DNA of 64,000 bases from Echinarachnius parma (lineage: Eukaryota; Echinodermata; Echinoidea; Clypeasteroida; Echinarachniidae), in NCBI GenBank assembly GCA_037951105.1, contig JBAMJV010007665.1:60001-124000 (forward strand), read 5' to 3'. Below the pieces are notes generated by a model. The model had not been told where the DNA came from and searched no databases. It saw nothing but the letters and a program-made list of their open reading frames with translations. Every line of letters begins with the position of its first letter. Positions within the stretch are counted from its first letter, which is position 1. This document shows positions 1-64,000 of this stretch, piece by piece. A program made the translations under genes and the position numbers.

Positions 1-93
1 TTATGGATTCCGAGGTGACGGGAAAAGCACTATGTTCTGAGGGTCGTAGACCCGAAGAACATAGTGCTTTTCCTGTCACCGAGGAATCCATAA
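1..93. repeat. Near-perfect palindrome at window start
   Basis: Two arms of about 38 bp (beginning TTATGGATTCC and ending GGAATCCATAA) pair with only a few mismatches around a short centre that itself contains GGTC/GACC. It looks like a small fold-back transposon. The target duplication cannot be judged because the element abuts the window edge. Confidence 0.8.
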
Positions 94-1180
94 TTTCAAT
101 AGTGGCTCGAAATAGTACATGATATATTTGTTTTATATCCTTCGCATAATCATAATCTTCGCAAAAATAAATGATTTCAATTAAATTAAAGAAAATATGA
201 AGAAAAACAAAACATTGATCATGGAACCATCACTGCACTGACTATGTTCTGTTTGTGACACTGACCCCCTTTGCGCAATAGTCCTAGCGCAGAGAGCGTA
301 TTGCGCTATCTTTCCATTCATGGTTACGCGCCTTAACAACTAATGCGCACCCAAATGCAAAACGCGCGCATCAAAGTGAATAATTAACTTGCTTTACATA
401 CATGACATACTACACACGTATAATTGTATGGAGAAAATAGTTATTTGTACATTACACATACAGCTAGTGCAGTGCACACCGCGGCCGATTGTATGACGAA
501 TTAGTGTCACGACCAAAGAAGGACAACGATGCACAATGTGCACCAGTGCCGTAATTTTTAAATTCGAATACCGCTACATTATGCATGAAATGCATCTCTA
601 GAATATTCTTTGGAACTTATTAATATTCACGGGTGAAAATATGCTGTATTTCTTTTTAAATAACTCTTTGAGAAATCTCGTCGAGCATCTTTCGCAAGCT
701 AAAACAAGACCTCTGCTCGCAGGGAAGTTTTATAACACGCATCTCTATGGGCTCTATATGATCACCCGGCGTCTATGACGTCATTCATGGAATAGCATTT
801 ACTATTCCATGAATGACGTCACGCATAGCACATTTTTCTCCATGGGCATTACTATGTTTGGTCACATGACGCTATGTAGACCAATCACTGAACAGGATTT
901 AATTCATGTAGGATATAAAAATGACTATTACCCTCAGCTACGCTTCGGGTAATAATCATTTTGAGCCCACCTCGGTAATAGATTTGACTATCACAAGAAG
1001 CCCATTCGTTAGTTGTATACTAACCAGCAAATTTCACCATGTGATAAGACAAACATTTATTTGGTGTATTTTGTAAATGTGTACCATCAAAATTGTTAAC
1101 CAGTAAGGAGTTAACATTCTTTCTCCATCAGTTTACACGTACGCATTATTTTGGTGCACGATATTTTCTATTTCTACACT
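94..1180. other. Non-coding stretch, no gene seen
   Basis: Only short chance reading frames occur here. The one structured object is a 46-bp palindrome at 776-821 (arms TGACGTCATTCATGGAATA). Nothing resembles an exon, and no promoter element can be defended. Confidence 0.6.
776..821. repeat. Short palindrome
   Basis: Arms of about 20 bp (TGACGTCATTCATGGAATA and its reverse complement) flank a 6-8 bp loop. The arm starts with a CRE-like TGACGTCA octamer, which is more likely coincidental to a fold-back insertion than regulatory. Confidence 0.7.
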
Positions 1181-1377
1181 CAGTGGCGTAGCGAGTGGGG
1201 GGCGGGAACGGGGGGTACGGGGACCCCCAATGATTTGAATTAAAAAGCAATACGAAACATAAGGGGGCATTTGTTTGAAAAATGAAAGAAAAACATAGGA
1301 TGTGCCCCCCCCCGCAATAATGTTGCATGCTACCCCCCCCCCCCCCCCACCCCAAGTCCGACCACGCTACGCCACTT
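1181..1377. mobile_element. hAT-like MITE with CAGTGGCGTAGC ends
   Basis: The left end CAGTGGCGTAGCGAG is mirrored at the right end by GCTACGCCACT. The interior holds G and C homopolymer runs. The CAGTGGCG terminus resembles non-autonomous hAT elements of marine invertebrates. No clean 8-bp target duplication is visible. It sits upstream of gene 1. Confidence 0.6.
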
Positions 1378-1646
1378 TATGCAATATACGGCTCACTCAC
1401 TCTACACAATACGAGTTAGTCCGCAGGTATGACTCCGCCCGTAGGGTTCAAAGCTCAATCTAAGTGCAACTGTTTCTCTTTTCATTTAGTGCTTATTTCG
1501 TTTTATTTTCTTCTGCGTACTCCATTGTTATAATTGCACTTATCACTGTTAACTTTAATTGTGCGAACGTGATATAATTTTTCCGAAATCGAGCAAAACA
1601 TTTCAACCTTCCCGTTCGAGTTTCGGCCCACGGAACCCTGAATTAC

Positions 1647-1767
1647 ATGATTGAATTTAAGCAGTTGAGGCAGAATCCAGATATATCAGTCAACATGAAT
1701 CCATGCTTCGTAATTTGGAAAGTGATATACTGCTTCGTTTTATTTGGCATAGATGTTATGCAAACTG
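1647..1767 (+). CDS. Gene 1 exon 1: signal peptide
   Basis: Two in-frame ATGs are present, at 1647 and 1695. I prefer 1695 because the protein then begins MNPCFVIWKVIYCFVLFG, a compact hydrophobic signal peptide. Starting at 1647 would place 16 polar residues in front. The exon ends in phase 1 at a consensus donor GTAAGT (1768). Confidence 0.65.
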
Positions 1768-4700
1768 GTAAGTTATTATTTCTATTGATAATTTATCATA
1801 GTGATCAAAACCAATATACTATGCAGTAATGTTGTGAGTAGTCTTGCTGATTTAAATCATTTCAGTTTGTTTGTTAGTTGATTTGATTTCGGTTTATCAT
1901 CGAAAATCGAATACATTAGCAGTAACCTAGTCATGAGCACATTCCTCTGGAATATAATCGAAGAGAGGGGAATCATGTATCTGATTAGTATACGAAGAAA
2001 ATCGGCATAAAAAAGCATGTTGCAAAAGAAGTCTTGGCTACTTAGATAAAATTGCAAAGCATGAATAATGAAATGCGCTGTTGTTAAAGGGGTAGTACAG
2101 TTTTGGTAAGGCTGAACTTTAGTAACCAGAACCTGCACAGTAAGATTACAAACGAATATTTATATCCCCATCATGCTCGAAAGGTATACAAAAATACAAA
2201 CGACTAAGTAAAAAGCCTGTTATCATTCAAAAAGCGCCATTAAAACACAATAGGGCGCTCTCTAATAAGGCATTGGTTTCAACCACTTTTCTTATTATGC
2301 ATGTAATGTAATGATTAAATAGAGAGATCATCAACAACTATTTAAAAACCGCTTTTGAAAATTTTTGAAAAAGTGTAAGCATTTTTTTTATTTTTTCCAA
2401 AAAATCATTGTATTTATTTGGGGCCCAAATAAATACGATCGGATATATTTATTAATATTTCAGCCATTTCTGAACCGATTTTGAGTTTATTCTGCCCATT
2501 AAAATTGCATCTTTTTTCAAATTCGACACTCAGTTTGTCATTACCTCACGAACAAATTGTGTTGTGCAGCGTCCTCTCTACCAAAACTGAACTACCCCTT
2601 TAACACATTTAAATATAGTACATATTCATTAATATTTGAATTTATTCAGTTGAAAATGGATAGTTTGCTTGTAAAATTGAATAAGACTAAGTAGCTCCCG
2701 CGTCGTCCGACGCATGAGGCGGTCATCACTCTTCAGCTGGATCGGTCAGCAGTCACGTGTGTACGTATGTCGTTCCAATGTATGAGTCTGCCTTAAGTGA
2801 ACATAATATCACCAATGACAATTTTGCATTAATTTGTACAAGAAAGTACAACATTTTAAGCTAGAATATTATTGTTTTTCATAAAAGATAAATGTAAAAC
2901 AAATCATAACCAACGTATTTCCCCATTTGTTTTTGTTTGTTTTTTGTTTAGTTGGTCAGGAACATTGCAGTAGCAATGCAATCCTTGATGAGAGCTTCCC
3001 TCATTACGCGGTTACCTACGATGGCTCACAGATTTGTCTTTCCTGTCGGGTCAACGTGTCGAGTCCTATTGGCACAATTCTGAAAGCTAACATTCAGAAT
3101 CTAAGGTCGTTCGACGGCAAGAGCTTGCAGGTCTCCACTTCATCAGACAACTACGATGTCATATCACTCTCAAGTTTCGATGGATCACTGGAGCCGGTTT
3201 ACTCCAGCACGTCAGAGATGACCGTGGAGCTTGACCAGTGTGATGGGATCAACATGGAAGCTGTGTTTACCTACTTGGGTTGGTTTGGTTCTTCACTTTC
3301 ATCTTTCTTCAATGTCTTCATTTCCCAATCCAAATGGCGCTTGATCCACTTTCCATTAAAAAAAACAAAAATGAGTTAGCGATATCAGTACACACATAAT
3401 CTACGTAGCTATCTAGAAATCCAAATTTTAGGACAAATAACACAATCACAATTAAAATATGGACCATTCTATTTTCATATTCTCATAGGCAAGTTGGACA
3501 AGTTAACCTGTTGAACAAGTGGATCTAGCGCCTTCTGGAATAGGCTCTTCATATCACAGATCTACCTTCCAATCTATTGTTTAAACTTAAAAGACGCACG
3601 CTATGACGATGTTATGCTTTGGTTGGTGTACTTTCAAATAGAAATGTAAACATTATTAATAATTGTCAAATCACTATACAACATGAACAAAGAAATCTGA
3701 AAAGTAATTATATCAAAATGATTTGATGGCGTCAGTATGATGTAGACGTAGTGTTTCAAATGATATGAATGAACTTATCAAATATTGTGTTGTAGTCTGT
3801 TCCTGCTGAAAAAGATATTCAATACATCGGCAATCCTGTCTTCCATCCAGGGCAACCAGTTAGTAAACATAACCCATATTCATGGAATTGTTAACTAGCT
3901 TAGTTGAGTACTAAGTATATTTTAGATTATATGTCAGATTAGCGCTACAGAGTATCCTTTAAATTTAGTAGCCCACTAGGGTTAAATTAGATAGAAATGA
4001 ATGGTTAAACATATAGTTAGAGACTAAGACAATTTTGTATTACTTCTTCAGCGCTATCATCCAAACCTCGACGTATGTTTATACCAAGCTAGTGGATTTC
4101 TATGATAACGGACCCTGACATCCTTTTGAATCTGTTGCCTGCTTATTCTAGTCAGTTATGAACATTAATCATGTAATTTACAATGTACTATTGCCGCTTA
4201 AAATACAAAATATTGTTGTAATACCCATCAAACTACGGGAACAACTTGTCTGTATCAGATTTGCACCAGGGGTTTGCATGTCATTTTAGCTTTAAATCTA
4301 TACGGAATTCTTACGTTCCACCCACCAGAGACATATCAATTGGTAAGTGCGGTCACCAATGGACCACTTACCTCCAGTGGAGGACAGTATCATCTGGACG
4401 ACGCGATCCGGACATTGAGGCTGGATCAGTCTTCGGTCATCTCCTCGCTGATCGACGATGTCGTCGAGCTAAACTGGTACGTCACTGCGCGACCCGGTGA
4501 CTGGCTGAAGGTCGAGGTCAATGTCATGAGGCCACGCAACGGACTCATGTGCGTGTACGACTCGTTTAGTCCTCATGGGTCGTGGGTCTGCATGAGACGT
4601 GTCGTATCCCCGACTTCCTGGTACGTGTACGGCGACCAGCTTAGGATTCAATACTATGCTGGTAATCAGATCAACCATCCTGACGCAAGGTTCCAGATAG

Positions 4701-7700
4701 ATGTCTCGATCGAGGGTAATTCCATACAGATATTTCCATTAATCTTTGATAGATGAGATTTCATATAGCGACTCGCTAAGTATCCATTTTTTCGACTTTG
4801 GTAAGTATCACTATTTCCCAAAGTGACATCCTCGTCATTGTGTTATGTGTTCAACAAGAAGAATTATTATTATGCTTGAAACTGAATAACATAATTACAA
4901 CAGGGGCGCACCTCTTTTAAAAAACAAATCTAGCCCAATATTTAACAATGACCTTCATCAAGTTTCCCAATAACATTTTTTTCCCACAGACACATCAGAC
5001 TGGAACTCGCATCCCATGACCATACCAGGCTGCAACCCCCACGTTGTCATCGAAGACGCATCCAATCTCACATTCGTCTCCCCGTTCCACTCCTCAAACT
5101 CGTCTAACAACGTTAAAGTTCAGTGTCGGATGCTGTTTCAAACCGTCGTCGCAGGTCGCCGCGCCAGAGTGGACCTCTCCAATGTTGACCACGGGAGTAC
5201 ACTGCTAATCTACCCCAAGGACGTGTATGATAGGAGTGGCAGCCCGTTTCGTCTTGCGGACATAGTCGGGACCATCCGTTCTGAGTCACCCATCGCATCC
5301 ATTTCACCCAACGAATACATATTCATCGATATCTTCAGTGATTTCACTGACAACAAAGATGGTATATGGGTGAAAGGAAGTGCAGTAGGTGTGTATGAAT
5401 GTATGGATTACATTTCTCCGGAAATGCTGACTCGATGTTTTTAAAAACTTATTTCTAAAAGCGGTGAAAACCGATCATTTTCTTAAAACATATGTATCTG
5501 TGTAATCAACAATGGCATGGAAAAGGAGGTGGGCGAAGCGGCACAAGGGAAATTCTTCCAAAAATCAAGAAAAACATAATGTAGAGTGTGCCCCTTAGCA
5601 TGCCTAGGTTATGTCACTTTTACAAACACCACAATATGTGTGTCAGGTAAATAAAACAAACTTCTCATTCCCATCTACCATTCATGTACCGAAATATAGA
5701 TTCTGTGACAATAGACGATGGACCCCTCCAGTCATTCGGTGCTGCCGTCACACTCAACTATACCTCACCCGCGATGTGGTTCGCAACTCCGGCTTATCCG
5801 TCACTCCCTAGCGGAAAGCTTAACATCTGGTGGGTTATCGAAAAGGGAGATGGTGATGCTGACATCAAGCTCGAGTTCGTTGATTTCGCCATCGGGAGCG
5901 CTACTCTGTTCGTTCACGTGGATGAGACAGATGAACCGGTGCAGCAGATCACCGGATCACCTTCACCAGGGCCAGTTGTTACGGATACCCGAAGACTTAC
6001 CGTCGTCTTGCGGTCGGATAACCCAGGAGTTGGGCGCGGAATAAGCTTCATAGTCTCTCTGTCCACAGGTATGTATACATGTATACATTTTTAAGCAAGC
6101 CAAAATTTCTTTTTTTGCAACAACCAACAGACAAACAAATGTAGCATGTTAAGCAATCATTTGGGGTTCACTAACAGTATATTTTAAGCATTTTCTCGAT
6201 CTTGAATTAAAAATACATTTGGCACAAATGCGGAACAAACAAAAACTCGCTATGTTATCCTTAGTTCAGATATTGAAGAGTAAAACGAAGATTGGATCCG
6301 AGGGTCATCATTGCACACATTTCTCTTCATTATTACACTACTCTAATTCGTGATGCAATCTTATTATGTCGAAATATGCGACAGGGGATTTTTGCAATGA
6401 AAATAATATTTAGCTCTATTCATACAGGTTTGAATGAGCGTGCCTTAAGACTAACATAATAAAAAAACATACTACTATATATAGAAACGTTTTTGTGTAC
6501 AAAAAAAGGCGCTATCATTATAATTGCCAAAGTCAATCGTTTATTAAAGGCATATACACGAGTGAGCTTCATAAGTTTAAAACATATTTTACAATTGATA
6601 AATTAACAATCAAGTCTCATTTTGAATTACATAGGAATGAATGAATGCGAGTCCAGGCCATGTTATAATGGAGGCACCTGTATTGATAACCTGTTGTCAT
6701 TTCGATGTTTCTTTACACCGTTCTTCACGGGAGATGTGTGCCAGAATTGTAAGTTTCCTTAGCAATAAATGTTCAGAATTTGTAAAAAAAAAATTTAAAA
6801 AATAAAAAATAAAAAACTATTTCCATGATGTTTTAGAGTTCTTGTCAGTTTGATTAATAATGTTCTATGATTAAAACGAACCCGATATTCTCGGATGATA
6901 TCTAGAGCTATTGCCTTGACCATTTTGATGTTAATTATTCTTCTTTATACGAAAAACATAACTTAAAATGTACAAAATATATTCACCAACAACTGCACTA
7001 TATTTAACCTGTTTCCTACTTGAACTGCAATCGCCAGCTACTTCATGCTCCACCATGTTACTGTATGCAATGTATTAGGTTCTACATTACCGATTATGGT
7101 AATTTGGTTAAAATGACCTGGGATTAGATTTCAAACATTGCTATACAACTCAGAGTATAACATAAGAATTAAAAATCACTATAATGATCCACTTCGTTTC
7201 TGTCAGCGGTGACATTGCCAGCTCTCACCACAGCGGAATCACCAAAAACTATCAAAGCTACAGCTATTGCTGGTAAGTAGCCGTTCACTTTCCCCGACTT
7301 ATAATTTATCTTTTGTTCGAAATAACACCCTAAGCAAATTTAAAATTTGTCTTAATCGTATGAACATCTTAGATGTATACTCGATAGCGGAATGTATACT
7401 GAACAACCACGGTTCCAAAAAAAAAATGGCTTTATCGTGCGTGAAATCGGTGAGAGCCTCTCGTCTGTACATTGTAGGCTTGTTTGTAATGTTTTGTTTA
7501 CTAAAAAGAGGTGAAAAAACCAAGTATGTATAAATAACATAATTCACATACATTATGGGTAAATCATTGATTTAACAAAAACGGCCTTTTCATAACGGAA
7601 GCTAACGTCATCTTGATTTGTCTGTACACCGATCTGCAAGGGGGATTTGTGTCAGAATTGTCAGCTTCCTTAACCACAAAGTCTTAAAATAAAGCAACAC

Positions 7701-10094
7701 TTGCATGCCTATTGCTAATATGCGTGCTGGTACAGTTTGTCAAATCGTGTTTTATCATTGAGAAGAATCATCTTTTTATATGGAACACTGCTTTACTTAG
7801 TTTACAATTGAAGATCACTATAACACACTTCGTTTCTTTCAGCGGAGATATTGCCAGCTCTCACCACAGCGGGATCGCCAACAACTCTGAAAGTCGTTAA
7901 AAATAAAAACACAAATTTTATTATAAAGAGCTGTCTCAATGTCTCAAAGAAATCGTTTTGTGTCGCTATAATTCTAAGCTTTGAATATATACCTTGCTTC
8001 TCGTGTGCATGTGGCTCTCTTCAGATCACCCACAAAACTCAACTCGTCGGAAAAGGACACAACATCCACCACAACAGCTTTTGCGATTGTAGGAATAACA
8101 GGTCAGTTCTTTACTGACTAGTTTCTAAAATTAAGAGCACTTAAATGGTGATTAGGTTTAATTTGATGTTTCTTGTTGATTTTGTATATTATGTTAGTTA
8201 GCTGTGTTATAACGCTTCTGTGGCGTAGCCACATGTGACGCGTTTCACCTAGAAGTTACAAAAACAATTAAAAAAACCTGTGAAGAATAAGGAAATACAT
8301 AACATGTTCCCCTCTGGCACTCCATTATAACCTGCATTCCCCCCCCCCCCCCCCCCCCCCCTCCCCAAATCAGTCCGTAGCTATGTAAGGTTCCTTGTGC
8401 GTAATTAAGCATTTTCTGATGGAGTAAAGCAATCTTTGTAATAAGTTATCTGTAACGAAAACATTTCTGAAGCATATTTATTAATTGTTTAAAGGCATAG
8501 TTCAATTTTGATTTAGCAGGCGCTTCAAGAAGTAGTTGTGAGGTAAAGAAAAACAAAGTGTAAAGAGTACATTATTTTAAAGACACAGTTAATTTTGTTT
8601 GATCAAAATCGGTTCTAAAACAGCTGAAATGTACATTAATATGCCCCATTGTAATTGTTGTACCCCAACAATTGTTCGATAAATTAAAATAGAAATTTGA
8701 ACATGCCTGTACATTTTCGAAAACATTTCAACTTTGTTGTTTTAAGAACTCTTTACAACCAAGCATCACACTCAACTATTTTTGATATGAAATGGTTGAA
8801 ACTGTTTGGTCTCTTTGAGGGCAACCTCTTGTGTAAACGACTGCTTTTCGAATGAAAACAACTCTTATCTAGCCGTTTATATGTTTGTTCTACCATTCGA
8901 GCATTGTTGAGTAAAAACGTTTAGTTGTTGATGATATCGTATAAGTTTTAGATACTAAAATCCAGTTTTACAAGAAAGGTACTATCCCTGTACACTTTGG
9001 TTTCCAGAAAAGCCTGAAGCGCCTGTGTCTTCACCAGAAGCCCCTTCTGCGCAAAGGGGGGCAAGTATCTTCACGATAGGCCTCATAGCTGGGCTCTCCC
9101 TCTCCTGCATAGTCGTCGTTTGCCTTGCATGTTTGTTGGTCCGCCGGTGCTCAGGAACAAAGAGGGTGCTGTCCGCTCAACCCGCAGCCAATGAGAGAGC
9201 TCCAGCTCTTCCCCTGAGAGACTTCCCCGCTCAAACAACCACGCCGACAGGTGCCCTTCCAGACCACGTGTACGAGGAAATTAACGACAAAGATCCAGGT
9301 CTTGCAGGAGAATACATGAACCTCCGTGACAGTGCACGCGCTGGAGCAGGTGGATACCAGAACGCTGACGTCGGACCCAACCCTACAAGCACGACATCCG
9401 AACCCGGAGACCTAAGCGAGACGGTTCACCCCACCACCCCTGTACATGCCGTGAAATCCGGCAGCCAAAGACACTCCGCCGACAGTGGCTTTGCGAACTG
9501 GTCCCGTGCAGATCGTGTCAGTCGAGCTGCTCCACATCGCGAGTCTGATCTAGCTACGGTTGACGACGACTTTTCCGATGATTTTACGGACGACGATATC
9601 GATGATGTAATGGACGACGCTGCCCGCGATGAGCAGGGATATGAGATTCCTCATTCACCGCGCAGGGTAAGCAAACCTTTATGTTTATTCTTTAAAGTGC
9701 ACGTTTTTAGGCAGTTAGGTGAGATTTGGGTCAAGGGATTATTAAATAATTTAAGTGGTGCAATTAACAACAACTCTTAATTTGTTTTCTTTAACTGGGG
9801 GAGCGTTGAGGAGGCTTGGGAGGAAGCCAGGCGACCTGGCTGATAATTGATCGGTTACCATTAATAATCCCTGAATAGTAAATGTAAAATCCGATAGTGT
9901 TCTGTTTTAAGAAACATTCAATCTCTTACATTTTCATGATTATCTAAAATATAATATAGTAATATAATATAACAATATTAGTTTAAAGTGAGAGTAATTG
10001 TTTGTTCTTCCTTTTCTACCGTCCTCTATAGGAGCACACTGTGAGCACGATGCCGAAGACAGAAAGACCATATGACATTTCAAACACGTCGTGA
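1695..10094 (+). CDS. Gene 1: CUB-like/EGF transmembrane receptor (10-exon model)
   Basis: Model exons: 1695-1767, 2952-3278, 4290-4715, 4990-5388, 5700-6068, 6635-6748, 7207-7272, 8025-8101 (frameshifted, probably skipped), 9008-9666 and 10032-10094. Without exon 8 the frame stays open from a signal peptide through four CUB-like domains, one EGF domain, a Thr-rich stalk, one transmembrane helix and a roughly 200-residue acidic tail. Internal joins are phase 1 until the last intron, which is phase 0. The CUB calls rest on fold-like patterning (one domain of 109-142 residues per exon, alternating hydrophobic strands, paired Cys in some), not on a profile match. The tail carries tyrosine motifs that suggest kinase/SH2 signalling. 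The transmembrane exon is homologous to the one in gene 2 on the opposite strand. Function and ligand are unknown. Confidence 0.7.
2084..2603. mobile_element. TTAA-flanked MITE (family M1), copy 1
   Basis: Inverted ends AGGGGTAGTACAGTTTTGG and CAAAACTGAACTACCCCT are flanked by TTAA on both sides. The left arm reads on into a segment with AACCTGCACAGTA, and the right arm into GCAGCGTCCTCTCTACC. Further copies in this window are at 18914-19456, 50787-51260, 61910-62478 and 63540-64000. A TTAA target fits piggyBac- or Kolobok-type mobilisation. It lies in intron 1 of gene 1. Confidence 0.85.
2952..3278 (+). CDS. Gene 1 exon 2: CUB-like domain 1
   Basis: The exon encodes 109 residues and is phase 1 at both ends. 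The acceptor follows a T-rich tract ending TTTAG; the donor is GTTGGT, a weak match. The domain has the CUB-like pattern of strands with ICLSCRV near residue 32 and a late EMTVELDQCDGINMEAVFTY strand pair. The open frame continues past the donor for 100 bases, so the 3' boundary is less certain than the 5' one. Confidence 0.6.
4290..4715 (+). CDS. Gene 1 exon 3: CUB-like domain 2
   Basis: The exon encodes 142 residues, phase 1 at both ends, with acceptor CATTTTAG and donor GTAATT. Recognisable stretches are WYVTARPGDWLKVEVNV, a Cys pair around MCVYDSF and WVCMRRV, and a final strand ARFQIDVSIEG, as in the last strand of CUB domains. The base composition is noticeably richer in C and G than the flanking introns, as expected for coding sequence. 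Confidence 0.65.
4990..5388 (+). CDS. Gene 1 exon 4: CUB-like domain 3
   Basis: The exon encodes 133 residues, phase 1 at both ends, after a strong acceptor (TTTTTTTCCCACAG). It includes NLTFVSPFHSSN near the start, ARVDLSNVDHGSTLLIY in the middle and EYIFIDIFSDFTDNKDGIWV near the end, a typical CUB-like closing pattern. The donor is either GTGTGT (phase 1, preferred) or GTAGGT four bases earlier (phase 0). Confidence 0.65.
5700..6068 (+). CDS. Gene 1 exon 5: CUB-like domain 4
   Basis: The exon encodes 123 residues, phase 1 at both ends, with donor GTATGT. It contains SGKLNIWWVIEKGDGDADIK and ends RLTVVLRSDNPGVGRGISFI, closely resembling the last two strands of a CUB domain. The acceptor AAATATAG lacks a long pyrimidine tract, but stop codons in the same frame just upstream force an acceptor near here. 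Confidence 0.65.
6635..6748 (+). CDS. Gene 1 exon 6: EGF domain with five cysteines
   Basis: The exon encodes 38 residues, phase 1 at both ends, with acceptor ACATAG and donor GTAAGT. It begins GMNECESRPCYNGGTC, a typical EGF start with the N-E-C calcium-binding flavour and an O-fucose-type sequon before Cys3. An EGF domain needs six Cys. Here the fifth is Phe (RCFFTPFFTGDVC), so one disulfide partner is missing. It is the same length as each EGF exon of gene 2. Confidence 0.8.
7207..7272 (+). CDS. Gene 1 exon 7: Thr-rich stalk
   Basis: The exon encodes 22 residues (LPALTTAESPKT), phase 1 at both ends, with acceptor TCTGTCAG and donor GTAAGT. A short Thr/Ser/Pro exon between EGF and membrane is typical of an O-glycosylated stalk. 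A homologous exon lies in gene 2 at 43554-43628 and a decayed duplicate at 7843. Confidence 0.6.
7570..7660 (+). pseudogene. Decayed duplicate of the EGF exon
   Basis: The segment ending GTGTCAGAATTGTCAGCTTC aligns with the end of exon 6 and its donor. About 15 bases of the middle are missing, and the donor reads GTCAGC. In the frame matching exon 6 the fourth Cys codon is TTT but the fifth is TGT, the opposite of the functional copy. It is followed by a duplicate stalk exon, so the pair was duplicated together. Confidence 0.65.
7843..7900 (+). pseudogene. Duplicate stalk exon without a donor
   Basis: It starts after the same TTTCTTTCAG acceptor as exon 7 and reads EILPALTTAGSPTT, close to LPALTTAESPKT. 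Where exon 7 has GCTGGTAAGT this copy has diverged sequence and no credible donor, so it is probably not spliced in. It is the second half of the EGF-stalk duplication. Confidence 0.6.
8025..8101 (+). pseudogene. Gene 1 exon 8: stalk exon with a 1-bp deletion
   Basis: This stalk exon aligns along its length with the gene 2 stalk exon at 41192-41284, sharing the ACACAACATCCAC core. After TCAACT it lacks one base relative to that copy. Its 77-base length is therefore not a multiple of three, unlike the phase 1/phase 1 exons around it. Read from a phase-1 acceptor it ends in TAG near its 3' end. Acceptor (CTCTTCAG) and donor (GTCAGT) survive. Skipping it restores the gene 1 frame. Confidence 0.6.
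8340..8362. repeat. Poly-C tract
   Basis: A homopolymer run of C in intron 8 of gene 1. Similar C or G runs recur at 1330, 26438, 28450, 28518, 29508, 33470, 33513, 34222, 34471, 37269 and 38558, mostly inside transposable elements. Confidence 0.9.
8492..8760. mobile_element. Diverged MITE fragment related to family M1
   Basis: It begins TTAAAGGCATAGTTCAATTTTG and shares the GCGCTTCAAGA segment with the fragments at 13021-13180. A matching right end is not obvious. It lies in the intron before the gene 1 transmembrane exon. Confidence 0.5.
9008..9666 (+). CDS. Gene 1 exon 9: transmembrane segment and acidic, tyrosine-rich tail
   Basis: The acceptor is TTTCCAG and the donor GTAAGC, phase 1 in and phase 0 out. 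After a short Pro/Ser stretch comes a single transmembrane helix at about 9067-9141 (IGLIAGLSLSCIVVVCLACL) followed by RRC, the expected positive-inside stop. The cytoplasmic part carries DHVYEEI, GEYMNL, GGYQNA and QGYEIP. YEEI matches the Src-family SH2 consensus and YMNL/YQNA the Grb2-type YxN consensus. A run of Asp (DDDFSDDFTDDDIDD) offers casein-kinase-2-like sites. The gene 2 exon at 40143-40544 is clearly homologous around the membrane helix and acidic run. Confidence 0.8.
10032..10094 (+). CDS. Gene 1 last exon
   Basis: After acceptor CCTCTATAG the phase-0 frame reads 20 residues, EHTVSTMPKTERPYDISNTS, to a TGA at 10092-10094. A fifth cytoplasmic tyrosine (RPYDIS) lies six residues from the end. 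A short last exon after a phase-0 intron is unlike the rest of the gene, so an alternative 3' end is possible. Confidence 0.6.
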   Translation, partial: EHTVSTMPKTERPYDISNTS

Positions 10095-10232
10095 TGCAGT
10101 GACCAGTATAATATCACCTCAAAGGACTATTGACCATTCAAAGGACCACGGAACATTTCACTTATCATCTGCCGGAAGAACAAAGACGTTTAAACAATCT
10201 CGAATTACGAGTGATCAATCATATCAGAATGA

Positions 10233-10238
10233 AATAAA
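10233..10238 (+). terminator. Polyadenylation signal AATAAA for gene 1
   Basis: A canonical AATAAA lies about 140 bases after the gene 1 stop, followed by a GT-rich stretch. Position and context fit, but AATAAA is common by chance in AT-rich DNA. Confidence 0.5.
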
Positions 10239-10473
10239 ATTTGTGCATGCCATTTGTTTGTTCGATTTGAGATAGCTAGGCCCCGATGCAGAAATAGTTG
10301 CAATCGATTGTTAAGTTGTAATTATTTGCAAGTAAGATCATGTGACTTAATGCGCAAATATGATTGGTTCAGATGTACATATTTTCTGACTAATGCAATT
10401 AAATGCATATAGAAATAACTAATTATACAGTCTGTGATAAAATATGACTCCCTGTTATTACCCCATACCTAAG

Positions 10474-10842
10474 TTAAAGGTGCACCTGTAAAGTGTCAGA
10501 TATTGCCCAAAATGACATTTGAGACTTAAATCCTGTACCAAAATCATTGTAAGATATGTCCGAATGATGTGTGAAAGTTTCATTGAAAAAGAACACTGCT
10601 TTCCTGGTTACAAAAGCTTCAGCTTTTATAACGAATTACTGTATGACGTCTACGAGGTTTATGACCGTTCATTAACGCTCTTGAGCTGAATGATATATAT
10701 CGTCATACTAAAGGGGCATTTGAAAAAAATCTAACCCTATTTTATTCTTCTCTTACCATAAGCTAAACAACACGGTAGAAGAGAAACGAGGAAGCTCCAA
10801 GTATTTTCCGTGGAGTTAGACACTTTACAGGCATCCCTTTAA
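10474..10842. mobile_element. TTAA-flanked MITE (family M2), intact copy
   Basis: Ends are TTAAAGGTGCACCTGTAAAG and CTTTACAGGCATCCCTTTAA. The two halves of a second copy appear separated at 21028-21235 and 26960-27090. Confidence 0.8.
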
Positions 10843-11480
10843 TGCAGGCCTACTGGACCAACCGTCTAAAAAAGACACTGATTGTTTGGTATATTAGAAA
10901 CCCAAACGGACGGTGATGGAGGGTAGTTTCATGCCATGACAATCGATCACATTAAACGGGAAATGTCCCCGAAAGGACCCAGCTGCACCACAACTGTATA
11001 GCTAATTATGTGATCTTTCCAGTATTTTGTTTTTCAAATTGTTTCCTTCTATATTTCCAAAATTATAACGTTTTATAAATAATACGAATTGTAATCATAT
11101 ATGTATTCAAATTTGTGGTCTTAATCATATATATCTGTTGTCATTATATTTTAGATTTAAACGAATTAGGACTTAAATTGACTCTTATATTTCAAATCAT
11201 AAGCAAACAATGATAAACAATAAAGCTTTAAACATGAGGACAGTAATAATTATAGTTATTTAAGTAAATTGACATTTTATATGATATGACTGTTTACACT
11301 GGCCCTATGACAGTTTCTACAACCATTTATAAGATTTTAATTATCAATTGTTGATTGGTCGTTATAAATATACACTATTTTAAACATGTATACTATGAGA
11401 GTTAAATACTGTACATATTTTTGATATTTGAATAATTACCGATAATTTGTCTGACCTGCTGACTGTGAGATTAAGTGAAG
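10843..11480. other. AT-rich intergenic DNA, nothing recognised
   Basis: No open frame of note, no repeat family recognised and no RNA gene seen. Several AATAAA-like hexamers occur by composition. Confidence 0.5.
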
Positions 11481-11485
11481 TGTGT

Positions 11486-11576
<91 letters not shown>

Positions 11577-11577
11577 T
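11481..11577. repeat. (TG)n microsatellite
   Basis: Nearly uninterrupted TG dinucleotides for about 95 bases. Apparent Cys-Val or His-Thr reading frames across it on both strands are products of the repeat. Confidence 0.95.
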
Positions 11578-11849
11578 GTTTGCACGTGAATGTGTATACG
11601 TGTGTGCGACTGTGCGTTCGTTCAAACATACTTAATTATTTTATCATTATTTCATTTTGTTTGAAGGCAAAAACAAAATAGTGTGTACCATTGTCATAAT
11701 ATTTTTTTCCAAAGAAGTGGATGTCCCTACTTCCCAAACAATGTCAGTTATGCATAGTATGATTGTCAATTGCATTGCTCCTAAGATGGTTGTGCATGCA
11801 TTCCAGGGCCAGCAGGCTTCAACCTCCCCAGAAAGCAGTAAGTGACTCT

Positions 11850-11985
11850 GAACAGGATAAGAACACTCCATGCAAGGTCAGCCCGTCATCTCCATCGATG
11901 GAAAATGACAGACAGTCCTGTATGTGACTGCGGGAATCCAGACCAGACAGTGCAGCACGTGGTTAGAGTCCCTTTATAGAGAGAG
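11850..11985 (+). pseudogene. LINE 3'-end remnant with Cys-rich C-terminus
   Basis: A frame reads RTLHARSARHLHRWKM and then SPVCDCGNPDQTVQHVV, the C-x-C...H pattern found after the reverse transcriptase of many non-LTR retrotransposons. Only about 40 codons are recognisable before the frame is lost. It is a fossil fragment. Confidence 0.55.
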
Positions 11986-13520
11986 TTGCGACATTACTAT
12001 TGTGCACAAATTGGTTACAAAATGGCAAAAGGAATTTAAACCACTGAATACTCAAAGAGGTTTATTCCGTAGTTTAGCGCATTGTAGAAATCGGCATTCC
12101 TGCATGCAGCAACTTAAAACAGCTGTCGCCATTTTGTATCCATTTGTGTACAACAGTTGTCGCAGCTACTCTCTCTATAAAGGGACTCTACACGTGGCAA
12201 TTAATGACTGCCCTCTACGATGTTTTCCTGATATTTATGAGGGGTTTCATCAAACAAGATATTATTCTGCTCTGTCCTGGCTTAGAAGCTCAGACTAGAC
12301 TGTATATAATGTGCATATATGTCACACAAAACAACCAATTGCTCATAAGGGAGTAAAGAATGCACGTCATGTGCGGATTGATCGTGCATGTGTCCATTGA
12401 CCGGGGTAATGATATTGCAAAGACATTATTTGCACCAATTGGAATCCTAGTACCCTCTTTTCATCGGTCATGTCTTCATGTGCGATGTACTCCGCGTATG
12501 AAGGCTCTCTACTCTAAATTCGGCGGAATTCATCTTATATACCATCGGCATTATTGCAGTCTTGAAGTTATACTATATTTACTGGCTATAATGGCTCCGT
12601 AAGTGGATATAATTTATCGCATTGTAAATGAATTACACAACCTTTGCAAAGGGTTGGGCTTCTATTTGATATAGCACACCGATACCAAATCATATAATTA
12701 TGTCTTGTTCTTTGTCTGGTGGTCCCCTTTAGATGTAATCAGTAATATCTTTTCAGATCATTGTCAAACATTGTCAAAATCCTCAAAACTTCAGAATTAA
12801 AATTCTCTAGATGATAATTACGGTTACCTGTGTTAGTATAATGAGTAAGCAATATCTTCTGGCATTTTCGCTCATAACTCAGTCATGCATATACCATTAA
12901 TTTACCATATAATATTCACACATCACTCGGTGGACGTATCAGATCACACAATCTTATCAACCATGTGCCACTTTTTGCACATGTCAAAAAACATTAGCAA
13001 GATCTCATTAGAGCAACAATGTTAAAGGGATGGTACAGTTTTGGTTTAGAGAGCGCTTCAAGAAAAGAAAATTGAGGTAATGAACACTTATGGGTACAAT
13101 TTGATGAAGCACACAATTTAAAGGGATAGTTGAATTTTGGTATAGGAGGCGCTTCACAAAATAATAATTTTGTGAGATAATGAAAAAGTAATGATAACTT
13201 ACAAAAATTGGCTTCTAAAATTGAGTTTGACCAGAAATGTTTTATCCCTATAGGAAAAAGGGACTGCAACAGAGTGTCAATATCAATATAATTTGGTTAA
13301 GGCTACGATAATTAATATTAACAATTAAAAATATAATTTCTGAGTATGATCGCAAACGGCTATTCAACTCATGCATGTCATGGGCGTCAACACAGATAGA
13401 CATTGGTATGAGAAAATTGGGTGAATAAAAGAGAGATTACGAAATAAGTTGCATGATTGGAGATATTCTAAAATATACAAATTATCTAATGAAAAATGAC
13501 TAACATCTTGACAAAAAAAC
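11986..13520. other. Repeat-derived non-coding stretch
   Basis: The stretch near 12660-12735 (GATACCAAATCATATAATTA to GTGGTCCCCTTTA) matches the right part of the MITE at 52114-52541. Two consecutive M1-like starts (TTAAAGGGATGGTACAG and TTTAAAGGGATAGTTGAATT) lie at 13021-13180. Short open frames here have no recognisable domain. Confidence 0.5.
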
Positions 13521-13524
13521 ATAA

Positions 13525-14114
13525 ACAATGTAACTGGACAAGCATGAGCTTGAAATTCTAGGTGTCACTTTTGATTCCAAACTTACTTGGTCTAAACACA
13601 TCTTAGCAATTACAACCAGAGCGGGACAGAAGCTTGGTGCCCTGAGAAAAGCCACAGTCTACAAAGCACAGGTTCGTAGCGTCATGGAATATGCATCCCT
13701 CTGCTCGACAAATGCTTCCCCATCAACTCTTAGCTTGCTTGACAACGTCCAAAAGAAGGCACTTAAGATCATAGGAGTTGGTGAGACCACTGCTCGCACC
13801 CAACTCTCAATCCCCAGCTTAGCACATAGACGCCAGGTAGCTGCAGTGTCAGTGCTGTACACTGCCCAAAAGACCTAGGAGACATGCTCCCTCCCTCCTT
13901 GGAAAGACGGCGAATGACCCGGCTTAGTGCATCCATGGCGGGCCATGCTCTTGCACTCCCAGATGCCAAAACCTCATCCTTAGACAGGAGCTTCATTCAC
14001 TCGGCAGTGCGGATCTGGAATAGTCTCCCTGTCTCAGTTGTTGGAAATATCTCAATTACTGGTCTCCAAGCTTTCAAAAGCCGCGTGCATGTTTACCTCC
14101 TTTCTAATTTATAA
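13525..14114 (+). pseudogene. LINE reverse-transcriptase C-terminal remnant
   Basis: The frame reads LEILGVTFDSKLTWSKHI, then YKAQVRSVMEYAS, then LLDNVQKKALKIIG, then after a frame change SAVRIWNSLPVSVVG and FKSRVHVYLLSNL before a stop. These are the familiar thumb-to-C-terminus landmarks of jockey/CR1-like retrotransposons. A frameshift near 13877 and an internal gap before YKAQ show it is dead. Confidence 0.8.
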
Positions 14115-14267
14115 TTATTTATTTTAGGGGTCCTGTTCACCCCAAAATGTGTTCCTTTAAAAAAGAAAAATGTATTAGATAACTTTTTTCTTTGGTACTT
14201 GAGTTGCAGTGAACCATTGATTGGCCCTCCGGAGCTCCTTTCAAACTATGGTGGGCTTTTGTTCACA

Positions 14268-15418
14268 TTTGCTCTTTATATACAAAAAATAAAATGTAAA
14301 CAAATTCAGAATTATAAAAGAAACACATGAAATTGTCATTATTCCTCTCCTATAGTAACAAAGATATACACAGAAGATACAAACTGCCGTATGTCGTTGT
14401 TTGTCTGTTTGTTTTATTTCCGTATACAAAAGTAATCATCAAAACTATACATGAAGTTCATATATACATATAAAAAAGAATTTTACAAATCGTACATGAA
14501 GGAACAATAAACAAGTGATGAAAGTAAGGCTGGATAACCCATATTCAGCTATGGGACATCATACTCTACTGCTGTTCATCCATGGGGACCAGATAAAAGA
14601 CAAGGGTAAGAAATAGACACATTGCATACAATATGTAATATATTACGAGACCGTAATACTAAGTTTATAAATTATTTGAAATGCATGTAAGATAATGCGT
14701 TCTGAAAACTGCAAAACTTAAATAGTTTCGTGCCCAATGTATAGAAGTTGTAAAAAACCCTAATGTTAAATTTGAGCGTTTCAAAGTGTGGTCACAGTGT
14801 ATTTTACAGTGTAGAAACACTGAGATTCACCGTGTGGCCACACTGTGGTACAAATTGTGTAACACACTGTGACCACACTGTGGATCACAGTGTGCTTCAG
14901 AATGTTACATTCGAGAATATTCACAGTGAATTTAACATTGTGGAGCACACTGAAACTCACAGTGTGATACACAGTGCGGTTCCCATATGAAATCAAATAG
15001 AAAATGAGACATGTGGTTCAAGCTGAATACCAATTGCCATAAATCCCAGTTGGTAACCAGTTGTCACTTTGCTCTCATAGTATGATCGCACGCTGCACTC
15101 CAAATGGTCTATATGGACTTTCTAAGTGCACTCTGGCTGTGCCATTGACTTTCATGTTTCAAGTTTATTTTCCACAATTTGAATAAAAACTATGTAAAAT
15201 ATACAAAACAAAAAGTGAAATATGTACAATGAGCAAACAACACGTATACAGGCAAGGTAAAATAGGAAGAGGAAGCAGGTCAAAATAGTCAGCATGTGGG
15301 GGAATAGCAAAGGCCTTGTGGCCTGTCAGACAGACATAACCCGCAATCGGACTTCACATATGTCTCTAGATGCATCTCTGGTATGAATTTGGTTATCCTA
15401 CCTATCACAGATGTACAA
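14268..15418. repeat. 1.15-kb tandem duplication, unit 1
   Basis: From TTTGCTCTTTATATACAAAA to ACAGATGTACAA the sequence repeats almost base for base in the next unit with a period of about 1151 bp. It contains a LINE-like 3' tail on the minus strand near 15150-15200 and a cluster of CACAGTGTG/CACACTGTG motifs at 14785-14985. Confidence 0.9.
14785..14985. repeat. CACAGTGTG palindromic cluster, copy 1
   Basis: About 200 bases packed with CAGTGTG, CACACTGTG and related words spaced roughly every 10-25 bases on both strands, so the segment can fold on itself in many ways. It resembles the degenerate sub-repeats in the fold-back ends at 28.8-39.2 kb, with a different core word. Confidence 0.75.
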
Positions 15419-16543
15419 TTTGCTCTTTATATACAAAAAAAAAAATGTAAAAAAATTCAGAATTATAAAAGAAACACATGAAATTGTCATTATTCCTCTC
15501 CTATAGTAACAAAGATATACACAGAAGATACAAACTGCCGTATGTCGTTGTTTGTCTGTGTGTTTTATTTCCGTATACAAAAGTAATCATCAAAACTATA
15601 CATGAAGTTCATATATACATATAAAAAAGAATTTTACAAATCGTACATGAAGGAACAATAAACAAGTGATGAAAGTAAGGCTGGATAACCCATATTCAGC
15701 TATGGGACATCATACTCTACTGCTGTTCATCCATGGGGACCAGATAAAAGACAAGGGTAAGAAATAGACACATTGCATACAATATGTAATATATTACGAG
15801 ACCGTAATACTAAGTTTATAAATTATTTGAAATACATGTAAGATAATGCGTTCTGAAAACTGCAAAACTTAAATAGTTTCGTGCCCAATGTATAGAAGTT
15901 GTAGAAAACCCTAATGTTAAATTCGAGCGTTTCAAAGTGTGGTCACAGTGTATTTTACAGTGTAGAAACACTAAGATTCACCGTGTGGCCACACTGTGGT
16001 ACAAATTGTGTACCACACTGTGGATCACAGTGTGCTTCAGAATGTTACATTCGAGCATATTCATAGTGAATTTAACATTGTGGAGCACACTGAAACTCAC
16101 AGTGTGATACACAGTGCGGTTCCCATATGAAATCAAATAGAAAATGAGACATGTGGTTCAAGTTGAATACCAATTGCCATAAATCCCAGTTGGTAACCAG
16201 TTGTCACTTTGCTCTCATAGTATGATCGCACGCTGCACTCCAAATGGTCTATATGGACTTTCTAAGTGCACTCTGGCTGTGCCATTGACTTTCATGTTTC
16301 AAGTTTATTTTCCACAATTTGAATAAAAACTATGTAAAATATACAAAACAAAAAGTGAAATATGTACAATGAGCAAACAACACGTATACAGGCAAGGTAA
16401 AATAGGAAGAGGAAGCAGGTAAAAATAGTCAGCATGTGGGGGAATAGCAAAGGCCTTGTGGCCTGTCAGACAGACATAACCCGCAATCGGACTAGATGCA
16501 TCTCTGGTATGAATTTGGTTATCCTACCTATCACAGATGTACA
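15419..16543. repeat. 1.15-kb tandem duplication, unit 2
   Basis: This copy differs from unit 1 by scattered substitutions and a deletion of roughly 20 bases inside the CACAGTGTG cluster (15935-16125). Its right end again reaches GAATTTGGTTATCCTACC before the repeats end. Confidence 0.9.
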
Positions 16544-18173
16544 ACTTTGTTGAGAATAATCATTCACACATACATACACACAAACGAATGTCATATGGAT
16601 GTCCCTGACGGACCGGGTGTGACGGAGAGAACATATTTGAAATGTAATGGTCAATGTAATATGAGACCGGCTCCCAGAGAATGGGTGTAAAGTCGGGATG
16701 GGTCTTTAGTACTTAGAGCCTCAAAATCATAAAATATTGTCTTTGGCTGAAATTTTTAACTTTATGGGATTTGATACTTACATGTTTCATCTACATTCTC
16801 TGAAAATTTCAGGTCCTTAATCTAATTTTTTATGCCGTAAATAATGATTTTTCTAAGCAACCTTCATTTCGGTTTCGACCAGAAACTCAGTAAATCCGCG
16901 CTGGCTGATCATGATCGATTGTGAAACGAACGCGCCAGCTATGTGTGTGTGATTCGACCGTACCGCCGCGGCGAGCTGCAAGAAGAAAGCACTGTAGCTG
17001 TACAGTGATTGGTCAGACTAACCTGAATAGAGTTGTATTGTCCGTGTGTTGTACATTTCCAGGAAGCGTTCGCGGCATTTAACTTACTGTATAGTAAACG
17101 AGTAGTTGGTTTGTTTATAATTCTATGGGTACCGCATTGAATCGCGCTGGGCATGCCGCAAGTGTGCAGTGTGCGTGTGCAGCGTACCATATCATACGAT
17201 ATCAAACTGCGCTTTTCTTTTGTCTACCGGTGGTACCAGCGGCGGTATGGTGAATATGATGCGGTGGGTTATGGCGGTACGTACATACACAATACACCGC
17301 GGTTGTAATACATGCACATCAAAGGGCAGCACATGCTAGTTTGTCGATCAACTGAGACTTAGGGCTGAGGCTTTGTACAATTACGTAATACCGGCGTAAG
17401 CGTTGCTGATTGGCCGATGAATAACAGTTTAACTGTGCATGCATTATTTCGTTTGCTGATCGATTACGAAAAGCGGAAAGGTGAAAGCGAAACGTTCAAC
17501 TTCTCGCTCGGTGTGTGAGAATGCTTTTCTGAATGGATGCAAAACTTTAGAAGCGATTTTCTCCGTTGTTTGACAAATCACGGGGCTCTGGTCCATGTTA
17601 TTAATTTGCGTTTTTCTAGCCTTGGCACTATCTTCCCTTTATTCATTCTAATACATTTATTTCGTGACACTATTTATTTAAAATATGATACAATAACATA
17701 TTCTTTCTCATAGATTTAGCACTGAAAGATAAAAAGTAAGACGGTGAAGAATGTATGATAATACATAATAACACCATACACATAAATAACATTATGCATG
17801 AAAATGTAATTAATACGATAGCCTGTATATATGCTGTCATGTATGGAAAATATAATACAATGTAGTGTTACTATTACGATGAACATACTATTATATCTGT
17901 ATGGTTAACATGGTTTAGTCACGTATGAGCCATATATCTATGTGCAAGTTTAAAACGATGCGAGTCAAAAATAAACATATAAAAAATATACATTATTATA
18001 GAGATGTCTACATTCATTGGAAAACTCCATAGGTTTGGCCGCAATGAAAATGTTGCCCTATCTCTGACATGTACATGCTAAATTCTTCCAGTTAGGCAAG
18101 CTAGCTTCAGTATCATTTGTATAGACTTAGTATCTGGAATAAATTTTGCCCTCCCCGATTATACTAATTTTCT
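16544..18173. other. Intergenic stretch between the two receptor genes
   Basis: No exon recognised. The part at about 16860-17530 has more CG dinucleotides than its surroundings, but no gene could be tied to it. TTTATT hexamers near 17637, 17658 and 17669 would be AATAAA signals for the minus-strand gene 2. Confidence 0.45.
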
Positions 18174-18619
18174 TCATGATACGCAATGAAGCCTCTCACT
18201 CTCGAGTCTAATACGTTGATCAATTGCCCTTCGCATTTTTGTCTCCAAGTCTTTGTCATTTATGTGAGCGTTTCCGAGGGCTTGCAGCGGTGCTGGCATC
18301 AACCGTTCTTCACAGCAACGGATAGGTATTACTTGCCGGTCTGATATTTCAAGAGCCATTGAAATTGTCATGGCTTGTTGGCCACCCTTTTTTTGGCAGT
18401 CCTCTTCCGTGATTAGAATCACCACGTGGGAGCTAGTCTTGAGCGCCTCCTCCTTGGCATATGACTTAGGCATGCCCAACTTTCCATCATAAGGTGTTGT
18501 CATCTTCCATTTGTTGCGCCGTATCATTTCCATTATCTTGTTGACGTCCTCCGTCAGTATGCTATAAACCAGACAGATGTCGAAATAGATCTCCGCAACC
18601 TCGTCAACCTTCGTGGGCT
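18174..18619 (-). CDS. Gene 2 last exon: TIR-like signalling domain
   Basis: About 148 residues after a phase-1 acceptor (GGATTACAG), ending in TGA. The order of motifs fits a TIR fold: strand [10 protein letters not shown]; helix [12 protein letters not shown]; a middle region [19 protein letters not shown]; strand [19 protein letters not shown]; helix SMALEISDR; strand D QVIPIRC; then MPAPLQALG. This mirrors (F/Y)DAFxxY...RxxxVVVS...LIPI in MyD88- and Toll-type TIRs. The classical box-2 RDxxPG is not present, so partners may differ. An in-frame ATG at 18638 would allow a stand-alone 154-residue protein instead. The phase-1 acceptor matches the phase-1 donor of the preceding tail exon, which favours fusion. 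Confidence 0.65.
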
Positions 18620-21600
18620 CTGTAATCCATTTAGACATTGAAAGTTAAGTAACTTAATTAAATGAAATGTGTTATAAATATGGTAAAAGGGGGTAGGGTA
18701 AATGGCGTCTAACATTTCTCTGTCTGTCTGTAGTGGGGGTTATTCTTGAACCAGATTAAAGAGTGGGACAAAGCGAGGAAGGGAAGCGACCAATATAGCG
18801 GGCAGGATGAATGAGGGGTTTCCCTCTTTTGGGGTATTGCGAACAGTTCTGAATGATACTTGGTACATTGACTGGGTTTAAAGAGCACTAAGCAATAGAG
18901 TGATAAAGGGGTCTTAAAGGGGTAGTTTAGTTTTGGTAAGGCTGAACTTTAGTAGCCAAAACCTGCACAGTAACATTATAAACTAATAGTTATAACTCCA
19001 CCATGCTCGAAAGGTATACAAAATTACAAACGACCAAGTAAAACGCCTGTTATTATTCAAAAAGAGCCATTAAAACACAAGAGGGCGCTTTTTTAAAAGG
19101 CATTGGTTTCAACCATTTTCAACCAAAATTATGCATGTGATGTTTTGTTGATATAATGATTAAATAGCGAGATCATCAAAAAACATTTAAAAAACGCTTT
19201 TAAAATTTTTTGAAAAAGTGCAAGCATTTTTAAATTTTTTTCAAAAAATCATCTAATTATTTGGGCCCCAAATAATTATAAGATCAGATATATTTATTGA
19301 TATTTCAGCCGTTTCTGGGTCGATTTTGACCAAATAAAGTTTATTCTGCCATTAAAATTGCATGTTCTCTCAAATTCGACACTCAGTTTTTCATTACCTC
19401 ACAAAAAAATTGCGATGTGCAGCGCCCTCTCTACCAAAACTAAACTACCCCTTTAAGCTGGGATCAAGGATAGAGCCCCCAGAAGATTTACTTTTGTATT
19501 TTAGCGCGCCTGATCGGCACGTACGGGCAAATTGCAAAACGGTTATAAGGGTCTGTCTTGGAGCCAGAGTCCAGGGGGCAAACCCACCGGAAGCCTTTGT
19601 GCAATTTAGCACTTTTATGATGCGATTCTGTCAGGGTAAAATACTAAATATTTGGCAATTTATTTCAGCGCACGTGGCGAGTAAAGCGTGTGGACCCAGG
19701 AGCAGGGTCTTGACTGAAATAGTGCCTCTTAAAAGACAAATATGTTGTTCTGTATACCCTCAAAGGTTGATCTCCACAAAAACTTCAAATGTATAACCTT
19801 CAATAATGTCTGCATTTGTTTTTCAGAAGTACCCGTTTTTGTGTTTATATATAAATTAACTCATCTGCTCGGATGTCATGATGTCATTGAAGGCAAACTA
19901 TTACTGTGTGCTCGCTTGACGTACACGCATGACCTTTGTACTCTGTTGTTCTCGCACAATTACCCTTTGTGAAATGTCGATCGTACATACACCAAAGCTC
20001 GGACAAGCATTACAAGGATGTATTCGTAAAATTATATTTCTTGGCCCGTACAAACTAGTCCCTTTTCTTAAATAAAGGAATCTCGTTTGTTAGGTCAATA
20101 TACCGCTTCTGTAATGTATGCAAATAATATGCGTATAACGTAATACTCCCCGTTGGCAAGCTTAACAATAGTAACTAGGTCCGACAAGCTCCTGCAAACT
20201 TAGCTTGCCGGACCTAGTTACTATTGTTAAAGATAATGGTGAGTATTGGTCAAACTTAACTTTAGTAACCAAAACCTGCACGATTACGATACAAACTAAT
20301 AGTTATAACTTCACCATGCTCGAAAAGTATACACAATTACAAACGACAAAGTAAAACCCCTGTTATCATTCAAAAAGTGTAAAATTAACTCAGCGCGAAG
20401 CACTAGCGTTGTAGGTCCTAATACGGGACTGTATAGTGCAGTGTGCGGTAATACGGGACTGTAGTGCAGTATGCGGTAATACACAGTAGTACGTGTATAT
20501 GTATCGCAACCATAGAAGTATGACTCCAACACTGCCGTTGACGCAACTCGCAAGCCCCATTCGAATTCGTTCGCATTTCGTTCACAGTCGCGCTAACACA
20601 CGGAGAGACTGGTCCATGAGGCGCATATATCACTGATTTTTTGCGGAATGGAAGGAAAAATCATAATCTTAATCCACCCGGTAGTTGGATCACATACTGG
20701 AGAGTAAATTGCTGGTAAGTACCGTATCATATGTATAGTTTTAAGCACAATTAGCGTGCACACAAATATTTGGTTTCAGTCCTTTATTAGGAGAACATAA
20801 AACGCTAGTGCCTCGCACTAGCGTTCTCTAAAAAGTGATACCCGGGCGTCAACCACTTTTATATGATATTTTGAAAGCAAACTTCACAACAATTAGAGCA
20901 TTTGAATGGGAATTATTATCATTTCCCATGTTTTTTTCGATGATCTTTCATATGGAATTGAAATCAGCCAAATCCGTTACAATTTATGTTGGGGGGGCAC
21001 TTTGGAAATTACCAAAACTCACCATTGCCTTTAAAGCCATACCTGTAAAGTGTCCAAATCCACGAAAATTACTTGGAGCTTCCTCGTTTCTCTTCTACCG
21101 TGTTGTTTAGCTTATGGTAAAAGAAGAATAAAATGGGGTTTGATTTTTTCAAATGTCCCTTTAGTATGAAGATAATTATCATTTAAATCTTTTATTTCAA
21201 TGACGTTAATTAACGCTTTACCTTATGTCGTAACTAAAATATTGGCTTGTGTCCGGCTATATTTCATGTACTGTACGTTCAGCTTCAAGCGCGCGCGCTA
21301 AGCGAAGTCAGAGGCTAGAGCTAGAGCCGTACGGCCGTATTCTGAGCGCGCGAAGCTCTGGATGGAATGGAGCGCGCGAAGTAATGCAGAGACGTACGTC
21401 GTACGCGAGCGAAGTATATCCGTGCATATTGTATTGTGCACTGGCGTAAATCTGTCCGGAAAACACAATGCATTAGGGGGTCGAGCAATTGTTCACAAAC
21501 GGTTTGTGAACAATTGCTCGACCCCCCAATGCATTGTGCTTTCCGAACAGATTTACGCCAGTGGTATTGTGTAAATTACCACCACTACTACTACTAGCAC

Positions 21601-24600
21601 TAGCAAATTTGTTGAAGAAACCGTTTGAGGATCGACAACGAAAATGCGAATGAGAATGGGGCCTGGGAGGAGATCTAGAGGTTCATGCAGGAGAAAAAAA
21701 AAAATTTGATCGATAATTGAGATGCAGAGCTGAGTCTGCGTCTGAGAAGCTGGTGTTGAAGACGCCACGGTCATGCACGGGGAACTCAGACGGTCCGAGC
21801 GCGAGTGCCGTGTATCTCAGCGCCGAGGTCCTCGGCTGGGTACGTACATGTAAAAGCTAGCTATCACCCTTGCAAGTCAAGGGCCTTAGTATCAGCAATT
21901 CAAGTTTGAGTGTAGATCGACAAATCTATCGCTTTCATGGCCTCTTTGACATTATTATTGTCATTTACAATAATAATGTCAAAGAGGCCATGAAAGCGAT
22001 AGATTTGTCGATCTACTTTGAGTGTTGATAATTATATCTCTTTTGTTATGAAATGATGGGCCTTCTCAAATTTGATATAGAATGGGTAATCCGGTTTTTT
22101 TTTTTTCGATGCTCATTTGTGATGAATATGTTAGGTCTATGGTCTGGAATGCACTGTGTCTGTGTAGTACTCGGTCAAACTCAAAAGACAAAAGTGAAAT
22201 GTCGCAAAATAAAAATTATTGTCATTGTGAATTGTGGTCGTGCATTGGGTAGATTGATCCACCGGCAAAACTATACTTTAGTAGGCTAGCAGAATTTTGG
22301 TTGCTATACTATAGCACTAAATCTGGGCTATAGCCACTAAATATAAATCTGACCTATAGCCACCAAATTTAGAGTTAGGGTTAGGGGCACCAGCGCAACC
22401 ACCTATACCGTTTGCGTATAGCAATACAGAATCACATTGCCGTAGTGCGTTATTTTTTCGCTCGGCGGGGCAATTGATTGTGCGAGGGGTGTTGGCGAAT
22501 TCACTTTGACCCGGCAGTAGGCCAGTTGACAATGAGTTGTTAATGGTTACGACCAGACGCTAGCGGTTATAGAACAATGGTACCACGTAGTGTGTGGTGT
22601 CATGAGTAACATACAAAGTATTTTACACATGACAGAACAGGTATGGTTAGGGGTAAGGTTAGGGTTGAAGTTAGCGACCAGAATTTAAGTACAGAATTTT
22701 GTGTGAAAATATGTCAAACTTTCTGTACCGGCCCATGTTGTTGCCGCATAGAGCCGCATAGCTCTGCTCCCTTGTGTGACCCACCTCGCCCCCCCCCTTC
22801 CCCCTTCATGGAAAATTCCGGCTAATCTGCAATCTCTTACTTCAGGACAGGTTTTTTTCATTAGATATTAGGCTTGTCAATAAAAATGTTAGGGAAAAAA
22901 ACCTTGGATGATCAGTGTTTTCTTTTTGTCTTACATAAGGAAATTGACTTTCCATACCAATTGCCATCATAAAGCAACTTATTGATTTTTATCCTCATTT
23001 TATAGCATTGGATGTGGCTGTTCTCTTCGACATTATACATAGAGGATTTCCGAGTACCGATAGAATGGACGTGCATGCTGACACGACTCACACGATTGGT
23101 GCTGGTGCAGTGACCGCAATTGACTTATGGATAAGGTAATTCATTGAGAACCTTTTGCTTGGACTGTGGACAGAGATAAATGATAGATCTGTGTTCTGAA
23201 ACTAGAATTTCATCTTCAAATTAGCAGGCAAAATCATTGAGAGTTTATTTTGGCATACCATTGTCTGTCAATTGCTATACTTGCACAAAGTGATCTCACT
23301 GGGATGCGAAACTGGGAAAACAAATAAATGTCAGGAGGAAAGAATGTGCATTGAGCGCATATTTTGAAAACTTATCATGGGCGTGATTGTTATGTTGTTA
23401 TAACAGAAAATCTCAATAAACAAGGGCAGACATTACTGGACATGAGATAAGATTCACAATGCATTTTAGAATAAGCATCAACATTCCCTTACACCATTTT
23501 CAGAATGATGAAAATTATTTTAGCATGATTTTATTTTGTCTGCAAGATTTTCAGAATGTGGCCCTTAGATTTATTATTTTGCTTATTAAGGACAAATGCA
23601 TTAGGCATACTGTATACTGTATACTATTTGAAAAACAGATGAAAACTGATACTGAAAAATTGACAATGGAATAAAATTAGAGTCAATAGTAGTGTAGCTT
23701 TTGATCCTAGCAGCTGAATAACAAATTGAAGGGAAAATAACAAATTTGGTCCATGTTGATTAGAAATCAAATCCTCTTTTTACTACATGAATAACATTAG
23801 TTTGTGGCTCATTTTGTACAATAAGTGCACATGATTTACAAATTACTATTTATCTTATTACGTTCATTTTCTCACAAATTTACCCTCTCTATAGATTTCT
23901 TCAAGACCCATCAAGACTCTACACACCCACGACACCACACCACCCAGAACAAACAACCAGGAAGCCAACACCCAAGTTCTAGCAGACCCTTCAGTCGCCA
24001 TGCAGGAAGGGACCCACAACATCCATTAGCAAGGAACTAAGCTAGCAGGCTTTCATGTATGCGAAATCAAGAACTTCATACAGTAACAGTGGGCCGACCG
24101 TTCTTGGGTTTAAATCTGCGACACACTTTGGTCAGAATTATGCCAGTTATTATGCGACCGCACGATACAGCTCTATGGTCAACCAATCAACACGCTTGTA
24201 GCGAGGTAAACATTCATCACATTGCTATCACGTGTAGTACATGGACAATTAGTTGGCGTGTTAACAATACAAGCCAGCCATGCGTTGTCTATACATTGCT
24301 TGTGACAACGAGATGTGACGTCATGCAGTCTACGAATGTACGTCCGCCTTCACCAAATTAGCGAAACTGCTTGTAAACGAAAGTTATTTGAGCTCGGCGG
24401 ACGGGGCAATAGATCGCTCCCTGCATCGTTGAAAGCTCTGTACGTCGCTGAGCGAAAACACCATAATATTGGAGCAGGACTTCTAGCGTATCAGACATGG
24501 TAGAGGTGGACGTCGACCGTGGGAAGTTGCAGGGATGTTCGGCCAGTGATTGCCCACAGATCCATCATCATGTTGATGCCAAATTAAGGCCCTACCAATA

Positions 24601-25872
24601 AGGCCTTCAAATTCATATATAGCATAAACAGTTCTTTTATTCACGCACAAAATTTGGCAAAAATTAACAAAACCTAATTATAACAAGCACCTCGGGCACA
24701 ATTGGATTGAATTCCTTATGTCAGATATCTTGTGTCTGGGCTTAAAGATAATAAAATACAAAGATCCTTGACGTGTAAAATTATCATCGCTGTATCCGGT
24801 ACCTCTTGTTACGAGGTTCCACTGTATCTGTGTTACAGGATGTTTTTAACTTGTAGTTTAAATAAGTGGGCAGTATGGAATAAATTATTATGACATAAAT
24901 TTGTCATTTTTTAACTCAAACAAACCATTGTTTTTCTCAGATGAAATAATAATAAATAATATGATTCAGAATAATTGTACAAGGTTATTGATATAATGTA
25001 TGATTGAAGTTCCTTAATAACACCCATGAATAAATGTGAGTGTGTATCACTATGCCAATTGTCCTTTTAACCCTCCTTTTGCTTGGATTCACAGAGGCTT
25101 GCCCTATTATATGCAGGGTAATGAAGGGTCGGCCAAATCAATTGTATTTTTCATAGATCAGGATCAACCAAATGGCTATGAGACACATTCACGGAGACAC
25201 TACATGATTTGCACACATCCAAAAGTTGAATCAATCACCCAGTATTTCAATTTTTTTAACAGTTGTTTCTGCATTTATTGAAAAATGAAATACAAAGTAT
25301 CCAAATAACAATAATTGCATATGTAATTATTGTTATTTGGATACTTTGTATTTCATTTTTCAATAAATGCAGAAACAACTGTTAAAAAAATGATGTTATA
25401 TAATTGATTTTCATTAAATGTGAAAATGCTGTGTAAATACCCAAGTTATTCAACCATTTGCATTGCTTCAAATTTCACTGTAAATCCTTCTTCAAAAAAG
25501 TACAATTTACAAGCATACATTTAAACAAACAGGCGATTTTGTTAGTTTGCGTAAAAAATGCACACATAGTACCAGGTACTTTTACAAAGGGGGAAAAAAT
25601 GGCTAGAAGCATGAAAATGTACAGTCAAACCTGTGTACCATGACCGCCAATCAAAGTGGCCACTGTAGAAAGGTGATCACTATAGACAGGTTCAATTACA
25701 TTCCTTTTCTCTGCAAGGGATCATGTTTGGTGGCCATTATAGGCAGGTTTGCTGCTATAAAAAGGTGGCCGCTATTACAGGTTTGACTGTACTTGACTGT
25801 AAATGTGGGCTCTGTGTAGTGATGTATCCGCAGAGTATGTGTGAGTGTTTGTTTGTGTGGGTGTGTGTGTAG

Positions 25873-25924
<52 letters not shown>

Positions 25925-28900
25925 ATGTTAGATACTAACAAAAAACAGACTTGTAGTTATTTGCAACTGGTTGACACAAAAGATAAAATATTTGCATTAT
26001 ATATAATGTGCTCACACTGTCTGACAATCTACATCTTTCATTCACCTCTACATGCAGTGATGTTGCATGGGGGCGCACCCCCCCCCCCCCCTCTCTAATA
26101 ATTTGCCATCAAAATACAAAACATCACAGGAATAGATTGGGGGTATGACAGGGTGAAGGGTGGGGGATATCTCTCCTTTGCATAACTAGCATACTTCTAA
26201 AGTGATACATACAAAAAATCTACCCACATACCCTCCCCCAAATGTAGCCTATATAGACATGCATGTAGAGTGTATGCCTGTTTGTGTTTCTATAATGGTT
26301 TCAATCATGTGGGAGGTCATGCTTTCTTGAATTCTATTATATTCCAAGGTATAGAACACACTGCACATTTTTTCGAGTGAAAAGTTTCAAAAGCTCCCTA
26401 CTGTGGGAGGGGCGATAGTGTGATACCCCTCCCACACCCCCCCCCCCCCCCCCCCCCTCTGCTCCCTCCCACCACCCCACCCCCACTTTTCAAAATAGTT
26501 CATGCCACTGCAAGATCAGAATAGAAACAAAATATATAAGGTGTGCCCCCATTTAGTCTGACCACACTATTCCATTGTCTCCATGAAAAATGAATACACA
26601 ATATGGCGGATGTTGCCTACTATATGATAGAGGGAGAGTGAGTAATTATAGAATACATTTTGAAAGAGAACAATGGAATTTCAGAATATGCGTACGTGCA
26701 GTTGCTTTTATTTGCCAGCTGTAGCTTTCACGTTCACGCCCAGCCGGCCGGCGCGCGCCTGGCCACGCGATCACGGCCTAAACCTCGCCGATAGACAGGG
26801 CAGCGCAACGAGTCGATGTACCGCGACTGTTGAGCTGAGCCGATGTGTACATGTACGGGTGCGCATATCAACGGCCGGACCATCAATCCTCTGACAAATT
26901 TATGGTAGGCCATCAGTTTTCGGTGATAAAATATGAAATCAATATTCCCTTTTTTCACGAGGTAAACGGTTTTCGTTTTCTTTCAAACTTTCACAAATCC
27001 TTCAATTGTATATTACAATGATATTGACATAGGATTGAAGTCTCAAATGTCTCTTTCGGCAGAATTTTACACTTTACCTGCATCACTTTAAGCTTGCCAA
27101 CGGGGAGTCTTATGACATACGCATATTATTTGCATACATTACAGAAGCGGTCTATAGATTAACTAAGATTTGCCAAGTAAACAAGGTAAATTACTTTCTC
27201 TCACGTTTTGTGTATGTTAATGTAGTGCGTGTGCTCCATAAACGGGGGTCTATACGGGGGCACGTACGGAGGAACCAATTTTGTCGTAATTTGCTAAAGA
27301 TTTTATCAGCATTTACCATCACATTTCGGGTAATTTTATCGTTGATATTGGGGATATATTTGTAATGTTCTTATCTGTCTTAATAGTGAGCATGGTGAGC
27401 AAATAGAAAGAATATAATGAAGTAATATGTTTATATTTCATGTATGGTTTTATTTATTAAATTGGCCTACGGTGATTTCAATGAGAAACGATTAGTATGG
27501 CATCAGTAACGACTCGGATTTTGAGGATTGTTCCATTAGTCGTTGATTATTTATGTTTTTTAAAAATCAAATAATGGGAAAAGTTAAAGGTTTCAAATGA
27601 TTTATTTGTATGGAATGGTTTTCTAAAATCACAGTTTGAATTATCATAGTAGTGCATTTCGCCAATAAAGACTTTTTTTTTAGTCCAGGGAGCCAGAGCA
27701 CGTTCATTTATAAATGTATTGTTATTTTGCATTTAATACATGTGTTAAATCTGAAAAGAGGGTTGGATGCACATAAATACAATATAAATACTAGAAGCCC
27801 AACTGAATAAGCGTATAGCGTTTTAACCACAGAGATAGGCCACGCCTTCAGCAGCGAGTTTTTGAAAATAAGTTGTCGAGTCCATGCAAATGAGGTAGTA
27901 CGTCAGAGTTTGTTTATTTGAATAAATTACCAGACGTGGATTCATTGGATAAAATAACACATTACGCAAACAGCTAAAGTAATTACGCATTGCGCACTCA
28001 GGTAAAGTAATTACGCATTGCGCACTCCATTTGCATAATCCTTACGAGTAATATGCCATCGTAATGAAGAGATCATTTCCATTAAAATGGTATCCAATTC
28101 AACAATTTTAATGAATGGAAAGGGTGGCAGTATTCAATAGAATGTTAACCTTTAGAAAACTGATCAACACAGTCATGCACTCGTAAATTGAATGCATTGG
28201 GGCCATTTTGCTATTCTCTGGCCCTATTCTCTGGGCTACTGCAATCGCACCAATTGCATAATCACTACACATAATGCACCGTTTGAAAGGGATATAATGA
28301 GGCTCTATTGTGACACCGATTTCGAGTATTCTTATTAAAAAATACGAGAGATATGATAGATCAAACTTGAGTTTCCGAACTTTTTTTTGAGGGGTTTAGA
28401 TTTTGCAACTTGTCTACCCATGTAAACTGACCAACTTCCATTTTGAGTTGGGGGGGGGGGGGGGGGGGGGGGCTGGTTGGATGTAAAGGCCACCCCTCAA
28501 CAAACGGTGTGGGAACCCCCCCCCCCCCCCCTCCCCCCCCCCTCCGCATTAACAAGTGTGGGGAAATACCCCCACCCCCACCCCCTTCCAGATCTAGATC
28601 CGTGGTGCGGAGCAGATGGACTGACGTTATTCATATGTATGAGAAATTGAAATCTGGTTACCTTGCTTGTTAGGCACAACGTCGTCCACAGAGCCACTGC
28701 CAGAAGAGTGTCCGCCCTCAGGAGAGGTCAGTCGAGGTTCCTCATCGGTTGCGTGTTTTGGTCCTGAGGAAACTGGGTCAACAAGCATGCATAAAATATA
28801 GGACATGTCATTTTGTGTAGTCTACCAATATTGCACAACAGCTTTGACAGTTGTTTACAAGGTAAACTGCCACTTGGTCTAACCCCGCTTCGTCTAATAT

Positions 28901-31900
28901 CCACTTCGTCTAATCCTACATAGTCTAATCCCATTTCGTCTACAACCACTTGGTCCATTAGCCGGTTCGTCTAATAACCATTTGGGCTATACCCTTATTG
29001 TCTAATATCCACTTGGTCCAACACCACTTAGTCTAATGCCATTTCGTCTAAACACCAGATTGTCTAATATTCGATTCGTCTAATATCACTTCGACTATTT
29101 ACCAGTTCGTCTAATACCACTACGTCTAATACCCATTTGGGCTACACCCATTTCGGCTTTATCCAGATGGGCAGTTCATCACTTGGTCTAATCACCATTT
29201 CATCAACTTTCCGTTTGGTCTAATTGACAGTTGGGCTACTCCCACTTGGGCTAATGTCCCACTTGGGCTAATGACCACATGGTCTAATGCCCATTTAGTC
29301 TAATGACTATTTGGTCTAAGGGTCTAATTTTACGTTGTTGTAAAGTATGATAATTTTAATTCAGTGTCAGTAATAGTGTCCACTAAGTTCAACAGGGGCC
29401 GCGGAAAGGTTTTGAAAGAGGAGGGCTGACCACATTTTAATTGTTATATAGTGTGTTCTTTTATGTTCATGTATTTCTTTGTTTTTAGCCAAAGAAATGG
29501 GGACTGCACCCCCCCCCCCCCCCAGCCCCCACCCGGTTCCGCGGCCCCTGTTCAAGAAGTGTCTTAACCCATGTTAGATCCTATGCACCCGTACGAAACT
29601 AGACAAGTTAAAATTACCACTAAATAATGAGTGTAATTCAATGATATTTTGTGAAAGCATAATGTTATTTATGTTATGTTATTTATGTTATTTATAAATG
29701 TGTGTGAAATAACTTAATATTAACCTGTGAATCATGTTTGCTACTCTCTGTAGTCAAATGAACCCTGCTAGCAGACATTGTTTTTTGTGCGTGCCAAATG
29801 TTGCTTATAAAACTCGTTTGATAAATTGTCTTTATTAAAGCATTAAAGCTTAAACAGTGGCAAGCTTATTGGAAGATAGGTGACAAACTACTTGCCAAAT
29901 TATTTTCTTTTCTTTTTCTATTGAGACTGTTGAACATATTTGTAAGACTATTGATGCCTTGAAGTGCCGCGTGTGCTACTTGCGGGGAGGGGAGGGGGGG
30001 GGGGGGTATACCGCTTTGTTTTGACATACGAGATAAATGATTGCTCGAAGTTGTACGAGATTGCAATTCCACATTAATATTAATTAGGTTATTTAGCCCA
30101 AAATACGAAAAGAAATTTTTTTTTAGGACCCTGATGGCAAAATGACACTTCAATTAAACAATGAAATGTAAACTTCTGAAAGGATTATAAAAATTACTAT
30201 TTTTAATACAAATATCAATAAAAACAGAGAATTTAAGCGTACGAACGATATTTTGGGACTTGTCTATGAAGGTCACCTGATTGTAGCGGCCAATTAGTTT
30301 TCTCTTATACAAAGGTTTCGTCTAGTGAAACCGCTGTGGCTAAATATCCATATAGGCCTAGCTATAATAACAGCCCTATGGAATCTCTCATACGGTATGC
30401 AGGCGGTGGCCATCACAGAGGTCAGTGTGGGCGGTCGTTAGACCAAATGAGAATTAGACTAAATGGTCATTAGCCGAAATAGTGTTTAGACGAAATGGCA
30501 TTAGACGAACTGCTTTTAGACCAAGTGGAAAATAGACCTATTGGTATTAGACGAAATGGTTATATACCAAACGGTAATTAGACGAATTGCATATAGACCA
30601 AGTGAAGAGTAGCCTAACTGAGAATAAGACGAACTGGTATTAAACGAAGTGATGATAGACGAAACGAGGAAAAAAAAGTAGACGAAGTGACATTTGGCCC
30701 ATTTGGTGATTAGACGAAACGGCAATTGCCTAAATTGGCATTAGACCTAGTGATGATTAGACCAAATGGATTTAGCCGAAGTGGAGTTAGACGAACTGAT
30801 GATTAGACCAAGTGGTATTAGACCAAGTGAGTATAAACCGTTTACAAGGGTCTTCTACTCTTGTTTATATCATTGACAGTTATATTGGCGTAGCTAGGAG
30901 GGGGGCACGTCCACCTACAATAATTGGGGGAAAACAATCGTACATATATATATTTATATATTACACAAGCCGGAAGGATAGGGAATCAACTATGGGACAA
31001 TATGAAACTAGAACAAATCTCTTGACAAGTAAGAATGCATTCTAGAGGCCACTTCTCACAAAAATGTCAAGGATTTACCTCTCATTCCAGTTGCTTTCAT
31101 GATCGTGCATTATACCAAACAATTTAGTGAAGCACGTTCAATTAGTATTATTATTTTACATTTAATACATGTGCTAAATCTGAAAAGAGGCTTGGTTGCA
31201 AAGGCCTCAAGAAGGGGTGATCGAGCTTCGATCCTCATCGGTTGCGGGTTTGGTCCTGAGGAAACTGGATCAACAAGCATGCATATAGGACATGTCATTT
31301 TTTGTAGACTACCAATATTACACATCAGCTCTAGCCAGCTAGCAGTTGTTTACAAGGTTTTCGTTATATCATTGACAGTGATAGTGGCGTAAATGGAGGG
31401 GGGCGGGGGCACGTCCACACCCAATATTTGTTTGGGAAAAATCGTACATATATGTATTTATATATGACACAAACCCGAAGGATAAGGAATCAACTAAGGG
31501 ACATTATGCTACTAGTACAAAAGCAGAAAAAAAAACGTTCATTTATCAATCTAATGTGGGTTATGGGGGAATTAAGGGGAAAATCTATGTAAACAAAAAA
31601 AAAACATCAATATAATTATAGACCTTTTCATTTGCATTCTGTCATGCATTTTTGTTTCATTCGTAGGAGCCACGGGAGGAATATTGGTTAAATCAACGCT
31701 ATTATTACCCCCGGATCTAGGCCCTAGTGGTGCAGAGCAGATGTTCTGAAGTTGTCCATGTGCATGACGATTGGAAGTCTGGTTACCTTGCTCGCCAAAC
31801 CGAGCTTGGCTGCCGTGAAAGTCAGAAGAGCCACTGCCAGAACAGTGTCCGCCCTCAGGGAGGGGTGATCGAGCCTCCTCATCGGTTGCGGGTTTTGGCC

Positions 31901-34660
31901 CTGAAGAAACTGGATTAACAAGCATGTATGAAATATAGGACATGTCATCTAGTGCAGATTATCAATATTACATATCAGCTCTAGCAATTGTTTACAAGGG
32001 TCTTGTTATATCATTGACATTAACAATGTCAATGTCAATTATGCACTATAGAACAAGACACAATCAAAAACGTATATTTATCAATGTAATGTTATTGATA
32101 ATTATGGGGGGATTGAGAGCAAAATCTATGTAAGCAAAAATAAACAAGTATATATGCATTTTTGTTTTCAATTTGAGGAGCCAAGGGAGGAACGGTATTA
32201 TTACCCCCTGATCTAGGCCCGGGTGGTGCGGAGCAGATGTACTTAAGTTGTCCATGTGTATGAGGTTAGAAGTCTGGTTACCTTGCTTGTCAAGCCGAGC
32301 TTGGCTGCCGTGAAAGTCAGCAGAGCCACTGCCAGAAGAGTGTCCGCCCTCAGGGAGGGGTGATCGAGCATCGGTTGCGGGTTTTGGTCCTGTAGAAACT
32401 GGATCAACAAGCATGCATATATGACATCTCATGTTGTGTAGACTACCAATATTACACAGTAGTCAGGGGTGTCGATCCGTTTTTGAGATTGGGGGGGCGA
32501 AATTTGAAAAATGTTCCAGAGTGACCACTGAGAGAGCTAAAAGCCCCACATTGGCATGCCCGGAAGTTCTATTATGCACTCATTGAAAGTGTCTTGATGG
32601 CTCGAAGACCTGACTTTGGGGGGCACCCACATTTGAGGACAATAATGGGGGTCCAGGGGGCGGAGCCCCCGGAAGCTTTTAGATTTCAGACATTTGCTCC
32701 TAGCATGGGTGTTAAAATTGTATAAAATAGTGAACCTACTCATAACGTATTTTTAAAGGGCATAGCGAGGAAAAGACTGAGCCTTGCATGAGATGGATCC
32801 ACGTGATCATGTATACTATAGAGCCATTGATATAGTCTAGGGCATTGGGCTCCCATGAAACTAAGCAAGGGCGTCAACAATTTCTCAAAATTGTAGGGGA
32901 GACATTGCGAGGAAGCGAAGCGACCGAGCGGGGGAGGGTGTGGGAGGGGGTGTCCCCCTCCCACAGTAGGGAGCTTTTGTATTTTGGGGCGTGAAATTGT
33001 GCGATTTGGTGCACACCTGAGACAGAAATTTCACTTAATATGAAGTATATAGGTATGGAACCAAACATACCTAATGAAAAAGGGAGGGGGACAATCTGCT
33101 CCTTTTTCAAATGTGGGGGACATGATATTCCAATTTGATTTGCGTTCAACGCATATGTACCGAGATTATTGTATTTTCTGTGACGGTGTGCTATCTATAG
33201 ATGAGGGTTTAATAAACTTTGTTTGAGGTGTGCATTTGAGAAATTACGCTGCCCAACACATTTCAAAAGGTGAGTTCCCGCAACCCAAATGAAACTTGCA
33301 ATATGAGAAACTGTATGCGCGTGAAGCGCGCAGCAAAAATGAGATTTACAGTCCTTTTCAAACAAAAAAACGGCTATTTTGAAGATTAATTAAATTGATA
33401 AATGTGTCTTTCCCCTCTTTGGCATTATATCACTCAATTTTTTTCTTCCTCATTTTCGGAATTATTGTGGGGGGGGGGGGGGGGGAGGGGCGAAATGATA
33501 TGTTAGCCCCCCACCCCCCCCCCCCCCCCCCCCCCCAATATTTTCATTTTAATTGTAACGGATTTGGTTGATTTCAATTCCAAATGAAAGATCATCGAAA
33601 AGAACATGGGAAATAATAATAATTCCCTTTCAAATGCTTTCATTGTTGTGAAATTTGCTTTCAAAATAAGATATAAAAGGATTGACGCCCGGGTATCACT
33701 TTTTAGAGAACGCTAGCGCGAGGCCCTAACGTTCTAGGTGCTCCTAATACAGGACTGAAAATAGATATGTTTGTGCACGCTAATTGTGCTTAAAACTATA
33801 CATATGATACGGTACTTACCACCAATTCACTCTCCAATATGTGATCCAACTATAGGGTGGATTAAAATTATGATTTTCCCCTCCATTCCGCAAAAAATCA
33901 GTGATATTATGCGCCTCATGGACTTCTATCCGTGTGTTAGAAAGACATGTATTACCGTACCGCGCACTGCAGTCCCGTATTAGGACCTAGAACGCTACCG
34001 CTTCGCGCTAGAGTTAATTTGACACTTGAGTTGTAACGACTATTTTTGAATGATAACATTGTGTGAAAGAATAACTATTAGTTTGTACCGTAATCGTGCA
34101 GGTTTTGGTTACTAAAGTTAAGTTTGACTAATACTCACCATTATCTTTAAGCCTGAATTTCCTATCTAGATAAGCACCAGATTGCACAATTTCAAGTCCC
34201 AAAATGCAAAAGCTCCCTACCGTGGGGGGGGGGGGGGGGGTGGGGAGGGGCACCCTCCCCCCACTCAGTCACTTCGCTTCCTCGGGCTTGGTCGCTTCGC
34301 TCCTTACAAGGTCTCACTCTCTCACCTGGCTGAAAGTTGGCAGCACTGTGAGTGTGGTTGGGCATGAGCCCCTACACACACAAAATCATGAGCCCCCATA
34401 GGTTTTGCCCCCCCCCCCCTAAATACTAAACTGCTTCCGGCCCGCCTGGTCACGACCATCTTAACATCTAACCCCCCCCCCCCCCCCCCCCCCAATGAGA
34501 GGACTTTCAGCCAATTGTCTTGGTCTCGAAATATTTCGGCAGGTGGTCACGGCCGCGAACAAATTGGTCTTGGTCCGGTGAACGGCAAATCATTCTCCCA
34601 GGTGTAAGAACCTGTCTACGCCACTGGTAGTAGGAGTAGTAGTAGTAGTAGTAGTAGTAG

Positions 34661-34699
<39 letters not shown>

Positions 34700-37600
34700 A
34701 AGTAGAAGTAGTAGTAGTAGTAGTAGTACCAACAAGTGTACGAAAATACCCACATTCCCCCCCACCCCCTCCTAGCATGGGATCTAGACCCGTAGTGTGG
34801 AGTAGTTGTGCTGAAGTGTTAAATTTGCGTGAGGGTTGGAAGTATGATTACCTTGCTCGTCATCGGCGTCGACCGCAACAGTTTGGTCATTTGGTTGTAG
34901 GACGTCATTCATAGCAATCTCCTCGTCTGTCATGTCTGTCATTCATAAAAAGACGGAAAAGAATTAAAGTTAAGTAATTACAAGGTTAACATTTTTATAT
35001 AAATCTGTTCTAAAAGGATATGTTCACTGGGGTAGAACTGTTTTGAGAAGGAGTGGGATGATCCTTTAACCAGATCAAATAATAATGTTGATAATAATAG
35101 GTTCGATTTGCATTGAGCCTAATATGACACAAAATCAGCTCTAGACGCTTTACACTATTAGTATGACTCCAACTGACACTGTCACGCTTAACCTGTACGC
35201 TTTGCAAAAATATTGATGAGACCAAAATAAGCATGCACACAAAGTAGTAATCAGGACCCATAGTCATGCAAGCCTATTAACTAACTTCCTTGCTATAGGG
35301 GCTGTCACACATTCACGGTGCCAAGACGGATGACCACGGATTGACGGTCCGGGGTCCTCCGGGGTACTACTCCCTGTTGTGTCCGGGATGTTCCGTGTTG
35401 CCTCCGGCGTGATTCGTGTTGCCTCCGGCGTGATCCTTGGGCGCACTGGGGAAAATTAAACCTGCACAATTTTCACCCCGGACGTCTCCGGATGAAATCA
35501 TTCCGTGTTGGTACCGTGTTGGCACCGTGGACGTCCGTGTAGCCACCGGAAGCTCCGTGTTGAGATCGGCGTTCTCCGGGGATCAATGTTCTATTGTTCA
35601 GCTCATCCGTGTTGAATCCGTGAATATAAAGTCCCCGTCTTCTCCTTCTGTCCGTTCCCTCTTCTCTGAGGTCATGATCTCGCAAGATGAGATCTTCTGC
35701 TACAAGTACTTTTATCTTCATGATGTTCACCAGCAGAAGCATATTTTGAAGAATCTCTGGAGTATTTTCCATATTTGCTCTATAAAGATGCAGAAAGTAA
35801 CACTAACCCTTTTATCCAGTGTCTACAGAGACAACGCACAGTCAACAATCCGAATACGCCGGGAGAAAACAAATTGAAAAGACACGTGCAATAGAAGTGC
35901 GCTCCGGGTTCACTCCGGCGACGTCCGTGTTGCTTCCGTGCTTAAGGCCCAGTCCCACACTTACGATTTGACATTCGTCGAGAAAATCGCTTAGGTCGTG
36001 TTCCATCGTGTTACATCGTATCGGTTCTTCCCCCAAAACCATTGCGCATCGTGAAGAAAATCGTGAAAGCGGAGCCAAAATCGCCGTCTTCAACTGTACA
36101 AAACAATCGCCACGCCACGACGATTTTCACCAAAAATCATTGTATTTACCGTTGCATATTCGTGTCAAGGGTAAACCCCCACTTGGTCTAAACCCGCTTC
36201 GTCTAATATCCACTTCGTCTAATCCTACATAGTCTAAACCCATTTCGTCTACAACCACTTGGTCCAATAGCCGGTTCGTTTAATAACCATTTGGGCTATA
36301 CCCTTATCGTCTAATATCCACTTGGTCCAAACCCACTTAGTCTAATGCCATTTCGTCTAATCACCAGATTGTCTAATATTCTATTGGTCTAATACCACAA
36401 CGTCTAATATCCATTAGGGCTATACCCACTTCGGCTATATCCAGATGGGCAGTTTCTCACTTCGTCTAATCACCATTTCATCAAATTCCTGTTTGGTCTA
36501 ATTGACAGTTGGGCTACTCCCACTTGGGCTAATGTCCCACTTGGGCTAATGCCCACATGGTCTAATGCCCACATGGTCTTATGCCCATTTGGTCTAATGA
36601 CCATTTGGTCTAATGGAAGTTTGATATGATATAGGTGTTACAACGAATGTTTTCTTTCCCACTCGTATACAAATACAAAAGGGGGAGGGGGGATAATTGT
36701 ACATGTCATTCCCCACCTTGTGAGGCGGGATGTATCCCACTCATCCTCCCGTTGCCTGTTTGACGATATACCATTTTATGGAACCTGTTTTTTTTTCAAG
36801 GTACCTGATTATAACGCCCACTTGTTTCCTTTTAGGTGGTCAATATGCACCGTTTGATGAATAGTGGGAAAATAGATAAAATAGATATTATCTATTATAG
36901 ATATTATCTATTTTCTCTTCGGTGGTGTATGAAGGTCACCTGATTGTAATGGCCAATTATTTTTCTTTTATACACAGGTTTCGTCTCACTGTGGCTAAAT
37001 ATCCATAGAGCTATAATTACGGGTGCGCTTCGTTATTCCGAAGGTTCGCTATTCCTAAAATGAAATCGGGTTCGTTATTCCGAAGGTTCGGTACTCCTAA
37101 AATGAATTAGGGTTCGTTAATCCGAAAATGAAATTGGGGGTGTTTCATGGGCCCCCTCCCAAATCAATTTAAATCATGGCTTTTATCTAATTTGATTGGA
37201 AAAGAGAGTAAAACAAGAAAACTCAGATTGCACAGTTTCAATTAAAACAATGCAAAAGCTCCTTAACGGGGGGGGGGGGGGGGGGGGGCACCCCCTCCCA
37301 CACCCCCTTTAGCAAAAAGCTAAATCCGCCCCTGCCCTTAGTTGCTATTTATGATGAAATACATACAATTCAGACAAATAAAATGTTAGAATTAAGATAT
37401 TTTGGACTGATATCAAGCAGCAAAATCTAACTTTATGACATAATTATAATTATATAATATCAAATTGATTTTGGTTTAATTTCATGTGTTTTTTTTACAT
37501 GAGAAAGATATAAATATATCTCAAATATCTCATTCTTATTGCACTGTTTTACAAAGAAAAAGAAAATCACTTTTGAGGAAATTCATTTCAGATTATAACA

Positions 37601-40600
37601 ACATATTACAAATGATTCTTATACAATTTTACTAGAATTTTAAAGCCACTCTTTGCCCCCTCCCCTTCTCCCACACCCCCATGCAGCCACGGCAATTAGA
37701 ATAAGATTGATCCCCTTTCCCAAGACCACACTGCTCAAAATAATTTGTTTAGCCAACATTCAAATTCAAAAAATCAAATTCTTTTCTACGTCGTATTTTT
37801 TAATAACCCTAATTTCATTTTAGGACTAACGAACCTTCAGAATAACGAACCCGATTTTATTTTCGGATCAACGAACCTTCGGAATAACGAACCTTCCGAA
37901 TAACGGACTGTAACCATAATTACAACCTTATGGAATCGTTCATACGGTATACGGTATACAGGCGGTGGCCACCACACAAGTCCGTGTGGGCGATCGTTAG
38001 ACCAAATGGGAATTAGACTAAATGGTCATTAGACCAAATGGTCATTAGACCAAATGGGAATTAGACTAAATGGTCATTAGACGAAATGCTTTTAGACCAA
38101 GTGGAAAATAGACCTGATGGTATTAGACGAAATGGTATTGGACCAAATGGTTATAGACCAAACGGTAATTAGACCAATTGCATATGGACCAAGTGAAGAG
38201 TAGCCTAACTGAGAATTAGACGAACTGGTATTAGACGAAGTGATAATAGACGAAACGAGGAAAAAAAAAAGTAGACGAAGTGACAATTAGCCCATTTGGT
38301 GATTATACGAAACGGCAGTTGCCTAAATGGGCATTAGACCTAGTGATGATTAGACCAAATAGGTTTAGCCGAAGTGAAGTTAGACGAACTGATGATTGGA
38401 CCAAGTGGTATTAGACCAAGTGAATATAAACCGTGTCAAGTCGTTCCACATCGTTGCAATTCGTTGCGACTCGTATCGCTTCGTTGTAAAGATCGCCGCT
38501 TTCCGTTTTTGAACTGACCATGGGCGTAGAGACTTACGTAATACCTATTCATCACGAGGGGGGGGGGGGGGGGGTGAATGAATAGATGATCCCCCTGTTG
38601 AATGACAGATCTACGCCCGTGGAACTGACTCAAGCAAGTCCGATTGTTCATATTGTGCATTGCCCGATTGTATCATAACAAGAATGTGAGGAAATCGTTG
38701 CGACATGGCGATAGTTTTGAACCGGTTCAAAATTCGTTGTGCTAACACGATTCATGGCGTTCTTCGCGATGCGCAACGGTTCGAAGAACGAATAACAATG
38801 ACTCGCAACGAACTACAACGACTCGCGACGACTCAAGCAATTTTCTCCACGAATGATGATTCGTTGCAAGTCGCCGTAAAAATCGCCACTATGGGACCAC
38901 AACTGTTTTTCGGCCACGATTTTTCTACCGCAATGGTTAAAGACAAAAGAAGGACGAACTGACTCGTCGAACAACGACGAAGAACGAATTTTCGTCTTGA
39001 ATCGCCATACAATTATTCCCAATTCGTTGTTAAATCGTGGCTAAATCGAGTCGATTCGTTCTAGTAAATCGTTGCGAGTCGCCGTGAAAATCGTCAGTAT
39101 GGGACTGGGCCTTTATCCGTGTAGGCACCGTACTTCTCCGTGTTCACACTAGTCTAGGTTCTATACTCTGTAAACACCTTTCCCCTATATATCGCGTAAA
39201 ACCTGTGAATCTGTACGCCCGGTGAATCTGTATGGACACAGAGTATAGGAAGACTTGACAATAGCTCCGCCCATCGCGAGTGATAGCTAGACAGCGCACC
39301 GACTGTGTTCAACGTATCGAGTGGGTTCAGAGCGTAGTCTGTGTTTTGCATACCAAACTACAAATATCAGCCGAAGATCTTCACTTCAAACTTAGTAGTT
39401 TATTGTAAAACACTTTTAATCAATGTTGTTTTCTCTTTTTATACACCCACTAATGAAACACATTATCCTTTTACAATGGGATTCTCACTGTGTTCATTAT
39501 TTATGTTATTCACAAAGTACAATGTCCATAATGCAACTCATATTGAAAACTAATGCCCGCCTTCAAACTTTATTGATGTTGATAAGACAAATTTCCAGAA
39601 TGTCTACATTAGTACACAAATGTGATATACTTGAAATTGTAGTCTTTATGTAAACTTTTATGTTTTAACTTTTGCATTTGATGAACTAGTGTAAGTCAAA
39701 GTAAACCAATACTTTTAGCAGGTTATTGTCAGCATTGGCAGTCATCTTGTCTCAAGAATCAAATGTGGCCGCCGCAGGAATGTTAAAATTCAAGTATTTC
39801 AATGAAGACGATATCATAATAAATAAAAATTCCTGTTTCATTACACATAAATTATGCAAATGAGGCATATTTATACAGGAATTCTGCGTCTCTTTTGACA
39901 TATCTTCTTTTATTCCAAGAATGAGTCAGCAATTGATTGTTACATCCCAGTAAAGATTGTACTAGACATATTATACAGATATGGAGTTCAACAATAACAC
40001 AAAATTTTAACATTGCTGCCGGCGGCCATCTTGAACTTGAGGGGTTAGACGGTCACCAAACGTTACAAAAATACCCCACCCCTGGGATCTAGGCCCAGAT
40101 TTACTGGAGTTTTCGATATGGTATGAGGAATTCAATTCTTACTTTGCTCGCCAGGCTCATCGTCGTCCGTAACATCATTGGCAGCGTCATCATCCGTAAA
40201 ATAATCGTCATTGTCGTCATCAACATTGTAGCCTCCTGCTTCAAGGTGTGCGCTGTCACGCCGGGCCATGTTTTCACCGGCAAGACTAGCTTGCTGGAAT
40301 GGTTCATCGTACACATGGTCTGCATGGGCATCTGCCGGCATGGCGCCCCTTTCGGTGAAGTCTCTCATGGGAATGGTTGGAGCGGGTTTTTTCTCTCGGC
40401 AGCTGCGGACCAACAAGCATGTAAGACATGTGGCGACTATGCAGGCGAAGGAGAGACCAGCTATGATGCCTATCATTGATATGCTAATCCCTTCTTGCTC
40501 AGAAGAAGATACTGGTGGAGACCAAGGTGCTCCCACTGTCGTATCTATACAAACAAAGGGGGGGTTATATCCATTTCTTTATTGTTTTTAACATGCATAA

Positions 40601-43600
40601 ATGCATCTGATGTGTCTCAAGCATTTTCTCGGCATATATAAATTGTTGAAGAACTTTTTTGCTTTCGTTCAGTCATAATAAATGCACACACATACACACC
40701 AAACACTTGGAAGCTTTAAAGGGATCTAGTAACATTTTGAAAATCCACAAAACCCATTTAGAACTGATCTAGTGGACTTCACATACATTATTGTATTATT
40801 ATTACCAATAGAACAAGTTGCGGTTTACCGAATGTCTCTTTAGTTACAAAGATATTTATGATTTTAACACATCTCCATGGGAGAATTCCAACTGTGTACA
40901 AGGTAAGTGCAATTTGTAAGCAAATGTCACTTTTGCATTTTCGCTCATTACTCGGTCATATGACATTCATTTACCATCATACAAGTTTCACATACGCTCA
41001 GTGAACATAATTATCGGATTACATTAATACACATTTTATCAACCTTCCGAACGTTTTTGCACAATAATGTCAAAAAAGTAAATTGCCCCTTTAGCTAACG
41101 GGCATGCAGCTATCTAACATATCGATAAGAAACATTGTATAATAAATACTGTATTAATGTAATATATGTGAATGATCATATGGGAACCGACCTGTATTTT
41201 CTGTCCGAACTGTTCCTCCAGTCGTTAAAGCTGCTTTTGTGGATGTTGTGTCATTTTCCAACATAGTTGAGCCTTGTGGCTGATCTGTAGTGAAGATGAT
41301 ATAGTCGTAGATTTGAAGATTGGCATATGTAGGGATGTATACAGGGCACTGTGCAAAATGCTACACCGCGGTTCCCCATTAGGAACTAGTTTTATTTGTA
41401 GGCATTTCATAACACTGAATCAATGAGTATTACGCACCAAGCGCAATGCATTCGAAAGATACTAGCGTGCTTCTGATTTGAAATCTGAACGACCTTTCAA
41501 GCTTTAAAGTAGAATTTATTTGTTTTTAAATTTAGATTCAGCTCATATTTCTATATTTCATACATAATCCATAACACGAATATTACAAATAAGTATTTCG
41601 AAACATTGTTATTGAGGAGTTATCATCAATAAATTAGTGGTAATTTGTAAGCCAGTAATGTGGCATCAAAAGTCCCGCCGAAACCAACTGAATATTATGA
41701 CGTCATTCATTGAGTAAGTCATCCTTAGCAGACGATGTCCGATATATAACAAACACATTTTATCTGGCCTTTTTAACATGACTCTGTTCAATCATCCTTG
41801 TTTATTGAGGAGAATATTTGTCATTATTTGCTCCTCTGCCTCACTCTTAAAAGCACTTTGTTGTTCTTTGACACACAATTTTCCCGTAAGCATGCTAAAT
41901 AACGTTATTTTAATCTATCACATCGCCCATAAGTATCACACACAGAACTGCACATTCAGCGACACCCGCATCAAAATACAGCTGTTGAACAATGGGCCAA
42001 TAGATCGTGCCCAGACTTCGGCGGGTCTTTCAAGCAGATAAAGTAGGACGGTGTGTGACTTACTTCATTGAATTTGTCTTTATTTCCGTAAATGTCTCCG
42101 AGTGAATGATTATTGTGTATAAGTCGAGGTGAACCTTATTTACAAAATGCAATGAAATAAATGCGCTTTCGTGACAAGAATACACGTTTAGCAGACAAAA
42201 TAAGTGCACTAATGGTTGTGTAGATTCGCAATGAGACATCGTCTGCTTATGTTAAACTTACTCAATGAGTGACGTCATCAAAACATTGGCGTTTTTTAGC
42301 GCAAAGAGCGCTTGTTTTCGATTCTTGTGATGGGGTTTTGTTTTGTTGTTGTAATAAGATATCGTGTTGGTATGGGAAACAAAAAAAGTATTAATTTTAA
42401 TGTGTTAGTCCCTAGCCCATAAGTGATGCATTGTTCTCATATTTTGTGATTTTCAATGAAATTCTACTTTAAATTGAATGATAGCGTCTCAATCGATTTA
42501 ATAGGCAGACACATGGGGGCAGCTCTATTATCATGATAATACGATATTAACAAATAATAATTTAATTGGACGAGGCATGATAAGTGAAGTGTATACAATG
42601 GTAATTTAATTTTTTTGAAAAATTCATTCATTTGCATATTTATGGTTGTTTATGCAAGGTCATACAATTAATATTTTTACCCATAAATCATATATTCTTC
42701 ATAGATAAACAATGGTTTTCTCTACATAATCTTTACAGCATTTGGAATAATAATACGACAAAAAAATTTGGAAGAGCCAGGTTCTTCCTTATGTTTTCTA
42801 TTGTTTTTTTGAATAATTTTTTATGTATATCTTTGTTTTACTTTTGTATTTAATTGTTTTTGCTGTTTATTTTATTTATAACTATAATTCAACTTTTTTG
42901 AACCCCAAAACAAAATAAAATGTAAACAAGACCAAACAACCAATGACATACCTCTTTTTACAAAAACTAATATTTCCATATGTTTTGTACACAAATCACG
43001 AAATTGAGCGATTTTCGGGCTGACATGCTTAGACAAAAGGTCATGTGACTTCGTAACGGTAAGTCGGATTTTCAGAATTTATGTTATGAAATATGCGCAA
43101 TACCCAAAAGGAAAAGGTCAGCAAGCAGCGGCGCGTCATCTTACCGCGTTTTGGAGCAATTGAAAAAATCGCGGAGGGGGAGGGGCCATTATGGCCCCCC
43201 GGCCTTATTAGGGTTAAATGAAAGGCATTATTTAAACATAAAGTTGAACAATTATTAAGGTATACGTATTAGCTGAAACCACTTTTTTTCATTTACCAGC
43301 TTAGTTATAATAAATCAAGTAATTGTTAATAGACGTGTGCTTTCAGCATTTTACCAGACAAAATTATGAAACCACTTTTTTCATTTACCAGCTTAGTTAT
43401 AATAAATCAAGTACTTGTTAATAGACGTGTGCTTTCAGCATTTTACCAGACAAAATTATGAGGTTATAAGCGAAAAGAGAACATCATTTACACATATAAA
43501 ATGTTGGTGATATTAGTTTATACAACATTGTGTTTGTATTCTTTAGAACTTTCCAGCAACTGGCTCCGTTTCAAGAGGGTCATGTGCTTTAGCTGGTGAT

Positions 43601-46600
43601 GGTGCAGTGACAGTTGTGGTATAAAGATCTAAAAAAAAATAGAACGCGTGATGAGCAGACGTAATGAAAGCATGCATTGATATCTGAAACTAATCAGTTG
43701 TCTTGTACTTTGCTCCAAAAAAGTGAAACAATTCTTTGGAGTATAACTTGGTGCTGTAGTGCATCGTTGTAAAAATCTCCATCTTCAAATAACATAAATA
43801 TGTTGTAAGGTCACTAAAAGATGATTATGTTTGAAAGCTGTAGATATATATAAAATCAGAAATTAGACTTGACTTTTGTGGCACTGCATGTAAAACATTT
43901 ATCACCAATCCTACAAATCCGTGTTCATGGAGCATATTCGCATTTCTCTCATAGTAATAGTAATCGTAAACTGTTACCTGTTTCACAGTGTGTTCCTTCG
44001 TACCCAGAGGGACAGTTGCAGGTGTACTGATTGACCCCATCCACACACGTTGCACCATTAAGGCAATGATTGGGTGAACATTCGTTGATATCTGAAAACA
44101 TGGACATTATGAAAGAAAATATACTTAACAGAACTACAGAGAAAATGTACACCTCAAACCCAAGTGTATTAGTTGTCATGTACTCGTCTTGAATCAGTCA
44201 GTGAATAAAATTGTACAAATTTGGTGGTTATTTAATGACAGATGTGTGCATAATACTTTCAAAAAAAGTACCTCTTTCACTTACCTGGCTCTAAACACTT
44301 ATTAACTTATTTTTAAAATACATTTACATTTTGGGAAATGTTGACGCACTTTGTAATTGAAAAGGCAAACTATTTATGGAGAAATTATAATCACTTGTTT
44401 TATTCGAGCATGAATATTTTATGTATTAAATGATGATTCATTCCAAAATAGGACATCAAATATTTACTTGTCTGACAGTTGGTACCAGTGTATCCAGGAA
44501 GACATGCGCAGAAGTAATCATTTACCAAATCGTTACATACTGCTCCATTACGACAAGGATTGGATGAACACTCATCAGTATCTGAGAGTTGAACAAATAT
44601 ACAGTCTGGATGTTAGTTGACCTTTAGTGACCGTGTATTCATATTCATGTCAGTACATGTAAGATCAACATTAATAATGCAAGCTGGTACATTTAGCGCC
44701 CTATGCTACAATATTGATACATCCGATACAATTGTTAATAAAATGTATTCATGATAAAATGATTATCGCATCTGTCCATCTTCAAATGTCATGAATACGC
44801 TAATAAGTTTAAATTGTAATAATATAGAAGGCTTAAACAAGCAATTAGAGGGCGTGACTGTTTTGGCACCTCTATCACTCTCAGAATTGTTATAACATAT
44901 TACCTGTTTCGCAGTGTGTTCCTTCGTACCCAGAGAGGCAGTTGCAGATGTACTGATTGACCCCATCCACACACGTTGCACCATTTAGGCAAGGATTGGG
45001 TGAACATTCATTGATATCTGAAAACATTGAAATTATGAAAGAAAATATATCTCAAAACAAGAAGTTAGCACAATACAGGGAATATATACTCCTAAAACTC
45101 GTATGTATTAGATGGTATGTACTCTGCTACATTTGGAAAGTAATGATACATTTTAGTTGACAGTGAAGCATTCTTACTCGTTGCTGTTGTGCACAGGTGA
45201 TGATATGACAGAAACTGTATCGAGTTCTTTCAAGTTGAAAGTGTTTTGGCTTCAAACACTAATAATAAAAAAAATGATTAAGTATTACTTTAGGAGCATG
45301 TTGACGCACTTTGTAATTCAAAAGACAAAATAATAATTCGATTAGACAAATTGGTTTATATGGAGATCTGCTTTAAACGATTGTAAAATGACGCAAACTG
45401 ACAGGGTATGGCCACGATTCGAGATCGTTAGGACATTTCAAGACATTTATGTACGGTACAGTCCAAGGAGGGAGAAAGAGAGGCAGACAGGAAGAGAAGA
45501 GAATGTACCATCACTGATTGGACAGGCCTAAGAAGGTAATAAGATAGACAAAAGAAATTGAAGGATTAAGGAAGCTGGGTAAAAAGTCACTGTTGGCGTC
45601 CCTACGACCAGTTAGATTACGGTAGAGGTGGGGTAAGGTGAGGTGAGGGGAGGAAGGAAAATTTTACACATTTGTTATAATATATTATACTAATCTCACT
45701 TTTTATAATCAATATATGCATAATTATTTCCAAAAAACCGATATCACTTACCTGTCTGACAGTTGTTTCCAATGTATCCTGCAACACATGTGCAGAAGTA
45801 AGCGTTTACCAGATCATTACATACTGCTCCATTACGACAAGGATTGGATGAACACTCATCGGTATCTGAGAGTTGAATACATATCCACATCTTGATGTTA
45901 GTTAACTATCAGTGAACATTTGTTCATGTTAGTGCGTGCAAGGTCACAAATGAATCATACAAGTTTGCCTATTCAGCGCCATTCTCAACCATATTGATAC
46001 ATCCGATAAAATGGAAATTAATCATATACAATTATTTTAGCCATTTTCAAATGTGACGAATATGTTTAAGTTAAATTTAAAACAAGTATTATGTTACGAA
46101 GTTGTGGATGTACCTCAAAAGGATACAAATCAGCAATTAGACTTGAATTATGTGGCACTGCATATGTATAGCTCTGATCACAGTTTATACAAATTCGTTT
46201 TTATGGAGGATGTTTGCTTCTTAGATCTATCATACTTATTGTATATACACATAGTTACCTGTTTCACAGTGTGTTCCTTCGTACCTAGAGGGGCAGTTAC
46301 ATGTGTACTGATTGACCCCATCCACACACGTTGCACCATTTAGGCAGGGATTGGATGAACATGCATTGATATCTAAAAACATACAAATTATGAAAGAAAT
46401 TAAAACAAGAACTTAAAGGAACTACAGAGAAAGTATACAACTAAAACCCGTGTGTATTTGTTGTCATTTACTCTGCTCTAGATCAGAAAGTGAACATTTT
46501 ACAAGAAACATGTTTTTATCGATTTCTTTCTAGTTAAGAGTATTGCATATTGGCTGCCTCAACCAGTTGTTAAAGATAAATAACAGTTTTGGAAAAGTTA

Positions 46601-49600
46601 CCTTAAACATCTAAACCCCTCAAAAAAAGTTCGGAAACTCAAGTTTCATCGATCATATCTCTCGTATTTTTTAATAAGAATACTCGAAATCGGTGTCACA
46701 ATATAGCCTCATTATATACCTTTCAAACGATGCATTATGTGTAGTGATTATGCAATTGGGGCGATTGCAGTAGCCCAGAGAATAGGGGGAGGCAGGAAGT
46801 GAAATCTCGCAAAATGGCCCCAATGCATCCAATTTACGAGTGCAAGACTGTGTTGACCAGTTTTCTAAAGGTTAACATTCTATTGAATGCTGCCACCCTT
46901 TCCATTCATCAAAATGTTTGAATTTGATACCATTTTAATGGATATTATCTCTTCCTTACGATGGCATATTAATCGTAAGGATTATGCAAATGGGGTGTGT
47001 GCAGCGAATCGGAATATGGAGATGGGTCGAGTGTGAAATCAGACAAAAAGATATGGAGTTGACAAAAAATCAGAGCGTTGCATTTTTTTCGAGCTTTTGG
47101 GAGGATTTTTTAGCATTTCAAATAAAATATTCATGATTTAAATTGATATCAACTGAAAGCCCAACAACTCTTCTGTATGAAAATGTGACATTTATAATGA
47201 TTTTAGTAAAGGAGATTTCACTTCCTGCCTCCCTCTATTCTCTGGGCTACTGCAATCGCCCCAATTGCATAATCACTACACATAATGCACCGTTAGAAAG
47301 GTATATAATGAGGCTTTATTGTGACACCGATTTCGAGTATTCTTATTAAAAAATACGAGAGATATGATCGATCAAACTTGAGTTTCGGGAACTTTTTTTG
47401 AGGGGTTTATATTGGCCAAACTAATTGATTAATATTGTTGAATAAGTATTTAAAAAGGGGTGGTGTGGTAAAATCATCAAAAAATATCGGAAGAAATCAA
47501 ATGGCCGCCCGCAAAATGTATAAATCCACCGCCCGTTCGCATCTGTCCGCGCCGCTACCGCTGGGCTGGAAATATCGCCAAGCGGGCGCCAAGCCCGCAT
47601 ACCGGATAGCACATGGGAACCACGTGGTCTTTTGCACGTAGCGTATGCACGATTCTGCGTTGGCGATATCGATTTGTGGTAAAACAGTTTATAATTTTGC
47701 AAATATATAAATTAGTAGGCGGTTTCCTGGTCAAATATGTATAATCCCATATTAGTTAAATTATATTCTTTCACATGGTTGGTAATAATTTTGTGTGTGG
47801 GGCGTTTTCCACTACTGTCATTTAGCTTTATTCAAGTTATTTTTTAATACAATTCTCAGTTGAATAGACATACTATTCGTTACACACTTGTTGTATATTG
47901 AAATGAATCATTTTATGTTGGATATGTGCATAATTCTTTCAAAAAGGGACCTATATCACTTACCTATCTGACAATTGTTTCCAGTGTATCCTGCAACACA
48001 TGTGCAGGAGTAAGCGTTTACTAAATCGTTACATACTGCTCCATTACGACAAGGATTGGATGAACACTCATCGGTATCTGAGAGTTGAACAAATAATCAG
48101 TCGTGATGAAAATAAAGAATCAGTGAACATTCACTCATATTAGTACATGCAAGGTGAAATAGTACTCATACAACATATACAAGCAGACATATTCAGCGCT
48201 AATAATGATGCTTCCGATATAATATTAAGAAAATTCCTACATGATAAAATGAGTATCACTCCTTTCCATCTTCAGATATCAGTAATAAAGCATTAGTTCA
48301 AGGATTGTATGCTTAGAAGTTTTGGATGTACCTCAAAAGAGTAAAACCAGCGATAAGAGGCATGACTGATTTGGTATTTCATATAATTATATAACTATAT
48401 ACAATTTGTATTACATGGAGGATGTTCGCTTTTCTCTCATACTTATTGTAAATCATGTAAATTGCTACCTGTTTCACAGTGTGTTCCTTCGTACCCAGAG
48501 AGGCAGTGACAAGTGTACTGATTGATCATATCCACACAGGTTGCACCATTTAGGCAAGGATTGGGTGAGCATTCATTGATATCTAAAAACATGGAAATGA
48601 TGGATGAAAATATATTTTAGAACAAGAATTTAACTCATCTAAAGGGAAAATAAACCTCTAGAACTCGTGTGTTGTAGTTGTCATGTCTTCTGCTCCAATC
48701 AGAAGGTAAATATTTCACTTTACAGCGAAATATGTATAACTGAGCTGTTGTTTTATCAGTTTTATCTCCAATCGTTGTATTCACGTATGTAAAAAAAAAC
48801 GGGTGACGAAAGGACAACAATGTTTTTGTGAAAGTCTTTTGGCTTCAATCACTTGGTAATCAACTTATTTTGTTAATGTAAATTTCCAATTGAGGGGCAT
48901 GTTGACGCACTTAGTAATTTAAAAGACAGACCATCATTCGATTAAACCACATATCGGTCTATATGAAGATCTGCTTTTAAAAAAAATATAAAAACATTTT
49001 CGAGATCCTCAGGACTTGCAAAGACAGTTCTAAAAGGTACAGTCCAGGGAGGGAGAAAGAGAGGTAACATGAGGAAGAGATATAAGGTTAATATCACTGA
49101 GTGGACAGACATAAAGCTGAGTGACACTCTTGAGAGACAGAAAAGAAATAGAAGGATGGAGGAAGCTGGTTAAAAGGTCCGTTAGGCCAGAAAGGCTATG
49201 GGAGAAGTAAGGTTAGGTGACGTTTGTTATATATAAAAATTATTCTTTTTATGATGGGTATGTGCATAATTCTTTCCAAAAAAGGACCACTAACACTTAC
49301 CTATCTGACAGTTGATACCACTGTATCCAGGAACACATGTGCAGATGTAAGCTTTCACCATATCGGTACATACTGCTCCATTATGACAAGGATTGGGTGA
49401 ACACTCATCGGTATCTGAGAGTTGAACAAATAATCAGTGAACATGTATTCATATTAGTACATGCAAGGTGAAATATCACTCATACAACATTATACAAGCT
49501 GGCCTATTTAGCGCTATTTTCTATCATATTGAAACATCCGATATAATTTAAGAAAATTACTACATGATAGAATCAGTATCTTCACATATCACTAATATTG

Positions 49601-51600
49601 CATAAGTTTAAGAATATTATGCTTAGAAGTTTTGGATGTACCTCAAAAGAGTAAAACAGGCGATAAGAGGCAACTGCTGATTTGGTATTTCATATAATAT
49701 ATATAAAAATCTGTATTTTATGGAGGATGTGTGCTACTCTCTCATAATAGTTGTAAATTGTTACCTATTTCACAGTGTGTTCCTTCGTATCCAGAGGGGC
49801 AGTAACAAGTGTACTGATTGACCCCATCCACACATATTGCACCATTTCGGCAAGGATTGAATGAACATTCATCGATATCTGAAAACATGGAAATTATGAA
49901 AGAAAATATATTTCAAAACAAGAAATTCACACAACTACAGGGAATATGTACACCTAAAACTCGCGTGTATTAGTTGGTATGTACTATGCTACATTTGGAA
50001 AGTAATGATACATTTTAGTTGACAGTGAAGCACTCTTACTCGTTGCTGTTGTGCACAGGTGATGATATGGCTTTATCGATTCTTTCAAGTTGAAAGTGTT
50101 TTGGCTTTTGTTTAATACATAAATACCTAAGGAGCATGGTCACGTACTCTGTTATTCAAATGACAAACCATTAATTCGATTAGACAACAAATCAGTCTAT
50201 AATGAAGTTCTCCTTTCAAGGTCCTCAGGACTTGCCAAGACAGTTATAAAAGGTACAGTCCAGGGAGGAAGAAAGAGAGGCAAAATGAGGAAGAGATGTA
50301 AGGTTAATATCACTGAGTGGACAGACATAAAGCTGAGCGACGCTCTACGAAAGACAAGATGAAGCTGGTTGCAAGGTTAGTGGTAGCACCCCTACTGCCA
50401 GTTAGGCTAATGGAGAGGTGAGGGGACGTGTGGAAGTTATATTGTACTCCTGTAATATGTACAAAATTATTCTTCTTGTAAAGGATAATGCATTTTCTCT
50501 TCCAAAAAAAGACATCTAACATGTATCTATTTCACAGTTGTTGCCAGTGTACTATCCAGGAACCCATGTGCAGAAGTAAGCGTTTTCCAAATCGTTACAT
50601 ACTGCTCCATTACGACAAGAATTGGATGAACACTCATCGGTATCATCAGAATATCCAGTCAGGATGTTAGTAAACCACCATCAGGCAACATTGATTTATA
50701 TTTCATGCAAGATCAGACATCAGTCATCCGAGTCAGTTGGCCCATTCAACGCCCTTTTCTACCATATTGATACATCCGAAAACATGCTAAAGGGGTAGTA
50801 CAGTTTTGGTAAGGCTGAGCACACTTTTATAAATTTCACTATGCTCGAAGGTATCAAACGACTAAGAACAAAGCCTGTTTTCATTCAAAAAGAGGCAATC
50901 AAAACACAAGAGGGCGCTCTCTGAAAAAAGCATTGGTTCTATCCATTTTTTCATACAAAATTATGCATGTAATGTTTTGTTGAAATAATGATTAAATAGA
51001 GAGATCATGAGCAACTATTTAAAAACCACTTTTGAAAAAAATTGAAAAAAGTGTAAGCATTTTTGTTTTAAATCATCTCGGCCCCAGATTTATTCCGATC
51101 GAATACATTTATTGATATTTCAGCCGTTTCTGAACCGAATTTGATCAATGTCATTAATATTGTATGCTCTTTCAGATTGTACACTCAGTTTTCATTATCT
51201 CAAAAATAACATTATTTCGTGCAGAGCCCTCTATTTACCAAAACTGAACTTCCTCTTTAAAAAGACTCATTCACGATAAAAAAAATAACTATTATCACTC
51301 CTCTCCATGATGATATTATGTAAGGATCTTGTAGATGTACCTCAAATAATAAAAGGATAAAAGACGGCAATAAGAGGGTACTTGGTGATTTGGTACTTCA
51401 TTATATCTCTACCTCTATAAATTCGTGTTTTATGGACGATGTTTGCTTCTTAGATCTATCATACATTACTTATTATACATAGTTACCTGTTTCACAGTGT
51501 GTTCCTTCGTACCCAGAGGGGCAGTGACATGTGTACTGATTGACCCCATCCACACACGTTGCACCATTTGGGCAAGGATTGGGTGAACATTCATTGATAT
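18174..51600 (-). CDS. Gene 2: EGF-repeat transmembrane receptor with C-terminal TIR-like domain (5' end missing)
   Basis: Minus-strand order: EGF exons 51487-51600, 49765-49878, 49301-49414, 48469-48582, 47964-48077, 46259-46372, 45752-45865, 44904-45017, 44468-44581 and 43978-44091 (each 114 bases). Then stalk exons 43554-43628 (donor broken) and 41192-41284, transmembrane/acidic exon 40143-40544, tail exons 34852-34935, 32282-32398, 31787-31909 and 28662-28772, and TIR exon 18174-18619. All internal exons are phase 1 at both ends and multiples of three, so the chain is open from the first EGF to the TGA. No signal-peptide exon was found upstream of 51600; it may be a small exon I cannot recognise or lie beyond the window. 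The inferred role is an extracellular-ligand receptor signalling through a TIR domain. Transcript continuity across the 10-kb last intron is inference. Confidence 0.6.
18914..19456. mobile_element. M1 MITE, copy 2
   Basis: Inverted ends AGGGGTAGTTTAGTTTTGG and AAACTAAACTACCCCT are flanked by TTAA on both sides; the interior aligns with 2084-2603. It lies about 0.3 kb upstream (in gene 2 sense) of the TIR exon acceptor. Confidence 0.85.
19457..20096. other. Non-coding stretch in the last intron of gene 2
   Basis: Short frames on either strand carry no recognisable domain. Nothing identified. Confidence 0.4.
20097..20163. repeat. Left copy of a widely spaced inverted repeat
   Basis: The stretch CTTCTGTAATGTATGCAAAT to CCCCGTTGGCAAGCTT is found inverted at 27088-27158. 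Between the pair are two halves of an M2 MITE in inverted order, so the arrangement may be the split ends of one element. Confidence 0.65.
20162..20230. repeat. Palindrome with TTAACAATAGTAACTAGG arms
   Basis: Arms of 21 bp (TTAACAATAGTAACTAGGTCC and its complement) flank a centre with CAAGCT/AGCTTG. It is likely a small fold-back element next to the repeat that starts at 20228. Confidence 0.75.
20228..21030. repeat. Interspersed repeat R1, copy 1
   Basis: The stretch from TTAAAGATAATGGTGAGTAT through CACTAGCGTT to ATTTCCCATG matches in reverse complement the region 33540-34152. Shared words include GATACCCGGGCGTCAACC, near 20840 and (inverted) near 33688. Family unknown, probably a non-autonomous DNA transposon. 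Confidence 0.7.
21028..21235. mobile_element. Half of a split M2 MITE
   Basis: It starts TTTAAAGCCATACCTGTAAAG and follows, in reverse complement, the right half of the intact copy at 10474-10842 up to about the middle, where similarity stops. The other half is at 26960-27090. Confidence 0.6.
21441..21561. repeat. Long near-perfect palindrome
   Basis: Arms of about 60 bp (CTGGCGTAAATCTG outermost, TTGTTCACAAAC at the centre) have a handful of mismatches and almost no loop. Such a sequence forms an almost complete hairpin on either strand. Confidence 0.9.
21913..22015. repeat. Perfect 48-bp-arm palindrome
   Basis: Arms TAGATCGACAAATCTATC... and the exact complement flank a 7-base loop (TCATTTA). 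No mismatch is seen. This degree of identity indicates a recent insertion or continued correction between arms. Confidence 0.9.
22016..23005. other. Non-coding stretch in the gene 2 intron
   Basis: It holds short words such as GTTAGGGTTAGGGG at 22371 and GGTTAGGGTTGAAG near 22655, too few to be telomeric. No domain-bearing frame was seen. Confidence 0.4.
23006..23135 (+). CDS. Possible exon of an unknown plus-strand gene
   Basis: Bounded by a good acceptor (CTCATTTTATAG) and donor (GTAATT). One frame is open through all 130 bases, reading [14 protein letters not shown] and then [15 protein letters not shown]. The AG left at the end joins in frame to a downstream candidate exon at 23895. I do not recognise the protein. 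It lies antisense inside the long last intron of gene 2. It could equally be a transposon remnant. Confidence 0.3.
23895..23982 (+). CDS. Possible last exon of the same unknown gene
   Basis: After acceptor CCCTCTCTATAG the frame continues from the exon at 23006 as [20 protein letters not shown] and stops at TAG 23980-23982. It is rich in Pro/Thr/His and polar. Only the splice signals and frame agreement support it. No domain and no upstream exons are identified. Confidence 0.25.
23983..25250. other. Non-coding stretch in the gene 2 intron
   Basis: No domain, repeat family or RNA gene recognised; only short chance frames. Confidence 0.4.
25251..25390. repeat. Near-perfect palindrome with 70-bp arms
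   Basis: The arms start TTTTTTTAACAGTTGTTTCT and meet around TTGCATATGTAA with essentially one mismatch and no real loop. It is the longest simple hairpin in the window. AT-rich arms and A/T-run ends suggest a fold-back MITE. Confidence 0.9.
25391..26670. repeat. Simple-sequence-rich stretch
   Basis: It includes a (GT)n microsatellite at about 25857-25922, C runs near 26078 and 26438, and short frames that result from them. Small words resembling AGGTGGCCACTG/AGGTTTGACTGTAC near 25630-25800 recur locally. No gene seen. Confidence 0.6.
26960..27090. mobile_element. Other half of the split M2 MITE
   Basis: In reverse complement it begins TTAAAGTGATGCAGGTAAAG and follows the left half of the 10474-10842 copy through GACATTTGAGACTT and AATATCATTGTAA, then stops matching. 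With 21028-21235 it brackets about 5.7 kb. Confidence 0.6.
27088..27158. repeat. Right copy of the widely spaced inverted repeat
   Basis: AAGCTTGCCAACGGGGAGT to CATTACAGAAGCGGT is the inverted partner of 20097-20163. Confidence 0.65.
27159..28049. other. Non-coding stretch with a small tandem repeat
   Basis: A 26-base unit containing AAGTAATTACGCATTGCGCA is repeated twice at about 27977-28027. The segment at 27714-27772 resembles 31160-31200, next to the truncated tail exon. No gene recognised. Confidence 0.5.
28050..28397. mobile_element. Truncated copy of the TA-flanked MITE at 46.6 kb
   Basis: From ATTAAAATGGTATCCAATTC to TTTTTGAGGGGTTTA it matches, inverted, the left half of the element at 46614-47407. 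The other half is missing. Confidence 0.7.
28662..28772 (-). CDS. Gene 2 tail-repeat exon T5
   Basis: It encodes 37 residues, phase 1 at both ends, with acceptor TTGTTGACCCAG and donor GTAACC. It reads [15 protein letters not shown], then [12 protein letters not shown], ending NKQ. It shares the SSGPKxATDEE...PEGGHxSGSGS framework with T2 and T3 but its last third differs. The 1.98-kb fold-back element sits 88 bases upstream of its acceptor. The next exon in gene 2 order is the TIR exon. Confidence 0.65.
28861..30839. mobile_element. Fold-back element F1, copy 1 (GGTCTAAT sub-repeats)
   Basis: A 1979-bp element flanked by the exact 8-bp duplication GTTTACAA (28853-28860 and 30840-30847), with ends GGTAAACTGCCACTTGG and ACCAAGTGAGTATAAACC. 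Each end is a terminal inverted repeat of roughly 400-470 bp built from degenerate 15-20-bp words (CACTTGGTCTAATACC-like on the left, inverted on the right). No transposase frame is visible, so it is non-autonomous. The related intron sequence at 31983-32000 retains the uninterrupted site TTGTTTACAAGGGTCTTG. An 8-bp duplication is compatible with hAT, P or Merlin types. Confidence 0.85.
29388..29553. mobile_element. Small MITE with CAGGGGCCGCGGAA ends, nested in F1 copy 1
   Basis: Inverted ends ACAGGGGCCGCGGAA and TTCCGCGGCCCCTGTT enclose a C tract. The flanking TTCAA is present on both sides. The second F1 copy lacks it, so it inserted after the two copies diverged. Confidence 0.7.
31203..31264 (-). 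pseudogene. Gene 2 tail-repeat exon T4, truncated
   Basis: The acceptor ATCCAG and first codons match T2/T3/T5 (VSSGP), but one A is missing from the AAAA run and the exon is cut off after CGATCACCCCTTCTTGAGG. The 3' half and donor are gone. Probably not spliced. Confidence 0.7.
31787..31909 (-). CDS. Gene 2 tail-repeat exon T3
   Basis: It encodes 41 residues, phase 1 at both ends, with acceptor TTGTTAATCCAG and donor GTAACC. It reads [20 protein letters not shown], then [20 protein letters not shown], then Q. It is polar and Gly/Ser-rich with a short acidic patch, probably disordered cytoplasmic linker. The GEQ ending matches the end of the transmembrane exon, suggesting that exon's 3' part was the ancestor of the repeats. 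Confidence 0.7.
32282..32398 (-). CDS. Gene 2 tail-repeat exon T2
   Basis: It encodes 39 residues, phase 1 at both ends, with donor GTAACC. It reads [19 protein letters not shown], then [20 protein letters not shown]. Relative to T3 two codons (EE) are missing, an in-frame change consistent with selection to keep the frame. Its intron flanks match those of T3 for over 100 bases. Confidence 0.7.
32400..33539. other. Intron with repeat debris
   Basis: Minus-strand frames with [21 protein letters not shown] text come from a GC-rich repeat also seen near 34220-34330 (GGTCGCTTCGCTCCTTACA). G and C runs lie at 33470-33535. No exon recognised. Confidence 0.5.
33540..34152. repeat. Interspersed repeat R1, copy 2 (inverted)
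   Basis: Reverse complement of 20228-21030 with shared CGTTCTAGGTGCTCCTAAT-like and GGGCGTC words. The end near 34152 (CTCACCATTATCTTTAA) mirrors the start of copy 1. Confidence 0.7.
34626..34730. repeat. (TAG)n microsatellite
   Basis: Trinucleotide TAG/GTA repeats with a few GGA interruptions. Poly-Tyr and poly-Thr frames on the minus strand are artefacts of it. Confidence 0.95.
34852..34935 (-). CDS. Gene 2 tail exon T1
   Basis: It encodes 28 residues, phase 1 at both ends, with donor GTAATC. It reads [20 protein letters not shown] and ends ADDEQ, acidic and Tyr-free. Two acceptors nine bases apart (GACAG|ACATGACAG|ACG) are both in frame, so three residues are optional. Its donor-side intron resembles that of T2, T3, T5 and the transmembrane exon around GATCTAG. 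Confidence 0.6.
35010..35267 (-). other. Open frame with hydrophobic start inside a gene 2 intron
   Basis: An 85-codon frame starts [20 protein letters not shown], resembling a signal peptide, followed by polar sequence with no recognisable domain. It lies between T1 and the transmembrane exon. There is no splice or expression support; chance is the simplest explanation. Confidence 0.15.
36170..38432. mobile_element. Fold-back element F1, copy 2, third layer
   Basis: A 2263-bp element with exact 8-bp duplication GTGTCAAG (36162-36169 and 38433-38440), ends GGTAAACCCCCACTTGG and ACCAAGTGAATATAAACC. The arms of GGTCTAAT words align with copy 1 at 28861-30839, and both share the core GGCGGTGGCC. 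It contains F4 at 37021-37915. Confidence 0.85.
37021..37915. mobile_element. Fold-back element F4 (TTCGTTATTCCGAA sub-repeats), innermost
   Basis: An 895-bp element with exact 8-bp duplication ATAATTAC (37013-37020 and 37916-37923). Ends are GGGTGCGCTTCGTTATTCCG and CCGAATAACGGACTGTAACC; the arms repeat GGTTCGTTATTCCGAAGG. The corresponding site in F1 copy 1 (about 30361, GCTATAATAACAGCCC) is empty. GG...CC ends, 8-bp duplications and sub-repeat arms ally it with F1. Confidence 0.85.
38519..38628. mobile_element. Small MITE inside the right arm of F3
   Basis: Ends CCATGGGCGTAGAGACT and ATCTACGCCCGTGGA are imperfect inverted repeats around a G tract. It interrupts the run of TCGTTGCGA words. 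Confidence 0.55.
39155..40142. other. Intron after the gene 2 transmembrane exon
   Basis: Nothing recognised apart from the GATCTAGGCCC word at about 40087, shared with the donor-side introns of the tail exons. Confidence 0.5.
40143..40544 (-). CDS. Gene 2 transmembrane and acidic-tail exon
   Basis: It encodes 134 residues, phase 1 at both ends (acceptor TTTGTATAG, donor GTAAGA). It holds a short Ser/Pro stalk, then a helix [20 protein letters not shown] with TCLLVRSC after it, then [24 protein letters not shown] and DEPGEQ. It is clearly homologous to gene 1 exon 9 (IAGLS..CIV..CL.CLLVR, DHVY, SLAGE/GLAGE, acidic run). The gene 1 YMNL motif aligns to ENMARRD, so the Grb2-type tyrosine is lost. 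Gene 1 continues to its YEIP motif where gene 2 has a donor, so gene 2 exchanged the last part of the tail for repeat exons and the TIR domain. Confidence 0.8.
40716..41093. mobile_element. TTAA-type MITE (family M3), copy 1
   Basis: It starts TTAAAGGGATCTAGTAACA and ends near AATTGCCCCTTTAG. Internally it shares ATTCGCTCATTACTCGG-like sequence with the copy at 62475-62867. Confidence 0.65.
41192..41284 (-). CDS. Gene 2 stalk exon S2
   Basis: It encodes 31 residues, phase 1 at both ends (acceptor TTCACTACAG, donor GTCGGT). It reads [20 protein letters not shown], then [11 protein letters not shown]: Thr/Ser-rich, with a possible N-glycosylation site NDTT read as N-D-T. It is the intact counterpart of the frameshifted gene 1 exon 8. 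Confidence 0.7.
41285..43274. other. Gene 2 intron, nothing recognised
   Basis: Mostly AT-rich unique-looking DNA. Plus-strand frames near 41778 and 42632 have no known domain. Confidence 0.4.
43275..43460. repeat. 93-bp tandem duplication
   Basis: A 93-base unit (GAAACCACTTTTTTTCATTT to CAGACAAAATTAT) occurs twice back to back with two or three differences, indicating a recent event. Confidence 0.9.
43554..43628 (-). CDS. Gene 2 stalk exon S1 (donor altered)
   Basis: After a T-rich acceptor ending TTTTAG the frame reads [20 protein letters not shown], then EPVAG, comparable with gene 1 exon 7. At the expected donor gene 1 has GCTGGTAAGT while this copy has GCTGGAAAGT, so GT has become GA. 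It may be skipped without loss of frame because it is 75 bases, phase 1 both ends. Confidence 0.45.
43978..44091 (-). CDS. Gene 2 EGF exon A6
   Basis: 38 residues, phase 1/1, acceptor AG, donor GTAACA. The domain reads [35 protein letters not shown] with all six Cys. It has a calcium-binding start, hydroxylation-type C-x-D-x4-Y-x-C, and the O-fucose sequon before Cys3. It is the last EGF before the stalk. Confidence 0.9.
44468..44581 (-). CDS. Gene 2 EGF exon B5
   Basis: 38 residues, phase 1/1, donor GTAAAT. It reads [41 protein letters not shown] fits the O-glucose sequon C-x-S-x-P-C; NGAVC lacks the Thr needed for O-fucose. Ends in A rather than G, so the next exon's first residue becomes Asn. 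Confidence 0.9.
44904..45017 (-). CDS. Gene 2 EGF exon A5
   Basis: 38 residues, phase 1/1. It reads [35 protein letters not shown] with six Cys. O-fucose sequon present, O-glucose sequon absent. Confidence 0.9.
45400..45655 (+). pseudogene. LINE remnant P1 in a B-to-A intron
   Basis: The frame contains [12 protein letters not shown] followed by [15 protein letters not shown], the C-terminal signature of RTE-like reverse transcriptases (G-x-V-x-GGRKRGR...). It is frameshifted. The same remnant is in the introns at 49010-49215 and 50215-50435, on the strand opposite gene 2. Confidence 0.65.
45752..45865 (-). CDS. Gene 2 EGF exon B4
   Basis: 38 residues, phase 1/1, donor GTAAGT. It reads [36 protein letters not shown]-glucose sequon present. 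Confidence 0.9.
46259..46372 (-). CDS. Gene 2 EGF exon A4
   Basis: 38 residues, phase 1/1. It reads [35 protein letters not shown]. The calcium-ligand Glu before Cys1 is Ala and a conserved Gly is Arg, so calcium binding may be weakened. It is the only copy with both the O-glucose and O-fucose sequons. Confidence 0.9.
46614..47407. mobile_element. TA-flanked fold-back MITE
   Basis: Ends AACCCCTCAAAAAAAGTTC and GAACTTTTTTTGAGGGGTT are flanked by TA, as for Tc1/mariner-type insertions. Inverted similarity extends over 150 bases (GATCATATCTCTCGTATTTT and its complement). It lies in the B3-to-A4 intron of gene 2 and accounts for much of its extra length. Confidence 0.8.
47964..48077 (-). CDS. 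Gene 2 EGF exon B3
   Basis: 38 residues, phase 1/1. It reads [36 protein letters not shown]-glucose sequon present. Confidence 0.9.
48469..48582 (-). CDS. Gene 2 EGF exon A3
   Basis: 38 residues, phase 1/1, donor GTAGCA. It reads [36 protein letters not shown]-fucose sequon present. Confidence 0.9.
49010..49215 (+). pseudogene. LINE remnant P2 in a B-to-A intron
   Basis: The frame [16 protein letters not shown], then [16 protein letters not shown], is the RTE-like C-terminal signature. It matches P1 and P3 and occupies the same relative intron, between B2 and A3. Confidence 0.7.
49301..49414 (-). CDS. Gene 2 EGF exon B2
   Basis: 38 residues, phase 1/1, donor GTAAGT. It reads [35 protein letters not shown] with six Cys. 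Neither O-glucose nor O-fucose sequon is complete. Confidence 0.9.
49765..49878 (-). CDS. Gene 2 EGF exon A2
   Basis: 38 residues, phase 1/1. It reads [40 protein letters not shown] has lost the Thr of the O-fucose sequon found in the other A copies. Confidence 0.9.
50215..50435 (+). pseudogene. LINE remnant P3 in a B-to-A intron
   Basis: [16 protein letters not shown], then [16 protein letters not shown], matches P2 closely and P1 less so. It lies between dead exon B1 and A2. Confidence 0.7.
50527..50643 (-). pseudogene. Gene 2 EGF pseudoexon B1
   Basis: It aligns throughout with the B-type exons but has four lesions: acceptor AG changed to TG; Cys5 changed to Trp (50564-50566); a 3-base insertion creating an in-frame TAG (50552-50554); and donor GT changed to AT. 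It is the only dead member of the array. Because all neighbours are phase 1/1, its loss simply brings A1 and A2 together. Confidence 0.85.
50787..51260. mobile_element. M1 MITE, copy 3
   Basis: Ends AGGGGTAGTACAGTTTTGG and CCAAAACTGAACTTCCTCT. Right flank TTAA; left flank CTAA, a decayed TTAA. It lies in the A1-to-B1 intron. Confidence 0.8.
51487..51600 (-). CDS. Gene 2 EGF exon A1 (first exon found)
   Basis: 38 residues, phase 1/1, acceptor GTCAG, donor GTAACT. It reads [36 protein letters not shown]-fucose sequon present. Its phase-1 acceptor means at least one more coding exon must precede it. Confidence 0.9.
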
Positions 51601-52113
51601 CTGACACATGGAAGTAAAAAACAAACAAACATCTCACAACTTACATTCAAATACAATGAAACACCAAACCAACTAAATATCATTGGTTTCCCACACTAGG
51701 AAGTGAATATGTAATTTAAAGACGTTAACAGCTTCAAGTTTTAATTGTAATCGGAATTTAAAGTGGCCCATTAAAGGGACAGTTTTACAAATCATCTGAA
51801 AATGTTCCAGTACCTAGATGGAGATAAATATGACACCCACGTGAATTTTTAAATTGAACAACGCTGTAATTTAGATTCTACAAAGGAAAAACTACCGAGA
51901 AAAAATAGCAAAGATATCCTCTCTTCAATGTACTACATTTCGGCCATTTGATATGTTTAGCTGATTCATTGTCAGAATACAACTGTCATGAACTTATTCC
52001 CGAGAAAACTGTGTATAGATACTATTATTTATTATATGCATGCTACAAAATACAATCTCAAATCAAAGAAAGAATGAATAGATCTTAAGTTTGAAGAATA
52101 TTTCAGTACTTGA
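51601..52113. other. Upstream of the last EGF exon found; no exon recognised
   Basis: A MITE-like start TTAAAGGGACAGTTTTAC is at about 51774. No EGF or signal-peptide exon with a phase-1 donor was recognised on the minus strand. Confidence 0.45.
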
Positions 52114-52541
52114 TTAAAGGGTACCACCACCCAAAAATAATATTCTTATAAATGAAAGGTAACATCTTTAGTAGTCCATTCCATCAACAAGTTCACAAAA
52201 ACATGTTTCCAGAAAAAATATATAATTTGAAAACGCATCACTGTTCAAAAGCATGCGTTCATGGGTCTGCATGTACGAAGACTACTTTGTCCAGAGCGAA
52301 CGAATCGTCCGGGATTTTATTGTCTCCAAACGTACACGTGAATAGCATTGGCGCACTCGCAAATGTTTGGCCCGTACGGAACCAGGAAATAGTAGTGGTT
52401 CCGTCAGTGGTGGAAATGAATGGCTTTGTTTATGAATTAGATAACCCTTTGCTAAAAATATGTTGGGTATCTATTTGATATCACAAAACGGTACCAAAAC
52501 ATATGATTATGTGTTGTTCTTTGCCCAGTGGTCCCCTTTAA
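52114..52541. mobile_element. TTAA-flanked MITE (family M4)
   Basis: Ends TTAAAGGGTACCACCACCC and GTGGTCCCCTTTAA. The right part matches 12660-12735. A 108-codon plus-strand frame inside it has no recognised domain and is treated as chance. Confidence 0.7.
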
Positions 52542-52879
52542 TTATTCGGTCATTAGGTTGCACACGGCAAACGCAGGCAGATTGGTATGCACTCAAAGTC
52601 TGCGGAGCACTAAACTTGTCATGCAGTAAAACCAGGAAAGTGGAAGTCTGTAAAATGAAATTACAGACGCGGTGTTTTGATATACACGCAATATGCAGAC
52701 GTGAGGGAAATGAAAAATGGCGTCACAAGACGGGGTTTAAAACTCATTTTACAGAATGGTATCTTCACAGATAGTTTGGAATATTGTATTCTGATTTATG
52801 CGTGCTAAGCTTCAAAACGATTGACTAGTTAATAACAAAACAAAAATCGGTATGTTAGACGTATAGCCCGTGTATAAAG

Positions 52880-53394
52880 CCATGGTCTCATCCGACCCAC
52901 GTAGGCGTATAGGGGTCCACGTAGAGATTTTAGGGTTGTACGTGACCCTTCGCGGGTGGCCCGCACGCGCTACGCAAGTAATTTCAAGTTACCTGACCCC
53001 CGCGTAGCCTTAATTTTCCTTCGTCGAGAATATTTGACATGCACAATTTTTGGTCTGCGATGATTTGTTGCGGCTACCGCGTGGCTGGTGCGTGGGTGCC
53101 TGCGTGGGGGGCACGTGCGGGGATCGTGGGTAGGACTTGAGAATTTTCTTCGTTATTTGCAGGGAATACAAAATAGAGAAGCACCCACGTAGCCCCTGTG
53201 CGCAACCCACGTAGCACCCACGTTCTATGCACTCACTATGCACGTACTGCCCACAGCATCAACACTGCCACCTTGTCATGCACGCGTAGCACCTTCGCGC
53301 CACACACGTACTACCCACGCACTGCCCACGTGAAAACCTCGAAAAATGAATTTTCTACGTATATAGACCATACGCAGGAGTTGCGACCACTCCC
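52880..53394. repeat. GC-rich repeat R2, copy 1 (CCACGTAG sub-repeats)
   Basis: It runs from CCATGGTCTCATCCGACCC through GGTGGCCCGC to a stretch dense in ACCCACGTAGCACCCACG words on both strands. It is another element whose arms consist of degenerate short repeats. Copy 2 begins with the same CCATGGTCTCATCCGACCC at 53397. Confidence 0.65.
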
Positions 53395-53396
53395 AG

Positions 53397-54545
53397 CCAT
53401 GGTCTCATCCGACCCGCGTAGGCGTAGCGAGGGGTCCACGTAGATATTTTGGGGTTGTACCAAAGACGCTTAATGGAAAGACCGACCACTGGACAATTTT
53501 CTTGTACAAAGTGAATGGGCAGCGCGCGATGTTCTCAGTTAATGCGCGCAATTACAGTCCTGACGTCACAATGCAAATTGCACAGGGGGTTCCCCACATA
53601 TTTATTGTTGCAGTTGTTGTTGTTGCTGCTGGCTTAATGTGAATGACTCGGCTATTTTTAGCCTAGCAACAACACTATTTTCGGAAATAAATCAGCTGAC
53701 TAAGCGCACCGATTTTATAATGCGCACACATACGCAGTTATCATTGGTCAATTATTCCACAAAGCAGTATCATGTTGGGAAGAACGAAGTCGATTGGTTT
53801 GTCGGTGCGTATATTCCAGACAGTGTGCGTGATAATATGCAAATATCCAAATATGCCATTGCCTGTTTATTGTGCACGTTCTAGATCTGTGAATTTAACA
53901 ATTTTTTATTTAGAAAATGTGAGTGAAAATCTCTAAAAGCTATCGACTATAATTTTTAAATATTTTTACCTATACAAAGACAATATTGAATTAGAAAAGC
54001 AATGTGTCCCCCAGGTGTACCCAACTTGGAGATAAGCTGATGTTCAATCGTCATACTAGCCTGAATTTGCCGAGTTTAAGTAAGTACGTTCTGATCCTTA
54101 CTTTTGTTTAAATTAATACTAACAAAGGGAACATTTGTTCCAAAAAAGCTATCGACTATAATTTTTAAAAGTTTTTTCATTAATTTAAATGAACAAGATT
54201 CAGTACTGTAGCCAAACCTCTGGGTGTACCCAACTTTCTCTTTAGCTCGATTTGAATCTTCATTCTGTTTGAAGGAACATCGCTGCGCGGCCGCTAGTGA
54301 TCTGTCTTGTAATTCTACAGTCTTTGGTTGTACGTGGGCCCCCCGCGGGTGGCCCGTGCGCACTGCGCAAGTAATTTCAAGCTACCTGACCCTCGCGTAG
54401 CCTTCATTTTCCTACGTGGAGAAGAATTGGACATGCACAATTTTGGGTCTGCGATGATTGGTCGCGGCTACCGCGTGGGTGGTGCGTGGGGGGCACGTGG
54501 GGGTACGTAGGTAGTACTTGCGTATTGTCGTTATTTGCAGGGTAT
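53397..54545. repeat. GC-rich repeat R2, copy 2, interrupted
   Basis: Parts 53397-53460 and 54327-54545 together align with the first part of copy 1. The break is an inserted element at 53461-54326. Confidence 0.65.
53461..54326. mobile_element. 866-bp insertion inside R2 copy 2
   Basis: Flanked by GTTGTAC on both sides (53454-53460, 54327-54333), with short inverted ends CAAAGAC and GTCTTTG. The uninterrupted site is visible in copy 1 (GGGTTGTACGTGACCC). A word GCTATCGACTATAATTTTTA occurs twice inside. No transposase frame. Confidence 0.75.
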
Positions 54546-57142
54546 ATAAGCTAGATTATATGATTTTTGCATCAGTCTCCGTTTTGTCGCTTGAGAAGAG
54601 ATGGCGATTCCACCAGAGCGTCTACGGCTAGTCCTGCTCAGACCGCGTTTGGAGGAAATACAGGAGGAGCACAAAATAAAAGGGGTGAGGGGAAGCCTTG
54701 CCATCGAGCTCTAGATCCTGGTTTGAAGTTGGTTGATACGTTGCGGTTCCTAGCCTCGGGGAACTAATAATACAGGCTGGCCCAGAAATAACAGAACGGG
54801 GCACTTCCCAAAACAAAGTAACAACATGAACATGTCCATCGGATAGGGTATGCTTTTCAATGAACAACGATACCAAGAAAAGTAATTTTGGACGTGTAGT
54901 TTTGGTTTTAGGGCGTTTTTGAGTGAGACCATGTCAGGTTCCAATTTTTGTCCATTTTACCAAGTCAGTGTCTGATAAATGAGACTTACTGCCCGTCATA
55001 CTAGTGACCAATTAAGCCCATTCTCTCGTCACCGCTCGGCACACAGCTGAATGCAAACTAACAAGGGCGCGCGGAATATTCGCGTGTTCAATGGTATGTA
55101 GGGCAATAAGTCTCATTTATCACCTGTTTTTTTTATTTATTTTTTTACCCCTGTTTTACCATGTACGTTAAAAGGGCCTTAAATCCTTAGGGTTCATGAA
55201 TGTCCTACTCTGGTATTTTCACGATTTCACCCAAACTCATGCTGATATCATCACATTGCTTCGGATATGTCTTTCATAGATAGGTGTTTTATATGTCACG
55301 TGTCAGACATGTGACACGTGTCAGAAATTAATAGAAAAGCAATTGGCAACAATAGTCAGATTTGACTGATTGCCACCAAACTAAAAAACAACAACAACAT
55401 CGATTATATCACTTGCCAAAGTGTTGCAGCGGCGCACGAAACGTCGTGACCTTTTGGATTCCTTGCGAGACAAACGAATATCACTAGCGATATTATTTTC
55501 GATACTATATCCGCAATGAGTAATATATTTACCAATACTTCAGTTCTTATTATCTGTATTTTTATGCTGGATTTGGCATTAAGGTAATGCTTTCTTTCAT
55601 AATAAGCCAAAAGTCTTGATAAATCTGGTAAATAATGACTTTTGTTGATTATTCAGTGCAAAGCATGCAGATCTGGAATCCTTTAGACAAGACCATTGAA
55701 AATATGTATTCTTCGTTCAAGGCTCATTTTATTAATTTTCCGCTGCATCAATTTATTTTTTTCTGTTTTTCATGATATAGAGATATATCAAAAAATTAGG
55801 AAACTTCATGCATTCGTTTTAATTTTATCTTAGATTGAAATCATGGTTTTTAGTGTGTAAGCCTATGGGGATAATAATTATTATCGTGCAACCTTATGGA
55901 CAAACATGTGTAGAAATTGTGCAGAATATAGAATGACACTAATATTTATCTGTAAAACCTTGTACATGTTAGATAGCATTAAATATAATGAAAAAACAAT
56001 ACACTGGCAAAACCAATGATAACACATTAGAAAACAAAATCATTTGAAACAAGGAAATACATAATATTAATTGTAATACTTTTAATGATAATATGGATGT
56101 TATGATATAGCGAACGTGCCGTCGTTTGACGATCGAGGTGCATCATTATTTTTACCCCCAGTAATTGGATACATACTGCAGTCAATCCAGCACACAGAGT
56201 GCACATTTCCACTCACATGTGAGTCTTCCATCCTGACACCTTGTTTGTGAATACCGTTCTGGAATCATGTTCCATCCTTCCGGGCACTCTCTGGTTCCGA
56301 ACTCGGGACCTCATGTTTGGAAGGCATGTGCCCTTCCAATGTTATTTTCCAATCATAGCTATTTATAACAAGCAAAATCTTTATAATCTATTTCAGGCCC
56401 TTGAAACTATTTTCAGGTCTAAAAAGTTACATAAAATAACCATACAATCATGCGTACAATTCCAAACGAAGTGATTTTATTGTTATGCATCATCGCATGT
56501 TACATTACAAAGCTGCACTCAGTATCGGGGGCTGGGGATACGAGGGTATACATCGACATCGTTTGGAAGGAGTGCTAAATACAAATTCAAAATAACGAGG
56601 TATGAAAGCTGACATGTCTTTCGGGTAAGTCTTTTTCAAATGATTAGATGACATCCTTGTGAAGCCCAACAACTTCCATTCACAAGAAAAAAGGAGCCAA
56701 AGAAATATGTAATCCAGACATCAGCAAAAACATGACAATGCATTTTGTACACATGCCACTGACAGTACCACTAGCAGGAAAGAAATGACAGCTTACTAGT
56801 ACAAGTATAAGTCCATTTATATTCCACATTGTACTAAAGGAAGGGGGGTAGAATCGTTATCAAGGCTAGCATGATAAAGATCCTACAATAGGTGAAAACT
56901 ACAAGGTGATCAATCAAACCACAATCATCAGGCTACATTATCACATAAAGAAACCAGTTATCATCAGATGCCGATATGAAATATATTTATATTGGTATTT
57001 TCACGAATGTGAAATACCCTATACTACAATTGTGGATATGCTGATGTAAACTTAAGCATGTTTATAAATGATATCCCTTTAAAAACTAAACGTCATTTAA
57101 GATCATATACATTTCTGTAAAGTATATCATCCGCTAAGGATT
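54546..57142. other. No gene recognised
   Basis: Short frames only. A segment at about 56260-56340 looks weakly tRNA-like on the minus strand (GGTCCCGAGTTCGGAACC) and may be a SINE remnant. The minus-strand frame at 55404-55610 is hydrophobic but lacks a phase-1 donor that would make it exon 1 of gene 2. Confidence 0.45.
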
Positions 57143-58042
57143 ATCAATGATGTGCTCGATAAAGGTCTAAAGGTCTAAAGTAATAGTAACAGATATACGA
57201 CCTGCAGTACGATGTGATCATAATGCTATTTTTATTTAAATTGAGACGAGGAGACATAAAGAAAAGGTCCCGGGTATTGGAAATTTAATAATAAAGTACT
57301 TAAAGACGAATATTATAAAAGGCAAATAAAAAAACATTGTGGGAAACATAGAAAAACAGAATGTAAGTTTTGTGAAAAATGGAAAATGGTAAAAATAAAT
57401 ACAGAGATTCTGTGCAAAAAATATTTGTAAAAATGATGATGTATTAAGAAAAGATTAAGAGAAGAAACTAGAAATAATTCAAAATAAAGTAGACGGTGCA
57501 GATGTAATAGATGAACAAACTAAAAAGGAGTATATTAGAGTAAAATATGAATTGGAAGAATTGTATGAAAAAGATTGTAAAGGAGCATCGATTAGAGCAC
57601 GAGTTTAAATGGATTGAAGAAGGTGAAAAAAAAAATATATTTTATGGGTTTAGAAAGAAAAAATAATATTGTAAGGCTACGAAAAGAAATAGTCTTATTA
57701 TAAAACAAAATGAGATACTTAATGAAGTAGTTTTGTTTAATGAACAATTATACGCAAGTAAAAATGTGAATCTAAATGATGTTGAAGAATACTTAAAAGA
57801 TTGTAGAGTAAACAAATTATCTGAAGTTGATACAAAATAATTGTGAAGGTTTAATAACACCTGAAGAATGCCGCAAAGTAATTTTTCAGATGACAAAATA
57901 TAAAGCTCCAGGTGGAGATAGTTTAACAATAGAATTCTATCAAGAATTTTGGAATGATATTTAGTATATATTGGTAAATGCTTTGAATGCAAACTGTGAT
58001 AATAATGTGTTGTGAGAAACGCAGAAACAAGGAATAATTACA

Positions 58043-58663
58043 TTGATTTATAAGAAAGGGGAAACAGCTACTTTAAATAATTGGAGACCAATTACATTGT
58101 TGAATTATGATTATAAGATAATGGCCGCTGTTCTAGCAAATAGAATGCAAAAAGTTATATTAAGTATAATACACGAAAATCAGGTTGGATATATAAAGAA
58201 TAGACTGAGTGGTTTTAACATAAGACTAACTAAAGATGTTTTTCAATTGTTACATGACAAAGGATTAGAAGGTTCATTTATGATGGTTGATTTCACAAAA
58301 GCATTCGACACTATTACATTTCAGTATATTAAAGAATGCTTGAAACTTTTAAATTTTGGGGTAGATTTTTGTAAGTGGGTTAAATTAATGTATAAAGATG
58401 TAAAAAGCTTAGTGTTAATTAATGGGTGGAAAACAACAAATTTTGAGATTAGTAGAGGGATAAGACAAGGTTGCCCTCTATCAGCCTTATTATTTCTATT
58501 AGCAGTAGAAATATTAGCTGAAAAGATAAGACAAAATAAACAAATTAAAGGTATAATGTATGGAGATAATAAAGTTGAATTGAAATTATTGCAATACGCG
58601 GATGATACGTCACTTTTCTTTCGGGGAAAATCATCATTGAAATATATATTAGAAGAATTATAA
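58043..58663 (+). pseudogene. Reverse transcriptase core of the LINE
   Basis: A 206-codon open frame holds the RT blocks in order: NWRPITLLNYDYKIMA, HENQVGYIKNRL, MMVDFTKAFDTI, SRGIRQGCPLSALLF and the catalytic LQYADDT. Upstream (57,880-58,040) the frame continues YKAPGGDSLTIEFYQEFW but with stop codons. The ATG at 58043 is internal to the RT and not a natural start. Confidence 0.9.
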
Positions 58664-59373
58664 TTATTTGGAAAGGTTGCAGGTCCCGGTGTAAATAAAG
58701 AACAAACAATTTTTAAATGGCTAGGTCCGAAACAAAAGAGATGGGATCTTTATAATTATGGTATTCCATGGTCTGAAGGATGTGTTAAATATTTAGGAAT
58801 TTATATAGGTACTAATCAAGATATGGTTGTAAAAATGAATTGGGAAACAAAATTACAGAAGATTAAAAGATTTATAGATATTTGGAAAAAGAGAAATCTC
58901 ACACTCTTTGGTAGAGTTCTTATGGTAAAGACATTACTCATAAGTCAAGTCATTAACTTGATTATGTATTGTTCAGTACCACAACATATTATAAAAGGAC
59001 TGGACACACACAATTATGTATAGTTTTGTATGGAATTCAATTAACAGATAAAGTAAAAAGAGGAATTGTAATTCAAGACTATCATGAGGGAGGAATTAAG
59101 ATGATTGATTTTGAAACATTAATAGCAAGTTTTAGAATAAAATGGTTAGGTAAAATAGTACACAAATCGAAAGGATATTGGAAAGAGATGTCAATGTTTT
59201 TTTTCAGTCTCTTGGAGGGCTGAAACTGCTCTTAAATTGTGCTATTGATATAAACATGTTTAGTTTATACTTTGTGGGGAAAATACCAGAATTTTATGTA
59301 GAAATTCTGAAAGCATGGGTTATGTTGAATATTAAAAAAATAACATTATAATAGTATTGATTCAGATAAACAA

Positions 59374-60000
59374 ATGTTATGGTATAATAAATATGTAGTT
59401 TTCACAAATCAGCCCTTCTTTTTTAAGAAATGGTTCTCAAGTGGTATTACGTTTTGGAACAATATTTGTATTAATATACATGTTATGGCAACGACAACAT
59501 TAATAGACAATATCTGCGATAAAACTTCAAAAGTAGTTGTAATGTTTGAATATTTTAAATTACAGAAAGCAATACCGAAACAATGGATGAATAACTTAAA
59601 AGAACAAATATGTTTAGAGATACCCAAAGTTATTATTAATGGAAAAGAAAGAACCATTGAGACTTTATCGAGTAAATTATTTTATGTTGCATTGGTAAAA
59701 AGGAGAATTGTAAATGAAGGTCCATCATACTGGACAGATACATTAAACATTGATGTTAATTGGAAGCAGGTTTATAACCGGAATATTATTGATATCAAGG
59801 AAAACAAATTGAAACAATTTAACTTTAAGATGATTTATAATTTGATTGTTGTGAAAAGAAAATTATTTGTAATGAAAATATGTAACACAGATACTTGTGG
59901 AGCATGTCAATGTAAAGAAGATATAGAACAGGCTTTTATAAAATGCACCATGAATGACATGTTCTTTAGAAAGTGCAAAATATTTATAACATCCACGTAG
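59374..60000 (+). pseudogene. C-terminal region of the LINE ORF2
   Basis: A 208-codon frame follows other fragments at 58823-59223 (FGRVLMVKTLLISQ and DYHEGGIKMIDFETL). It ends with a Cys cluster CNTDTCGACQCKEDIEQAF, then IKC, the zinc-knuckle-like end of Tx1/L1-type LINEs. Separate frames show frameshifts between domains. Confidence 0.8.
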
Positions 60001-60365
60001 AAATTAATACATTTACCTTATTGAAAATAAATATAGACAACAAAATTAATGATATTTTAACGTTAGCTTTTTGGTGTATTTATAAATTTATAGTAATTCG
60101 AAACAACCTTGGGAAAAAATGAGAGGAAATACAAATTACGGTTTATGTTCTTAAAAGAAGTTTGCTCATGTATGCAGATAAATGATTATCTTTTTAACGA
60201 AGGAAAACAGACAGTGTATAATTTACCAAATGCTTAAAAAATGTACTTCTAATTTGTAATTTATCGTAAAAAGTATATGGCTTGTAAACGTGTATAAAAT
60301 GTGCAGTAATGAATAAATGCCGAGAAGGCGAAAGAAAAAACAAAATCAATGATGTGCTCGATAAA

Positions 60366-61505
60366 ATGGTATAAGTATATGATCGCAAATGGCAGTACAT
60401 AAAGTCATGTAGTTCTTGAACCTATAGATGTTGTGCAGTTGACAGCTAACATACCATACCTGATATAACCCTAGCTGTTAAAACCATCGACCTGACCAGT
60501 TCGAGGATTCAAATCTTTAAATAACTGCCATATACAAGCTGTTTTAATAGTGATCCATCTTGAAGATCGTATCCGAATAAAAGAAACATGCTTCTCCATA
60601 GGAGTTTAGGTCACCATCGATGACAAGAATGCAATGTCACGGATTCAAACAATATATTTTGTCCTTAATGTTGAGTGCTCTTTCATGATAGACATATGTG
60701 TATTCTAGTCCGATGAACATTTATATGAGTAAAATACAACTTATAAGAATGTGGACTTGTTGAAACAATGATGTACCAGTACAACCTAAAAGGGTACGAT
60801 GGCTCAGAAAATGGCCTACAACATTAACACAAATTGTAACATTGTTTAAAGATGTAGAGTAGGCCACTTTGTTTTTCTTTGGTAGATAATGGTATTATTA
60901 TCAATTTGTATCATGATTGTTTATTTTCATGCCCATTACTTTGTTTGAGTGTTTTATCGTGTACATAACAAATTAACAATAATTCGACAGAGAGTTGAGG
61001 TAAGCGCTACTGCCTTTGCCGCTGCATTTATTTTCCCTTATCTTTTCCTACACTACAAAATATTTACACTCATTGCTGACTTCTGTATTAGGACAGTGTT
61101 AATATTGGCAACATACATAACACGCATACAAAAGTATAAGTTTCGTTTATATCTTTTTTATATATAAACTTTCAAAATTAACATTGAGTTGTGCTTCGAG
61201 TGGACACAAGATGGCGCTACACAACGCGGTACCCCGGGGTACAACGGTACCCCGGGGTACCGCGTGTGTCATCACATATTAACAATAAAATTGATCACAT
61301 ATTACTTTTTATGGAATATGACGTCATAGTCACTAACGGGGCCAATGAAAACTTTCGGGCCGAAATGAGCAAAAAATAAAACCGCACATTTTGTGTGCGG
61401 ATCGTGTAACGCACGAGTGAACATAGTGTTCGGGCTGTTCCACCGTGCGTAAATGGGGGTTTCTTATGCTTTGCACAGAAATCCTCTCTCCCCCTCTCTC
61501 TTTAG

Positions 61506-61539
<34 letters not shown>

Positions 61540-61909
61540 TTTCTATCCATCTTTTAATTTCGTATTTCTTGTATTGATTTTCGCGCAGTGGGTAACCTTT
61601 TCATCTCTGTCGCCATTATACCATTTAACAATGAACGTATTTCATTTATTGTCATTTATTGTTCAATTCAGTACGCATATAATGGTGTAAGTTCTTATAA
61701 AAAGAGTGTAGTCATGATCAAAGTTCAAAGTACATACCACTTCTCTCTCCCCATTATTCTCCCCTCTCTCTCTCTTTCCCCTTTTCCCCCTCTCTTCCTG
61801 TACCCGTCTGATAATTTCATATTTCTTGTATCGATTTTCGCGCAGTGGGTAACCTTTCCATGTCTTGCGCCATTATACTTTAAATTCAATTCACTTTTCA
61901 GTTGAGTTG
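60366..61909. other. No gene recognised; CT-rich tracts
   Basis: Contains (CT)n at about 61490-61536 and a similar stretch at 61740-61800. The surrounding 150 bases (GATTTTCGCGCAGTGGGTAA) are repeated near 61575 and 61835, and again diverged near 63020. A GGTACCCCGGGGTAC palindromic word occurs near 61230-61265. Confidence 0.5.
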
Positions 61910-62478
61910 AGTTGACTTGAGTTTTGCTATAGAGGGCGCTGCACAAAATAATTGTTTGTTGTTGAGATAATGAACAACTGAGTGTCGAATTCGAAAGAGC
62001 ATACAATTTTAATGACAGAATAAACTTTATTTGATCAAAATCGGTTCAGAAATGGCTGAAATATTCAAAAACATAACCATTTGTAATAAATTGGGGGCCC
62101 CACATTTATTCGATGATTTTGATCCAGCCGTTAATTATTTTTTTTAATGCTTCCTTTTTTTTTATTTACAAAAGAGGTTTTTTAATAGTCGTAATTATCT
62201 CTCTATCTAATCACTATTTCAACAAAACACCACATGCACAATATTGTATTTTAAATGGTTGAAACCAATGAGTGTTTAGAGAGCGCCCTCTTGAGTTTTA
62301 ACGGCTCTTTTTTTAATGATAACAGGCTTTTTACTTAGTCATTTGTAATTTTGTATTCCTTTCGAGCACACTGGAGTTATAACTATTAGTTTGTAATGTA
62401 ATGGTGCAGGTTTTGGTTACTAAAATTCAGTTTGACCAAAACTTTACTCTCTTTACAAGAACTCAACTATCCCTTTAA
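61910..62478. mobile_element. M1 MITE, copy 4 (inverted)
   Basis: The left arm GTTTTGCTATAGAGGGCGCTG and right arm CAACTATCCCTTTAA match the family. It shares its right TTAA (62475-62478) with the next element. Confidence 0.75.
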
Positions 62479-62867
62479 AGGGATCTAGTAACTTCAGTGA
62501 CACGTGCAACAAGTGATGAATGGTTGGTACAATGTGTGTCGTTGTGATCTGGTATATCCACTGAGTAATGTGTAAAACTTTCACATTAAATGGGTGCTAT
62601 ATGGCCGAGTAATGACCAGAAATGCAAAGTGATATTTCCTAACTCATTTCACTGATTGTGTACACAGTCATGACTATCCAGTGGATAGTTAAAATCCAAA
62701 CACTTCTATCGTAAATATCTTTTTAACGAAAGAGACATTCGAAGAAAACAAATTTAAAAACATGTTCCATGCTTCTTTTGGTAATACGGATACAACGGGG
62801 TATGAGAGAACATCTAGATTTCTAATTAAGTTTTGTGAGTTTGGACAATGTTACTTGATCCCTTTAA
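62475..62867. mobile_element. M3 MITE, copy 2
   Basis: TTAAAGGGATCTAGTAACTT and GTTACTTGATCCCTTTAA are inverted ends with TTAA flanks. It abuts the M1 copy on the left. Confidence 0.8.
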
Positions 62868-63539
62868 TGGTGTTAGTGTAATTTATTGTTCAATTCAAAA
62901 CACATATAATGGTTTAAGTTCTTATAAAACGAGTATAGTCATGAACAAAGTTCAAAGTACATACCACTCCCCGTTCCCCCTCCTTATATATCTCATAATT
63001 TAATCTTTATTGTACCGATTCTCTCGCAGTGGGTAACTTTTTCTTCTCTCTCGCCATATTAAATAAAAAAATAACTATTTCCGCAATCGTCTATGTGCGC
63101 TTAGCCGATCTCAGCACCCAAACAAATTATTATAATCACTGTTAATTATTCCGCACAACAATAAACGATAATTGCAAATAACCACATAATATGGGTACGG
63201 TGTGTGTTGATCAACCGCCATACGAATGAGTCATGTAAAACATTAAAAGTGAAAACTATGTCAATATGAGTTTGTATAATAGACACAAAACGACAAAATA
63301 TAAAATCAAATCTAAGATTACAAAATTATTAAAATCCATAGCCATAACGTTGTTTTCGGATGTATGTTTTCAACTGCAGCAAAACAAAAAGAACTGCACG
63401 TGATAGTTGACGTGTTCTTGTAAAACTGAAATATATTCATTGTTTTAATGTGAGTTTGATCATGGTTTAGATTAAGGGCAGGGATGGGTTTTGATATAGA
63501 TTACTTTCTGTTTAAAGTACACTTATCGCAATAGATTTT
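62868..63539. other. No gene recognised
   Basis: Repeat-like match to 61680-61740 (AAAGTTCAAAGTACATACCA) at about 62950, otherwise unremarkable AT-rich sequence. Confidence 0.4.
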
Positions 63540-64000
63540 AAAGGGATAGTTGAGTTCTGGTAAGGAGAGTACAGTTTTGGTAAAACTGAATTTTAGTAAC
63601 CAAAACCTGCATTATTACATTACAAACTAATAGTTATAACTAGAAAGGAACACAAAATTACAAATGACGTAGTAAAGATCATGTTATCATTCAAAAAGAG
63701 CCGTTAAAACGTAAGAGGGCACTCTCTAAACACTCATCGGTTTCAACCATTTTGAATAAAATATTGTGCATGTGATGCTTTGTTGAAATAGTGATTAGAT
63801 AGAGAAATAATCAACAACTATTTAAATACCTATTTTGTAACTTTTTGAAAAGAGGAAGCATTTTTTTTAAATTTTTAACGGCTGGTTCAAAATTCTCTAA
63901 TAAACCCGGGGCACCAGGTTTATTACAAATTGTTATATTTATGGATATTTCAGCAGTCTCTGAACCGATTTTGATCAAACAAAGATGATTTTATTATTTA
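63540..64000. mobile_element. M1 MITE, copy 5, cut by the window end
   Basis: It begins AAAGGGATAGTTGAGTTCTGG, followed by a second GAGTACAGTTTTGGTAAA, then the family interior. The right end lies beyond the window. Confidence 0.75.

Follow-up and report, generated by a model that had tools for sequence, protein, structure and literature searches.

Interleukin-1-receptor-like proteins with immunoglobulin and TIR domains (Ig-TIR) and Toll-like receptors cross the membrane once and carry a C-terminal, intracellular TIR domain. For the Toll-like receptors, this single-pass plan with its intracellular C-terminal TIR domain is given in the excerpted text of PMC6040629. Proteins that combine EGF repeats with a TIR domain have been named as well. 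EGF-TIR is a protein class in oyster (figure legend in PMC4346834), and two Aplysia EGF-TIR genes, LOC101855416 and LOC101856027, are entered in Table 5 of PMC9334734, where a domain search placed the pair among the adaptors. ROC and COR domains occur in two Aplysia TIR-LRR proteins according to the same source. Extracts of a survey of amphioxus put the number of TIR domain combinations at 28 in that animal and at about six in sea urchin (PMC2575513), and a survey of bivalve TIR proteins is cited in PMC5549309. The original prediction for the locus described here had treated an EGF-array TIR receptor as an unrecognised architecture; this view has to be given up, as the class had already been named in oyster (PMC4346834) and Aplysia (PMC9334734). 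Like the gene reported below, the mollusc entries unite EGF domains with a TIR domain within a single predicted protein, a likeness of class name and domain content. Within the literature on EGF combined with TIR, including that on sea urchins and echinoderms, and covering mostly papers outside subscription, we found no description of this gene. The EGF-TIR class is known; what is new is the neighbourhood of a repeated tail unit and the relation of the TIR exon to TIR exons linked to Roc-COR and to Death domains.

The window, by which we mean the whole stretch of 64,000 nucleotides of Echinarachnius parma DNA that was analysed, corresponds to positions 60001-124000 of contig C7654; the genome searched comprises 1.2 Gb in 14,790 contigs. 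On the minus strand, 17 exons running from 51600 to 18174 give a spliced frame of 829 residues with no internal stop before the terminal stop, as re-derived by script. An AG precedes all 17 exons and a GT follows the first 16, each of which has a length that is a multiple of 3, and the phase is 1/1 at all joins. The predicted protein has ten EGF domains, then a stalk, one hydrophobic helix and an acidic tail, followed by the part from the tail-repeat exons and by the TIR domain of the last exon. The 17-exon chain proposed originally was recovered at every place, with 1/1 joins and a frame open to the stop, and its EGF array, stalk, hydrophobic helix and tail repeats were borne out by the exon model, the EGF profile and hydropathy. 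Upstream of 51600, neither a first exon nor a signal peptide was identified, and the 5' end of the EGF array was not found.

All ten EGF exons (minus strand, 51487-51600, 49765-49878, 49301-49414, 48469-48582, 47964-48077, 46259-46372, 45752-45865, 44904-45017, 44468-44581 and 43978-44091, in order of transcription) are exactly 114 nt long, encoding 38 residues, and lie in phase 1/1. Each matched an EGF profile; the Pfam EGF model was tested on the ninth (5.4e-9) and the tenth (1.7e-8), the remainder being matched by the profile made from these same exons. The exons fall into two types, with mean identities of 0.91 and 0.89 within and 0.64 between types, and this mostly alternating arrangement points to growth of the array by duplication of exon pairs. 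Two short motifs, present in nine and in all ten of the exons, respectively, are presumably a calcium-binding start motif and an Asx-hydroxylation motif. EGF arrays of the Notch/Delta type likewise consist of 38-residue EGF exons with calcium-binding and Asx-hydroxylation motifs. However, the intracellular part of the window gene is unrelated to theirs, and no Notch, ankyrin or DSL domain was noticed in the model exons. An eleventh EGF exon, at about 50650-50527 (minus strand), is degenerate: it has an in-frame stop, and as judged by eye its AG acceptor has been lost. A further phase-1 exon candidate (43543-43628, minus strand), situated after the tenth EGF exon and before the stalk exon, has a strong pyrimidine tract; it ends in a stop and could give a secreted form of the protein.

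Downstream of the EGF array, the exon model continues on the minus strand with a Ser/Thr-rich stalk exon of 93 nt (41192-41284) and an exon of 402 nt (40143-40544) for the predicted transmembrane helix and acidic cytoplasmic tail. The helix corresponds to a hydropathy peak of 2.42 at model residues 438-456; the exon has two relatives on the same contig and matched no Pfam family. Four tail exons follow, supported by the exon model and by comparison of tail units: e12 (34852-34935, 84 nt) and the repeat exons e13 (32282-32389, 108 nt), e14 (31787-31900, 114 nt) and e15 (28662-28763, 102 nt). Exons e12 to e15 are alike in sequence. More weakly, and with intron sequence included, they also resemble the transmembrane exon at its 3' end, with e15 reaching 73.7% identity over 76 nt (E 5e-6). 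On account of this resemblance we take the tail exons to be part of the transmembrane gene by descent. A proposed homology of the tail repeat with Ser-rich linkers preceding three other TIR exons of the genome (L013, L014 and L017) was unconvincing, 33, 6 and 92 of 500 shuffles, respectively, being equally good.

The last exon (18174-18619, minus strand, 446 nt) has a phase-1 acceptor and contains the stop codon. Three AATAAA motifs about 500 nt past the stop (17638-17678, minus strand) may mark a polyadenylation region, as motif matches of a kind also present after the other gene ends tested. The intron before this exon measures 10 kb, and the acceptor has a poor pyrimidine tract. Agreement of phase at this join had been advanced as direct evidence for the gene; the phases do agree, but a single join agrees with a chance of about 1-in-3, so the evidence is weaker than stated. 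A codon-bias scan of the minus strand from 44500 to 18650 was weakly discriminating, the ten EGF exons and the stalk scoring below zero. Besides part of the transmembrane exon it yielded a sole candidate, at 35779-35477 (minus strand), which has an early ATG and falls downstream of the transmembrane exon and upstream of e12; the last intron yielded none. This candidate matched no Pfam family and has no copy among the fetched loci; either a first exon or mere noise could account for it.

Searched alone, the last exon matched Pfam TIR_2 with E=0.0018 and 19.2 bits, below the curated cut-off of 28. No TIR was among its five matches in the PDB up to E 5, and the protein database held no relative up to E 1. 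AlphaFold2, run on the TIR exon alone as a single sequence without alignment, was uninformative (pLDDT 37, pTM 0.24), and an open frame of that length is by itself unremarkable, as such a frame occurred on one or other strand in 55 of 500 simulations of a 10.6 kb stretch. Within the same genome, the exon gave 39 matches including itself (44 candidates scored), the next being L010 with 78% identity. A family alignment of 30 rows was made from the window exon and 29 others, nine listed matches without a locus being excluded. With a limit of E 1, TIR_2 was matched by all 30 members, that of the window among them (the best at 1e-8), and TIR PF01582 by 17 of them. When the family profile was compared by hhalign with the aligned eight best Pfam TIR matches from the same genome, most of them presumably Toll-like receptors, a probability of 93.5% and an E of 2.2e-7 were obtained. 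A PDB profile search with the family gave MyD88 as the best TIR (E 0.016), ranked behind a designed Rossmann protein (0.00039), and the family alignment found nothing in the protein database up to E 0.01. Because its 30-member family, and not the exon alone, is recognised by TIR profiles, we call the last exon TIR: what it is predicted to encode is a real TIR domain of a divergent subfamily. The claimed TIR domain thus holds up in this divergent form, with profile searches recognising it through the family and the lone exon staying below the cut-off.

In one column of the alignment, Glu is found in 26 of the 30 members, Ser in the window exon and L010, and Gln in L011 and L012. By the MyD88 alignment, this column is a candidate for the NADase glutamate of SARM1-like TIR domains. 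If the column is catalytic, the Ser would make the window TIR a scaffold and not an enzyme.

The genome is rich in TIR domains, with at least 135 Pfam TIR matches among 150 scored of 426 candidates, many of which lie in open frames some 900-1,000 residues long. Neighbours of the family TIR exons were analysed at 30 loci (L009-L038), with flanks of ~1.5 kb for most. A short exon situated between COR and TIR exons, here called the pre-TIR exon, adjoins 13 of the 30, and COR-A was found in both pre-TIR-flanked loci whose upstream sequence was fetched. Upstream of L011, the matches were 3.7e-9 in L042, above cut-off, and 1.1e-4 in L041, below it; upstream of L020, both matches in L050 (6.8e-6 and 5.5e-4) were below cut-off. 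The stretches L041, L042 and L050 contain Roc-COR-type exons, then a TIR exon. As the pre-TIR exon recurs beside so many TIR loci, Roc-COR-TIR genes seem to be expanded in this genome. Death-like exons were detected at two of the 30 loci, L016 (via L048) and L013, both below cut-off (E 0.0027 and 0.0013). Those in L048 (2016-4742, minus strand) precede the TIR exon L016, and one gave a match to Pfam Death that stayed below cut-off. Neither L051 (fetched for L026) nor L052 (for L017) gave a match within 10 kb to any COR, pre-TIR or Death query, and 13 of the 30 loci were left without a class. L051 also carries an open frame (5732-6490, plus strand) similar to AID/APOBEC-like deaminases (NAD1 4.3e-10).

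In a midpoint-rooted tree of the 30 rows, the two tail-linked TIR exons, that of the window and L010, group together (93/85). Both belong to a five-row set (96/82) together with L011/L012, a pair linked to Roc-COR, and L035, a row on a long branch; this suggests that the TIR exon of the receptor was derived from a Roc-COR-linked gene. Given a Roc-COR-linked exon next to 13 of the 30 TIR exons and a Death-like one next to two, we infer that the TIR exon probably spread by exon shuffling. Conservation of phase is soft evidence here: a phase-1 AG accompanied by a pyrimidine tract was found upstream of the TIR exon at 20 of 30 loci, but the scan also listed other phases and gave no site for either the window or L010, both of which have poor tracts.

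The tail unit was followed outside the window with a DNA profile built from five window units, run with nhmmer over 266,711 bases of fetched loci. It found one further clear copy, at C12738:32766-32698 (7.7e-12), the sole decoy match having an E of 3.2. This copy belongs to a tail-type exon of 69 nt, in phase 1/1 and with AG/GT borders, that lies on the same strand as L010 and 2.1 kb upstream of it, L010 being the TIR exon closest to that of the window. The DNA match covers the end of the exon, but mainly the intron after it, and the encoded peptide was not matched by the protein profile of the window tail. The introns before the two TIR exons are similar at their 3' ends (75.7% over 304 nt, 4.9e-54) and weakly so at their 5' ends (70 nt, E 0.005), and the acceptor AG and its phase are common to both. 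A genome-wide DNA search with one tail unit gave four places on C7654 and one on C10491 (five candidates scored); it was not exhaustive, because it missed the C12738 copy and e12. On C10491 there are two tail units (3e-28 and 6.6e-13), and the sequence that remains before this contig stops at 63,736 gave no TIR match. Of the three loci with tail units, two thus have a TIR exon after the unit, and the third is cut off by a contig edge.

An immunoglobulin-transmembrane gene on C10491 was considered as a second receptor with the tail module and set aside, since its last exons are of phase 0 and the tail exons of phase 1, as judged by eye, which leaves the joining of this gene to the tail units unsupported. 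In L058 (4640-9537, plus strand), an Ig V-set fragment (E 5e-5, just under cut-off) and a transmembrane exon rich in tyrosine motifs were observed, with two tail units downstream; on visual inspection, their phases do not fit together.

Three places, each of them on C7654, were found to carry transmembrane exons of the window kind (seven candidates scored). One of the two paralogues lies in the window on the plus strand (2885-10094). It comprises CUB-like exons, one EGF exon (about 6634-6749), an exon for transmembrane helix and tail (about 9008-9666) and a plausible short terminal exon (10032-10094); no TIR was seen in this gene. Its CUB-like exons number four by eye, one of which matched Pfam CUB below cut-off (E 0.0033), and no relatives of them were found elsewhere in the window or the fetched loci. 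Among its stalk exons, the one at about 8025-8100 is apparently out of frame relative to that of the minus-strand gene. The third member of the cluster, on the minus strand near 164.8 kb (L046/L047, C7654:155001-175000), has 11 EGF matches upstream of its transmembrane exon and a tandemly repeated tail segment. Elsewhere in the window, a fragment of a retroelement reverse transcriptase occupies 58016-58663 (plus strand; RVT_1 6.7e-30).

Taken together, it seems somewhat probable that the EGF, transmembrane, tail and TIR exons form one transcript and a single receptor gene. The original prediction had offered their joining as an inference; it keeps that standing and is strengthened by the second pair of tail and TIR exons, on C12738. 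In addition, neither the window (no match at E below 0.5 for Roc-COR, pre-TIR or Death queries, eight of them COR/pre-TIR exons) nor the 17.8 kb upstream of L010 gave a match that would assign these TIR exons to another class of gene. Against a single gene stand the length of the last intron and the poor tract of its acceptor, the two paralogues, for which no TIR exon was found, and the contigs C12738, with no EGF or transmembrane exon in the 17.8 kb up to its end and a tail peptide that the window tail profile does not match, and C10491, with no TIR in its remaining sequence. The candidate exon at 35779-35477 and a dN/dS near 1 between the window TIR exon and its closest relative weigh on the same side.

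Some of these observations would fit a TIR exon that is a stray, unused duplicate, the EGF-transmembrane protein ending with the tail exons or in a short terminal exon that escaped detection, but we regard this as unlikely. The window TIR exon is the sole family TIR exon on C7654 among the matches listed, no such exon having been found for the two paralogues, and the terminal exon at 10032-10094 shows how such a protein may end. A dN/dS of 0.89 (dS 0.124) between the window exon and its closest relative, L010, counts in the same direction, as does the 10 kb intron. Yet dN/dS is 0.41 against L011, the frame is intact over 149 codons, and the two length differences from L010, 21 and 6 nt, are both multiples of 3. 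The intact frame gives mild support only, because a neutral simulation of 44 substitutions left it open in 1486 of 5000 runs. Retention of the acceptor in the same phase as in L010, and the tail-type exon upstream of the TIR exon on C12738, also speak against an unused duplicate.

That the EGF-transmembrane gene ends early, with tail and TIR exons forming a separate cytosolic adaptor, as may hold on C12738, where a tail-type and a TIR exon occur and the 17.8 kb up to the contig end showed no EGF or transmembrane exon, is quite improbable: 15 of the 30 TIR exons do adjoin Roc-COR-linked or Death-like exons with no recognised membrane exon, and the candidate at 35779-35477 could supply a first exon, but the window tail exons resemble the end of the transmembrane exon, follow it, precede the TIR exon, and share strand and phase with both.

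The single receptor that we favour would be a single-pass protein with ten EGF domains of the calcium-binding type on a stalk and one transmembrane helix, and its cytoplasmic part would begin with an acidic tail, extended by mini-exons that arose through duplication, and end in a TIR domain at the C terminus. This predicted plan is that of the Toll-like and Ig-TIR receptors, to which its TIR domain is distantly similar by way of the Pfam TIR matches in the same genome. In contrast to those receptors, the model has an EGF array and no LRR or Ig exon among the exons found, and its TIR domain is up to 60% identical to Roc-COR-linked TIRs. It shares its TIR subfamily with the Roc-COR-TIR genes of the same genome, which differ in that no EGF or transmembrane exon of the window family was matched in the stretch fetched upstream of L011 and which are presumably cytosolic. 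The TIR exon may have been acquired from a gene of this type by phase-1 exon shuffling, and the receptor might signal by TIR-TIR assembly with soluble Roc-COR-linked and Death-linked TIR proteins. As a whole, the scheme in which a Roc-COR-TIR exon was shuffled in phase 1 behind the tail exons of an EGF protein, so that receptor and cytosolic adaptors assemble through related TIR domains, is a tentative one.

If the exons form one transcript, the locus would encode a TIR receptor in which an EGF array replaces LRR or Ig domains, in an animal whose TIR repertoire is very large. Through the shared exon, a receptor in the membrane would then be connected with a family of TIR genes linked to Roc-COR and to Death domains, and the locus would offer a concrete case, testable by cDNA, of receptor innovation through exon shuffling.
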